DNA of 64,000 nucleotides from Bryoerythrophyllum caledonicum (taxonomy: Eukaryota; Streptophyta; Bryopsida; Pottiales; Pottiaceae): positions 3,827,560-3,891,559 of the forward strand of contig OZ020525.1 in NCBI GenBank assembly GCA_963971425.1, read 5' to 3'. The notes beneath the pieces are model-generated. The model did no database searches. It saw only the letters and a list, made by a program, of their open reading frames with translations, and was not told the DNA's origin. A program made the position numbers and the translations under genes. The stretch's first letter is position 1, and the number at the start of each line of letters is the position of its first letter. This document shows, piece by piece, positions 1 to 64,000 of this stretch.

Positions 1-1093
1 TCATGACACTCTCGCATGTATCATAGAATCCTAGAGTTGTGCATGACTTGAAGGGTCAGAGTTTGCTTAAAATAAAAACCAGGCACAAACTCAAGTTTGG
101 GAATTCTAGGGCTCAAAAACTAGTCTATCCAGTGTTCTATTCAAGGTCTACAGTGAAACCCTGCCAGTGGACTCGGCGACCCTGGCTTTTCTATTTTACA
201 GGTTAGAAACTGAGGATTTGGGGTACTTTGCGGATAACTCTACTGTGCTCCAAATATTGCTCCAAAACCCTCTGCATTTCTCAAGCACATAAAAGAAAAC
301 ATTAATAAAAAAAATCAGCACTAGATTGTCACTATTAAATCATCCCAAACAAAATTCCAAGTAAAACAATCAATACTAACATGATTAGGTCTACAAAATC
401 ATCACTATTGAATCGGTGCACATTCAACGAGCTACATAGTGCATCAATGGTGTTGTAAATGTGCCATTTTTTAAAGCAAAAAAATAAAAACAAACAAAGA
501 AAAACTGACCTTAAACCTTGTGCAGAGCTCCTATGTCAAAGTATTCATTGCACTTGTCGGCAGAGCTCCAAGGTCGAATGCAAAGAGGTCCTTGCTGTCA
601 CTCAAGGTTCCTTCCGTGCAAAAGCAGTAAAAGAAAAAGATGAGATGATTTGGATCTAGAAAGAGGAAGCATAAATGACGCATGGGAAGTGCAAGTGGGA
701 CCTCACACTTCAATCTAAAATGAACTAGGGGGGATTAAACTTGGAGTCGACCATTACGTGGAAAGTGATTCTGACACAATCCATGGTGCTGTGATTAGTA
801 TGTTGGGAGGAAGGGGAGGTTGACGGGCTTATAAAGATGCTCCACCTTTCCCGAGATAATTAGCTACACCCCATGGTTTTTTTGGGGTAGGGTGAATAGC
901 TGGCTACATGGAAGTGACCCGACCCCGTCAGAGATGACGGGTCGGGCATTACATGGAACCAGGCTCTTGGAGGGTACTGCTGGCGATGCCCTAACTTGGT
1001 ATGTCCTCTTGAATGCACCTTGCAGGACATAATCAAATCTAGTTCAACTTTATGCGACAAATATAAATTTGTCCTTGTGCATGAACATGAGTC
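1..1093. other. Non-coding stretch, nothing recognised
   Basis: No frame holds a convincing protein and I see no repeat or RNA gene. The only structure is the left target duplication of the LINE that begins at its right border. Confidence 0.5.
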
Positions 1094-1450
1094 AACATTC
1101 TGTACCGTTGGACTCCTTACAGGATTGAAAACGTGATCTGGCAAGGGCTCACTGACTACGGCAGGATTGCCTGGGACAGGATTCGCACGGCCAACTCGGA
1201 GATGAACAGGGCCAAAGCTACAAGTAATTTCGAATCCAAGTGGGGGTGTAACAAGGCCTTATGTAGGAGACAGGATAATCGGGTTGTTTGGGTTAGTGAG
1301 TTTCATTAGGTTCCGGTTTTGTTGTCTCTGCGCTGCCGGTCTTGGCGTGCTTCTGTGTTTTTTGTTGGTTCCCTTTGGTTCCTTGCAATTCAAAATTCGT
1401 TTTGTTTTTGTGCCAAAAAAAAAAAAAAAAAAAAAAAAACATTCTGTACC
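1094..1450 (+). mobile_element. 5'-truncated LINE (L1-type) insertion with target duplication
   Basis: A 13-bp direct repeat, aacattctgtacc, occurs at 1094-1106 and again at 1438-1450. Between the copies lie about 330 bp that end in a run of roughly 25 A residues (about 1414-1439). This is the usual structure of a target-primed LINE insertion that lost its 5' end. The exact start of the second repeat is blurred by the A run. The body contains the last residues of a reverse-transcriptase ORF, annotated separately. Confidence 0.85.
1109..1309 (+). pseudogene. LINE ORF2 C-terminal fragment
   Basis: The frame read from 1109 to the TAG at 1307-1309 gives about 66 residues. It includes WQGLTDYGRIAW, which resembles the conserved C-terminal end of plant L1 ORF2 proteins (a DYGR.xW motif). 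A short 3' untranslated region and then the poly(A) follow. Only the C-terminal tip remains, without polymerase or endonuclease domains, so it cannot act. The family assignment rests on this short motif plus the poly(A) and target duplication. Confidence 0.6.
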
Positions 1451-2517
1451 TTTGAAAAGTGGGTCCTTGTTTTGTCCGCTTGCATGTTTTTTTTGTGGTG
1501 AACTGCAGGACGTCTGGCACCATTATCAAAGTCCCTAATTCTTCAACTTTATCGCGTACATACAATGACTTATTAAAAATACAGTTTTTTTGAAAGTGTT
1601 GGCGATGAAGATTCGAATGTTGCTTAATTTCAGTGTACGGAACATCATGCTTCGCAAATCAATCTCTACACATTATTTTCCTTCTAGAGTTGAAGTTTCA
1701 AATCTTTGTGATTGTGCCAATTATCACTTCAAATATGGATTCAATTTGTTGTTGTTGTTTTCATATATACTGAATTGTATTAGAATATCCTTTGTTGTAA
1801 GATCAATTAAGGTAGCCTCTTGGATTTTGGGAATTATTACCATACCCAAGGGTTAGACTTGGCTAATATAATTTTTAAAATAATACGACCAACTTTATGG
1901 ATACATATTAGAGAAAAATATCTTTCTAAATTAATAAAACAAATGTACAGTACAATAGGGTGACATTCAAATTGGCCGTTTAGTAGTTCCAGGGTTAGTG
2001 TCCTACACTTCTGCCAACTTTGACAACCTCCCCAAAGCTGAGAAATTGTTATTTTACCATGAAAATTTGGGGACAACATCATCTTTATGTTGAAAACATG
2101 CATACCAAATTTCAAGTCCAGGAGACTTATACAAAAAACTTATGCAAGATCTACCAACATGGGATAGCTGTGAGAAAAGTGTCACAGCTGCCAACTTTGA
2201 CACCCTCCCAAGAATTGAGGAATTTTTTTTTGCCCATGAAATTTTTGGAGCAAAAACATTTTTATGTTGTTTGTATGTGTGGAAAATTTCAAGTCCGAAA
2301 GACCCATAAAAAAATTAATATTCCAAATCTACCAACATGTGTAGTTTTGAGAAACAAAGGGGAAAACCATTTTACTACTTCCAACTTTGACGCCCTCCTT
2401 AGGATTGAGTTTTTGTTGATACATAATGAAATTTTTGGCACAAGATCATCTCTACGCTGGTAACATGTGAGATAAATTTCAAAGCCAAAAGATGTACACA
2501 AAAAAGTTATTCCATAT

Positions 2518-3528
2518 CTACCAACGTGTATGTCCTCCATTAGCGTTAATCACTGCTAGTAACCTAGAGGGCATAGAATGACATAGTTGAAGGAGCTTTG
2601 TACCATTGACTAACTTCCACTCTCTTTCAAGAACTACCTTCAACACATCTAAGCTTCTAGGGCATTGTTTGCCATGTTGCACAACATCTTTTAACATCCT
2701 CCAAACGTTCTCGATTGGATTGAGATCGGGAGAGTTTGCAGGCCAGTTGAGCTTTACGAGAAGGTGGCTTTGTCTCCATTCTTCACATATTTTGCTCCTA
2801 TGGACGGGTGCCCCATCTTCCATAAGCACTCCTTGTGGAATTTGACCCATGAAATAAACCAATTTGGCATCGTAAACCACTTCTATAAAATCCTTAGCAG
2901 AACGTTGACCTTTAGGCATAAAGACAAGTTCTGACTTTTGTCCTCCGGCAAATGCGTCCCAAATCATTAAAGAAGTCCTTCCACTTTTAAAAGTAGGAGC
3001 TAGACATCTTGATGAATAACGCTCGTATGCACTTCTCCAAACATGAATTTGCCGAGAATTTTTTCCAATTTCAAAAGTAGATTCATTTGTCCAAAGAACA
3101 CGCTCCCACTCTTTTGCACTCCATCCACGGTACTTCTGAGCAAAAGCTAATCGTTGAGACATGTGACGAGGTGTCAAAAAAGGTTTTTTGACTGCAATTC
3201 GACTAAAAATGCCATTTTTATGTAAGACCCTTTGAATAGTACATCTACACACTTGAGTAGGACATGCATTGGTAATCTCTGAGAATGAAGAGCAACGATG
3301 ACTTTTTGAGTAATGCACAATACTACGAACATCTCTATCACTAAGCTTTTTAACGTGACTTCCACCGCAAGGTTTGCGCTTGTAGGTTCCATCTTCTCTA
3401 AATGTTTTTACTAACCTTGTAACTGTTCTAATAGGAACTCCAATAGTAGCTGCAATTTGAACTCCTGTAAATCCTCCCTCACTCAAACCTATGATGCGAG
3501 CACGAATTTCATCTGAAATTGCCATCAT
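2518..3528 (-). CDS. Tc1/mariner transposase with substituted first catalytic Asp
   Basis: This intact frame of 336 residues encodes the transposase of the surrounding TIR element. Residues about 1-100 form two helix-turn-helix DNA-binding segments, including the Tc1-like stretch from ISDEIRARIIGLSEGG. The catalytic part shows VLWTNES (residues 144-150), MEDGAPVH (D238) and SPDLNPIEN (E273). The D238-E273 spacing is 34 residues, the DD34E signature of the Tc1 family. The first catalytic residue, normally D in WTDES, is N148 here; the second copy in this window still has WTDES. The enzyme is therefore probably inactive although the frame is open. Its length matches the family (about 340). The start was chosen at the MMAISDE methionine just inside the right arm. 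Confidence 0.93.
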   Translation of the reverse strand: MMAISDEIRARIIGLSEGGFTGVQIAATIGVPIRTVTRLVKTFREDGTYKRKPCGGSHVKKLSDRDVRSIVHYSKSHRCSSFSEITNACPTQVCRCTIQRVLHKNGIFSRIAVKKPFLTPRHMSQRLAFAQKYRGWSAKEWERVLWTNESTFEIGKNSRQIHVWRSAYERYSSRCLAPTFKSGRTSLMIWDAFAGGQKSELVFMPKGQRSAKDFIEVVYDAKLVYFMGQIPQGVLMEDGAPVHRSKICEEWRQSHLLVKLNWPANSPDLNPIENVWRMLKDVVQHGKQCPRSLDVLKVVLEREWKLVNGTKLLQLCHSMPSRLLAVINANGGHTRW

Positions 3529-3546
3529 AAACTTATAGAGTGCGTG

Positions 3547-3745
3547 ATGCTAGCTACAGTAGTAGAGTAGGGGTTAGAGCAGAGCAAGGGGGAGAGAAGG
3601 GGGCCAAGGGGCTAGAGCAGAGCAAAGGGGGTTGCAGGATTGACACGTGATAATTGGCAGAGGAAGGAGAACAGGGCTGGAGCAGAGCAAGGGGGAGAGA
3701 AGGGAGCCAAGGCGCTGGAGCAGAGAGGAGAGAGAAGGGTCGCCA
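3547..3745. repeat. Imperfect tandem purine-rich repeat
   Basis: Two to three imperfect units share the words 'agagcagagcaaggggg' and 'gagagaaggg.gccaagg'. They lie between the transposase start and the right arm of the Tc1 element. No function is evident; it may overlap the transposase promoter. Confidence 0.6.
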
Positions 3746-4732
3746 AAACACAAGCCCATATGCATACATGAAAAATCGTTTTGCTCTTAATCACTCATCA
3801 TGTATGCCCAATGTGAATCAACACTCATGCATCCCACAATACAACACTCTCTGTTTTATGGATTGTCTCAACATTCAGTCTATCACAAATCACACACACC
3901 ATTCCCTTTACATAGTGTTCAATAGATATTTAGAAGAAAAAACTTGTCATGTGTCTAATGCACACTTTATGGCCAAGTGGATTCTTCTGCATGGAACACC
4001 TCTTCACTTCTTCATTTAGATGTTATTGATCTTTTTGAGAAGCATTTTTGTTTGGTGGCTTACTCACATGATTGAGTTCAATGAAAAAGCATGAGGTGTC
4101 AAAGATATTTTGACATTTTCAATATGACCTTCAAATTGTTAATCATAGTTACACATGTTGATAGATATGGAATAACTTTTTTTTATGTATGTCTTTTGGC
4201 TTTGAAATTCATCCCACATGTTACCAGCGTAGAGATGATCTTGTGCCAAAAATTTCATTATGTATCAACAAAAACTTAATCCTAAGGAGGGCGTCAAAGT
4301 TGGAAGTAGTAAAATGGTTTTCCCCTTTGTTTCTCAAAACTACACATGTTGGTAGATTTGGAATATTAATTTTTTTATGGGTCTTTTGGACTTGAAATTT
4401 TCCACACATGAAAACAACATAAAAATGTTTTTGCTCCAAAAATTTCATGGGCAAAAAAAAATTCCTCAATTCTTGGGAGGGTGTCAAAGTTGGCAGCTGT
4501 GACACTTTTCTCACAGCTATCCCATGTTGGTAGATCTTGCATAAGTTTTTTTGTATAAGTCTCCTGGACTTGAAATTTGGTATGCATGTTTTCAACATAA
4601 AGATGATGCTGTACCCAAATTTTCATGGTAAAATAACAATTTCTCAGCCTTGGGGAGGGTGTCAAAGTTGGCAGCAGTGTAGGACACTATCCCTGGAACT
4701 ACTAAGCGGCCAATTTGAATGTCACCCTATTG

Positions 4733-5167
4733 TACATGTATTTGCCATTGTTCAATCTTTTTTATACATAACTAATTATTTGGCACTAGACTGCCAAATC
4801 TCATCCTTGCGTAGAATATAATAATATTGAGTCTCAATAATATTTTATCTCTATTAGACCATCCACACTCCTTCACTAACACATATCTTGTTCTTCTTCT
4901 TGATGGCCATTTGCCTCATTTTCATCCGCCTATTCCAATATGGTTCTAATGGTTCTAACAAAATTCAAAAATCATTGTTTTGTTTGATACTTGAATGGGA
5001 GGGTGACCTAGAAAGGTTTTGTCATTTAGAACAAATTGGCGGAGGAAACTTGTACTTGAAGTACTACTGTAGCTTCATTTTGAACACAAGGAAGGTGGAC
5101 TCTGAACAAGCCGCAAAGTGCTTCAACAAATATTAAGTTACCAAGTGGCCCACTTGAGACGCTATTT
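4733..5167. other. Non-coding spacer
   Basis: This AT-rich stretch lies between the Tc1 element and the first MITE. A frame at 4888-5136 (82 codons) has no recognisable motif and I do not call it a gene. Confidence 0.4.
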
Positions 5168-5791
5168 GAGTTTTCCTGAAAGTCACCAAAATACACTGGA
5201 TAGGTACCCCAAATCTTAGGGTCTTATGTTAGTAACCGGGACCACATGCACATGATGTCTTGCCTTGGGAATGGTTTGGGGGAACTATTGGTCAACCGTG
5301 TGAGAACCTAGGGTACTATGGGGGAGCTTTAGCTTGCATGGGGTAGGGCACAACAACATTGATTGCAAAGCATTTCATTGGTGCAGAAAAAGGCAATATG
5401 AAATTTCCTCATGCTCTTTTTTTTCCGTTTATACATCTCATCCTCTCTCGATTTGATAGGACATCCCCCACTCTCAGACTTACCGGGTGGGGGACAAGGT
5501 GGTGGGGCCAAAACTTGGTCCCTATTTTCTTTTTGAATGGGGCCCTAAATTTAGCCAAAGGGGGACCTAGAGATCAGATTTAGGCCATAGGCCCCAATTT
5601 TGTAAAAAAAAAAGCCAAAAAAAGCCTCTGATCCCCCCAAAATGGGAGGGCCAGAAGAATCAGCCCATGCAATTAAGACGGGGGCCCACCTCGGGTAAGT
5701 CCGAGCGTGGGGGATGTCCTGTCCACGCCATACTCTCTGGCACCATATTCCACCAGACTTACTCATTCGGGAAGCACTTTCAGGAAAACTC
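5168..5791. mobile_element. MITE family A, copy 1 (contains a nested MITE)
   Basis: The terminal inverted repeats are GAGTTTTCCTGAAAGT at 5168 and its reverse complement ending at 5791. A 5-bp direct repeat, tattt, flanks it (5163-5167 and 5792-5796). Without the 280-bp nested element it is about 344 bp, matching copy 2 at 9733-10077 (345 bp, inverted). The two copies are recognisably similar along their whole length. It has no coding capacity and the superfamily is not determined. Confidence 0.8.
5449..5728 (-). mobile_element. MITE family B, copy 1, Mutator-type, nested in MITE A
   Basis: This 280-bp element has imperfect inverted ends containing AGGACATCCCCCAC...GACTTACC and near-identical 10-bp flanking repeats (catcctctct at 5439-5448 and catactctct at 5729-5738). 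The other copy of MITE A, at 9733-10077, lacks this block at the same place and so serves as the empty site. A 9-11 bp duplication is typical of Mutator-like elements. A second copy lies at 11655-11929 in the opposite orientation. Confidence 0.82.
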
Positions 5792-5933
5792 TATTTTGTA
5801 GTGGAGGAATGACCTTGAGTCACAATCAGTCCTTCCAATTGCACCAAGGGTCTGTATGCACCTCTATGTATGAACCTCAATATTATGGTTGTTCCCTATC
5901 TCTATGGAAACCAGATGAGAAATATCACGTTCA

Positions 5934-6159
5934 CACTACACTAAAGATGATATTTAGTGTTAACCACACTAATTTGTTTAAAAGTGTTATAAGTTTTTAC
6001 TCTTGATGAATATTTTTACCAACTATGTTAACAATGATCACTCTCTTTAGATAGTATTGGTAGTAGTGCCCTTGGTAAAAATCTTCTTCGAAAGTAAAAA
6101 GTTATTGCATTACCAAAAACATTAGTGTGGTTATACTAAATATCATCTTTAGTGTAGTG
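5934..6159. mobile_element. Short inverted-repeat element beginning CACTACACTAAAG
   Basis: Bases 5934-5973 and 6120-6159 are inverted copies of each other with only a few mismatches, each about 40 bp long and reading CACTACACTAAAGATGATAT inward. The start resembles CACTA-type ends, but I find no matching 3-bp target duplication, so the superfamily is unsure. It has no coding capacity. Confidence 0.65.
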
Positions 6160-6290
6160 GACATAAATTTGGTTCATTTGTTCATCTATAGGTCACTTGT
6201 GCAAAGGTAGAGAGTTGTGCATATGCACCAAGCCCCCATAATCACCTATTTTGTCAGTAGATCTCCATGAGGACCCTTGGGTTTAGGTAA

Positions 6291-7707
6291 GGGGCGGTTT
6301 ACACTACAGACCAAGAGCCGTGACCAAGGAGAATGGATTAATTCCATGGTCACACTTCCATGGTCACATTTCAGGAAAATATAATTTTTAAAGGCCTTGG
6401 GCCTCTCACTAAGTGTAAACTGAAGTTGGACCGGGAGAAATGACCATGTACTAAGAAGTGGGCGTGCTGATTTTTTTAAAGAATGTCCAAAAAGGCAGTT
6501 TTGAAAATCAAGGCATACAAGACAAATGAGGGAATGATACAAGAAAAGTAATAAAGGGTGGCTGACATTGTATCTACAGTAACGTTGGGCCTGCTCCACC
6601 AAAAGAATTTAAAAATTAAAAAATTAAATTTTAAAAGAAAAGCATTTTAACCTCTAAAGGACCAATGTCCTCTCGGGGGACATTTTGAGTTTGGATAAGG
6701 TACCATGTTCTCAATTCTAGGCATTATTTTCTGAATTTTTTTATTGAATGGACAACTTTTGATAAGCTTTGCGTAGACACAAATTTCGTAGAATTCCAAC
6801 TCACGATTCAAAAGTTACAATTTATTTTCACTTACATATACAAATAGTGCAGCAGTTTAGTGTGACATATCACAAATACTGTCAATAAACTTTAATAACT
6901 TCTAAATTCAATAGAAATTCGAGTTTTTGTCCATTTAAAAGAAAGAAAATGTCCTCTTGGAAAGGAAATTGAGATCTTTGCATCTACCGTACGAATTTGT
7001 GAATTTCAAAAATTTGAGAAGGATATGATATATGCAAAATATAAAGTGTATTGTTAATTCTCAACACATAGTTGCATTGCAAGATTTTTTAGGACATCTT
7101 CTACACCTCTTCTACTTCTAATATTTGGTGCACGTGTGCCTAACATGATCCTTTTCAAGTTAACATAATAAATTCACGGCCCGTAGTGCAAAAAGTTGCC
7201 ATAGAAGGTGGTCGAAGTTTGTTGAAGGTGTTTAGTATGACCTCAAAAAGAGATTATGTCTCACTCAAAGGCTGATATCTTTCAATCCGTGCGGTCGAAC
7301 TTACCAAAATTTTCACCACACACTCTCATACAAGTCTAGTACAAGAGCCTCCGGTTAAATTTTCAAAAACATTATTTTGTATCATTTCGTGTTAAATGTG
7401 CTGAAAATGGCAGTTTCGGAGTGTTTTTGAGGAAAATTGCCTCGGTCCTATAGGGATTAAGCCCATGGTCCCCTCGTTTCAGCAATGAGAGAACACTATT
7501 TGCCTCTCTCGCCGCAAAATCAAGGAGACCCTTCAACATTATCCATTAGGCATGTTTTTAGGCCTTTTGAGGACCTCAATTCCTTTGGTCACTTTTCTTT
7601 TTTCCTCGTAGTGTAAACCCAAGTCGTCCAGGGACGAGTTGATGGAGCCAACGAGAGATTTTATAGCTCCATGCGACAAGTTCTTGGTCCATAGTGTAAA
7701 CCGCCCC
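6291..7707. mobile_element. PIF/Harbinger-like non-autonomous element
   Basis: The inverted ends start GGGGCGGTTTACACTA (left 6291, right ending 7707); about 22 of 24 bases match between arms. A 3-bp TAA duplication flanks it (6288-6290 and 7708-7710). TWA duplications with G-rich ends are characteristic of PIF/Harbinger. No transposase frame is present. An 806-bp piggyBac-like MITE sits inside it, leaving about 607 bp of original element. Confidence 0.8.
6651..7456. mobile_element. piggyBac-like MITE, copy 1, nested in the PIF-like element
   Basis: It is flanked by TTAA on both sides (6647-6650 and 7457-7460). The left end reads CCTCTAAAGGACCAATGTCC and the right end, inverted, TCCCTATAGGACCGAGGC. 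TTAA duplication and ends of the form CCCT...GGACC fit piggyBac. It has no coding capacity. Internal sequence resembles that of the copies at 8508-9450 and 44700-44888. Confidence 0.75.
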
Positions 7708-8507
7708 TAAACTCCCAAAACAACCATAATTCATAACGTGGGCACGCTGCTTCAATACTTGCCATTTTAGAATTTAAATAGCTAAAGTGTCCCTTGGAGC
7801 CCACTTTCCAAACCTCTATATTTATTGTGTTGACCTGTAGATATTAGGAGCAGACATGTTCATTTTTAAAAGAACTACAAAATACCTAACTACTTTCTAA
7901 TTTTTCCTACCTCCATGCAAACTCCATTGCACCTCTATAATCCTTGTCATGATTTCATCCACCACGTCAGGAGCCAACTCATTATTTTTCTTAACTCTGA
8001 CACTAATGCAAATGCATTGATACCTACCTCCATCCCATTGACCTATTCATCTATGTAAATCTCCAGGTGCAAATAGACCCTAAGTCATAGATGATACATC
8101 CACTTTTGATCCCATTCAAAACCTCTATGATGTGCGTCGGATGTGTTCCAAGTGGTTGAAGCAATTTGATGACATTTTCATTCAATATCAAGAAGCCTCA
8201 GATTGTTAGAATGTGCTACTGGTGGCTACAGTATTCCATATGTATGGTGTCATATTTGAACATATGCTAAGGTTGTGATACTAGAATGACCTCCAATTGA
8301 AAGATGTTAGTTGAAGAATATTTAATCCGGAGATGAAAGCTTTGTTAAAATCTTAGTCTAATATTCTTTTTTGTTATTTATAGAGTGATATTTGTGCGTG
8401 TTATACAGTTCCCGATTCACATTTAAGGATTGAACTAAAACTCTTGGTTTGTAAGGTTTGGCAAAGATTTGTTACATGGTTACAATGTAATTCACTTTCA
8501 ATATTAA
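7708..8507. other. Non-coding spacer
   Basis: This AT-rich stretch lies between the PIF-like element and the second piggyBac-like MITE. I see no gene or further repeat. Confidence 0.4.
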
Positions 8508-9450
8508 CCCCTAAGGTACCAAGACAGTTTTACACCAAAAACACTTCAAAATTAATAGATTCTAGTGCAATGAATAAAGAAGGTAACAAAAACTTTGATT
8601 TTTAGTTCTGACCGTAAGATCTCAATAAAGGCCTATTAAGTAATACATGTACAAAATTTCATAAACTTTGACCGCACGGATTGAAATATTATAGTGTTTG
8701 AAGTCAAGCAAATGGTTCATTTTCTTCCCTGCGTTTAGTGGATCAGCAGACTTTGACTTCACTTGGTATCAAAAAAATTCACTACACAAGGTCTAAATCT
8801 ATTACCATCTTGTTAAGCATGATGTTAGCTCCTTACACACCAATTTTTAGAGGTAGAGACCGGGTGTAGCATATTCAAAACAAGTGTGCAAGGAGTGGAG
8901 GCTCGAAATTTGTTAATTCACACTTTAATTTTTTGAACTTAATATGTTTTTGATTGATAATCCGAATGGTTAATAAGAAGGTTTACATTACATATTGATG
9001 TGGAAAAAATAAAAAGTGAAAAATATGAAGATCTCTAGGTTTTATGTGGAAAAGAAGAAGTTTTTTTGGTACCTTGCCCGACAATGAGTGACAATGTGTG
9101 AAAATGTTTGACTTGGGTTGGTATGCTATTTTTCACTAAAGACAAGAATTTTTTTTGTCAATATGAAGGGAAATAATATTACTTGCAAGTACTGAAAATC
9201 TCACTTTCAATAGAGTGTCCTATCAGAAGTTTCTGGAGGTGCCCGAGATGCCCGCCCTCCCCATTTGAAATTAAAAACCCTATAACTTTTTCATCAAATG
9301 TCCAATTTAGGAAAAAATTGTTTTCCCACTAAGGTCTTGGTAATGTCTTTCTATAGTAACAATTTCAAAGAAGAATGTTGGAAATTGACACCATAGGAAC
9401 CTGACCGAACTTTCAAAATGGACCGTTTTGGACACTTGGTCCTTTAAGGG
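8508..9450. mobile_element. piggyBac-like MITE, copy 2
   Basis: This 943-bp element is flanked by TTAA (8504-8507 and 9451-9454). The left end is CCCCTAAGGTACCAAGACAG and the right end, inverted, CCCTTAAAGGACCAAGTGTCC shortened by one base. It shares the end consensus CCCTAAAGGACCAAG with copy 1 and has no coding capacity. Confidence 0.77.
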
Positions 9451-9732
9451 TTAAAGTGTTGGAAGTCTTGATGATGTAATCGGACAAGGAATCGCGAGTA
9501 TCATTTATTTGGGTACCACCTTGTTTGGATATCACCAAAGTTTCGGATTCATCGAGTATATAGTGATATTTTTTTTACATATATAGAGATTTGAGCTGAC
9601 TCTTGGTTAGACATCTATGAGAGATTTACTTTTCTAGATTCTGGTTTTTGGGTTTTTTCCCACTTGCACAAATGAATGGTCTCATTTTACTTGGCAGACA
9701 ACACTGATTTGGGCTTTACGTTTGAGATAGTA

Positions 9733-10077
9733 GAGTTTTCCTGAAAGTGCTTCTCGAATGGGCAAGTCACTAGGAATATGGTGCCAGAGAGTATGAGATG
9801 TATAAACGGAAAGAAAGAGAGCATGAGGAAATTTCATACCACCTTTTTCTGCACCAATGAAATGCTTTGCAATGAATGTTCTTGGGCCCTACCCCATGCA
9901 AGCTAAAGCTCCCCCATACTGTACAGTAGTACCCTAAATTCTCACAGGGTTGACCAATAGTTCCCCCAAACCTTTCCCAAGGCAAGACACCATGTGCATG
10001 TGGTCCCCGTTACTAACATAAGACCCTAAGATTCGGGGTACCTATCCAATGTATTTTCGTGACTTTCAGTAAAACTC
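9733..10077. mobile_element. MITE family A, copy 2 (empty-site copy)
   Basis: This 345-bp inverted copy of the 5168-5791 element starts GAGTTTTCCTGAAAGTG and ends with the inverted GAGTTTTACTGAAAGT. It lacks the nested MITE B, which dates that nested insertion after the spread of family A. I see no clear target duplication. Confidence 0.78.
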
Positions 10078-11654
10078 AAGTGAATTAGCTATATCACTTC
10101 AGATTTGTTTTAATTATTATTATTATTTTTTAGTCATTTACAGTTCAGATTAATTTCTATATTGTTGACAGAGTGAATCATGCCAGGTTAAAATAGTGGG
10201 CACTTGTATGATTCCCACTGCAAAACAAGGGTCGTGTCTCACATGGAAACAGTCTTTTGGAATGCCAAAGATGCACATTGTCGAATACGGAGACTCTGGC
10301 AAACTACAGCTAGATTCGGTCCTCAGCAGAAAATAAATTGTAGCCTTCAATTAAATATTAAAATTTGAAGCATGTTACAATGACCAGCTGGTTAAAATAT
10401 ATTTCTTCCGGTGATGAATACGAGATTTAGCTTACAGCTCCTAACCGACTAAAGACAACGCTAGCTAGAGATCATTACTGTTTGGAGAAGTAAGGGTTTA
10501 TTGCGGAGTGAAGATGATCGACCGTGGGCTATTTAACTTGCTTTCCCCAACCTATCAATCAAGTATTCTGCTCATGTGGAAGAGGTTTTTTCTGTCGGTG
10601 GTGACTATAACATATGCAACACGATGACACCTTTCTGTAAAGAGTTTGCAATAGAGAGCGTAGAGACGATGATTAATTGGCACTACTTCAAGTTGATCGG
10701 TGACAAATATGGCTAAATAGGTCAGACCGTGCAATATTGTCCGTTTCAGAACAATGCTTGTACATGACATTGATTTAAAGAATACTAATGCTAATCACCA
10801 ATCAACTTGAACACTGAAAGTATTGCCAATCATCGTCTCTACGCTAGAAAGGCCTAGCTCGTAAACTGAACATGGAGCATCTGTGATCAAAAGACCAATA
10901 CTTCAGGTGTGAGCAATATCAATTGCTAAAGAACGATAGGACTCGCCTGCACACAGTATGCATCAACCAATTAGAATAGAAGGTTCGCACCCAGACACCT
11001 CAAAACCATGTATGAGGTTATTCATCACCAAACATAACTGAGATAATTCTTGGTTGATCTGTTCAAAAGCTCTAGAATATATATGCACCTTCTGAGACTA
11101 GCACCAACACAACGAACATCTGGATTCTGCAGACATGGTTCTATCAATATCACTCCAGTACTTCGTGGGTACTAGAAAATGAAGTATGCCTCGAACATTA
11201 ATGTACCAGTGAACTCCTTCAGGCCACCAGGTGCAAACCAAGAGCTTGAAGGAGCTCACCAGCACAACAATGGCCCCTGCAACACCGGTTGTAGTCATGT
11301 TCAACCACTCAGGTCCAGTGTCTAGCTAAAAAGGCAAGCTGTCGCCAAACATGACGATCTCCGATGTGAAGACTGAGTACCACTAATTCCACATTGAAAC
11401 CCTTGTTGTGTACTTGAGAGGTGTCATTATATTCTAATTCCTTGCACCAGTTGGTCTACTGTACTGGATTCGTGACAATTTCCGCTCTGATTATTTAATG
11501 AATACAGCTCGCTAGCTGGCGCGAGGAATCACGGCACCGTGCACACTAATATGACTCAGCCCTTATGTTACTCCCGAAGCGTTACGAGCCTCTCCGACGC
11601 GGACTCTACGATTTGGGAAGTTCTCATCACCGAAGGTAGAGCCTGTTTCCACGG
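10078..11654. other. Non-coding region with an uncharacterised open stretch
   Basis: No gene is certain. On the minus strand about 11335-11101 is open and reads like protein (it contains TTTGVAGAIVVLVSSF and PTKYWSDIDRTMS). One hydrophobic segment is followed by polar sequence, and the frame ends at a TAG. I do not recognise the family, and it could be a decayed exon of a host gene. A hairpin-like inverted repeat at 10657-10845 is listed separately. Confidence 0.35.
10657..10845. repeat. Inverted repeat, arms about 50-55 bp
   Basis: The arm at 10657-10705 starts agcgtagagacgatgatt and is repeated inverted at 10790-10845, with a roughly 85-bp loop. Similarity between arms is high but not perfect. 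It may be a small MITE or an inverted duplication. Confidence 0.6.
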
Positions 11655-11929
11655 GGCGCGGACAGGAAACCCCCCAAGCTCGGGCTTACCCAAGGTGGGC
11701 CCCGTCTTAATTGCATGGGCTCATTTTTCTGGCCCTCCCATTTTAGGGGGATCAGAGGCTTTTTTTGGCTTTTTTATTACAAATTGGAGCTTACAGCTAA
11801 ATTTAAACTATAGGTCCCCCTTTGGCTAAATTTAGGGGCCCATCCAAAAAAAAATAGGGGCGAGGTTTTGGCCCCACCACCTCCTCCCCCACCTGGTAAG
11901 TCTGAGCGTGGGGGGTTTCCTATCAAATC
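11655..11929 (+). mobile_element. MITE family B, copy 2 (Mutator-type)
   Basis: This 275-bp element is flanked by a 10-bp near-perfect repeat (gtttccacgg at 11645-11654, gtttccatgg at 11930-11939). Its imperfect inverted ends contain AGGAAACCCCCC and CTTACC. It matches the reverse complement of 5449-5728 along its full length. Confidence 0.8.
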
Positions 11930-12177
11930 GTTTCCATGGAAGGCCCGACCCGTCTGAATATAGCCTGTGGAAAATATAGTCTAAATCACCCACACTAATT
12001 TTCATCAAATCACATGCATGTCAAGTTTTGATTGGGTATTTGTTCTCAAGCAACTGTGTGAGAGTCAACAATTGCATGTAACTTTCCCATTAGTGTAGGT
12101 ATTTTGAAATGGTATGGTTCACACTATATTCAATGTTTAGTGTAGCTTCTCACCCTATCCAAAAAAGTAACGTTGGA

Positions 12178-12377
12178 NNNNNNNNNNNNNNNNNNNNNNN
12201 NNNNNNNNNNNNNNNNNNNNNNNNNNNNNNNNNNNNNNNNNNNNNNNNNNNNNNNNNNNNNNNNNNNNNNNNNNNNNNNNNNNNNNNNNNNNNNNNNNNN
12301 NNNNNNNNNNNNNNNNNNNNNNNNNNNNNNNNNNNNNNNNNNNNNNNNNNNNNNNNNNNNNNNNNNNNNNNNNNNNN
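12178..12377. other. Assembly gap of 200 N
   Basis: Exactly 200 undetermined bases, probably a placeholder length. The right arm of the flanking Tc1 element has about 515 bp (15035-15549) with no counterpart left of base 12378. The gap therefore likely hides at least the missing part of the left inverted arm. Confidence 0.95.
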
Positions 12378-12803
12378 GAAAAATTTTCAAGGCCAAAAAA
12401 TGTATTCAAAAGAAGATATTCAAAATCTACTAACATGGGGGTTAGTTGTGAGAAAAGTTTCACAGCTGCCCACTTTGACACCCTCCCAAGAATTCAAAAA
12501 AATTTACTTGTCCATGAAATTTTGGGTATGAAGTCACCTTCACGTCAAATACAAGTGTGGAAAATTTCAAAATCCAAAAGATTTACACAAAAAAACATAT
12601 ACCAAGTCTACCAACATGTATTGTTGTGACAAACAAAGGGGAAAGTTTACCACTACTTCCAACTTCAACACCCTTCCTAGGATTGAGTTTTTGTTGATAC
12701 ATAATGAAATTTTTGGCCACAAGATCATCTCTATATTGGTAACATATAAGATAGATTTCAAAGCTAAAAGATGTATATACAAAAAAAAATTATTTCATAT
12801 ATA

Positions 12804-13808
12804 TCAACGTGTATGTCCTCCATTAGCATCAATCACCGCTTGTAACCTTGAGGGCATAGAATGACATAGTTGAAGGAGCTTTGTACCTCTAACCAAATTC
12901 CACTCTTTTTCAAGAACTACCTTCATCACTTCTAAGTTTCTAGGGCATTCTTTGCCATGTTGCACAACATCTTTTAGCATCCTCCAGACATTCTCGATTG
13001 GATTGAGATCGGGAGAGTTTGCAGGCCAATTGAGCTTTTCGAGTTGGTGGGTTTGTCTCCATTCTTCACATGTTTTGCTACGATGAACAGGTGCACCATC
13101 TTCCATTAGCACTCCTTCTGGAAGTCTACTCAAGAAATGAATCAATTCGCCATCGTAGACCACTTCAACAAAATCTTTAGCAGAACGTTGAGTTTTTGGC
13201 ATAAAGACAAGTTGTGACTTTTGTCCTCCAGCAAATGCACCCCAAATCATCAAAGATGTCCGTCCACTTTTAAAAGTAGGAACTATACAACTTGATGAAT
13301 AACGCTCTTATGCACTTCTCCAAACATGAATTTGCCGAGAACTTTTTCCAATCTCAAAAGTAGATTCATCTGTCCAAACAATACGCTCCCACTCTTTTGG
13401 ACTCCATCCATGGTACTTCTGAGCAAAAGCTAACCGTTGAGACATGTGATGGGATGTCAAGAAAGGTTTTTTGACTGCAATTCGACTAAAAATACCACAT
13501 TTATGTAATACCCTTTGAATAGTACGTCTACACACTTGAGTACGGCACATATTAGTAATCTCTTAGACCGAGGAGCAACGATGAGTTTTTGCATAACGCA
13601 CAATATTATTCACATCTCTCTCACTAAGTTTTTTAGCGTGACTTCCACCGCAAGGTTTGCGCTTATAAGTTCCATCTTCTTTAAACGTTTTTACTAACCT
13701 CTGAACTGTTCTAACAGAAACTCCAGTAGTGGCTGCAATTTGAACTCTTGTATTTCCTCCCTCACTCAAACCTATAATGCGAGCACGGATTTCATCTGAA
13801 ATTGCCAT
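12804..13808 (-). pseudogene. Tc1 transposase pseudogene, two in-frame stops
   Basis: This is the same transposase as at 2518-3528 and reads in one frame from the methionine at 13808 to 12804. Two TAA codons interrupt it, at 13563-13565 and 13308-13310. There is no frameshift. The second stop replaces the tyrosine of the copy 1 motif RSAYERYSS. Unlike copy 1 it keeps the first catalytic Asp (WTDES) as well as MEDGAPVH and SPDLNPIEN. The pair shows independent decay of two copies of one family. Confidence 0.93.
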
Positions 13809-13974
13809 TATAGACTATTTTTTATGATGTTGATACAATACTAAATGCTCTTCAATAAGTAATCAATATAACACTCAACCTATGGCAATTGGATTATATA
13901 ATTCAATAAACACAAAGGACTCAGCTTATGGAATGTGCACTAAATAAATCAATCAACAACATAACACTCACATT

Positions 13975-14250
13975 GGCATGTGCATTAGGTGATAACCATG
14001 GCATGTGCATTAGATGATAACCATGGCATGTGCATCAATTGAATGAACTAAAAAATACTCTTGGACATACTCATGCCACATGTGATTCGTCAACACTCAG
14101 TTAACTAGTCAACAACACTCAACAAAAAATAAAAATATATCCACTCAATAAATCAGCCCATATGTGATATGCCCACTCAATGGATCAGCCCATATGTGAT
14201 ATGCCCACTCAATGGATCAACCCATATGTGATTTGTCTACTCAATCAGTC
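13975..14250. repeat. Short tandem repeats inside Tc1 copy 2
   Basis: A 25-bp unit (ggcatgtgcattaggtgata region) occurs twice at about 13975-14030. A roughly 34-bp unit containing cccatatgtgatatgcccac occurs about three times at 14155-14245. They lie between the transposase start and the right arm and carry no coding signal. Confidence 0.7.
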
Positions 14251-15551
14251 AACAACACTCAGCCCATATCTAATATGTTCACTCAATACCATCTCAACAT
14301 TCACTCTATTACAAATCACATGACAAAATACACACAACATTTCCTTTATATAGTGCTCAACAGATATTTGGAGGAGAAAACTCGTCATACGTGCATAATG
14401 CACACCAAACCTTATGACAAGTGGATTCTTCTACACAAAACAACTCTGCAATTCTACATGTAGATTTCATTGATCTTTTCAAGATGCATTTATGTTTGGT
14501 AGCTTAGTCACATGAATAAAATCAATGAAGAGTACGAGGTGTCAAAGATAATTTGACATTCTCAATATGCCCCTTCAATATAGTTTCTCATTGTTACAAA
14601 CATTGGTAGATATGGAATAAATTTTTTTTGTATATACATCTTTTGGCTTTGAAATCTATCTCATATGTTACCAATATAGAGATGATCTTGTGGCCAAAAT
14701 TTCATTATGTATCAACAAAAACTCAATCCTAGGAAGGGTGTTGAAGTTGGAAGTAGTGGTAAACTTTCCCCTTTGTTTGTCACAACAATACATGTTGGTA
14801 GACTTGGTATATGTTTTTTTGTGTAAATCTTTTGGATTTTGAAATTTTCCACACTTGTATTTGACGTGAAGGTGACTTCATACCCAAAATTTCATGGACA
14901 AATAAATTTTTTTGAATTCTTGGGAGGGTGTCAAAGTGGGCAGCTGTGAAACTTTTCTCACAACTAACCCCCATGTTAGTAGATTTTGAATATCTTCTTT
15001 TGAATACATTTTTTGGCCTTGAAAATTTTCCCACATGTTATCAACATAAAGGTTACCATGTGTCAAAAATTTCATGTTGAAATAACAAACCCTCAATCCT
15101 AGGGAGGGTGTCAAAGTTGGAAGTAGTAAAATGGTTTTTCCCTTTTTTTCTCACAATTACACATGTTGGTAGATTTGGGATGTGATTTTTTTTGTGCATT
15201 TTTTGGACTTGAAAATTTCCACACATGTAATCAACATAAAGGTGTTCTCACTCCAAAAATTCCATGGGCAAAAAAAATTTCCTCAATCCTTGGGATGGTG
15301 TCAAAGTTGGCGGTTGAGAAACTTTTCTCACAGCTACCCCATGGTGGTTAATTTTTAATATCTTTTGTTTTATAAGTCCTCTGGACTTGAAATTTGGTAT
15401 GCATGTTTTTAACATAGAGGTGATACTGTTCCCAAAATTTAAGGGTAAAAGAACAATTTTTCAGCCCTGTGGAGGGCGTCAAAGTTGGCAGCAGTGTGGG
15501 ACACCATCCCTGGAATTGCCCAAACGCCAATTTGAATGTCACCCTACTGTA

Positions 15552-16880
15552 CAATATTCTACCCAATTGTCCCAAAGTCTAGCTTTTGATGCTTGGAGCA
15601 CCATGATTTTTTCCCTGCAAATCTAAAAAGATAAAAAGAAAAATGAAAATCCTACAAAGATAAGTTCTTTGCCTATTCTTTGTTATAGCTTTTGGTAGTT
15701 TTGTCTTTTGATATGAAGTAAAAAACTTTGATATCATCTTTGAACTTTTAATCCTTTAATGCCGATCGACCATATATAGGTCGTTCGGAGACAAGAATCT
15801 TTGTAGCAATCTTTACAGTCCACCTCAAAGGAAAATTTAGACTATGATTAGAGGTAGTGTAAGATTAGCATGTATGGAGAACATCGCCGCAAGAATTAGT
15901 GCAACAATCGGGGAGCTATAGTGATTACCCTAAAATGGAATCATACATTTTTGTTTTAAATGTATGCATTGAGTAGATGTATTTCTGCATGATCTAGAAC
16001 GCTCCTAGATTCTAACAAGCTAAAAAAAGCTCATTGGCATTAAAGGGTTAAATTTAATGATCTCATACATGCAATGGTCTTTGCACTTGAATTCAATATA
16101 TTAACCTTACAAGTGAATGACAAGATCTAAGAGTTGGAAGTGGTAAGCATGGGCGAATTGACCCCCTCATTCGTACCGTAAGGAATAGGGCGATGGGGAT
16201 CAATCCGCCCAGACTGGCGCCTGGCTCCTGGGCCCCGCCCTACGCCCCGGCCCCACCTTGCTCCTGGGTCGTCGCGTGCGAAGGCGCTATCAGCGCAGCG
16301 CGCCGTCTTGCGATCTACCCAAACAGAAGCCCGGAGCCCCCATACCCGCAGCAGCGGGACGATACTCAGAACCCCCATACCCGCCGCTCTTTCCGCACAT
16401 GGGTTCGCGAAACTTGCTCTTTGTACTCAATGGCTCGAGCTGGCCTAGCTCTAGGCCGCTCTCTAGGAGCTGGAGCTCCACGACTTCTTTATTTCATCTT
16501 GTTATGGAGGTGCCTTTGGAGGTACCATTGGAGGTATCATTTGAGACTAGTTTGTTTCATTTCTGAAATGTAGGGTATTGGAGTCAAATGATTTCTTTGT
16601 GTCAAATTGGAGATTTCTAGATTAGGGCTTGTATATGCTATGTCAAATTAGTTTCTTTCACCCATTGGTGACTAGAATATTGAATGAAACACATTCTAGG
16701 GCGAGTTGATGAAGTTCTAGGTTGTTTAAAATAACCTCAAAATGAAAAAAGTTAATTGAAGAACCTTCTGAAAAAATGTGTAAGGTGAAGGTATCAAGAT
16801 AGTTCACAATTAGAAAAAATCATTACTTTTGTTGAACTGCATCCAATGACAAATAATGTGATTCACGGGGGGAAGAGAGT
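15552..16880. other. Non-coding region with a GC-rich block
   Basis: It is AT-rich except for a GC-rich block at 16180-16420. Within that block about 60 bp (16345-16405) resemble the reverse complement of 57895-57945. I see no convincing protein; overlapping open frames in the block come from base composition. Confidence 0.4.
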
Positions 16881-16959
16881 TGCAAAATGGTCATGTACGT
16901 ACTCTGTATGTAAGGTGTTGTATTTGAGCATATTTAGGGTATTTTTTGTAGAGTGTGGC

Positions 16960-17220
16960 AGTGACATTTTTTGCAACTCTTTTCCCCCCGTGACGGGTAT
17001 TGATATGTAAAGGGGGGGTGGTAGTGACGTTTATTGCAAATGTAGCTCTCGATGACGGGTATTTCATATTTTAGAAGAAGTGGCAGTGACGTTTATTGTA
17101 ACTATTTATTTTTGTGACGGGTATTGATTGATTATGAAAATGATGGCAGTGACATCTCTTGCAACTATTACCCTTTGTGAAGGGTACTTTCAAATCATGT
17201 ACAAGGTTCATTGAAAATTT
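16960..17220 (+). repeat. Subterminal tandem repeat of the Mutator element, about four units
   Basis: The period is about 63 bp. Each unit starts like tggcagtgacgtttattgca and continues to gtgacgggtatt (units near 16965, 17030, 17090 and 17145). The same motif is inverted at 55790-55930. Such repeats near the ends are commonly transposase binding sites; that role is inferred. Confidence 0.75.
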
Positions 17221-17539
17221 TCAACAATATTCTGGCGCGAGACAGGTGTTTTTCTTTGCAATACGTTAATCATATACAAGTACTTATTGAAATTTTATTC
17301 ATATTCCAATTTCTTTGGGATATCTTTGAATATAATTGTACGTAAATATGTTTGATACCTCTCATTGATACTTTTACATTTTATTCTTTTCTTGATTAGA
17401 CATTTACATTGTATCATATGTTTGTTGGAATTAGAAAGGCAAGATGCGGAAGCCTCGGGGTCCTCCAGAAGTTTAAAACCCACCTCCCGGACCCTTTTCT
17501 TTCCTTGACATAACATGGGAAAAAACAACTAGGCAAGGA

Positions 17540-18473
17540 TGGGGCAATGTTAGTGCGGTTGTTCATACGTTTATTCCGTATGATAGAGTTCAAGATTTCA
17601 TCAATGGATAGATGTGAAGATGGCTCCTCGTAAGTTGGAATGTGAAGGAGCGAAAGAAAGGGAAACCGAAGAAAATACCTTACTTTTATCATTCATTGAG
17701 CACATTTGGTATGAATGTGCGTATGGCCCAGAGGATCATCAGAATGATCCACGGTTCCCTAGGTCTCTTAAACGTGGATGCATTGCAGAGTTTTCACTGA
17801 AGCAATTGGAACTTTATCCGGATGTAGGCGAAGTCGCATACTATCATGTCGATCATACAAGAGAGGATGGAACGCCGGCTCACGGTTCTAGTGATCTGGA
17901 GTCACTTGGGAGGAGAACTGCACATCAACCACGAATGGCTGCTGAAATGAAGTTGTGGATTCAAACAAAACTTATTGCACGGTTCACATCTCTTCAAATA
18001 TTTGAGGAGCATCGGTGGAATTGGAATGAGCGAATGAAGCTAAATGTACCAAGTACTTGAGATGACTTCATCAAACTTAAAGACATTGCATACATGGAGG
18101 GACGTCAGGAGAGGGGGGTGTGGCGTAAGGATCCATCGGATTTCTGTAGTTTGAAGACGTGTCCAGAGAACGTGTTCAAGTGGAACGAACAAGATGATGT
18201 CACAGAATTGCCTTTTCTTTTGGGTATCCAAACCGAGTGGCAAAAGAAGATGATCGGATGAAGTTCGGACATGGCAGAGCGATTTCTATAGATGCTACGC
18301 ATGGTAGGAACATTCCTAACTATCTTCTATGGACTTTGTTTGTGTTTGATAGTTGGAATTATGGTATTCTAGTTGCTTGGGTGCTCGCAAGCCGATCCAC
18401 GGAAGAGGACATGGTCATGTGGTTGGACCCTTTACGAAGGCATATTGAGAAAAATAGATATTTAACAAAATAT
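17540..18473 (+). pseudogene. Mutator-like transposase, N-terminal half
   Basis: Readable coding begins near 17540 (WGNVSAVVHTFIPYDRVQ) and shifts frame near 17595. It runs openly through KRGCIAEFSLKQLELYP, typical of the N-terminal region of plant MULE/FAR1-type transposases. It meets an in-frame TGA at 18058-18060 and continues in the same frame to LLGIQTEWQKKM. A further frameshift near 18245-18260 leads to GHGRAISIDATHGRN, which carries the first catalytic Asp of the MULE DDE domain. Coding stops at 18473, where foreign DNA begins; the protein resumes at 53961. The broken state shows that the element is dead. Confidence 0.82.
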
Positions 18474-18849
18474 GGACAAAACAAAGTCCAGAAATAAAAA
18501 CGAGTAAAAAACAAGTCATTGAGAAAAAACTCAGTCGGCGGGCAGCAGAGGCCAAAAGTAATAAAGCAAGAAAAATTCAATCGACAAATCCGATGTTCCA
18601 AAATAACATATACCAGTTGCAAAAAAGAGACGTTTATTGATCAAAACAAATTACAGTGTCGGCTGGCAGCCAACCAAAAAGTGAACATCTCGAAAACTAA
18701 TAAATACAACTTCCTAGAAGAAACCATCCTATAATAAAGTTGAACGGAAACTACTGACACGTACATGAACCCTCAAAATCAAATTATACAACACGAATGC
18801 TCACTTTCATGAACTTTACAAAATGCATCCTTCAAATCACGGACAAAAA

Positions 18850-19566
18850 CTAATTTGAAGACCATCGGCTGGCAGCCGAAGGAGAAGACCTAGTACCATT
18901 TGATTTCATCCCATCGGACAACTGTGCGCCCACACTCACGCGCCTTTGAAACCGCCCAATGAGACTGACCAGATTGATGTGTTTGCTCAAATATTTAGGC
19001 ACACTTGAAAATCTGTGGAGTGGATGGATGAAGGGAAGGATGTCGGTCACCACGTTAGGAATAACATGGTCATTGTCTCGAAGGCTCAAATGACCCTGAA
19101 ACGGCCAGGGAATATAACAAATGTTGTCGGGGTTTTTCCTGAGAGACCTTGGGTTCACATCCACGAACAGAACTTGATGAGGCAGGCAGACAAAACGCGT
19201 ATGATTCTTCTTAGAAAGAATAGACATCGTTTTGTAACTCCCAGGAAAATTTATGCTCTGCGCTAAGTCACGTCTGCTATAGACAAATGACAGCCTATCC
19301 ATAACACCAACCGGAAGAATATGCCGCAAGACAAGTTGTAACTCCTCCATCGGCAACGTTGACCAAAGCGTGACGTTAAAGCAAGGGAGCAACATATCAA
19401 AAAGTTTCTTCTGGCCTGGCTGGCGAACTATATTCTCACGAGTGCAAGAACCAGAAGTTGGCACACGTGGTTTTACAAAGCAAAGGAGCCCATTGACACA
19501 AAGGACAACACACTTTCGATACGGTGAAGGGGTTCCATATAAGCATTTGAAATAAAAGGATGACCC
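18850..19566 (-). CDS. FCP1/NIF-type HAD domain protein, paralogue 4 (terminal exon)
   Basis: The exon starts after a 3' splice site (tattttccag, ending 19567) whose intron carries a palindrome at 19634. It runs uninterrupted to a stop at 18850. The motif YRKCVVLCVNGLLCF aligns with the DLNG catalytic block of plant FCP1/NIF-type phosphatases. FNVTLWS and VLFVDVNPRSLRKNP match the later conserved blocks. Both catalytic aspartates are missing (C-V-N), so phosphatase activity is unlikely. The palindrome at 18865 is translated as part of the C-terminus. The 5' exon was not identified. It is one of four related leftward units. Confidence 0.6.
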   Translation of the reverse strand, partial: GSSFYFKCLYGTPSPYRKCVVLCVNGLLCFVKPRVPTSGSCTRENIVRQPGQKKLFDMLLPCFNVTLWSTLPMEELQLVLRHILPVGVMDRLSFVYSRRDLAQSINFPGSYKTMSILSKKNHTRFVCLPHQVLFVDVNPRSLRKNPDNICYIPWPFQGHLSLRDNDHVIPNVVTDILPFIHPLHRFSSVPKYLSKHINLVSLIGRFQRRVSVGAQLSDGMKSNGTRSSPSAASRWSSN

Positions 19567-19863
19567 CTGGAAAATAAAAAAGAAGACAATCGTCATGATG
19601 CCGAATATTAAGGAAGGATGAAAACACTGTACTGTCGGCTGCCAGCCGTCGAGGCATAACAATGCATATGACAATCATAAGAGATGAAGTACAGACATGT
19701 GATAAAGGCAACACATACACACAGGAAAGCTGGAATTAGAAAATATATCATAAAATCAAAAAAATTAAGAAATTACAAGGAAATGAAGGATCAGTTTCTG
19801 ATTGTCAGTAGCAATAAAGACGAATAGAAACTCGAAAAAGCCCATTCAAGAATAAATGGATAC

Positions 19864-21063
19864 TTAGTTCGAGTAGGTTATTAACAGCTTCGATTCCACT
19901 TCATCGGGACAGTATGGAGCGTCGAAACCCAAGGCGTGGGGATAGATGACCTCCTTGTACTTTTGATGCTGAAACGACCCAGGGTAAAGTCGAGAAGTTC
20001 CAAATTCCCAATTTGCATGGCAGTACTCCTGGACATTGACTCGAGACTTCAAAAGTCCCGAGAGAAAGGGAACTAACGCACTCAATAGATAAGGCTGCAT
20101 CCCGGGAATTGAGATCTCCGAAATATTATACTTAAATAGAGAAGGATGAACAACATTATAGGAGCTATTGAGGATATTTTAGAGAGGAAAGGGATCAACG
20201 AGAAGCGTGTTCCGCTCATTTGCATCAGGCCCGATTAAATAGCGTCTATCAGAAAACATTCGGGCCAACCTCTTCAGCAGCGGTACAGCTGAAGTCAAGG
20301 GATTCTTGGCCGTAGAGGAATCACAGTAGGTAGTGCCCAACACTTTTGTGTTCTTTCGTAAGTCGAGGAAAACATCGAACAAGTGATCCATGTGTCGATG
20401 GATCTCTTTGAAATTATCGGGTGACCAAAAGGCCAACGAAAAGGACGACTAGCAGAAAGCAAGGAACTCTCAAAGCCTAGGCCTAGATTTCTGATAAAAG
20501 CTCTTCCTCTTAGCATTGCCACGACAAACAAAACTTTCGGCGAAGAGAAGCCCCTTTAGTTCAAGGACGAGGTAGTAGCTTGAAGGACCGACCTGAATGT
20601 TCATGTGAACCAAATCGGAGCTGAGGTCGGCAGTTGGAACTGAAGCAGACGAAGGTGTCGGCTGAGAGCCGACGACATTGACACCGATAGGACAAGCACC
20701 ATCCGAAACAAAATCGTCGGTGTCTACCTCCTCGATGTGACAGCGGGTGGAGCCAGAAGCGACAGCTACATTCCCAGGACGCATCGGTGACACGATCTCA
20801 ACTATGACAGCAGGCTTGATTACAACTGCAAGCTCCCCGACATGCTGTAGTGAACATTGGCCAGAATCGATATTAAATCCAAGACCGCTAGCGGCACCAG
20901 GTAATTCTTGATGCTCCAGTCTCTCGTAATCTCCCAATAGTGAGTGAAAGCCACTGAAGCGCGGGGAGATATCCGTCAAGTCAATGTCTCCTGGATCAGT
21001 CGCAACGGCAAATTGGTGCGAAATATCCCCAGGAACTCCGACTTCAAGGAATCAATTTTGCAT
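19864..21063 (-). pseudogene. FCP1/NIF-type HAD domain protein, paralogue 3, with in-frame stops
   Basis: The exon begins after the 3' splice site ttgacttcag and reads in one frame to 19864. It is interrupted by TGA (21052-21054), TGA (20470-20472), TAG (20449-20451) and TAA (20179-20181), with no frameshift. A low-complexity N-terminal part precedes the HAD motif YYLVLELKGLLF; NTLLVDPFP and a C-terminal RLYPGSF block align with the paralogues. The usual catalytic DxD is E-L-K. A palindrome variant at 20657 lies in the coding part. All the stops can arise by single C-to-T changes, although I cannot see the ancestral codons. Confidence 0.7.
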
Positions 21064-21231
21064 CTGAAGTCAATAAAGCAGACATGTATAGATTCACTGA
21101 GGCACCAATCACAAATGATTGTTCAAAAAACAAAAGAGTTTTATTACCAAAAAATTGTATTTACAGCAAGTCAATAAAGGTCTGACAAAATGAACATTCG
21201 AGGGCGTCGGCTGCCAGCCGACGCTACAATC

Positions 21232-21945
21232 CTAAGAGGAAGAAATACTAAGACGCATCGAGCTAGGATAAGCTTCGACGTATTCCGCCCACTTTGGGTC
21301 ATCGGGCCAAAGTCGAGGATATCCGGTCGAATCGATTTTCTCACAAACATACTCAGGAACAGGCAATCCCGATGAAACCAAACCAGAAAGGAACTGAACA
21401 ACACTAGGAAGAATAGCATTCTTCACGGTCTCCTTCGAAGTCAGATCGAACGTCAGGGGATGCATGACATTGAGGGGACTGTTCCGGACATTAGAAAAAT
21501 GACAGCAGTTGAGAAGAAGAGTGTTTAGGCTATTCGCTCCAGTGCCTAACAAGTCGGACGGATGCAAAAACAGAGTAGAAAGCCTTCGAATATATAGAGT
21601 CCGACCGTTGAACGATGTCGTCGCTGTGTCGCAAAAACTGTTGTGGAAACAATGTCTAATTTCTCTAACGATGCCACACTGTCCCTCGAGAGCTATCATT
21701 TGTAATTTCAGAAAAGAGCTGGATTGGTCACTCCAAACTGCCACAGTGAAGTTGGAAACACAGAACTCGAGAAACTCTTTCAGCATCGGCCGAAAGATGG
21801 TATGCCATTTCCTGTCAGCTCCAACACCTTGCGCCATTAAGAGAGCGTTCAAGGATAGGATAAGAAAGTACTTATTGACCTTCTCAGATGGTCCGGTGCG
21901 GAGCGATAAAGACCACTCACTTGCGTCGCCAACTCCAGAGTCAAC
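21232..21945 (-). CDS. FCP1/NIF-type HAD domain protein, paralogue 2 (exon)
   Basis: The exon opens after the 3' splice site tttcttcag at 21946 and stays open for 237 codons to a stop at 21232. KYFLILSLNALLMAQ corresponds to the catalytic block, FTVAVWS to the next block, and NSLNTLLLNCCHFSNVRNSP to the acidic-loop block, which has lost its aspartates. The C-terminal PRLWPDDPKWAEYV aligns with NPRLLPGEPEREQFV of paralogue 1. A palindrome lies about 10 bp after the stop (21206) and another at 22132 in the preceding intron or spacer. The protein is likely non-catalytic; its role is unknown. Confidence 0.65.
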   Translation of the reverse strand, partial: VDSGVGDASEWSLSLRTGPSEKVNKYFLILSLNALLMAQGVGADRKWHTIFRPMLKEFLEFCVSNFTVAVWSDQSSSFLKLQMIALEGQCGIVREIRHCFHNSFCDTATTSFNGRTLYIRRLSTLFLHPSDLLGTGANSLNTLLLNCCHFSNVRNSPLNVMHPLTFDLTSKETVKNAILPSVVQFLSGLVSSGLPVPEYVCEKIDSTGYPRLWPDDPKWAEYVEAYPSSMRLSISSS

Positions 21946-22155
21946 CTGAAGAAATGAATGGATGACGATGCATGAATTAAGAACCCATCAAGTGCATAGG
22001 AAGTTGAGATAATTACAATCGATGTTTATTAGGGGTAAACATTCACACAAAGATAATATCAATGTGCGAACAAAAAATAAAATTCCATAGTCATGACGAA
22101 TGTCATGAAATGAATGTAATGAATTTAAGCGTCGGCTGGCAGCCGACGAATTGAT

Positions 22156-24085
22156 CTAACGTCTACTTGGAAGTGACCTTGGACGCTTCTCCCTTGGAAA
22201 GGACCAAACAAACTGCTCCCGCTCGGGTTCTCCAGGAAGCAATCGAGGGTTCCCCGGGACGGCTACCAACCGAGTCTTATAAGGGTCGACAGGCTTAGGT
22301 TCAAGAAAGGTCACCCTGCGGCCGAGAGGCACATCGGGGACGATGGCAGCATCAGGCAAGACCGTATCCACACTCGCTGAGAGCTCATCGTTCAACTCCG
22401 GATTCGCAACTTGAGGACGAGGACGACGAGGCTTGTCACTTTGAAAGAGCAAGGCGAACTTCTTCACCAAGATAAGGTGGTCCACAGTTGAGGTGTACTC
22501 GGGTACAGTCCAACCCACTTCCTTCATCGCACTCAGAAAGGAAGTTATCACCGAGAGGGCTTGCCTACTCTCTTTGGCAGTCTCAGTTGAAGTGAGAGTG
22601 TAGGGCATCGGATGAATGACGTTACATGGAGAATTCTTGACGTTCGAGTACGGATGAACGTCAATCAAGAGGGTGTTGGCGCTATTGGCTCTTTTCCCTA
22701 TCAAATCCCCATAACTAAGAAATAACGTTGATAGCCTCTTGAGGTAGAATTTCTTGCCATCGATAGAATACCGAGCTACGTCGCAAAGGGTATTATCGAA
22801 GACATGTTTGATTCTTTGAAGAATGAATTTGAACTGATCTTGCAGGTCGTTAAGAAGAGTCCCCACTCCAGTCGGACATTCGGAACTCCAAATCACGACA
22901 GTAAAATTATCAACACAGTACTTGAGAAATTCTTGGGTGTGAGGCCGGAACTTTGTAACACAATCAGCGCCATGCGTGAGAACCAAACCATTCAATTCAA
23001 GTACAAAGAAGTAATCTTTAAGGGGTGTCAAATCCACATGAACCATGTGCTCAAACGCTTCGGATTCTCGATCTGCACCAACCTGCTCCACTGCACCAGA
23101 AGCAGCAAGTACAAGAGTACTAGTCCCCTGATCAGTTGATTTAAAGAAAGACCATTAAAGGACATTAGATCCCTGGTCGGCTGCCAGCCGACGAACCGAC
23201 TCAGAAGATTAGACAAGGTCAGAGAATAATTCAGAAAATCAAACATAAAATTAGTAGTGTACCCCAACACAGAATCATAATGGGTTTATAAATATTTTAG
23301 AAAATTAGTTGCACGCTAGGTCACTAAATTTTGAACCTACAATAAGCTAACTATAAAACTAACCTCTAGATGGATTGCCTGCGCGATCCACGACATGAGA
23401 CAGGGACTCGTTTTGGGAGATCTTCGCCATCGGGGGTCATAGGGGTGTTCGGTCTGGAAGAAGAATTGCTTCATGAACCGCGCTTTGCAGCATAATCCTT
23501 TGTCTTTGTCGATGGAGACGTCGCCCGCTTCTTCCCAGAAGTTTTGCTGGTAGTCTTTCCTTTCTTTGCTTTAGGGCTTCCAAGAGGGACGTCAGTACCC
23601 GTTGAAATTACGGGAACTTCATTCATAGGTCCCAGCGAGACAACTCGAGAATCTCGAGTAATCGATCTTCGGGCAGCAGGGTCCTTTGCGAGATTCGGAG
23701 GATGGACAGTCTTTGCATTAGTACCCGCTACAGATGTGTGGCCAGTCCGGACAACTGTTTCGACTTGCGGTTGCTCGGCCAAATTGATGACCACAGACCC
23801 GGAAGGCATCGCCTCTTCCACTATTGTAGACAAGACAACCAGCATAGTTGACTGAGGTCCTTGGCCGATATGAGTAATCAGATGGTCGAGAGTGGTCTTC
23901 TCTTCATTTAACCCGACATCACAATTAGAAATCTGGTCGTCCGATAAATCATACACATCCAACGAATTCCGTGACATGGATGCTTGGGTAGATTGAACCA
24001 CAAACTCATCCACAACCTTTCGAGCAACATGAGAAAATTCATCGTCTTCCACAACCTTTGGCGGTGTCGCGGAATTCTCTCCAAG
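22156..24085 (-). CDS. FCP1/NIF-type HAD domain protein, paralogue 1, two visible exons
   Basis: The upstream exon (24085 to about 23364) follows the splice site gttatctag. It encodes a low-complexity, basic-ended segment (KAKKGKTTSKTSGKKRA) and meets an in-frame TGA at 23471-23473. The intron 23363-23091 has a GTTAGT donor and a GGTGCAG acceptor and carries the palindrome at 23176. The downstream exon, 23090-22156, holds the best-preserved HAD domain: YFFVLELNGLVL, FTVVIWSSE and NTLLIDVHPYSNVKNSP. Catalytic D-L-N is changed to E-L-N. The TGA and frame at the exon junction suggest decay of the first exon; how the exons join is uncertain. Confidence 0.65.
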
Positions 24086-24099
24086 CTAGATAACCCCAA

Positions 24100-24776
24100 A
24101 TGTCAAATCCGACGGCTGAGGCCAGGTGAGTCGATTAGGAACACCAGACGGCTGCAGGAAAAACGACATGTTCTTAACGCTGTCGAGTTGTAAATTAATA
24201 TATTGTGTGAAAATATTAAAGATGTTGCCTTAGACATCGGATAGAGTATGAGGAGAAGGATACAAAAGGTTGGGGTCGTGGAGAAATCCACGATTTGGTT
24301 CAATGCAGGGATAACCGGAACTTGTTAGCGTAACTTGGAAGCCTGCATCTTGTCACTATAGCTCAGGGAAGCGTAGGCGGCCGGTTGGCTGCTTATTTCC
24401 TGCTTTCACTAGCAAGTACCAAGTTGCAACTATCCAGGCCGTTCAACGAGTTCGATAAAGCTCAAACCCGGAGCCGGCAGGCAACAATCAACGGACCTTG
24501 ACAGCCTACCAAGTCCGCAATTTGGCGACCATTAGTGGACTCAAAGCGGCTTTATACAACTGTTGAGGGACTGTACAATGTCGCGACCTTGTCTTTTAGC
24601 CAGATCTTTTGATGCGGGCTACTTTTAGTTAAAATAGAATTATTTATGGCTATTAGAGTAATTCAGTGAAGGCAAGCTTCTTAAAGAAGTTACTGTAAGA
24701 TATAAAGGGAAGATAATTCCCTTGCCTCACATAATTTACTCCAAGCTAAAATCTTAGATAGCTTAGAGTTGGCAAT
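24100..24776. other. Palindrome-free island, left part, with a possible TATA box
   Basis: There is no gene on either strand. A TATAAA at 24701-24706 lies 71 bp before the ATG at 24777. The island 24.1-26.8 kb lacks the palindrome seen on both sides and may be a further nested insertion whose ends I could not define. Confidence 0.4.
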
Positions 24777-25199
24777 ATGGATTCTCAAGACCCAAATGAG
24801 TGGGAGTTGTCATTATCGCAATTATCGGAGGATCCGTTTCAATCTTCTCAGCCATCAACTTCCAGACGGCGAGTGCGAGATGAAGCGGGGCCTTCCGAGC
24901 GTCGTGTTCAACCATGTCCAGATCCAAGTCTGCGGCAATTTGTATTTGTGAATCTACAACCGGACGCGAGAGCTCTGGTGATTGTATTGGAAGCTGAAGC
25001 TTCATTGACGGGTGGCCGTCAGATGGTGTTTGAAGGATGTTTTGAAAATACCAATGAAGGCCAAATGGTGAGTCGCTTTTCTAATGAGATGGGCCACCGT
25101 CTTTGGCTTTGAGGGCCGCTGACCTATTTAAGCGATGAACGGAGAGCAAGTTATGTTTCTACGGTGCTCCGTCAAATTCTAGAGTTTTTATTCGGTTAG
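24777..25199 (+). pseudogene. Small unrecognised protein gene, interrupted by TGA
   Basis: From the ATG at 24777 the frame runs 111 codons to a TGA at 25110-25112. It then continues openly for 28 codons to the TAG at 25197-25199, giving about 140 residues. The N-terminal 40 residues are polar and Ser/Gln-rich. The rest is more ordered (FVFVNLQPDARALVIVLEAE; TYLSDERRASYVSTVLRQIL), with no motif I know. A TATAAA lies upstream. It is opposite in strand to the neighbouring genes, which supports a separate origin. Confidence 0.5.
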
Positions 25200-25754
25200 A
25201 TAAAGGTATAATCCATTTAATTGTTAATATAGGAGTTTGTTATGTGTTTATGTTTATGTTAGATCAAGATCCAAGAAAGAAAAAGAAAAGAAACTAAGAA
25301 AAGGTTTGACCGTCTTAGAATTCTTTTGGAACCACACTTTTTGAAGCCCAATGGTTGGGGTTTCTTTCCTATCTTATCTTGGTAGACTTTAGAGTGCTTT
25401 AGGAGGTTAACCAATAGGCTTTAGATGCCCATGTGGCTTAGGCATGGGCTGATGTGGAAGGATAAGAGGGGGCGACTCTCCTTTCTTCGTGGTGTGTGTT
25501 TTTGGTGTGTCGAGAGGGGTGAGTGAAATTCCCGAGAGGGAGATCAGACGGTGTGTACTCGTTTTTCATGAGAATGTTATGAAAGTTTGTGGAGTTGTTC
25601 CTTGTAAAGTTGTGCATCTTTGAGCGGTGTTTTTGTTCAATTCGGAATTTTTATGCAAACGTTATGAGCGTTTGAGTGAAAAATAGTTAGCTGCCACCCG
25701 AATAGAGGAGCAGTCACTTCGGGCTTCACCACGGCTTCGATACTTTGTCTTCGG

Positions 25755-26175
25755 ACTTGAAATTTTAGAAAAGAATACCTCATTGTACTAGCTTTTTAAG
25801 AAGCTATCACTTGACTCATTTAAATGCGCTATGAAAAAGTTATAGCCATCTAAGTAGAGGAGAGTTTTGCCGTCTTGGAAGTGGGCAGGCGTGAGTTTTG
25901 AGCTTATACAACTTTTAGTGAGTAGATTAGTTTAAAGTGAAATTTATAAAAGCTGTAGCTTATTAAATTAGCTTTCTATAAAGCTATTATACAACTCATT
26001 TAGAATCGTAGTATAGAAGTTATAGCCACCGAAGTTGGAGAGGGTTTGCTGCCATCGACATAAGAAGGCACAAACTTTGAACCTCCATAACTTTTAGAAG
26101 GTAGTTTAGAATAATCTGAGATTTTGAAGGGTGTTAGCTTATTGCACCAACTTTCCAAAAAATTATAGCACTTGG
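25755..26175 (+). repeat. Degenerate tandem repeat, about three units of 150-175 bp
   Basis: Units start near 25764, 25914 and 26091 at cttttag... and share 'agctt..ttaa..aagctat', 'aactcattta' and 'agttatagcc'. Further right, purine-rich 'gaagacttgaagataagaag' repeats occur at 26270-26350 and 26690-26745. The function is unknown; they may be part of an LTR-like or untranslated region. Confidence 0.6.
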
Positions 26176-26798
26176 CATTTGGCTGCTCGAACCATCTGTG
26201 GCATCAATCTAAAGCTCGCAATTAGTGTGGTAAAGAACTTTGGGAGGTCTTTTGTGTTTTTGAACACTTCAAGACTTGAAGATAAGAAGATTTGAAGAAT
26301 TGAAGAATGAAGACATGAAGACTTGAAGATAAGAAGACAAGAAGACTCACGTGTTGTGGCTTGTGGCTTTATTATTCCTAGCCGGCTTTGGAGGCTCGTT
26401 ATCTTTATTTGTTATTCCCAGCCGGTTTTGGAGGCTAGTTGTTTTTCAATTCTGCTTCGTAAACTTTGTTGCGGCGAAGTGGGGTTAATGGCCCACACGG
26501 TCGTATTTAAGTTGTTTCCACCGATGAGGCGCGATTGCTGGTCACCGTGGATTTGAAGTATAGGAGCCAATCTTTTGGACGGTCAACTCGTGGTTTGGCC
26601 GTCCCATTTTACCCGTCTGAGGCCGTGGTTTCTTATCACCTATCTTTACCCTTAACCCTTTACAGCCACCACAAGATAGGCCAACGGAGAGAAGAATGAA
26701 GAATGAAGACTAAAGACTTGAAGACAAGAGGATTTGGTGGTCAAGACTAAAGATTTATTTGGAGACAACCTTTGTTCTCAAACCATTTCTAGCAGCAG

Positions 26799-29775
26799 CT
26801 AGGATCTCCGCAATTTCCCAAAGAAAAACTCTCGCTTCTGGACAACGTGCTTCTTCGCGATAGCAATGCCAACTTCCTCGCGCACAAACTTAATCACAGT
26901 TGCTTTTGCCCGCTGAGAAAAATTACGAGAAGATAAGTTAGAAACCCGCTGCAAAAAACTGTCGGCTGCAAGCCGACGAGATGCAATGACATGAATCGGT
27001 AAATGCAGGACAAAAAAAAAGCAAACACGACAAGGATTAAAGAAACCAACCAAGGCCAAAGCTGTGACATTCCCACCACCCCAAGCATTGAAGACTGTCA
27101 GGTTTGATTCCTTCACCGCTAAGGTGGGACTCAATATTGCGGTGAGCAAACTCATGCATGGATTGCTCACATCTCTACACCAGCTCTCGGTCGCGGGCAA
27201 AGCAGCATCGTCATAGATAGGATTAAGAGGCTTCGTCAATCCCGTCACCTTCTTGAACTGGCTGAATCTTTCACGCTCATCACTCGGTTTGTTGTAGAGG
27301 ATTCCGATGTTAGCCAGAGGTCTGTCGTGCATGGCCGACACCTTGAACTTTTGGCTACTTTCAGGGAGGTAGCGAATTGTGTGGAAGGCACATACTCCTG
27401 TCAAACTGCGATATTCCGACTCAATTTGGAAACTGGAGTTGTCGTCGGTAATAAGAATTATAGGAGCAAAAATCTCAGACTGTTCATCATCACTCACTCG
27501 CAGCACCCTCTGCACAACTGTTTTGAGCCCGTCTCTCCCTGTAAAGATTGATTCCCCGGCTTTGTCATATCCAAACACAACGAACATCTCGCGAGCTCCC
27601 TTCTCGAGTTGCACGTCTCCTTTGTCGTTGATCTTCTTCACCAGTTCGACAAGCCCCTTCGCAACACGAACATCAAAGCGAATGACAAACTCATCAACCA
27701 GATCCTCATCACATAGAACGGCGTACTTCTTCACTACCGACCAGAACTCGGGCGGGGCCTCGTTGGTCGTTGGAGTAATCCCGTTGTTCCTCTCCTTCAA
27801 GAATGTTGTGCCAGCATCAGACTGCTCCAATTCGCGTCGGATGTTATCAAGGGTTTCATTGTTGATACCCTTCTCAGCGGCAAACAACGTAAATTGCTCA
27901 TACGCCCAAGGGACATATGCGGACTCTCCAGGCTTCTTCAATGGATAATTGCGGTACTTCAGCATCAATTCGTTCTTGATGATGTAGTTCATCTTTACAT
28001 CCTTTACCCACGACTTCATCGACACACCAATAGCCCCCTTCTCCTTTCCTGCGTTCACCTTAATATACACCTTCTTATCCAGAATCGCCTCATCTAGCTT
28101 CATGGAGTCCTCATCACGTAGGTTGACGAGGTACGAAAGGTCCGTGTGCGTGATGTCCCGCTGTGGAATTCGTGGAATCTGAAGAGGAGGTTGACCGTTC
28201 TTCCCAATTAATTGACCCATCTGCCAAGCGGTGAAAACCACTTGCCACTTATTGTAGAAATCATCAGGAACGAAAACAAGCGGTAGCTTCTGGGTCTCCA
28301 CGTCTTTAGCCTTACTCATAATGACAGTGAGGTGATTCTTGCAAAAATCCTGCAACAATCACAATGAATAGAATCAGGTTTCAACACATGTAAGGCCGTC
28401 GGCTGCCAGCCGACGGTCAGATACACTGAAGCCACACAATACGATTAGCATGAACAAACAAGTGAGCAGTAAAAGTACCTTCCAGGCAGCATGGTCTTGA
28501 AGCTTGTCAACACGACCAAGCTCAATCCACCTCTCCCTCATTCTACGAAGTTGGGGAACGTAGGTCTCTTCCGCTTTCTTCTCGGCAACATCAACGTTCA
28601 GGAGGTTTGAAATTTTCACGAGGTCGTCTTGAGTATTTGACCAGAGTATGATAATGTCCCACTCCATGAAATACTTAGCTCTCGACGATTCGGGGTCCTC
28701 CATCTCTCCGAGCTCCTTACACACAGAGTATGTGTGCTGCCCACCAATGATGAACCAATGACAATTTGGTTCTTCATACCACTTGTACGTCTGACCGCCG
28801 AAATGAACTTGGTCCTCCATCATTTTGGGCACGCTCCTACGAAGAAGTTCCATACCCTTTAACTCCTTGCCATCTTGAGCAGAACCTGGTGGAGCACGGA
28901 GAGGAACGCAGTATAGTGGCGGTTTTGCCCGCCAAGGACCAATAACTTTGTAGGTGACCCGAAGCTGGTCGAGGCGCCTTTCGACGAGTTCACGGTAAAC
29001 CATTCCATGGGGCGCAAGGTGGATCTTTGACGAATGAATCTTTACTGGCAGAACCTGCTGCCCAAACGGATAACAATGCCCTAATCCTTTCTCGACCGTG
29101 TTGTACATCTCTTCGACCTCCTAACTGTTGGTATTGGATGAGAGGTTGTTCAGACATACCAGCGCTTCGGCCACCGTCTTCTCCTTCGTAGTTTTCTTAG
29201 ACGCCCACTTCTTTGGAGCCGGATCAGGTGCCACAGCAATAACAGTGAGCACAGAACTGCTAGCCTTTTTTGAGGCCCTAGGTTTCTTTGCAGCTTTACG
29301 TCTGCCATTCTCCTCAAATCCGCCATTGAGTGCCACTCTCTGGTCCTTCGCCTGCATAAAGCATTCCACCAATTCCGCGCGGCTCTCTGGGTGCACGTCG
29401 GTAAATTGCATGCCCACCTCCTGTGCTGACGTGCAGAGCTCCTGTGACCAGAGGGCCCAACGAATTTGAACAGCATATGACTCCGGGTCGTCGTCGGCTA
29501 CTCGAACCTTCACCTTTAGTAGGAGTCAAATACATTCGTCGTCCTCAAGATCTTCCATAATATCCATCACGGCGACAAGGTTTCCACCAAAAAAACTCTT
29601 GCCCAAGTGCTTTCCGTTGATTCCCATTTCAGTCACCTCTCCTAGCTTCCAGGTAATGCCCCAATTGGTCAATTCAGGACGAGCCTCGAATGTGGCATTC
29701 GGTACCTGATTATCGAGCCAGACTGCCTCGTCCTCACTAATACAAGGCCCAAACAACCACTTCAGCTTACTCAAC
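26799..29775 (-). pseudogene. ParB-like domain protein, three visible exons, two in-frame stops
   Basis: Exons run 29775-28479, 28349-27051 and 26912-26799. The two introns are 129 and 138 bp, have GT...AG ends, and each holds one palindrome (28398, 26961). The first exon has TGA at 29526-29528 and TAG at 29121-29123 in an otherwise single frame. The part after the TAG shows QVLPVKIHSSKIHLAP, ELVERRLDQL and CHWFIIGGQHTYSVCKEL, resembling the ParB/sulfiredoxin-like nuclease fold (a GGQHT in place of the usual GQHR box). The C-terminal half is about 450 residues with no motif I recognise. An intron further 5' (after 29775) carries two more palindromes. The ParB relation is a weak motif-level call. 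Confidence 0.6.
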
Positions 29776-31657
29776 CTACGCAACAAAATAGCGAGCATTG
29801 CTCGTGAGCCACATCCGAGTAGAACGTCGTCGGCTGGCAGCCGACGCAAGAGAATTCCGTCGGCTGGCAGCCGACACTTAAGATTACCATTGGAACGGAG
29901 CACAATTGCTACAATATATAACATTACTACATTCAATGGAATTGAGAAATGAAAAATCCAAAATATATACAGCTAGCTGTCGTCTGGCAGCCGACGGTGA
30001 AAGATAATTATACCTATCGACTGACGTCATTTTGTCGGCTGCTGGAAAAAACCCGTCGGCTGGTCACTTTGACTCTAGCGCTCGAGCTCCTCCGCCTCGT
30101 TCCGCCTGCTGGATGCTCCTCCACTACTTTCTTCAACTTCCGGAAACACTACATCGGCTGGCCGCGGACGGATTCAGTCCTAAATAAGGAAAAGTCTTAC
30201 AACCTATTCCTGAAGCTGCTTAACTAAACCAGGAAGAGTAGATTGCAAATGACCCGGTTTGGTGGAAGCCTGACCTTTTATACGTCGTCGAATCTGAACG
30301 CCGCGACCGTTCGATCAACTTTCGTCCTTAATCAAAAGGTCATCGAAGCGTCTCGGTAGTCTGATTGTCTGATAGTCTCGGTAGTCTGACAATTTTCATC
30401 CAACCGGCTGGATTTGTAGTTGGCATTTTCAATTTCATTTAAATTTATTTTTTAATTTTCCAATATTCAAATTTACTTGTCGTTTTTTTGATCTGATGTA
30501 ACTTTCTTTTTAATATTCTAATTTAGATTTTCTTAAATGTCTCTTTTATATATTCTTTGATTTTTTGAAATTTCTTTTAGTTTGGTTTTCGGATTCGACT
30601 CATTCTTCCTCGTCATTTATATTTTGTTTTGATTCTCTGAAAAAATCTTTTCGAATTTCGCAAAGAAGTTTCGTGTTGAAATATCACATTCGATTCCATT
30701 CGAATTTGAATTTGAAGTCCAAGAATGAACGCGCGCGAATTTCTGGGCGCGAATCCACGAAGGTGTTTCTGGCGCAAAATTTCAAAATCGACTTTCGCGC
30801 ACATTGTTCAGCTGAGAGAGGGATATCAACGCATCTACTGCGAATCCTCTATCATTTCTCGTCTGCTTCTCTTTATTGCACCTGCTGTCACACGCTTTCG
30901 TGTAGTATAGTTATTGTCTCAGCTTAGATCGTCCGCTTTGCACTTTTCAGCACTGGCTGTATTTAGCATTCAAGCATTCTACCTGTTGCGCGTTGACAAG
31001 CACTTTCTGGAAGTAGGCGTTCATTTATGGTGTAGGCGGTCATGTATGGTTCAATTCTGTTCAATGTTTTCTCCGGTTAGAGCTCAGATTTCATGTTCAG
31101 TAAAATCCGTGTATTGTCCTGCAGCTTTCCAGATTTTGAGTCGCAATTTGATACTGTGTAAGTCGACCTTGTTGCCTCACCTTAATGTTGATTCTGCGTT
31201 GATCACCTGACTACCTGAAGTCTTGATACCCTAAACACTGGAGTCTGGAAACCGAATGTGTGTACAAAAGTGCTCCTTCCCAGTTTGTTTCTGCATTCCA
31301 AGAAATCACGCACATGCTCTTTCCGAATCACGAATTCCCAAGTCTCATGCAAAAGCACTGAAATCCTTTGGAAGTTCACCCGAAACTCGAAATCCTAATC
31401 TTGAACCCTAATCCAAAAACCTAATGCATCAGTTTTGACTCTGTGACGCATGCATTCACACACACCCTATTTGTGAGCCGTTCTCGAGCTGGATCCATAG
31501 GTTGATATATTCGACAAATTTTGTCGGCTCCCAGCCGACGAAGCCCGATTGGCATTCTGGATCACGGACTGCGGACCCATTTTATCGTTTATGAAGAACG
31601 GAAAATCAGGTCGATGGAAGCCACGTAAAGGTGTTTAAGTCGCCCTAACTCACTCAG
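29776..31657. promoter_or_regulatory. Divergent intergenic region between the two gene sets
   Basis: This region separates the leftward gene set from the rightward one. It contains five full or half palindromes at 29829-30070 and one at 31523, inside a likely intron that begins at a gttgat donor at 31501 and ends at the cactcag acceptor at 31657. Promoters of both sets and non-coding first exons are presumably here. The open frame at 30725-30910 has no recognisable content. Confidence 0.4.
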
Positions 31658-34167
31658 GTCTCTATTATGCTAGTCGCGCAGTTGTTCAAAAAATCATTCT
31701 GAGGGATCCATGGATTATTCGTGTCAAGGTAATCGATGTTTCCGATTCAATGGAAATGCCCATTCCGTTCCCAATTGATGGACTATGCATGCTTCGCGAA
31801 TGCTCTAGCCGGTCAATCAATTGGGAGGCGGCTGACCTTCGTCCATTCGCTATCATCGACGAACTCATTGAGGATCCACCGAAATCCATATTGCAACCCG
31901 TTGAGGATATCAAACCAGTTCTGTCGTTTCTGAACCTTCGTGACGGAATGAAGGTTTCCCTCCTTGTTGATGTCATGGGTCACAACTGTCGTGCAGGCGT
32001 TGGAGTTATCGACGAGTGCTCACCAAAGGGATTGTGGAAAGGGTTCCTAATTCCTCACAGCTTCTTTCTGATTGTCCGAGTCCAGACAGTAAATGTTAAG
32101 TTCCTCACTCATACCGCATACTGCGAGCTCCCTGAGGTGAGCACGCTTGGTGACACGGTGGGTAATCTGTTCTCTGGAGTGGCTATCGAGTTCGCTCCAT
32201 GCGGGTTGGTGACGACACTGGATACTCCTCATCTGATGAATCTCCAGTGAGTGAGATGTCAGGCGCTTCGGATGACGACGATCGCGGGGACAGGATCTAT
32301 GATGACATCACTTTTTAAGTGTCCACAGGATCCAATGCGGATTGAGGAAGCGACTGTGAAGCATGTCGAGAGCGATATGAGGACGTTCCGTCGGCTGGCA
32401 TCCGACGTTCAACTGATCAACCACCAATTGAAGCAACCTCCCTTTCAGGGGTCAATTGTGATCAATTTCAGTATCCGGATCGACCACAGTAGAGGAACAA
32501 GTATTGCCATTTGCTCGACAATAATCTCGCTTTAGTTGGGCGGGCAATGATTCAAGTTTGTCTCGCGCATGAAGCATGTGATGCAGACGTTTTGGGTGAC
32601 ATTGATGTTGGCGTACTCTTTGTTTCTGAGCATGAGGATCTTCAGATGACGACGTTGCGCTGGAAGATTTCGCACACGCGCCTTGAAGGTGGTCCACTGC
32701 TGTCAGAGTGCCTCATCTACTGCTCTGAGCACAATCAAACCACATGTAAAGATGACGGGCTTGAGGGGGTGGCCAAGGATCCATACAGAGGTATGAAACA
32801 GAAGCTTAAGCAGAAGTGTGATGTTTCTGTTACCAAGTTTCGACACCTCCAGTCCAAAGATTCTTGTGAGCTTGTTAGTTCGAAAAAATGTTGTTCGAGA
32901 CGATGCTGTCAGATTTTTCTTTGGGCGGACACTTGTAAAATCCGCCAGCAGTTCTACTCCTCAAGCTTTGAGCAACGGCGTGAAACTGCGTACGCTGTTC
33001 AGGGCCAGCTCCACGATGTTCCTGGCTTCCGGAAATCCCTTCATAACTCTGCATGGTGTCGACGTTTGTGAAGTTGCGTGGTTTCGCATTCATGGCATCT
33101 CCAAGTATGCATACTACAAGTAAAAATCGGATTCATTGAACGGACGCGTAAATGGTGGTCATGGAAATGCGGGAATTCTGCACCCCAGGTCTCAAACTGT
33201 TCAGGCTCGTGGGACCATTTCCAGAATCATCAACGATAATGCAGACCACATGCCAAATGAGTTTCGAGTCATCGGCAACAAGAGGGTTGCATCTCTGATG
33301 GTTCTACATGCTGCGATGAACTGGAATCATCTCCGTGACATGTCCAACCTAGTATGGTTCAATATTCTTACTACTTGCACATTTGACTTGCTCATGTAAC
33401 CCATTGTGTCGGTTGGCAGCCGATGCATGTCTATTTTTGCATCTCTCTAATTCTACCTCATTAGTCTTGATCGCAATCTCTTTCAATTCCAGGTGAACTC
33501 TGAATGTTGTGTCAAGCCGATTTCGCAATCTGTTGTTAGTCGATTGAAATGGAAGTTTTTTCGGAACGTTGAAGTGAAGGCCGTTGGTAGCAACTTTTTG
33601 AGATGTACCAAGTATGACTATCTAGTCGAGTTTCTAGCCAAATATCCTCGCGGGTCCGACGAATGGCAAGCATTGCATGATGATCGGGCGAGGCATCTCA
33701 ACTACCAAAGTGCTTGCCGTAATGTGTACTCCGGATGGACATCTCAGTCCATTAATTACCCGTTTGAGTTTCTCTGTATTATTCACGACAAGATGGACAC
33801 TTCAAAGACGGCCGTTCCAAGAATGCAGCAGATTACGAAGGCGACCGCAGGTCTTGGACATATTCCTATTTCATGTAGTGGCATGCTTACTCACGGTCAC
33901 CGCGACGGTGCGTATGCGCATTACTCGACGTCCTTATTGCCTGGGGACTCCAATTTCACAATTTCGTCCATTTGCTGTGTTCTTCGGGCATTGGAGCGCC
34001 GACCTATGAGTGAGTCAAAGCATCTTTTTACATGTCCACCTCAGAATTCGTTCTTTGAAGCTTTACTCCATGGTAAATCTAGATGTAGTTCGTCGATTCC
34101 AGAAGTTAGGGGTGATCCCCTTCCAATTTCTTTGCTCGCTCAACTGGAAGTTAAGCTTCCTCGGAAG
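31658..34167 (+). pseudogene. DUF7869-type protein gene, part before the hAT insertion
   Basis: Exons: 31658-32246, about 32449-33351, and 33493-34167. The intron 32247-32448 has a GTGAGT donor and carries palindrome 32390; the intron 33352-33492 has a GT...CCAG structure and carries palindrome 33408. A frameshift near 32800 and an in-frame TAA at 33121-33123 show decay. The last exon contains FLCIIHDKMDTSK and a HGHRDGAY block, which I associate with the DUF7869 family of large eukaryotic, probably transposon-derived proteins with an RNase H-like core. The gene stops at an 8-bp duplication and resumes at 50191, so the protein is split by the hAT element. Confidence 0.7.
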
Positions 34168-34174
34168 TAGGGTT

Positions 34175-34260
34175 GTCATAATGGACGGGTTGAGGTGATC
34201 GGACGGGACAACCGGACGGGCGGTCCGGACGGCACGGACGGTTCGGACGGATTGCCCGAA
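34175..34260. repeat. Left subterminal CGGACGG repeats of the hAT element
   Basis: Five or more copies of CGGACGG or close variants lie within 80 bp of the left terminus. The right terminus (50115-50176) has a similar set. Short repeats near hAT ends are normally transposase binding sites; that role here is inferred. Confidence 0.75.
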
Positions 34261-34343
34261 GTGCGCCTAGTAATTTTTTGCAAGTAAGTAATTTTTACTA
34301 TGATCGCCACGTCACATACGGACGTGTCACGCCACCGTGGCAC

Positions 34344-34436
34344 TGGGGCGGGGACGTCACCATGAGGGGCGGAGACGCCTCCCATGGGGCGGGGACGTCC
34401 CCGCCCCTCATGTAGGCGTCCACGCCCCTGCATCAT
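34344..34436. repeat. GACGTC palindrome cluster 1 (left subterminal)
   Basis: Three to four copies of a GC-rich palindrome centred on GACGTC with half-site GGGGCGGGGAC; a perfect 22-bp palindrome lies at 34386-34407. The same motif forms clusters at 38479, 43842, 47607 and 49927, all inside the hAT. Confidence 0.88.
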
Positions 34437-34644
34437 TGAGCGGATAGGCCTTAATGTTTGGAAGCAAAATCTGTTTATTACATTAAAAAATTTCACGATA
34501 AAACAACAATTTCCTAATCTCATACTTCCAAACCAAGTAATATCTTGTAGTTATCTAAGAGCCTTTTTCTCTCCTAGCTTCTTCTATGAATTATCACAAC
34601 TCTCTTGATTTTGCATACATATATGTAGTTACTTTTTTTGTCCT

Positions 34645-37600
34645 TTAATTATTCAAACGGCCAGATCTGCGCACTCCTTCGGTGGACGGGCCACCCATAA
34701 CCGCATCTCGAAGGACAATATCATCATCATCTGGTGCCTCATCGCAATCTGGACGGTTGTCATCATCAGCTCCTTCACCGCTCTCATCTGAGAATTCTCC
34801 ATTGCTACCATCCATAGTCCAAAAGCCCTCTATTTCAAAGTTATCATTGCGAAGCTCTACGACTGTTTCACCATCGCAACGCGAGCGTCTGAATCTCTTT
34901 TGTCGATGTGCGTGAGGATCATCGCCGTCGGAATTTATGATTGGGCCGCTAGTAGGACGAATTTCTCGATTCGGAACAACAAACGCCGGAGTTGTTGAAG
35001 AGCGTCCTGGAACATACGTGTCTAAAAACGGTTGTACAACCACGTTCGGATCTCATGCCCCTATTCCAAGGAGGGGACGTCTACGATGCCTTGAGGAGGA
35101 TGCTTCGCCGTTGTTTCTTCCTTCACGGCCTCTAGCCGCTCCACGGCCTCTAAACCCTCCACGAGCATTAGTCCTTGCACTCGGTTGTATATATTGACCC
35201 ATTGGATGAAGAGGCGTCCTTGTAGCGGCCAAAGGGGGTCTGCCATTTCTGATAGTAGTAGCGGAAGTGTTTAGATCCATCCCCTCAACGCCTACACTTC
35301 GTTGAAAAGGTCCATACATGGCATTCGCCGTTCTAGAAGAAGAGGAATTCCGGGAAGGCGGCGTTGGTACATTCTGGTCATTGATAACCGTAGGCAACAC
35401 CACAACCGGAGATGGTTGTGGCTCAAGGTCCTCTGTGAATGCAAAAGCATCATCGGGGTCTACATATTCCGGGTCAAAACGCTTTCGCTGATTAACAACC
35501 CTTTCATTTCTTCGAGTCGTCCCTACAATTGTTGTGTTTACAACATTTGCGTTAGAGTCTCCTTGAACGACTCCAGTGCTATGAAATGATGCACCCATTT
35601 CAATAGGGCTCTCTTGGCCATACCGGTTTTCAACCGATGCTTGGTTGTTTCGAGTCGTAGTATTTATTGCGTTCTCTCCCGCTCCGTTGTTGTCGCCATC
35701 TCCATTTCTACCACCATAGTCTGATGGGGAATTGTCCTCGTCACGAACATTCCCGACATTGCCCCCCCCCGTTTCAGGCTCTTCAAGGTTAGTTACATTT
35801 GAGATGTCGCTCTCTGAGGAAGTAGACAAAGGTTGCACTTCATGAATGCCCTCATTTTGATGAAGATGAGGCGAAGGACTGCGACGAGGACTTTGATTCC
35901 AAGGTCCCCAACGACCTTGAGCCAATTCTTCTTCCACATCGTCATCATCTCCGTAATAGTTTCTCGTTTCGTCAAGATGATCGGCGCCTTCCGCCCAAAG
36001 ATTAGGGTGTCCACGGTACTCCAGCGGAGTGCGGGGAGTTGCCATATTGTGCTCCTCCTCTTCCTCGGCTATCAACACATCAAATTCACGATTAGGTTCA
36101 CCTACCGGGACCAGCCCTAGGGCATCTCGGTCGGAATCCTCCGAGTGAATATTCGCATCGTACCATCGAACGGGATCGGCCCCCGGTCTTTGTTGAAGGC
36201 ATCGGCTATTGGTATAAATATACACCAATGACGCAGCATTTTCTGCCGCTAATCGATTTCGGCTCTTGTTGTGGACAAACGAGTACATACTCCAATTTCG
36301 TTCGCAAGAGCTAGCTAAACACGTAAGGGCTAGAATACGAACAGCTATTTTAGACAATGCCTTGTCTGCGATCCTGGCCCACCATTGGTGGAGTTGAAGC
36401 TTTGTCTGGCGGATGTCAAATGCCTCGGTAGGGCCATATGGTCCTATGCCCTCCTTGTACTGTGTTAACTCATATTGGACGTCCTCATATGAGACTTCCA
36501 ATACCTCCATCATTTTGCGAACAACCCGATTCAATGCTCTTTGTGCGATTTCGTCAGCCTTAAGCCCCACATTATCCTTGAGGTACGGATTAAAAAGAGC
36601 CCCGGCGTAGTGAACATCGGTAAAAACCATTTGCCACCGGGCATTAAAAGATTGCTCAAGAGTGGATGCTATGTCAGCTCGTAGAGTAAAGGGTGACTCT
36701 CTCAAAGAGTACAGGTGTTCTCGCAAATTATGCATCACGAGCGACGCACGACCCATGGCTGGTTCGCGGCCATCAAACACACGCAATGCCTTCAAAACAT
36801 CCCCAGTCATGTGCACGTAATTCTGACATCGTTGCCAAAAGGCCACATCTTCGATGGTGAGCACCACATTACGCGCTGCGGTTGCTGCTTGCTCTCCATT
36901 TTGTTTGTTCCGTAGGGTTGCAAAGTAGTTTACAACACGGGGGTGGTCTTTCAACTGCTCCAACACTCCTTTGAGTCTCACCAATCGATCCAACATAAGG
37001 AAATTACAAGCAAAGCGGGTTTCAGTCGGCACTACAATATGTAGGTTTGGACTCAACTCACGAAGTGTCGCCATTGTTGAATGGTGGTTTCTAATATATT
37101 TGCACAATTTCTTTGCCCTCTCTATTAAATCTTTCAATTCTTGGACCTTCGCCCAATCTTCCAACATGAGATCCAATGCATGTGCCATGCACCCCTGCTT
37201 GTAAATGTGCGGATATGTGAGAATAATATCATCCATCGCTCCAAGCATGTTGGGAGCATTGTCTGTACAAATCTGTGTCACATTCTTGGAACCCACCTTC
37301 TCAATATAAACTTTCACTTGGTCTGCTATGTACTGCATGGACTTCTTCTCACCACTGGTGTCTATGCTCCCCAAGAATACGTCACCAGTGGGGCATGACA
37401 TCATTAAATTCATGAGGGGCCTCCGATGGACATCATCCCAACCATCCGTGCATATCGACACCCCATAATTCTTGATGGCAAAACCAACTTTAGCTTCAAT
37501 CTCTTTCTCAATTTGCAACCTCTTAGGTTCAATCAATCTAGTCCTCAACTGGTGATATGTAGGAGGAGTGTACTCAAACTTTGCCACAGATGTCGCCCTC

Positions 37601-38187
37601 ACTGCATCGATGAACGCTTGATTTCGCGCCACATTGAAAGGCACATTCGCTTGATAGAAAAAAGTTTCCCACTTCTCATCAAGTTCCTTCCTCTTTGCAA
37701 TGTTAAAAGCATCAAGCATCCGTTGTTGATGTAGTTGCCCAGATCTAGTGGAATTCGAGGCGGTAAGACCACCCGACACATGTTCGCGGTCGTTTCCTTT
37801 AGAGAGATTAGGCACTCCTTCCTGAGGCCCACTTGTTACCCCACCCGCCACATTATTTTGAGCGTCGGATTGGCTTGAAGTGTCAATAGTTGGTGCCCTC
37901 GATGGACCACTCGGGCCTGAATCTCCGCCATACATGTCCCTACCCGTCATTCGTTGCGGAACAATGTTTCCACAATTGGCAAATCGACTTCGCACATAGG
38001 GAGGTAGGCTACGACAAATCGACCTCTCTGACTTGGCGCCGTATCCAAAGTGAGCGAACGCACGCTCACGTTTGTAGCTAAAAGTATAGTTACAGAAAAC
38101 ACAACTCACTTTGCCCCCGTTGTCACCAAAATTGTACCAAGGTTTCCATTCTTTTGTTTGCTTCCTTTGACTTTCCATTGCATTCAC
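34645..38187 (-). CDS. hAT transposase with BED finger, DUF659 and hAT dimerisation domains
   Basis: This single open frame of 1,044 residues is followed after an in-frame TGA (35053-35055) by 132 more codons to a stop at 34645. Order: a BED-type zinc finger (about 29-60, CVFCNYTF then H and C), a polar linker, and a DUF659 region (about 205-360). The DUF659 region has ICTDGWDD (first Asp, about 248) and QICTDNAPNM (second Asp, about 308). C-terminal is the hAT dimerisation region with LASSCERNWSMY (catalytic Glu, about 650). A long acidic tail follows, then an RGG-like GGFRGRGAARGREG stretch. All catalytic residues are present. The roughly 380-residue tail after the hAT domain is unusual. 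The TGA may be a CGA-to-TGA change or a true end. Confidence 0.9.
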
Positions 38188-38878
38188 GGCTTATGCCAAA
38201 TAATGTGCAAGTCCCGTCTAAGCCAAAATCCGGGGCTAGTTATAGTATAGAATCGGGTGAAAATGTGAGGTCTGATAGCGCTGGTGCACTGCTTGAACCA
38301 ATTTTTATATCACCTCAGCCGCACATCAGTGCCGCCTGCCACCCAAGTAGACTCGCAAGGAGCTCAAACTAAATTGAGGTCCAAGGGATAGAGGCCAAGG
38401 TGACAAGCGTAAGGGACAATCGGCCCTCCCCGAACCTTTTATACACAAGCCAAGAACGGGTGGGAACTGAAGTGCCAAGGGCGGGGACGTCTCCGTGTAG
38501 GGGCGGGGACGTCTCCGCCCTGCCCTGTTGTGAAGAAACGTCTCCGCCCCTGCCCGGGTAAGGGCGGGGACGTCTCCGCCCCACCAGGGCAGGGCGGAGA
38601 CGTCCCCGGCCTTACTTGGGCAGGGGCTGGGACGTCTCCCCAACCCAGGAGAAGGAGGCCTTTGGAGCATTTTGGGTGCTTAGGCACTCCTCCTCTCCAT
38701 GAGGAGGGTGGAGGTTTTAATATAGGGTACCTTATTTTTGGTTCCAACAAGATTGCGACGCACTTAAAATTAGAAGCAGGTTATGTCTACGAAAGAAGGC
38801 TTTCGGGAAAGTACTACTTTTGTCCTTTGACCGCATGCTCTCCAATAATGAACACCTTTATTAGCTCCCTTTTAGATC
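38188..38878. promoter_or_regulatory. Promoter region of the hAT transposase gene
   Basis: This region is upstream of the leftward transposase start. It contains GACGTC palindrome cluster 2 (38479-38640). It also shares a roughly 400-bp similarity (38480-38880) with 43840-44230, upstream of the RING paralogue, including 'gcactcctc.tctccatgag' and 'tatttttggttcc.acaag'. The duplication suggests that these promoters share control. Confidence 0.6.
38479..38640. repeat. GACGTC palindrome cluster 2 (transposase promoter)
   Basis: Five to six copies of the gcgg(g/a)gacgtctccgcc motif lie about 290-450 bp upstream of the transposase start codon. Confidence 0.88.
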
Positions 38879-39136
38879 AAGTAGTGAATAGCATGGGAGC
38901 TATGCAAGTCCCCATCCATAACGGGTAGTATAAGCCTCTAGTAGAATGTAATGTGCAAGTTCTCTAAATAAATAATTTAAACACAATTGCCCCAGAAAAG
39001 ATTAGGAATGTACCACATACCATGAAAGCAAAAAAATAAACCAAGTAGTGGATAGCATGGGAGCTATGCAAGTCCCCATCCATAACGGGTAGTATAAGCC
39101 TCTCGTAGAATGTAATGTGCAAGTTCTCTAAATAAA
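38877..39136. repeat. Direct duplication of a 95-bp unit
   Basis: A roughly 95-bp block (gatagcatgggagctatgca...ctctaaataaat) occurs at 38877-38972 and 39041-39136 with few differences. A third, truncated copy lies at 44673-44706. It is non-coding. Confidence 0.85.
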
Positions 39137-39243
39137 TTGTACCATTACAAACAAAAAGGATATTTAAAACCATATAATGTTTAGAGCAAAATTATTGTTC
39201 ACAAAATTGATTTGCTACGTCCCAAACCTTTAAATACTCCTAG

Positions 39244-39566
39244 TCAATAGTAACGTTGGTGAAGGGCTCGTTCGGTCCTCCTCAGCCTACCACGTGCTTG
39301 TGCCTTTTCGCTCGCGACTTGGACGTGGGTTCCGTCGGAGTCATCATCTGAACTTGACGTGTTAGTATCATAGCTAGGTGTGTCGTCCATCACAGTCATG
39401 AACTTGCCCAATCCACCTTCCGGATACTTGCGCCATCCCATTGGAATTATTCCATTTTCAGGGCGAGGAATTTTTACCTTCCCCGGCATCGACTTCAAAG
39501 TGGACCAATCCACTATCTTGCCCAACTTCACCTCCGCATGAACACCCCGCGCAATGAAGAGATTTA
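39244..39566 (-). pseudogene. Truncated RING-gene paralogue, C-terminal part
   Basis: It continues the frame broken at 43356 by the CACTA insertion. AEVKLGKIVDWSTLKSM aligns with AEVKLGKRVDWSTLKAM of the full gene at 45727-47430, and MGWRKYPEGGLGK with MGTRRYPEGGLGK. After about 100 residues it ends at a TGA (39244-39246), before the coiled coil and RING finger of the intact gene. It is therefore a truncated duplicate that was later split by the CACTA element. Confidence 0.85.
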
Positions 39567-40702
39567 CACTATAAGAAAACCCCGTTTTTGGTGATGTCTT
39601 CTATAGACGCAGAATCACTTCGGTGATGTCTTCAAGACAGAGCTAGATGTCTAGCTAGAAAGGAGAATGTCTTCTGCGTCTTTTGGGTACTGTAGCAACT
39701 TCGGTGGCATGAAGAGAGCCGTGTCTTCAAGAAGACGCGAAGATGTCTGCAGAGACGTGGATGTCTTTGCGGATGTCTTTGCAGACATTCCTGGAGACAT
39801 CAAAGTGCCACGTTGGCAAGGGAATCCGGTTTGACCGAGGGTAAATGTCTGAAAGTCACTAGTATGCGGGGTAAAATGCAGCCCAAATGTAGAAAATTAG
39901 CATAATGGGCAGCGGTTTGCATGAGCAAAGGAAAAGTCTTCATCCAATAAAATGTTGTTTCCTTTTCTGTTCATTAAAAAAATATTTTGAATTCGTTATA
40001 AATTCGAAATATTAATTTTTTGATATGAATATTCTATATTCAATAGTTGTCATTGGTCCATTTTTAAAAATAATATTAAGAATTAAAATTTTGAATTTAA
40101 AATTACTGAATATATATATATATTTCTGAATAAATTAATAATATGTAATAAAAAATTATTATATTGAAATTAATAAATTATTTTATATTCAATTAAAATT
40201 ATTAAAATATTAAAATATATGTATTTAAATATTATTAAATTATTAAGATAGAAATGCTGTAGAAAATAGCATTTTATAATAAAAGTCAATTTTCCGATAT
40301 TGATAATTGAATAAACACGTAGACATATTGTTCACTTAATAGTTTACAGCTCCTTATCTACATGGCAAGGAAAACTCCACGTTGGACGAGTTGACACGTC
40401 ATAAAATGTCTAGGCGGATGTCTGTAGAGACATCCGACTGACTTTGACTATAATAATGATATAATGTCTCCGTAGACGTCCTAGAAGATGTCCGTAAGGA
40501 CGTCTACCGAGACATCCCTCTAGTCGTCCTCACAGACATTGCCTGTCTAGAACGGTAGTCGGCGTACCAATAAGTGACTCTGTCACTACTCCTCTTGGAT
40601 TTCGGCATTGTTGACTATATTTGTTGCGGCTGTAACATAGCACCCTCCCAAAGGCGGTGGTTTTCGAATTGCCTTTGTCTCCTGAATCTCCGGTTGTAAG
40701 CC

Positions 40703-41330
40703 TCAAAAGTCCGCGTCATCACCGATTGCGATTTCACTTGCCAATGGCTGCCGATGTTGTATTACTGTACGCCGACCTTGGACCTCTGTTCGGCACACGA
40801 TCTTCCATCCGCGTCTGCTAGGGTTATCTAAGAAGAAAACCTGTTGACAATGCAAGGGAAATGCAAATGAATCCGGATGCGCTCTGCCGTCCATGTGGTT
40901 GAAGTTCGCTTCGTTGAATCCGTACTTGTCGCGCTCAATGTTGGGCACTCGCACATCCTTTGAGGGTCTTACCTATTCGCAGAGCAACACCGTGGTGCAG
41001 TGATTCAGTAATTACAACTCCAGTATTTCCTCAATATACTCCACATGCTCCGCAGTATGGTCAATGAGCCTCCCATTCTGAATCCCCCAACGCAGCTGTT
41101 GTGTATAGGTTGCCACTATACAAGAATCTTGAGTAACAAGACCCCCCTCGGAAGTCCAAACTCGCATATGCATCTCGAATGCGCTCATTTGATGATGTCA
41201 GGTTGGAAATCGCTCCGGGGGACATGAGTATCGTACCATGACCTCATCCAAACGTTCACCAGCCCTTTCTGCTTGCAGCGCCCGTGCTCTAAGCCAATTT
41301 GCAAAGCTTGGCCAACATTGGAACATTTGA
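40703..41330 (-). pseudogene. CACTA transposase remnant (DUF4216-like region)
   Basis: At 40954-40703 the frame reads DKYGFNEANFNHMDGR and QQVFFLDNPSRRGWKIV. It resembles the DUF4216 region found C-terminal in plant CACTA transposases (a QVFY.xD...W.V pattern). Upstream, about 41190-40990 gives VWTSEGGLVTQDSCIVATY and a GIQNG block, also typical of these proteins, with breaks between. Most of the transposase is gone, so the element needs outside help to move. Confidence 0.6.
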
Positions 41331-41349
41331 AAAGACATCAATCACGACA

Positions 41350-41460
41350 TCGAACTCTCAATGAAGATGTCTTAGATGACGTCCATGAAGATGTCTAAGA
41401 TGACGTCCATGAAGATGTCTAAGATGACGTCCATGAAGATGTCTATAATGACATTCATAA
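41350..41460. repeat. 24-bp tandem repeat, about four units
   Basis: The unit contains gaagatgtctaagatgacgt and ccat and is repeated nearly perfectly. It lies in the CACTA body and belongs to its gatgtct/gacgtc word family. At 41600-41770 there is also a loose 'ttagagtttagagtgtagag' repeat. Confidence 0.85.
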
Positions 41461-43355
41461 CCATCAACTAGGATGAATTTCATCGAGTTCACTGAATGAA
41501 CAGAGGCGGCTAGGGTTAGCAACTGCAGCCATAGTTAGGTCATGAGACCTTTAAGTAGAATTTGAGGCTGCACAAAGCTCACTTTGGCCTTCATTTCTCT
41601 AAGTAGTTAGAGTTTAGAATGTAGAGGTTAGAGTTTTAGAGTGTAGATTGAGTTTACAAGTTAGAATGTTAGAGTTTAGAGTGTAGAGGTTAGAGTTTTA
41701 GAGTTTTAGAGTGTGTGGTTTAGATGTTAAAGTTTTTGAGTTTGAGAGTGTTAGAGTTTAGAGTGTAGAGGCAGCTGCAGCCATAGCAAGTGAGCCATTG
41801 CACGACGTATGAACAACACGGGAAATCTTGAAGACGTTTTCAAATACGTCTTTGAAGACGACCAGTCAAACGTGTCAACATTTCCATGAGCGTCTGAGAT
41901 GTCTGCTAGAACATCCCAGAAGACATCTTGTCACATATAGCAACTTGTATTCTACTTTGAGGGACATGTGGAACGTTCACATAGTGGTGTGATTAAGACT
42001 AACAGTTTTTTGGCGTTAAGAAGTTAACCATGCACATATAGGTCGTCATACTAACAGGATTTATAGCAATTTTCTTCTTATGTTAAACCCTTGTTTAATT
42101 GCATGCGTTGTTGGCTTGTTGAACATGTGCAGTGTTGGACATGCGCACGACCATATGGGAGTAGCGACAACCAGTGATGACAGAGGAACAATTTGAAGTT
42201 GTCGGTACGTAGTACATTGCTGATGTAGATAGAAGTATTTTTTTGATGTAATTTTTTTTATTAGGTTACAAATAATATAGTTATAACAACTAATTTGTAA
42301 TGTCACCTCGTGTTTTGAGTATGCAATGAAAATACTTACTCTTGACAAGCAGCCATCAGTATTGTAGACATTTTGAACATTGGGTACTGCGATGTCTATA
42401 TATGTCTCTGAATGTTATGTGAGATGTATTGGAAGATGTCTGGAACAGGAAGGGAAGACATTCCGATGTCACAGTGGATGTTTGAATGGTGAGTGGAGCA
42501 TGCTTCAAAAGACGTCTACGTATAGTTGTGGATGTCTTGTAAGACATCCTATACAAGTCGTCACAGATGTTTTCTAGGACGTTTGTGCAATCATGTCCTC
42601 TCGAACATCTTCTCAAACGTCATATCAAACATCATGTGTAGCATCTTCTTGAACATCTTTTGAAACGTCATAACAAACATCATCTCCAGCATCTTCACAA
42701 ACATCTTCTCAAACGACATAGCAAACATCATCTTGAACATCCTCACGAACATCCTCCCAAACATCCCCTAAGACATCTTCCTAAACATCCTTCACAATAT
42801 AACAAGAGCAGTACCATGTCTCAAGTGATGTCTCGGCAGACGCTCATAAAAATGCAAAGACATCACAGTAGACATCTCACAAGACGTCGTAGATGTCTGC
42901 TAAGACATCCGTGATGTCTTCTTTGATGTCTATCAGTAACATATTTCGAGCATAAAAACCCCCAAAACGATGCTGACGTGGCAGGCCACGTCATTTTTCC
43001 GGGTCCACGCTGGATTTTCCCGCCTGCCACGTAGGATTTTGGCGCCGCCACGTCATATTGTGTGGGACCGCGGAAAAGTCCACATAAGGATGAAATTCAT
43101 TGCCATGTGGCACTGCCCGTTCACTTGGCGCTGATGTGTCTTTGACGTGGCTCCCTTGTGGCACAGACTTTACCCTCCCAAAATTACCCCTGGACGTCTA
43201 AGACACAGAGATGTCTTCCGTGTCTTCCCAGATGTCTTCTTAGACATCCGCCCTGTCTAAGATGTCTTCGCGCTTGCAAGACATGACCGTAGATGTCTTT
43301 GCGTTTTTTGAGACATCACTGAAGAGATGACAAAAAACACGGTTTTCTTATAGTG

Positions 43356-43713
43356 TTACTTCGTTGCGTTTGACGAATGGGACGTCATACAACACTTGGT
43401 AAACTTCGATGCATCGGTTTTTAAACGCCTCGTCGATGCAATGTTTCAAGTTTGCCTTGTGGAAGCGCCGGTGATAGTTGTGTCGCGCCTCTGGGAAAGC
43501 CTTGTCGATGTGGCACCACTCGATGTAGTTCGCGCAATCATCAAAACTCCATGGCTCCACTACGTCCTCCCAACCTCGAAAAGCCAACTTCTCGGGATTT
43601 CGAAGAACGTGCAACCGCTTCCGATGGGCGTTCCCCGCTCTTGCACGGGTCTTGTCACGCTCCTCCTTGGCCAATTGTCCGGATGAAGACATGGTGTGCA
43701 CGTGTGAATGCAA
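43356..43713 (-). pseudogene. Truncated RING-gene paralogue, N-terminal part
   Basis: About 118 codons align closely with the N-terminus of the 47430 gene: RKRLHVLRNPEKLAFRGWED, CANYIEWCHIDKAFPEARHN and KNRCIEVYQVLYDVPFVKRN. The frame runs into the CACTA terminus at 43355. GACGTC palindromes lie upstream at 43842-43952, as for the intact gene. The domain itself is not one I can name. Confidence 0.88.
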
Positions 43714-43841
43714 AATTCTGGCGTGGATGGATGAATGAGACCTCGCACAATGCCCACATCCAGCTCAATGAAGAGATGGTGGATAGGAGTATGCGAGGTG
43801 GGGACAAATGAGGTCCCCCTCCATTAAAATAGTAATCCGGT

Positions 43842-43952
43842 GGGGGCGGAGACGTCCCCGCCCCTGCCTCGGTAGGGGCGGAGACGTCCCCGCCCCTGCC
43901 CGGGTATGGGGCGGAGACGTCTCCGCCTCACCAGGGCAGGGCGGGGACGTTT
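43842..43952. repeat. GACGTC palindrome cluster 3 (paralogue promoter)
   Basis: Four copies of ggggcggagacgtccccgcc or close variants lie about 130-240 bp upstream of the paralogue's start codon. Confidence 0.88.
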
Positions 43953-45144
43953 GCTTGTAAATGGGGGGGGTTCGTCCCCACAAAACTTTCCAAGGAGGCG
44001 TTTGAGGCCACTCTTGCTTGGCTGAGGCACTCCTCATCTCCATGAGGCGGGTGCACAATTAAATATGGGGTGATTTATTTTTGGTTCCGACAAGATCCTA
44101 ATGCATTTAAAATAACATGCAGATTATGTCTCTCCCTAGTTCTAGGGAGGAAGGCGAAATGGAAAGTACAACTTTTGTACTTTGACGGCATGCTCTCTAA
44201 TAAGGAACACCTTTATTAGCTCCCTATTAGTTTTGGAGCAAACATAAGAGTGTAGAAAATTATTTCCTTCCAAATAAAATAAAAAATTCCTTGTCTTTAG
44301 TTGAAAATAACGCTTCAACTCAAGTCAAAGATTTTCACATATTGCCAAAAATATAACAGGCAAGGTACCAAAAACAAAAACGTCTTACCACATAAAACTT
44401 AGAGATTTTAACTTTTTATACTTTTGATTTTTTCCACAACAATATGTGGTGTAGACCTTCATATTGACCATAAATATACATCAATCTAAAACATATCAAG
44501 TATCTAAAAACTAAAACGTTACTTGCCCATTTTTTAGCTTCCACTACTAGCATAGTTGACTTGAATAAGATACACCCTTTTTCTACCTCTAACAATTGGT
44601 GTATAAGGAACTAACATCATCCTAAACTACCATTAGTAATGGATTTAGGCCTTATCTAGTGCAAAAATTTGATACCAAGCAGTGAATAGCATGGGAGCTA
44701 TGCAAGCCTTTCAATCCGTGTGGTTAAAATTTATGAAATTTTGTGGGGACATTAACAAAGAAGTATTTATTGTGATCCTACGGTTAGATGTAGAAATAAA
44801 AAGGTTTTGTCTCCATTCTTAGGCATTATACTATAGCCTCGCAGTTTTGAAGTGTTTTTGGTGCAAAAATGCCTTGGTCCTTTAGGGATTAAAAATGTTT
44901 GGAGGTTTAAAACTTGGTCCACACCATTTTTTTTATACAAACGCACAAATCCTTATGAGGCTTAAGTACATCCATAATCACACGGATTAACACCACTATT
45001 ATCAAGTAGAATGTAGACAGTACTATTCATATATTTTTTTAGTATCCATAATGTAATACGAAAGTGGAAAAAATACATTAAACGCTAAAAGATGAAGCAT
45101 TGTAAGAAAATTGTCTCTTGGCACCGCAAAAACAAAAAATACAC
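43953..45144. other. Non-coding hAT interior with a piggyBac-like MITE fragment
   Basis: 44707-44888 resembles the internal and right-end sequence of the piggyBac-like MITEs at 6651 and 8508 (ccttggtcctttagggattaa) and ends at TTAA 44889-44892. Its left end is missing and joins directly to the truncated 95-bp repeat copy at 44673-44706. I see no gene. Confidence 0.55.
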
Positions 45145-47430
45145 CTAGTCAATATTCATCGGGCTATTAGTAGTGCCACTCGCCCCTGCCTCGTTGTCGT
45201 GTGCCCCTACGTGCATAGGGAGGTCTTCATCTGAGCCCAATACAAGTCTACGAGACGCCGATCGTGTTCTCCTCGCTGGTCCATCTTCATCCAACACGGC
45301 CCTTAGGATTTGGGATTGCATGAGCTGGTCGAGCGCTTGCCGTGTCCCTAGACTGTGCACATCGAGCAAGAAGTCGATTCCGTCATTTCGGAAAATTTCT
45401 TTCCACTCTGATTCCGATAATTGTCTTAATTCTTGCGGGTCTGGTTGGTCAACGTCGTGAGAAATGCGATCCCCGTTGTCGTCTGTGATGCGAACTCCGT
45501 CAACGGCCCACAACCATTGCCGTGGATGAGGTCCGAAACGAAATTGCTCCTCGTTCTCGTCCCAATGGCCATTAAAGCATTGGTAGAAGAAATTTCATTT
45601 TCCTTGACCGTATTTGTCCTTTAACGGGATCAAATTCTTGCACACCCAGACAATCTGCTCCGGGTCCCTTTCCCAACCCCACTCGTTTGAGAGGTGCATC
45701 TTATCCAACGAGTGCATCTTCAGTTTTCAGCTCCACACCAAATCCTTTCCCCACATATGTGATTGATCATGAGCGTTCGTCACATTGAACTCCCAATGCG
45801 GGGGCATGTATGGAACTAATCCAAAAAGTTCGTACAATCGCTCGTGAAAAGGGGCCTTGCACAATGAGCACCGCCGGCGTACAACCATCAAGCTAATCAA
45901 ACAAAATGGATGGTACAAGTGCTCACAAGTGCCTAGATGCATCCCACCTTCTGGACCAAATGGGTTTAGACAAATTGAGCAAGTCGTACGGTCGGATACG
46001 AAGCTCGAAGGTTGTGGCCACAATAACATGGGTTTGCCCCGATGATCGAGGGTAGATGAAACCTCCTTTTTGAAATCCCATTTGTAACGGGACCAATCGA
46101 TGGTTGTTTGCCTACCAGCGGTTTTCACCATCGCCACTTCATCCATCTTGAAAAGATCATCTACAAGGGCCCACGATGTCAAACCAAACACCCTCTCTTG
46201 GTTGTTTTCGGTATAGTTGTTGTTGATTTTTTGGAATTCCGCCACCAATTGTCGGGACTGATCGACCGTGAAGACGCATGCCAACTTCCATTGATAGTAA
46301 TGTTCTACCAACACATCCAAGCGACTTTGTAGTCTTGAATTCTCTTCAAGCGCTCTAGCGAGCTCTTTGTCGCCGTCACCCCCCGCACCCTCTTCTTTGT
46401 TGACCATAGCTTTGTCTGCGTTGGTAGGGGCCTCATCAAACGACAATGAATCGTCTTGGGCTGACACGTGTACAAGCACTTCTTCCTCCCGTCGTGGATT
46501 CCGATCTTCTGTAGTCATTGTACTAGTTTGAAGGGCAAGTCGGAGCTCCTCCATATCACGTCGTTGCTGGTCAATAACAATGTTTTTATCATTGACTTCA
46601 ACTCTCAACTTGCGAACCTCATCGCGCAATGACAATAGTTCTGTTGTCTTCCCTTCCAATTGGTTCAGCAAGGTTTGGATAGTGTTGGCAAAAATAGCAC
46701 CAGTAGAGGCTTCTAACGTTCGATCAACAACCGTGGGGGATTGTACCTGAGCCCCAACTTCATTAATGGTATTGTTAACGACTACGTTAACCGTTTGTTC
46801 CGCCCTCCTTTGTTTGGTGCGCGCTTGTGTCCTTTGGCTCCTTGTGATTGGAACATGGGATCTGTCAGAGTCTGTATCCGTGTTTGAGGGATCGGTCTCG
46901 TACGTGTCGACAGGTTCAGTCTTCACCATCGATTTGCCCAATCCGCCTTCTGGATACCTCCGTGTCCCCATTGGAATCAATCCATTCGCCGGAGAAGGAA
47001 CTCTTATGCTATCTCCCATGGCTTTCAAGGTGGACCAATCCACCCTCTTGCCCAACTTTACCTCCGCATGGACACCTCGCACAAGGAAGAGATTTACTTC
47101 GTTGCGTTTGATATAAGGGATGTCGTACAAGACCTGGTATACTTCAATGCACCGATTTTTGAACGCCTTGTCGGTGCACTTCCATAAATTTGCCTTGTGA
47201 AAGCGTCGGTGATAATTGTGTCGCTCCTCCGGGAAAGCCTTGTCGATATGGCACCACTCGATGAAGTTTGCGCAATCCTCGAAACTCCATGGCTCCGGCA
47301 CTTCTTCCCAACCTTTAAAAGCCAATTTAACAGGATTCCGAAGCACATGCAACCTCTTCCGCTGCTTGTTTCCCGATCGTAGTCGACTCTTGTCTCGTTC
47401 TTCTATATTCATTTTTTCCGGCGTGGCCAT
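45145..47430 (-). CDS. hAT-borne RING-finger protein with coiled coil
   Basis: The frame opens at 47430 and runs 567 codons to TGA 45727-45729. It continues in the same frame through a second TGA (45595-45597) to a stop at 45145. Residues about 1-170 are the domain shared with the truncated paralogue. A heptad-rich segment lies about 260-310 (LRDEVRKLRVEVNDKNI). A C3HC4-type RING lies about 500-545 (CSICLNPF, CEHLYHPFC, CSLC), which suggests a ubiquitin E3 ligase. The stretch beyond the TGAs is ordered and acidic at its end, so the original protein was probably about 760 residues. A GACGTC cluster lies about 180-290 bp upstream, shared with the divergent kinase-like gene. Confidence 0.8.
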
Positions 47431-47934
47431 GGGTGGGGAAAATCTGAATATTATATGTGATGCGAATGGATGAAGTCCTCACACGACGCCCACAACCAAC
47501 TCAATTAAGAGGTGGATGAAGAGGGAGTATGTGAGGCGGGGACAATTAGGGGTGTGCACGATATTATATAGCTGATAGACGAAGCACTGGTCTAGGGTCC
47601 CCGGGCAGGGGCGGGGACGTCTCCGCCCCTGCCCGTATGGGGCGGGAACGTCTCCGCGCCACCTCGGGCAGGGACGGAGACGTCCCCGCCCTGCCTAGGT
47701 AGGGCGGGGACGTCTTCGCAAGAGGAACCCTACACCATATAAATAGGGGACATTTTGTCCTTATTTTCTGCCAAGTCCACTCCCTAGGCCTCACGTGTCA
47801 GTTTGCTTCGCGGCCTGAAAGTGAGTTTGGTGGGTGATCGGGCTTGGCCCATTTATTGTACCCAGACTCTTTGCGGTTTTTTTTAAAACCATCAACTTGG
47901 AATTTCGACCACGGTAGGGAGTTGACAATCACAT
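47431..47934. promoter_or_regulatory. Bidirectional promoter with GACGTC palindrome cluster 4
   Basis: This 500-bp region separates the leftward RING gene from the rightward kinase-like gene. It holds about four gcggggacgtctccgcc-type palindromes at 47607-47718. TATA-like accatataaatagg lies at about 47735-47748, just left of the kinase-like gene. Confidence 0.65.
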
Positions 47935-49483
47935 ATGGCGGGAGAAGGAAGTAGGTCAATGGAGAAGCGCCCAATATTTATGGACTTGGATGATGTTGAT
48001 GAGACGGTTCTTCCGTCCACCAACACGGAGTTGACTTCGGGATCATTGAATCCGTCGTCTTCGAGCGGGAAGAGGCGGAAGAAGTCACCAAATCCGGATA
48101 TGCCCCCGCACGAATACATGGTTGAATGTAGAGGGATTGCCGTCGAGTTTTACAAGCGTCGGACGACAGGGGCGTTGACGAGGAGCTATCTGAACCACAA
48201 CGAAGAGGGATACCACAAGTTGACGGTTGACATGCGACACGAATTAATGTCAAACCTTGATAAATCTGAGAAATTTAATAATTTCTCAGATTATTGGTTG
48301 CATTCGGAGTGGTTGGACACACAAGTGACCGCATGACCACCAATATCGTTGCGAACTGGTGTTACGTCACAGGGAAGAAGGAGGATGAGAGCACCTGGAA
48401 CCTGGAGGAGCGCGCACTAGTGGCGAAGATGAGGATGATCCAGGGCTTCGTTCAACAGTACTCTTCTTCCCGTAAGAAGAAACTAGCTCCTTGGAAAGCG
48501 ACTATTGAGGAGCAAATTTTGGCTCACTGCGTTGGTGGAACTTTCAAGTGGCTTGAAAGTTGCGCTAAGGTGATTCCAATGCGAGGACAGAAAGCGGTGG
48601 GTGGCTATGGGGCTGTACGGAGGTGATGATAACCAAATTGGAAAACATTCCAAGTTGGATTTACTTCGCCGGAAAGACTCTGACTAACACCAACGAGAGG
48701 GAGAAGCGCCGAGACATCATCAACGAGGCTGGAGGGTGTCCGGTAGTGCATCCAGGGATCATTAGACTTGCGTACATCGACCCGAAAACTATGGAAGAGT
48801 ACACGCTTTGGTGGAATGGGGGATCTCTCCAGAGTTTTTGGTTCAAGTTTGACTCGAAAGTGGACGAAGCATTGCCGTTTGAACGGATTGAGATGCATCC
48901 AAATACCGGGTTGTTGATCCAAGAGCTTCGGTGGATAAAAGCTTACCGCCAAAATCGAGTGAACCTCGCACTATTGTTGCTTGTCATTGTGGAGAAATGC
49001 CATGACGCTAATTATATACAAAATGACATCTCTCCATCGAATGTTTTGCTCCACTTTGATGAGTGGAAACCCGATACGGTGTACATCGAAATTTGAGATT
49101 GGGGGCTTTCTAGTCGGGTTGTGGAGAATGAGCCATTAAGGTATGGTTATCAATTCAAGGACGAGCTTCAACAAGAGAGAGAGCGGCGACGGTTTGTGGC
49201 ACCAGAACTGTTCTATAATTTTGGGCCGCAGGACTCCACCAACTCGCTTGAAGTCATGCAACGGTCACACCTCTACTCCAAGGCAGCAGATGCATTTGCG
49301 GTGGGTTGGATTTGTGAAAATTTTTGGAAAGAAGATTGGGACACTTCGTATTTCACCAGCGAAAACACGGAGCAATATGTAAACCTGAAGCTAAAACTTA
49401 CAGCGTTGCAAAAACAACTACTCGAAGAACGATCTTCTGTACCAGATGTTTTAGACACATTAATGAAACCCCCCCACAACTGA
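47935..49483 (+). pseudogene. hAT-borne protein kinase-like gene
   Basis: The start codon at 47935 opens an acidic N-terminus followed by a basic SSGKRRKKSP stretch. The frame shifts near 48310 and again near 48590, then reads through a kinase C-lobe. NYIQNDISPSNVLLHFD matches the catalytic loop (Asp and Asn kept). DWGLSS replaces DFG, and RRFVAPELFYNFG is the APE segment, followed by YSKAADAFAVGWICE. An in-frame TGA (49094-49096) lies just before DWG. No clear glycine-rich loop is seen. Its position within the hAT ends and its shared promoter indicate that it moves with the element. Confidence 0.7.
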
Positions 49484-49926
49484 ACTATGCCTCTATGTTG
49501 TTACCGACAATAGTTTTTTGTTAATTAGCTGCATTAGTTTCGCATGTGGTGGTTAAATAGGCAATACGGCATCTTCGTAGAAGAATATGTGTAATTGGCA
49601 ATTGCCATTCGTTATATTTTAATCAAAATTGGATACGTCCAAATCTTAAATTCTAAATCCGAGATTTGCATTTGTTCAAGCACAAATAACAATTGATACA
49701 CTATTGATACACTAAATGTGCACAAGTGAAAGAAATAAATTTATTATTTCTACAAAAATTGATACATAGTGTAGTAAATGGCATTTAGTGTCCGGTTATG
49801 TCACTACACTAAGTGCCTCATTGGTCATTGGTGTATGGGTTCACATTTAGTGTATACTACAGTAAACATAAATTTTAGTTTAACAACATAGTGTCAATAG
49901 TTAAACACTATTAACTAACTCATGAA
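49484..49926. other. Non-coding, AT-rich, with a small inverted repeat
   Basis: Sequences like gatacactaaatgtg (about 49703) and its inverse (about 49840-49856) form a loose inverted repeat. I see no gene. Confidence 0.4.
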
Positions 49927-49980
49927 GGGGCGGAGACGTCCCCGCCCCCACACGGGCAGGGGCGGAGACGTCTCCGCCCC
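49927..49980. repeat. GACGTC palindrome cluster 5 (right subterminal)
   Basis: Two copies of ggggcggagacgtccccgcc type. It mirrors cluster 1 near the left end of the hAT. Confidence 0.88.
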
Positions 49981-50114
49981 ACCTCCCTCTTGTCATTAGT
50001 CCCCGATCCTACTCAAACATGACCCTCTCCTACGTGGCAGCTATGTGGTGCCAACATGGCTGCCACGTTGCCTATTTTTTACCTAGTGGGTAAGTCAACC
50101 CTCAGTTGACTTAC

Positions 50115-50176
50115 CCGGACGGGCAAATCGGACGGACGGGCAAATCGGACGGACGGGCGTACCGAACGTCCGTCCA
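50115..50176. repeat. Right subterminal CGGACGG repeats of the hAT element
   Basis: Tandem cggacgggcaaat units and further gtccg copies lie within 75 bp of the right terminus, matching the left-end set. Confidence 0.78.
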
Positions 50177-50190
50177 GTATGACAATCCTG

Positions 50191-51704
50191 CTCGGAAGCT
50201 GTATCTCCAACTTGATAACTCTGCAAAGGATAACAAGAACAGGTTCGTCATGGCCTTCTGTTCGCTTCTCACAGCCAGACGAATTTTTAAGGAAGTGACT
50301 ATGGGATTCTTGATTGTCGGCCACACTCATGAGGATATTGATGCGCATTTTAGTTACCTTTCAAAATTCATCAAACGGAAAAAAATTTACTGCTTAGCTG
50401 ACCTCATGAAATCTTTCATGGACTCTCAGAAGACAGTAGCCTTTATTCGTGAACTTGTTCAAGAGGTTGCTGATTTCAAAAGTTACATTGCTGATTACCA
50501 TCACGAAGGCAAGAATAAGCTTGTTGGTCTTGGTGAGATGCACCTTTTCAAATTTTACGTTGAAGAGGAAGGTGAAGATGCGGGATGGCCGGTCATGAGA
50601 TACAAGAGAAGTGCGACGGATTCATCATGGCTCCCTCCAGATGAGGCTCATTTGTTTTTCATCATCGTTTTGTTTGCATTCATTTTCTGCCGATTTTCTT
50701 GTTACTTATTTGTCGGCTGCCAGCCGACGGATTTTACCTCTGTGCTTCTTTTGTCCTTCTTTCCTTCCATTTCATTGCTTTCTTGTTTTTGTCTAACTTT
50801 TTTGTATATTGCATTCAGATAAGCCTGTGAAGATGTGGACGGCGGATCAATTCGGGAATCCTAACCTTCCGATTGGTGATCCAAAACCAGTACCCTTCAA
50901 GCCGCTTTGGGGTGACGTTCATGTCAACGAATCGAAGCGAAACAAGGAGAAGGAGGTTGCAAGAGCCACTGGAAACTGCGAAAAACAATCCTTTATCAAG
51001 AACGGTATTGCAAAGTATATTGAGTTCTGGAGGACGGGCATGGCTCGAGACAAACGATATGCCGCGGATATGGAACCTTTCATTGATTATTGGGAGCGTC
51101 TTTTACAACTTATATCTGGTCCTCTCCCTCCAAACCCCGACTGTCTGCAAGAAGGATTCTGGCCAAAATCGGACTAGATGCGTGATCATGCTCGCGCAAC
51201 GTCACTGCCGGATGCAATTATTTTTGGCTTGGATGTCACACCAGAAGATGAACCCGACGCTTACCCTTTCTGCGGCCTCGAGATGAGCCGTTCGAAATTA
51301 TCCTTCAATCCGTTTCGTGATGTTCTTCTTGGTGATTTTGTACTCTGCCGACCTTGCACTGGGCATTACCTTCCTGTGTGGATGGGCCGGGTACTGAAGT
51401 GCGTCAACCACAGTCCTCAGGATTCCTACGGTAACTTTAAGGTTGAATGGTGGGTTCCACTCACGACCAAGAAAGATTCTAAGAAGATCATCGGGAAGGA
51501 GTGCTAGAATAGGGGGTGGGAGCGTGAGCAAAGGGATCCAGATGTTCAGAACTACAGTATCGTTCTCTTCTCGCATCGCTACCCATCTCATAATAAGCGT
51601 ACTGGAGTGCGTCCAAAGATCCACCGTATCCCACCTGAAGCAGCGAGCGCTGCAATGGCTTGTTTGGAGGCAGGTCGCATCGTTGTTCATGGCAGTAGCG
51701 AATG
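50191..51704 (+). pseudogene. DUF7869-type protein gene, part after the hAT insertion
   Basis: It resumes the frame left at 34167. LYLQLDNSAKDNKNR and VTMGFLIVGHTHEDIDAHFS are the strongest DUF7869 signatures; I infer that their D/N/H residues form part of a catalytic core. LVGLGEMHLFKFYV follows. The intron 50641-50819 ends in a normal acceptor and carries palindrome 50712, but its donor reads ATGAGG where GTGAGG would be expected. The next exon has TAG at 51175-51177 and 51505-51507 and ends at TGA 51702-51704, with palindrome 51719 just beyond. It is a candidate transposase of the palindrome element, now dead. Confidence 0.72.
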
Positions 51705-52210
51705 ATTGCATTTTCTTAGTCGGCTGCCAGCTGACGGGTTGATGTTCTCTGCAATGTAATTCGTTCATCATATATTAATTTGAATGCTGCCTGGAACAGT
51801 AGTATTTGCCGATCCTTCCGCCATTGATACATTTTTCAAGTAACTCATCTGACATGATCTCAGTCTGAGTAGTTGGTGTTATTCTTGTCGGCTGCCAAGC
51901 GACAGCCTCTGTATTTTGCATATGCAGTTTGATCCATTTTTTGTGGTCAAAGTCTTCGCGCGTGTGAAGGAAAGACTGAAATCTGTGGCACGTGTATTGC
52001 TCGGTATCATAATGACGAGTAGATAGGTAGTTGTACATGAGTAATTATTGTTGGTGCGCAATTTGCGGCAAGTGAATTATAAATTCACGGATTCACTGTA
52101 TGTGAAGTATCTCATTGTGTTCAGTTGTTTTTGTGTATCTTGGTTTTTATTTGCTACAGGTTGGAGTGATTTCTTCTTTACTTAGTCTGATTCTGTTTCC
52201 AGCCGACGAC
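51705..52210. other. Intron or spacer with two palindromes
   Basis: Palindrome variants lie at 51719 and 51887 and a half site at 52200. A 3' splice site (ctgtttccag) at 52202 precedes the acidic gene, so this is probably an intron. Confidence 0.45.
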
Positions 52211-52645
52211 ATGGTTGAGACTCGTAGTATGGCGCTTGTCAGGAGAGCGAGAGAGGAAAGGGAGGAGAACGAGGCAAATGAGGCCAGAGTTGCCAGGGAG
52301 GCAGAGTCTCAGAATAGTATAGTGTCTGTAAACTCTGTGGATAGCACTGTTCCGTCGAGTGACGTTCATGAGGAGAATTGGAACAAGGAAGATGACGAAG
52401 AGGAGTCCAACAACGATGTCGATTCAGACGACGATGGCGGTCAGCATGTCGATGCACAGTTGGGATGCTCTGATGAAGATGACCTCCACTGCAATGGATC
52501 GGACGAGGTGGACTTGTGGGTTACCGAAGACTTTGACAGCGATTCGTTTTCAAGCTTTTCGGGTAATCCATTTGAAACCGGATGCGACACCGGTTCGGAC
52601 GTGGACTCCAATATGTACGCTCCTGCATGGCGCAAGAACTGGTAG
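52211..52645 (+). CDS. Acidic protein (C-terminal exon or separate gene)
   Basis: 145 codons are open from the ATG at 52211 to TAG 52643-52645. The protein starts METRSMALV-like after one Met-Val and has a charged helix-prone segment (RRAREEREENEANEARVARE). It then becomes strongly Asp/Glu-rich (NKEDDEEESNNDVDSDDDGG). It lies just after a 3' splice site, so it may be the last exon of the DUF7869 gene. There is no known domain; acidic tails often bind chromatin or basic partners, which is only a guess. Confidence 0.55.
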   Translation: MVETRSMALVRRAREEREENEANEARVAREAESQNSIVSVNSVDSTVPSSDVHEENWNKEDDEEESNNDVDSDDDGGQHVDAQLGCSDEDDLHCNGSDEVDLWVTEDFDSDSFSSFSGNPFETGCDTGSDVDSNMYAPAWRKNW

Positions 52646-53956
52646 ATGTAAAGTGTAGTTCAGCTTGTAAATAGTCCCCTGCAGTTGCTTTTCTCTAATC
52701 GATTTTCCAGACTGCTGCCATCTATGGGGCACCTCCAAATGTAACATTCATTTTGACTAAAATATCGTGCTCTATTCGGATCTTATCCTTGATGTACTTC
52801 ATTTTAGTCAAGCTTGTTTTTACCTTTTTGTTTTGATGTTGTGCTTGGTAGAATGTTGTGTGTCATATGACTTCAACAGACTTTTGTCCGTGTATTGTCT
52901 TCTGTCTTCTGTCAATGTGTTGTCTTCTACAGTAATTTTGTTATCAATGTATTCTCTTGATGGTCGTTTATGGATGTTCAATATTTTACGTGCTGCCAAT
53001 TGGCAGTCATCTTTTTATGAAACCCACTTCCTCTTCTTTGTTTCTGTCTTCAGATTGATCACCTATATTACTTTATCCACTTCGCCGGACTTTTTTGATA
53101 ATTTGTTTTTTTCACAACATTCTGTTGACAGGATTTCATTCTTTTTCATTGAAGTTCTTGTCGGCTGCCATCCGACAACCTTTTTTTATTTTGAGTTTGG
53201 AGATCATCTGTTTGCCCTACTTACTCGGGCCCTTACTCTCTTAGTATTTCCCTAATTTTTCAGAAGATCATTCTGCCATCTGCTACTATTTTTGCGAGCT
53301 GCCTACCGGGAGCCTTCTTTGTTTGTAGTCCACTAAAGTCTCTGTTGTCCGTCAGCTGCCGGCTGACGTCTGTACTCGTAGGACAAACCACGTTCTTCAT
53401 TTTCATGTTGACCACCTCTCATTGCTTCATATTTTTGGTTTAATTTCCAAATAATCACCTTATTTTTCATCCCATTTTTTGAATAAATTGTTTGATCATT
53501 GGAGTTTTTTTACTCACCTTTTTTAATCATGAGATTTCTTCTATAAATATATTCGGTGATTCTGATTCCTCCTCTTTCTTTGTCGGTTGGCCCCCGACCT
53601 TTAATTCTGTCTTCAAGAATCCTTAGGGCATATGGAGATTCTTTAGGGTTCAAGGGAAATATTTAGGGTCTGGGAGAATATTTAGGATCTACGGAGAATC
53701 TGTAGGTTTTTGGAGAATCTTTAGATTTTGTGGATTAACAGCCAACACTTAAAGTTAAGGATTCTAGTGGTTTTGAAGAGACTTTATTATGATATGAGAC
53801 AGTTATTATAGTTTTGTGTGGGACAATGTTTGGTGGAACGCAATTTTGAATGTATATGCTTAGGATTTAGCCTATATTTTCTTGTTTTTTTGTATGATAT
53901 AGGAAATGAAATCCGAGTCTAAGTTTTTTTTTGGTTCAAAATTGATCGATTTGTCC
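52646..53956. other. Right subterminal region of the palindrome element
   Basis: This T-rich DNA has palindromes at 53160, 53351 and 53582. At 53610-53730 about six copies of a 'ggagaatctttagg' type word occur. It mirrors the left end, which has palindromes at 18534, 18658 and 18865. No gene is supported. Confidence 0.6.
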
Positions 53957-55506
53957 ATATTTAGTAAAATATCCATTGAAAGATATGCCGGAATTTTTAC
54001 CATTGTGCTTCATGACTGATGATGTAGTGGAAATACAGAGTGCTCTTAAACGTGCTTGGCTAGAGGACAACGTTCCAATCTATTTGTGTGCCTTCCATAT
54101 GTTAAAAAATTGGAAGAACCATATTCTTCTCAAGGTTCCAAATGTTGGAAATTTAAGAGATCTTATGTACAAGGCCCTTCACTATTTTTTGTACCTGCCA
54201 ATTGATTTTGAAGAAGAAGAATTTGACTTCTTGGAACGCGCAAAGAAGATTGGAGAAACGCTTTTCGAATACCTCTATGTGGATGCATTCCAAAAGTATT
54301 TCAACACATATTACAAACATCAAGGTACATTACTCTTCATTTGTCCTAGGTTTATTTTCATATTTAGGGCTCATTTTTTTATATTACATTTTATTTTCAG
54401 TATGTCGACAATCACTACAATGAGAGCTTCTAATTTTTATGCATTTTATTTTAATTATGCTAGAGTTGTATCTTATTGGTCATCGACGGCACCATCATTC
54501 CAATCAAGATATGCAATCCAGCATTGAAGGTTACCATGGTGCACTGAAGCGGTGGATGTTGATTGACAATCAAGATAGACAAGGGAGAAGAATTGACTTC
54601 CTTGTGTGGAGGTTGACAAGTCTAGTTGTTAACCATTACATGTACTTGCAAGGGCAGAAGGTGAACGGATACATTCGCAACAAATCTGTGGAAGGTATTG
54701 TGGAGAGGGGAATTGCACAAGCACAGAGAGTTTCCCTTCAAGATATTGTATCGCCAAAAGACTGTGATTTACTTTGGAAAGTACAATCACAATCCGTTGA
54801 AGGCCGCTCGTATGAAATCCGTGCACCATTCACTGTATATGCATGTTGTTCTTGTGAGTGGGGCATTCGGGGCAATTTGTATAAGCACCAATTTCTTGTC
54901 CTAAAAGTTTCCACCAATCTTTCATGGGAAACTATTTTAAAATACCTAGGAACGTTATATGGTTCCATACATGGGAAACTTGAATGTATGCTCACTTACA
55001 TTATCCCGAGTGACCCATTTGCAGATGATTATAGTGAAAGTGATGATGATAATGATCATCATCATCATCATCATCATGTAGAACACAATGTGGGATGCAA
55101 CAATATATTGTCTGATGATGATGCGGCAGCGGACTACAATGTTGAGTATGTTGGTATTCAACATCCGTCGGAGTCGAATGCGCACCACTTCGTCAACAAT
55201 TTGAAAGGGGATACTAGAGAACCATCCACCAATGGTATTTTACATACCATTAGAAATTTAGTAGAAGATGCGATCTCTGAAGCCACAACTGATGGTGATG
55301 TTGTACTGCAACATTTGCAGTCAATGATGAATATTGTAGTAGGTGACATCCAAAGAATCTGAATTCTAAAAGTGGATGGCATATCTCATCCTCAAGCGGC
55401 TTTTGAGATTATTTATTCACAAGATGGAAACTCAGTTGCCAAAAGAAAAGATTTTAGGGAGAGATTATCGGGATCCCGGAAGAGAAGGAGGAACAATACT
55501 CAATAG
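53957..55506 (+). pseudogene. Mutator-like transposase, C-terminal half
   Basis: It continues the protein cut at 18473 (LVKYPLKDMPEFL). LCFMTDDVVEIQSALKRAW carries the second catalytic Asp and YLCAFHMLKNW the CxxH motif. An intron with a gtacat donor (from about 54326) and a tttcag acceptor near 54400 follows. QSSIEGYHGALKRW carries the catalytic Glu. The SWIM finger reads CSCEWGIRGNLYKH, with Tyr where the third zinc ligand Cys belongs. An in-frame TGA at 55360-55362 is followed by open sequence to TAG 55504-55506, ending in a basic SRKRRRNN stretch. Confidence 0.83.
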
Positions 55507-56263
55507 ATGATATAATATGTACTTGGTAGCCTATGTTTGTTTTGAATATTTGCAACAATATTATTTGAAAAAATATTCTTTCTCGATAAATTAATGTTAT
55601 GATTTTCATTCATTAATTGATTCATGATTTATTATCATCACCGTTGAGTACGAGAATGTGAAAGGGGAAAAAATTTAATGAATAAATAAATAAATAATTG
55701 CATGAAGAGAATGAACAAGCCTCCGAGGTACCCTTAGACTATGATGAAGAAGTTCTGGGAAATACCCCTCACTAGATGGAATTATCGCATAAAACGTCAC
55801 TGGTGGAGTACTTCTTTTGTGTGGAATATCCGTCATTCGATGAAATGTTTGCATAAAACGTCACTGTTGCATTAGTTCTACTATGTAAAATACGTGTCAT
55901 TAAGGAAAATCATTGCATAAAACGTCACTGCTCAACCCAAATTGTTTTTTTAAAAAAATTGTTTATCATTTTTAGTACTTGCCATGAAAACAACAAATTT
56001 GATATTTGAAAAGGATCATGTTTGGTTAATGTTCCAATGGAGGTGATGAACCACAAAAGATTATACAATTTTATTCATGGAATATTTTAAAGAAACCCCA
56101 TCATATTTCATATACATACACATGAAAACATAGGAAAAACCATACTCAAAGAAAAATATATATGAAGAGACATGTGAACACAAAAAAATCCAATAAGTCA
56201 CATAAAGACCTTAAAAGACATCACATAAACAGAAAGCAAAGAGTACTCCATTTCTAAAACACG
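55507..56263. other. Intergenic region between convergent Mutator genes, with inverted subterminal-type repeats
   Basis: At 55790-55930 three units end in gcataaaacgtcactg, spaced about 62 bp. This is the reverse complement of the 16960-17220 repeat. The rest is AT-rich and non-coding. Confidence 0.65.
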
Positions 56264-57185
56264 TCACGCGTCATCTTCATTTTCTCCTCCTTCGTCTTCC
56301 TCTAATGATTCTTCTTCAGAGATATCGAGTCATCTTTCGGTAGATCTTCCGCATAAAGATCTTCATATACACTACATGCCCTCTCAATCCGGTGTTGAGA
56401 AAGAACATTCTTCACAAAAAAGACGTTTTTCTCCGCATCAAAATAACGTTCAATAAACCTATTCTTCCCGTCTTTGTAACTTCAATACAACAACAAGATA
56501 ATTTTAAAAACATATATACCAAAACAAATGACTAACAAAGAGAAGTGAACAAAATTCACAAATTAAAAGATACGTAGTACAATTAAATTGTTTTAACTTA
56601 CATAGATAGAAGGGTGCATTTGCGTTGCCACCTCACCAACACTTCTACTTCTTGTTTTCTATACTTCAAGTTCTTCTTCCAATTCTTGCGTTCGTTGAAA
56701 CATTCTTTCAACCGTTTCAATTCTTCATGGTCATACCGGGGCTTCAACTTCATGATAGCGTCAGCAAAATCGAGGTTGTTCGGGAGAGCATCGACCTTAA
56801 ATGCATCAATTGCAACACAACCATCCCTCATTTCCCCAAGATAAGTGGAATATTTCTTACCCATGAATTTTGCAATGGATGCTTCACTCCCACCATTACA
56901 CTCGGTGACCTCCTCTACCACCTGTGCCCACAACACTTTCGCGAACTTCTTCCACCCCTGCACATTGTAGTAAAACTCCTTCTTTTCCCGTTTAAAAGGC
57001 TTTGACAACACCTTTGCATTCATGCGGCGGCTATTGATATGGCGAAGGCTTGGCTCGCCTTCTTTGGTCGACCGAGGGATAATGGAGATAGACGCTTTTG
57101 GTGATGACAGCGAAGGTGAGCACCTAAATGACGGTGACTCGAGAAACGGTATCCTTTGCACACCGGAACCACACATTGCCATCAC
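56264..57185 (-). pseudogene. Second gene of the Mutator element (unrecognised protein)
   Basis: Exon 1 (57185 to about 56603) encodes about 194 residues including FYYNVQGWKKFAKVLWAQVV and a charged DHEELKRLKECFNERKNWKK segment. It ends at a gtaagt donor. After an intron of about 120 bp (acceptor tattgaag) the frame continues YKDGKNRFIERYFDAEKN. A one-base shift near 56320 separates this from an acidic C-terminus (SEEESLEEDEGGENEDDA) ending at TGA 56264-56266. I do not know the family. Its position, convergent with the transposase, parallels mudrB of maize. Confidence 0.55.
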
Positions 57186-57382
57186 AGCCTCCCCTTCTTC
57201 ATGTCCTTGTAATTCTCTTCCAAAACAACCGAAAGTAACCCTGTAAGCACCATTCTACATATGGAAATAATATTGGAATCAACACCAAAAGTTGAATAGA
57301 AGTTGTCTTCAACATCTTCATTCATATGAAAAGTATGAACAAATCATTAACATCGTCTCTCACATCGAGCTTTCATGTCATT

Positions 57383-57616
57383 TCAAATGAATTTAGTAGC
57401 ATTCAACCTCTCTAAGTACTTAGTAACATAATAGTGTGTGAAATTGCAAAAATCCGTCACATTCAACATGAAAAACGACACCCTAAACCTCCCGGCACTA
57501 CCAATACTAGTCACTATACCCTCAAAATGCAATAAAACGTCACTGTCCAACACTATGGAAACCTTCACTAGATGAAAGATTTCGCCCACATTGTCATCAA
57601 CTTTGAATTCGAAGTC
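57383..57616 (-). CDS. Possible upstream exon or separate small gene
   Basis: About 75 codons are open and protein-like (VDDNVGEIFHLVKVSIVLD; DFCNFTHYYVTKYLERL), ending in TGA at 57383-57385. It may be a 5' exon of the second Mutator gene. It contains one copy of the cagtgacgttttattgca motif within the coding sequence. There is no recognised domain. Confidence 0.35.
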   Translation of the reverse strand, partial: DFEFKVDDNVGEIFHLVKVSIVLDSDVLLHFEGIVTSIGSAGRFRVSFFMLNVTDFCNFTHYYVTKYLERLNATKFI

Positions 57617-57944
57617 TTAGAACAACACCCTACTCATTACAAATCCTTAATATGTAGAATTTTAATCATTGACTTACAATTGACAAATTCGCATGAGCGG
57701 AGTTTGGGTTTTATATGAACAAAAGTAGGTGCCGAAGGCGACTTGATGGAGGAAGAGCAAAGCGATTTGGAGCAAGAATAGCGGTTCGAGATTCAAGGAA
57801 GCGTGCACAGACAAGGAGGGCGAGCTGCAAAGAGGGCCCAATTAGGGCAAATTAGAGCTGCTGAGGGCGGAGGTTCTGCTCCTGCGAATGTAGGAAGGGC
57901 GGTGGATATAGGGGTTCCGGGTATCGTCCCGTTGTTGTGGGTAT

Positions 57945-59520
57945 TGTCACGGGACGTGGCGTCGAGGGCCTCTCCGTATCGTAGTTTTAGCGTAGATTAG
58001 TTTGTTCTAATCTACGTATCTTTAGGGACATATGGCGGCGCATCCCATTCATCCGTGGATGACTTTCATCCACTTAGGGTTGCGCGTGTGTGCGTATAGG
58101 GCCGCACTTGTCCTTGACTTGACGTCTTTGTAAAGTCAAGCTTTGTGAGTGAGAGTGGAGAGTAGTGTTTGAGAGTTGCTTGTAAGTGGTGGTTTAAGCC
58201 ATTAGTAAAGTCTCATGCTTTCCATTTGTACTTCATACTCGTTGGTTCACCCATTGTGGTGTGCGTGACGCTTGAGTACTCTTGTGATATGTAACACATT
58301 CACTTGACAAAGACCCTCCATTTTCTACAATTAGATCTTGTTTTATGGAGCTAGAAATTGTGAGAAAAACTTGTGGGTACTTAGCATGATGTCGTAGGGC
58401 GCGTTTAGAGGAAGCTAATGCGACAAACGGCGTGCGATTTGGACAATTTTTGAAGAAGTTGTGAGCGGTAGAAGATTGGAGCAAGGTGGATCAGATTCTG
58501 GACCTGCTGTGCAAATTTTTCATCCGCCGCGCGATTTTTCATCCACGGCGGTTTTCATCCACTGCGGCAGTTTTCATCTGCTGGGTCGCAAATCCATTAG
58601 GGTACATATTTCCGTCGGGTACCCAATTGCGTGCCGCAGGACCTTAAACCGTCACTTTTGGGCTAAAATTTCAGCACATCCCTCGACCAAAACATCAAAA
58701 TTTTAACTTTTGCAATTTTGATTATTTCTGGATTCCGATTGCGGATTTGAGTTTGCAGAGGAATTATAAGTCTGATGGTATAGTAAAATTTAGGTTTTTA
58801 GCACTTTCAAAAACCGACATTTTTTAGGTGTCTTCAAAACAATCACATGTTTATGAGACCTATAAAAAAAAAAGTGTTTAGTGTCTAACTTTGGAGGTAA
58901 TTAGCTAGTGCAGTTTTACTCTAGTTTTGAGTGAAACTTGCGTTTATAGTTAAGGAATCTCGTCATTTATCCAATTCTAGTATTGGATTGACGTTTTGGC
59001 ACGTTTGTCAACCATGGTTTGAATTTCGTTGGGGGACTAGTGTTTTTGAACACCGTGACCATAGGATTCTATTACCTCCTTAATTTTAGACATTGGGGGA
59101 ACACCTTGCAGTATTTCTCTTTGCTTTTGCAGGTGTTGCGACTCGGAGGCATCCACTGCAGGCGGGTGCCAGTGGCTCTGACTCTTTTGTCAATTTTGCT
59201 AATATGTTGTCGGGGGAAAGGATCCGGTTTTGATTTCTGGATTCTTGTGCGGTACCTCCCCCGTGTTGCGGGCTTGTGGCGGTGTTTTCCGGTGGCCCCA
59301 TTTATTGTTGTGCTAGCTTGTGATAGGGTACTATAGGGGTGAAGTCGGAGTAATGACCGGCAAGACCTTTTCATGTGGGGGGATGTGGTTGGACCTGTGT
59401 TAGCCGGAGGTGATGACCGGCAAAGCACATAGTTTGGTGATTATGTAGGTGCAGGTTGTCCGTCCGTACCCTTACCCTTTAGATAGCACCCATAGATAGT
59501 TACCCGGAGGATTTTTGTTT
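57945..59520. other. Putative 5' LTR and leader
   Basis: This non-coding region of about 1.6 kb precedes gag. It starts TGTCACGGG, but without the 3' LTR its end cannot be fixed. I could not find a convincing primer binding site. Confidence 0.4.
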
Positions 59521-60987
59521 ATGGTGAGTACGAGAAGTCGGTATTACCGTTCTCCCTCACCAGATTCTCCGGAGAGTGCACCAGCTTTAGACTTTGGGCC
59601 AGGGTCGGATACCGACGAGGCTTTTGAGCCTATTTCGGCGTTGGATACCGATCGTAGGCTTTGAGTTTGGAGTGTGGGCACGTTTGACGACATGGAGGAC
59701 GATTATTACCAGGTTGTGCGTGATCGTTTCTCATGGCGGGTTGGGGGCATCTCCTTATCCGATTGGCGGCTCCGTTTCCAAACATGGATGAAGGAGAAGC
59801 GCCAGCGTTCACCGTTGTTCAACGACTGGTACGCTTTTGAGCTTTTATCCCAACATTTGGAGCTGGAGGCGCTTCAGACCTATAAGAGGTGGTCGGTACT
59901 GCATGCGGAGGAGTTGCGTCCGGTTGAGGATTACTGGCGCGACCGGGTGGGCTTGGTGACTGCGCTCAAGAAGAGCGCCGTTGCTCGTGTCCCGGCCTTT
60001 ACCGATCAGCTGAAGGAGGAAGGAGGCTCCTCCAATGAGGATTCCAGGTTGAAGGGCATTGCCCTTATAGATGAGGCGTCCGGTATGGGGGCCATGTCGC
60101 GTTTGGCCCAGGCCACGCGGGCGACATTGGTGGCTGTTGGTCCACTATCAGTCTTTGACCCTCTGGCGCGGTTCGTGGCGCATTTGGAGGTGGAGTTTGG
60201 GGGATTCCGGCGTGATCAGATGCAGCACATCCAGGACTTCCGCCGTAAAAAGGAGGACACGCCGCGTACCATGTATACCCGATTGGCGCGGTTGGCGGCG
60301 GAGGCAGGTGATGTCTTCACAGAGCACCAACTTTTGAAGATTTTAAAGTCCAAGTTGGACAAGACGATGGTGGACTTGATGACCCCCCGTCTTCTTTTTT
60401 ATTATCACGGCAACGCTAGTTTGGCTCAGGCGTTTGCTGAGGTGGAAGCGCTTGATAGAGCGTTGGGCGTGTCCGAGGCCACAGACTTGGTCACGTCATT
60501 GATGGACGCTCCCAAGACCAAGAAGCTTGCTACTGTGACGAGTAGCTTGGCGGAGGTACAACCTGAAAAGGTTGTGTATTGTTGGGCTTGTGGAGAACCC
60601 GGTCACACCAAAGGAGACTCGAACTGTTCCAAGAAAAAGGAGGAAGAGAAGGGGAAGGTAAAGCCCAAGACTGAGGCGGCCAAGTCAGGTGACAAGGTTG
60701 CGGATAGGGGGAAGAAGCCGATTACTTGTTCTCACTGTGGCAAGTCCGGCCATAGTGATGAGAACTGCTTTGTTCTCCACCCGGACAAGCGGCCAAGTTC
60801 ATCACGGGAGAAGGACTTGGAGGCCAAAGTGGCGGAGTTGGAGAAGAAGTTGAGTGCGAATGCTTCTTTGGGACAAGTGGTGAACGCACGGGCTCCGGTG
60901 AAGAGTCGTGGTTCGTCCTCAGCCATGGATGCCTATTTGTATGGCGCTTCCGGAGAGGTTGTGGCTGTAGTTGCCACTCGTGCTTAG
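59521..60987 (+). pseudogene. Retroelement gag with two zinc knuckles, in-frame TGA
   Basis: The ATG at 59521 opens a Ser/Pro-rich start (MVSTRSRYYRSPSPDSPES). A TGA at 59662-59664 interrupts it, and the same frame then runs to TAG 60985-60987 (489 codons in all). The middle holds a helical capsid-like region (QTWMKEKRQRSPLFNDWYAF; a QDFRRKKEDTPRTMYTRL block typical of retrotransposon gag). Two zinc knuckles follow: CWACGEPGHTKGDSNC (near 60580) and CSHCGKSGHSDENC (near 60730); the second has canonical CX2CX4HX4C spacing. A coiled segment precedes the end. Initiation at 59674 downstream of the TGA is possible. Confidence 0.85.
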
Positions 60988-63108
60988 ACCACTGCCAGGC
61001 AGTGCCACCTTCATCCAGTGTACCGGGTACCAGTGGTCGTCTACGCCACGTAGAGTTACCGGACCACATTGGTCAGTCACGGCTACCACTGTCGTTTGGC
61101 ATTACGGATGCAGCTGCTACTAGTGTCGCTCCACCTTTGACTACCGTACCACCAATTTCTTCCACTCATGTCGATGCCGTACATTCCTTGGCGTACAAGG
61201 TGTTGCGGTTGCCGGTGTTTGCCGGTGTAGACTTTTTGACACCGGATTTTCAACCATCCGGTATATTCCATTTGGCGGGTAGTATGTTGGAGGGCAAGGT
61301 GCCCCTGCCATCGTTGGACGTGTCGCAGGTAGTGATGGCTCTACCCACCGAGGAGGATTTGGTGGCAATGCGGGCTAAGTTGGCGGCGGAGGCTATTTCC
61401 GCGTTTGAAGCCAATGCCACTTCCACACTTATGGAGCAGTCCTCCAGAGATCTGTCCTTGATCTCTAGAGTGGCTTATTTGTCTGATGTTGCGTCCCGAT
61501 GAGCACGGGAGCAACGCAGTGTGCGTCCAAGGGTGGTACGCTTGGTAAACGATGACGGAGTCATCGTGGTTGGTCGGACGGACGGCAATCCCACTCGAAC
61601 TACCCCCCTTCGTGTTATGTTGGAATCGAGAGCTCAGCCAGTGATGATTGACAAGCAGCTAGCCCAAGATTTGGGTCTAGGTGCTTCGGACCTCGAGCCT
61701 TGCCCATTCACGATTGTTACATCGGTTGGGGGCACGGAGAAGGCCATGGGCTACACCCGACATTCGTTGCAGTTGATGTTTGGCGTGAGATCTGGTTCGT
61801 TGTTCTCCAATGTCTCCCTTCAGTGCGCTGTTACTGGCACCACCAACTACGATATTTTGGTGGGCGAGCAGGCACTATATCCACTTGGATTTGGGGTGGA
61901 TAACTGGACGGAGGAGGCCTGGATTAGGCTAGGGTGGTCTGCCGATGATGGCAGCAAGGAGCTCATCCCCGTGGTCTTCGCAGCTAGCGCGGTGACTTCG
62001 ACGACAGATGCTATGTTTGGGTGTAGTGCTCTGGCATCAGACTTGCCGTGTGGTTCTTCACTTTTGGAAGAGACATATGCATATATGTTTGGGGTGGAGG
62101 ATTCACGCGAGCACCCACCATTGGCGATCCCTGCCCGTCATTGCAAGGATCCGCTTCCGGCGTGGGGGACACCGTTGGAGCTCACTCGTCAGAGTGGAGA
62201 GATTGTGGACGGTCTTGATGCTCCACCGCTGTTAGCGGACTCTTCCACTCCGTTGTTGACTCGTACTATTCAGTGGCGACCACCAGATGAGGGTATTACT
62301 CTCGTGGAGCTATTTGTCGGTATCGGTACGGGGCTCGCGACTGTGTTAGAGGCTGGGCTCAAGGTACGATGGTATATCCACGTGGATAGTGGCTTTGCAG
62401 CCAACCGTGCCGCTCACCATCACATTCAGCGTCTTCTGGCGTTGTATCCGGAGCAGTTACCACCTTCTGCGATTCGAGGGTGTTTTGGCAAGTTGCCACG
62501 TGATGTGATGTTGATCAGTGAGGATGATCTTTGCCGGATACGTCACGTGGAATTGGTGATTGCCGGATGGCCTTGCCAAGGCCATTCACGAGCGGGCACT
62601 GGACGTGGCTTGGATGATCCACGGTCGGGTCTCTTTGCGGATTTGCTCAGGCTCATGCAGTGGTGGATTATCCACCAATCGATACCACCGGGGTACATTT
62701 TTGAGAATGTACCCCCATTGGGGGATACACGGACGAAGGTGCATGAGGATGGGGCGTACATCCATCACCTTCTTGGTCCCCCTACGTTTGTTGATGCCGC
62801 GGCGTTGGGATCTTACGCTCATCGGCTACGTTGGATTTGGACCAACATGGCATCATCCACGACGCTCACTTCTGCACTTGCTCAAGTGCAACGGCCCGTG
62901 CGCCTTGAGGTCGATGACATTTTGGATGACCATCGTGTATCCACGGAGGTTACCAAAGAGGATGAGCCACCATTGGCGGTGGTCAACCGCGTTGGTTTCA
63001 CTCGGGGGGCATTTCCCACCTTGATGTGCTATCCCGGCTCTTTTGCCTTCAGGGCACGTGGTCCGGGCATGGTTTGGGATTCTTCTTCCCAAACTTACGA
63101 GGAGCCTT
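60988..63108 (+). pseudogene. Retroelement pol: degenerate protease plus C5 cytosine methyltransferase, truncated by CACTA
   Basis: Pol is in the -1 frame relative to gag and overlaps its end, so -1 frameshifting is plausible. A TGA at 61500-61502 interrupts one otherwise open frame. The protease-like part has PLRVMLESRAQPVMID, where a D-S/T-G triad is expected but E-S-R stands, and NYDILVGEQALYPLGF. The methyltransferase follows: motif I ELFVGIGTGLATVLEAGL (from 62304), motif IV AGWPCQGHSRAG with the catalytic Cys codon at 62574, motif VI FENVPP (ENV at 62703), and motif VIII-like HRLRWIW. The PTLMCYPGSFAFR block is in the expected C-terminal place. The frame ends where the CACTA terminus supplies TAA, so polymerase domains are lost from this frame. 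Confidence 0.85.
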
Positions 63109-64000
63109 CACTATAAGAAACCCGTGTTTTTTGTGATGTTCCAAAAAATGCGGAATAATGTCTAAAAAAATAGGGATGATGTCCACGAAAACATCACCTA
63201 AAATTGGATCAACCGAAACATGCAAAAACATGGCAAAAATTGCACTCAACATAGACAATGTTTACCTTAACATGCGTTTTGAAACATGCGTTTGGGTGCT
63301 TAGAAGTAGTGCCATGTGGATGCCACGTCGAGGCCACATCAGCGCCATCTTCGACGGGCAGTGCCATATGGAAATGATTTTCATCCAGCCCTTTGGTGAT
63401 GTGGCAGAGGACGTGGTCCCGCCAAAATCTGACATGGATTATGACAGCGCGAAGACGTGGCATGCCCTGTCAGCAAACTTTGAGGCGGTTTAGGGTTTAA
63501 AACGTGCTCACTTTGATGTCCCAAGCAACACAGGTGTGTTTCCGCAGACACTCTCCGTCGTTTAGTGGTGTTTGTTGAGATGCCTGTGTTGACATTTTGT
63601 ATGTAGAATTTGATGTTATCGCAGGCAGACTTGATGTCAATATTGAAAGCATATATTACGGCCTTGTTTGTGTGGACATCATGACCAACATTTAGTGTGA
63701 CTAGAGTGTGTCTTCATGCTATCAATGGTGTTATGCTGGATGTTTGGATGAATGTCTGCGACGATGTTCAAGATATAATTCTGGACATACCTGCGTTTGA
63801 GTGGGCATGTGCAGTCAACGCCGGTGACGTCCATTAAAATGTATTCGACGACATCACATGCAACAAACGTGCAGAATGGCTGTCTACTCTAACGTCTATT
63901 GCTCCGTATATTCCGGTTGCAATGGATGTCGCTTTTAGCGCTGGAGAATGTCTCCGACAATGCACATACATTGATAGCAACATTTGAAATTAGATTAAAG
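63109..64000. mobile_element. Second CACTA copy, left end only
   Basis: It starts CACTATAAGAAACCCGTG, matching the ends of the 39567-43355 element (its right end inverted reads CACTATAAGAAAACCGTG). It cuts the methyltransferase pol frame. The three bases before it are CTT, and the right end lies outside the window. The visible 890 bp has gatgtc-type words and no gene. Confidence 0.88.

Follow-up and report, generated by a model that had tools for sequence, protein, structure and literature searches.

The 64,000-nucleotide stretch of moss DNA analysed here (the window) carries a giant, multicopy cut-and-paste transposon with terminal inverted repeats, marked along its length by a short palindrome. 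A first-pass annotation had proposed a giant DNA transposon and, private to it, a family of palindromes; the case is now stronger than claimed, as the element is multicopy, and a second family, miniature copies and a distant relative have been found. What sets the element apart is its palindrome system. The reading favoured here, with slightly better than even chances, is that of a giant Sola-1-type transposon moved by its DUF7869 protein, in which the palindromes would be bound by an element-encoded dimeric protein, as a self-mark or as an aid to transposition. The way in which transposons recognise their own DNA and escape host silencing is understood in few cases. The limits of the element and the insertions nested in it are as follows.

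18449–18452, target duplication GAAA, left, 4 bp
18453–53977, no strand, whole element, 35,525 bp with its two nested insertions and about 16.8 kb once these are subtracted
18453–18480, plus strand, left terminal inverted repeat, canonical AACGGATATTTAACTAAATATGGACAAA, from comparison with other copies
About 24181–26843, second nested insertion, missing from 7/7 sister copies compared
34168–50190, nested hAT of about 16 kb (DUF659 and hAT dimerisation domains), with an 8-bp duplication, CTCGGAAG, at 34160–34167 and 50191–50198
53950–53977, minus strand, right terminal inverted repeat, from comparison with other copies
53978–53981, target duplication GAAA, right, 4 bp

Ends were compared in 7 sister copies (6 left and 4 right ends), plus 20 more left ends. 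The conserved end sequence begins with AACGGATATTTAAC or something very close to it, at a point upstream of the boundary previously drawn, and the similarity of the flanks ceases at that point; AA are the first bases in 19/20 of the additional left ends. The 28-bp terminal inverted repeat recurs in other copies, and is nearly palindromic, and therefore looks like a direct repeat. The 16-bp direct repeat formerly taken as the target duplication falls inside it, and the supposed GGACAAAWC ends are internal to it as well. Instead of the 16-bp duplication for which other copies were to be checked, 13/16 paired ends have one of exactly 4 bp; the duplication measures 5 bp in 2/16, and is conserved at 3 of 4 bases in 1/16. 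When GAAA is collapsed, the reading frame of the interrupted gene is restored (RHIEK joined to DMPEFLPLCFMTDD, read by eye). This is the true in-frame join, and the frame formerly followed across TKY/VKY is a coincidence. The gene had been called a Mutator transposase: an ORF is indeed split by a foreign block, but the Mutator identity was not confirmed, as no Pfam family was matched in the three flanking ORFs scanned, a set which excludes the sequence immediately to the left of the block.

End sequences with up to 2 mismatches were counted in 413 places of the genome (200 + 213), and in none of the control; DUF7869 matches are at least 150 (150 scored of 2966 candidates). Several sister copies measure about 16.8 kb, like the element minus its nested insertions. 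The hAT reported earlier is real, lying in frame within the DUF7869 gene between the two copies of its 8-bp duplication. Miniature copies (330 bp) keep little beyond the ends. The genes of the window copy are listed below.

18850–19674, minus strand, FCP1/NIF-like HAD protein 1, first catalytic Asp lost
19880–21051, minus strand, FCP1/NIF-like HAD protein 2, broken in the window copy, Pfam match in copy D only
21232–21987, minus strand, FCP1/NIF-like HAD protein 3, first catalytic Asp lost
22156–23154, minus strand, FCP1/NIF-like HAD protein 4, first catalytic Asp lost
26799–29640 (limits approximate), minus strand, 'ParB-like' gene with a GGQHT motif and several predicted exons; in the window copy a stop lies near the start
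31560–51500 (limits approximate), plus strand, DUF7869 gene (candidate DDE/D transposase) split by the hAT; the window copy has a frameshift near 33065
52211–52645, plus strand, acidic protein ORF

The DUF7869-type protein had been correctly recognised (PF25273, E=7.6e-36), and is the likely transposase, presumably a DDE/D enzyme of the cut-and-paste type. In an alignment of 39 homologues D428 and D554 are invariant, and D596 is found in at least 90%. Pfam places 39/39 homologues in DUF7869 and none in a Sola family; no match to a KDZ or EnSpm family exceeds its cut-off, and Transposase_23 is matched weakly in 2/39 (best E 0.023). A PDB sequence search returned nothing useful, and no paper dealing with DUF7869 by name was found in the open-access literature; the reading, if true, would provide a function for a Pfam domain still uncharacterised. 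Bacterial kin were sought among 92 matched stretches, and rejected: the lone relative resides on a 4.3-kb contig that was binned as cyanobacterial but looks like misplaced eukaryotic DNA.

The four FCP1-like HAD proteins of the first-pass annotation are confirmed, three ORFs matching PF03031 in the window, and the match of the fourth (E=1.1e-4) coming from sister copy D alone; HAD 4 has no homologues at E<=0.001. The 'ParB-like' label, which rests on a short motif, is unconfirmed. The protein has no Pfam match over cut-off, and no ParB match in PDB, and none of 7999 scored candidates is a homologue at E<=0.001. The large size and the several genes could denote an integrated virus, or something plasmid-like, instead of a transposon. 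This is extremely improbable, in view of the 4-bp duplications, inverted ends and miniature copies, and capsid or viral polymerase domains are absent from the ORFs scanned. A virus was also rejected upon a pattern scan of viral contigs, in which none of 159 stretches encodes a relative.

The private 17-bp palindrome has been borne out. It has an odd architecture, with two 8-bp half-sites flanking one C/G, and about 20 sites are dispersed in the element, roughly one per kilobase. With up to 2 mismatches, it is found 17 times in the element, and never in the hAT or the flanks; the count was 0 in each of 100 Markov simulations. The exact palindrome occurs in 428 places of the genome (control 0). 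Against the favoured reading, an unbiased scan for odd palindromes found an excess in the window flanks as well (36 vs a mean of 14.2), though no large single-sequence family there. Sites in the window element are:

18658–18674, palindrome site
18864–18880, palindrome site
19634–19650, palindrome site
20657–20673, palindrome site within the HAD 2 reading frame
21206–21222, palindrome site
22131–22147, palindrome site
23176–23192, palindrome site
26961–26977, palindrome site, predicted intron of the ParB-like gene
28398–28414, palindrome site, predicted intron of the ParB-like gene
29829–29995, three palindrome sites (29829, 29859, 29979) between divergent gene blocks
31523–31539, palindrome site
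32390–32406, palindrome site
33408–33424, palindrome site, 3 mismatches, predicted intron 1 of the DUF7869 gene
50712–50728, palindrome site, predicted intron 2 of the DUF7869 gene
51719–51735, palindrome site
51887–51903, palindrome site
53160–53176, palindrome site
53351–53367, palindrome site, 3 mismatches

A second palindrome was predicted from peptide motifs of Physcomitrium and Ceratodon proteins, and then found in 197 exact places (control 0); the general form of the palindrome is present in 1313 places (control 3). A copy of this second family is collinear with the family-1 element, and for 20/23 sites a family-2 counterpart is found where expected, no more than 100 bp away, vs a mean of 6.0 and a maximum of 15 in 2000 trials of random placement. 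Family 1 has TG-S-CA as the inner pair; family 2 has GG-S-CC or a half-changed form. The two arms have often changed together, but, against the favoured reading, the change involves one arm only in 9/23, 5/14 and 7/21 family-2 sites. The genes are under selection between the two families: dN/dS, computable for 13/17 aligned pieces (dS is saturated in the rest), measures 0.08–0.16 for DUF7869, 0.19 for the ParB-like protein, and 0.13–0.43 for the HADs. There is no room for the acidic gene in the second-family copy, which has 0.6 kb there vs 2.4 kb.

The palindromes might be a passive internal repeat without function, homogenised by gene conversion or slippage. In line with this, when six of the seven family-1 copies are pooled, the palindromes are no better conserved than the sequence around them (0.886 vs 0.933), the values in copy C being 0.896 vs 0.866; CpG decay in dead copies is perhaps the reason. 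Yet the 20/23 positions persist even though silent divergence between the families is close to saturated (dS 1.1 to 3.0 in the computable pieces), palindromy survives sequence change, and a distant relative has an unrelated palindrome, all of which make a passive repeat very unlikely. RNA hairpins in introns or untranslated regions, aiding splicing or shielding transcripts, would fit the two-arm change and the presence of one site in each of the four predicted introns examined. They are only a little less unlikely than a passive repeat, as miniature elements devoid of these genes retain palindromes, and sites occur between divergent gene blocks and inside coding frames.

In the favoured reading, of a transposon marked by its own binding protein, the DUF7869 protein would move the element and generate the 4-bp target duplication, and the palindromes would be the putative binding sites of a dimeric protein encoded by the element, the conserved 'ParB-like' protein, encoded on the strand opposite to the DUF7869 gene, being the most plausible binder. 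Bound protein would tile the element, introns and central gene spacer included, so marking its own DNA. The mark may counter host silencing, as VANC does for VANDAL elements, or may aid transposition, a role suggested because the 330-bp miniature copies keep two sites. Sites and protein specificity would coevolve, and therefore each family would have its own palindrome. As one genome hosts two families, with about 20 sites differing by a defined inner base pair, binder specificity is directly testable; cross-talk between families, and an anti-silencing or transposition role, are likewise open to direct test. The palindromes could alternatively be cis-acting sites for the transposase itself, like CACTA subterminal repeats, with silencing uninvolved. 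The two palindromes of the miniature elements are found 64 and 47 bp from the ends, and the large element, too, has palindromes close to each of its ends. Most, however, reside deep inside the 16.8-kb element, in introns and spacers and at conserved places, and are needless for end recognition, so that this alternative is rather doubtful.

Sola1 elements make 4-bp target duplications, EnSpm/CACTA elements feature CACTR ends and 2–4-bp duplications, and bacterial ParB/parS systems consist of a protein and several palindromic sites on one replicon. The moss element is Sola-1-like in its very large size, accessory genes and 4-bp duplication, which alone would also be compatible with EnSpm/CACTA, but its ends read AACGG. 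The protein-plus-palindromes arrangement parallels ParB/parS, but the moss system is a eukaryotic transposon, with ParB homology unconfirmed and no ParA in the ORFs scanned. KDZ and EnSpm giants are likewise giant multi-gene TIR transposons; in the available excerpts, duplications measure 8 bp in Zisupton (KDZ) and 3 bp in the EnSpm families of PMC12730594, vs 4 bp in the moss element.

Among known elements, giant Sola-1 transposons are the probable nearest relatives, and the moss element is most likely of Sola-1 type. The 'new class' formerly proposed is doubtful, since Ectocarpus has already yielded giant Sola-1 elements, including one in which a ParB-like gene is an accessory (PMC12477816, in part). 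There, Sola1-1_Ec32 (21.5 kb) encodes a ParB-like protein opposite the transposase, and the moss element therefore probably belongs with this known kind. The Ectocarpus protein has a DNA methyltransferase domain in addition. The opposite-strand gene of the moss element has the GGQHT motif but no Pfam ParB, and no methyltransferase domain was matched by Pfam in the element pieces scanned. Dead FCP1-like HADs, present in the moss element, are unmentioned in the available portion of PMC12477816, and a text search of that paper for 'palindrom' gave 0 hits. A 'Physcomitrella Sola1' is listed in PMC9033089 (excerpt), so that a moss host is known, and 4-bp duplications are given for Sola2 in part of PMC3627910. 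No description of the present element was found in the open-access literature. VANDAL elements of Arabidopsis (MuDR) have short family-specific motifs in non-coding DNA, introns included, and motif and VANC protein coevolve (PMC5735166, excerpt). The moss element similarly has family-specific motifs in non-coding DNA, changing between families. VANDAL motifs, as described in that excerpt, are 9 bp long, non-palindromic and often tandem, whereas the moss palindromes are mostly single and dispersed; the VANDAL transposase is of MuDR type, and the moss element has DUF7869 instead.

In a distant soil organism (locus L071) the same three gene types are accompanied by a different palindrome, again covarying. 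Tentatively, and with somewhat less than even chances, a whole clade of giant eukaryotic transposons extending from mosses to this organism may share a DUF7869 transposase, GQH/ParB-like and catalytically dead FCP1-like HAD proteins, and a private odd palindrome that is tiled across the element and coevolves with its binding protein, serving as a self-recognition code that would prevent cross-reaction between related families of one nucleus. The palindrome of L071 lies outside the coding region in 7/7 sites. Against the favoured reading, an unbiased scan of this locus found 4 odd palindromes, which is no excess over simulations (mean 2.1, maximum 4). Two further palindrome contigs in the same bin have C-G in 16/16 sites vs T-A in 5/6 in L071. 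One of them, L073, encodes a relative of the ParB-like protein (BLASTP E=1e-6, in that single comparison), the only kin found; the other encodes a NIF-type HAD (E=2.4e-14). In the HAD of the distant organism the first Asp is kept, and the second alone is missing.

Similarity between the transposon at window 18453-53977 and its sister copies starts, on the left, at AACGGATATTTAACTAAATATGGACAAA or a near variant of it, and the right ends carry an inverted copy of the left-end sequence. The comparison covers 6 left and 4 right ends from 7 sister copies on contig C1, plus 20 further left ends, of which 19 have AA at the start. The boundaries set in the first-pass annotation (18474..53956, at a 16-bp direct repeat and GGACAAAWC inverted ends) are thus internal to the true ends. 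As ATATTTAACTAAATAT almost equals its reverse complement, inverted copies mimic a direct repeat matching at 14 of 16 positions, and what had been taken for a 16-bp duplication consists of inverted end copies instead; paired ends mostly duplicate 4 bp. The duplication measures exactly 4 bp in 13/16 paired ends (15 pairs picked by orientation and spacing among the matches listed, about 100 of 413 ends, plus the window element) and 5 bp in 2/16, and 3 of 4 bases match in the last one. By eye, 4-bp duplications were found also in copies B, D and E, in one family-2 copy and in three miniature elements. GAAA is duplicated at the window element, and the split reading frame is restored once GAAA is collapsed. 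The element is a cut-and-paste transposon.

Nested in the window copy are a hAT of 16,023 bp and another insert, about 2.66 kb long, which 7/7 sister copies lack; without both the window copy measures about 16.8 kb. At least 7 perfect end pairs among the matches listed lie 16.6-16.8 kb apart, other pairs 14.8 kb or >20 kb. In the 437-Mb genome, on whose contig C14 the window is located, 200 and 213 element ends were found at ≤2 mismatches (control 0), and 150 DUF7869 matches, 77-100% identical, were scored among 2966 candidates. C1, at 65 Mb the longest of the contigs covered, holds many of the ends and DUF7869 matches among those listed. Within the hAT, several inverted GGGGCGGRGACGTCYCCGCCCC blocks are repeated (window 34344-49980), and an ORF at 45727-47478, perhaps a hAT accessory gene, has a weak RING-finger match below the Pfam cut-off.

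The element carries a private 17-bp palindrome, made of two 8-bp half-sites around one C/G. The earlier claim of privacy holds: at ≤2 mismatches 17 sites lie in the element, none in the hAT or in the window flanks, and none arose in 100 simulations. Exact sites number 428 genome-wide (control 0). Palindromes showed no extra conservation among family-1 copies. Three 3-kb loci (L001-L003), the first places among the palindrome matches listed, contain elements of about 330 bp with related ends. All four of these miniature elements feature two palindromes, 64 and 47 bp inside the termini; three whole ones are flanked by 4-bp duplications, the fourth being cut by the edge of L003. The L001 element and one L003 element have common flanks, and may be a single insertion.

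In relatives from Physcomitrium and Ceratodon, peptides like VGGPPT predicted a palindrome with the inner T-A replaced by G-C. Searched after the prediction, this form was found at 197 places in the genome (control 0), and the general form at 1313 (control 3). One place retrieved revealed a collinear second family, most aligned blocks of which are 67-75% identical to family 1, separated by unaligned DNA. For 20 of 23 family-1 sites (≤4 mismatches), a family-2 site lies no more than 100 bp from where interpolation places it, versus an average of 6.0 (maximum 15) over 2000 random placements. All 23 correspond to 18 distinct family-2 sites, and small offsets are favoured because some anchor alignment blocks begin at a palindrome. 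Inner bases are TG-S-CA in 14/21, 12/22, 13/≥20, 14/21 and 13/17 sites of five family-1 copies, among whose listed sites GG-S-CC is not found. Three family-2 copies feature GG-S-CC in 9/23, 5/14 and 9/21 sites, half-changed inner bases in 9/23, 5/14 and 7/21, and TG-S-CA in 1, 1 and 0. By these counts, palindrome specificity changed at most sites between the families, often on both arms.

The DUF7869 gene runs rightward, the ParB-like gene and four FCP1/NIF-like HAD genes leftward, with introns predicted by eye. In the window copy the DUF7869 gene is disrupted by the hAT and a frameshift, the ParB-like gene by a stop near its start, and HAD 2 by breaks; open frames extend further in other copies, some of which also contain stops. 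The closest named DUF7869 relatives reside in mosses, at 64% in Physcomitrium patens and at 59 and 66% in Ceratodon purpureus, and the host is hence probably a moss as well. Alignment of 39 DUF7869 proteins revealed an invariant Asp in HDKMD and in LQLDN, and a near-invariant one in GHTHEDID, plausibly a DDE/D triad. Catalytic HAD proteins feature the motif DxDx[TV]; compared with it by eye, the first Asp is missing in 8/8 sequences from the two families, the second in 7/8. Pfam and PDB gave no confirmation of the ParB-like identity; the exon that follows has a weak HTH_36 match below the Pfam cut-off (E 0.0084). Between families dN/dS is <1 in 13/13 computable pieces (17 aligned), the values (0.08-0.43) being rough because dS is 1.1-3.0, and some HAD pieces may pair paralogues. 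The dead HADs and the ParB-like protein hence appear to be maintained by selection.

Prokaryote-labelled genomes gave a single match, the 4.3-kb contig L071 of a distant organism, placed in a cyanobacterial bin; the DUF7869 protein encoded there shares 46% identity with P0014. L071 has its own odd palindrome, TTTAGCTCGASTCGAGCTAAA, with 7 sites at ≤5 mismatches, all outside the coding region (0 in 200 simulations). Two further contigs of the bin, selected by the palindrome (≤2 mismatches) and not by gene content, have C-G replacing T-A in 8/8 sites each; L071 has T-A in 5/6. One of the two codes for a protein that aligns over 130 aa (25%, E=1e-6, single comparison) with the ParB-like protein, and a NIF-type HAD (E=2.4e-14) is encoded on its counterpart. 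Gene types of the element are thus encoded on all three palindrome-bearing contigs, DUF7869 on L071 only, and the three may be pieces of related elements. L072 (3003-4223) and L073 (4467-5723), the two further palindrome contigs, both encode a second common protein, acidic and perhaps coiled-coil, with the common stretch SLDKDDFVVNGYPVDA.

Giant Sola-1 elements of Ectocarpus, as described in PMC12477816, include one of 21.5 kb which encodes a ParB-like and DNA-methyltransferase protein opposite the transposase; the authors of that paper suggest that proteins of this type may bind to, and modify, the transposon that encodes them. We think that the window element is probably of this kind too, and that its target sites can now be seen. 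A functional model for the palindrome system is provided by the VANC proteins of VANDAL elements (PMC5735166). The palindromes would serve in self-marking against silencing, as a transposition site, or both.

Other ORFs in the window are Tc1-like:
2518-3549, minus strand, Tc1-like transposase ORF (Pfam HTH_Tnp_Tc3_2 and DDE_3)
12804-13307, minus strand, Tc1-like transposase ORF
or, within 59665-63116, gag-pol-like, the latter followed in that interval by a stretch that may be a C5 DNA methyltransferase placed behind a protease of retrotransposon type.
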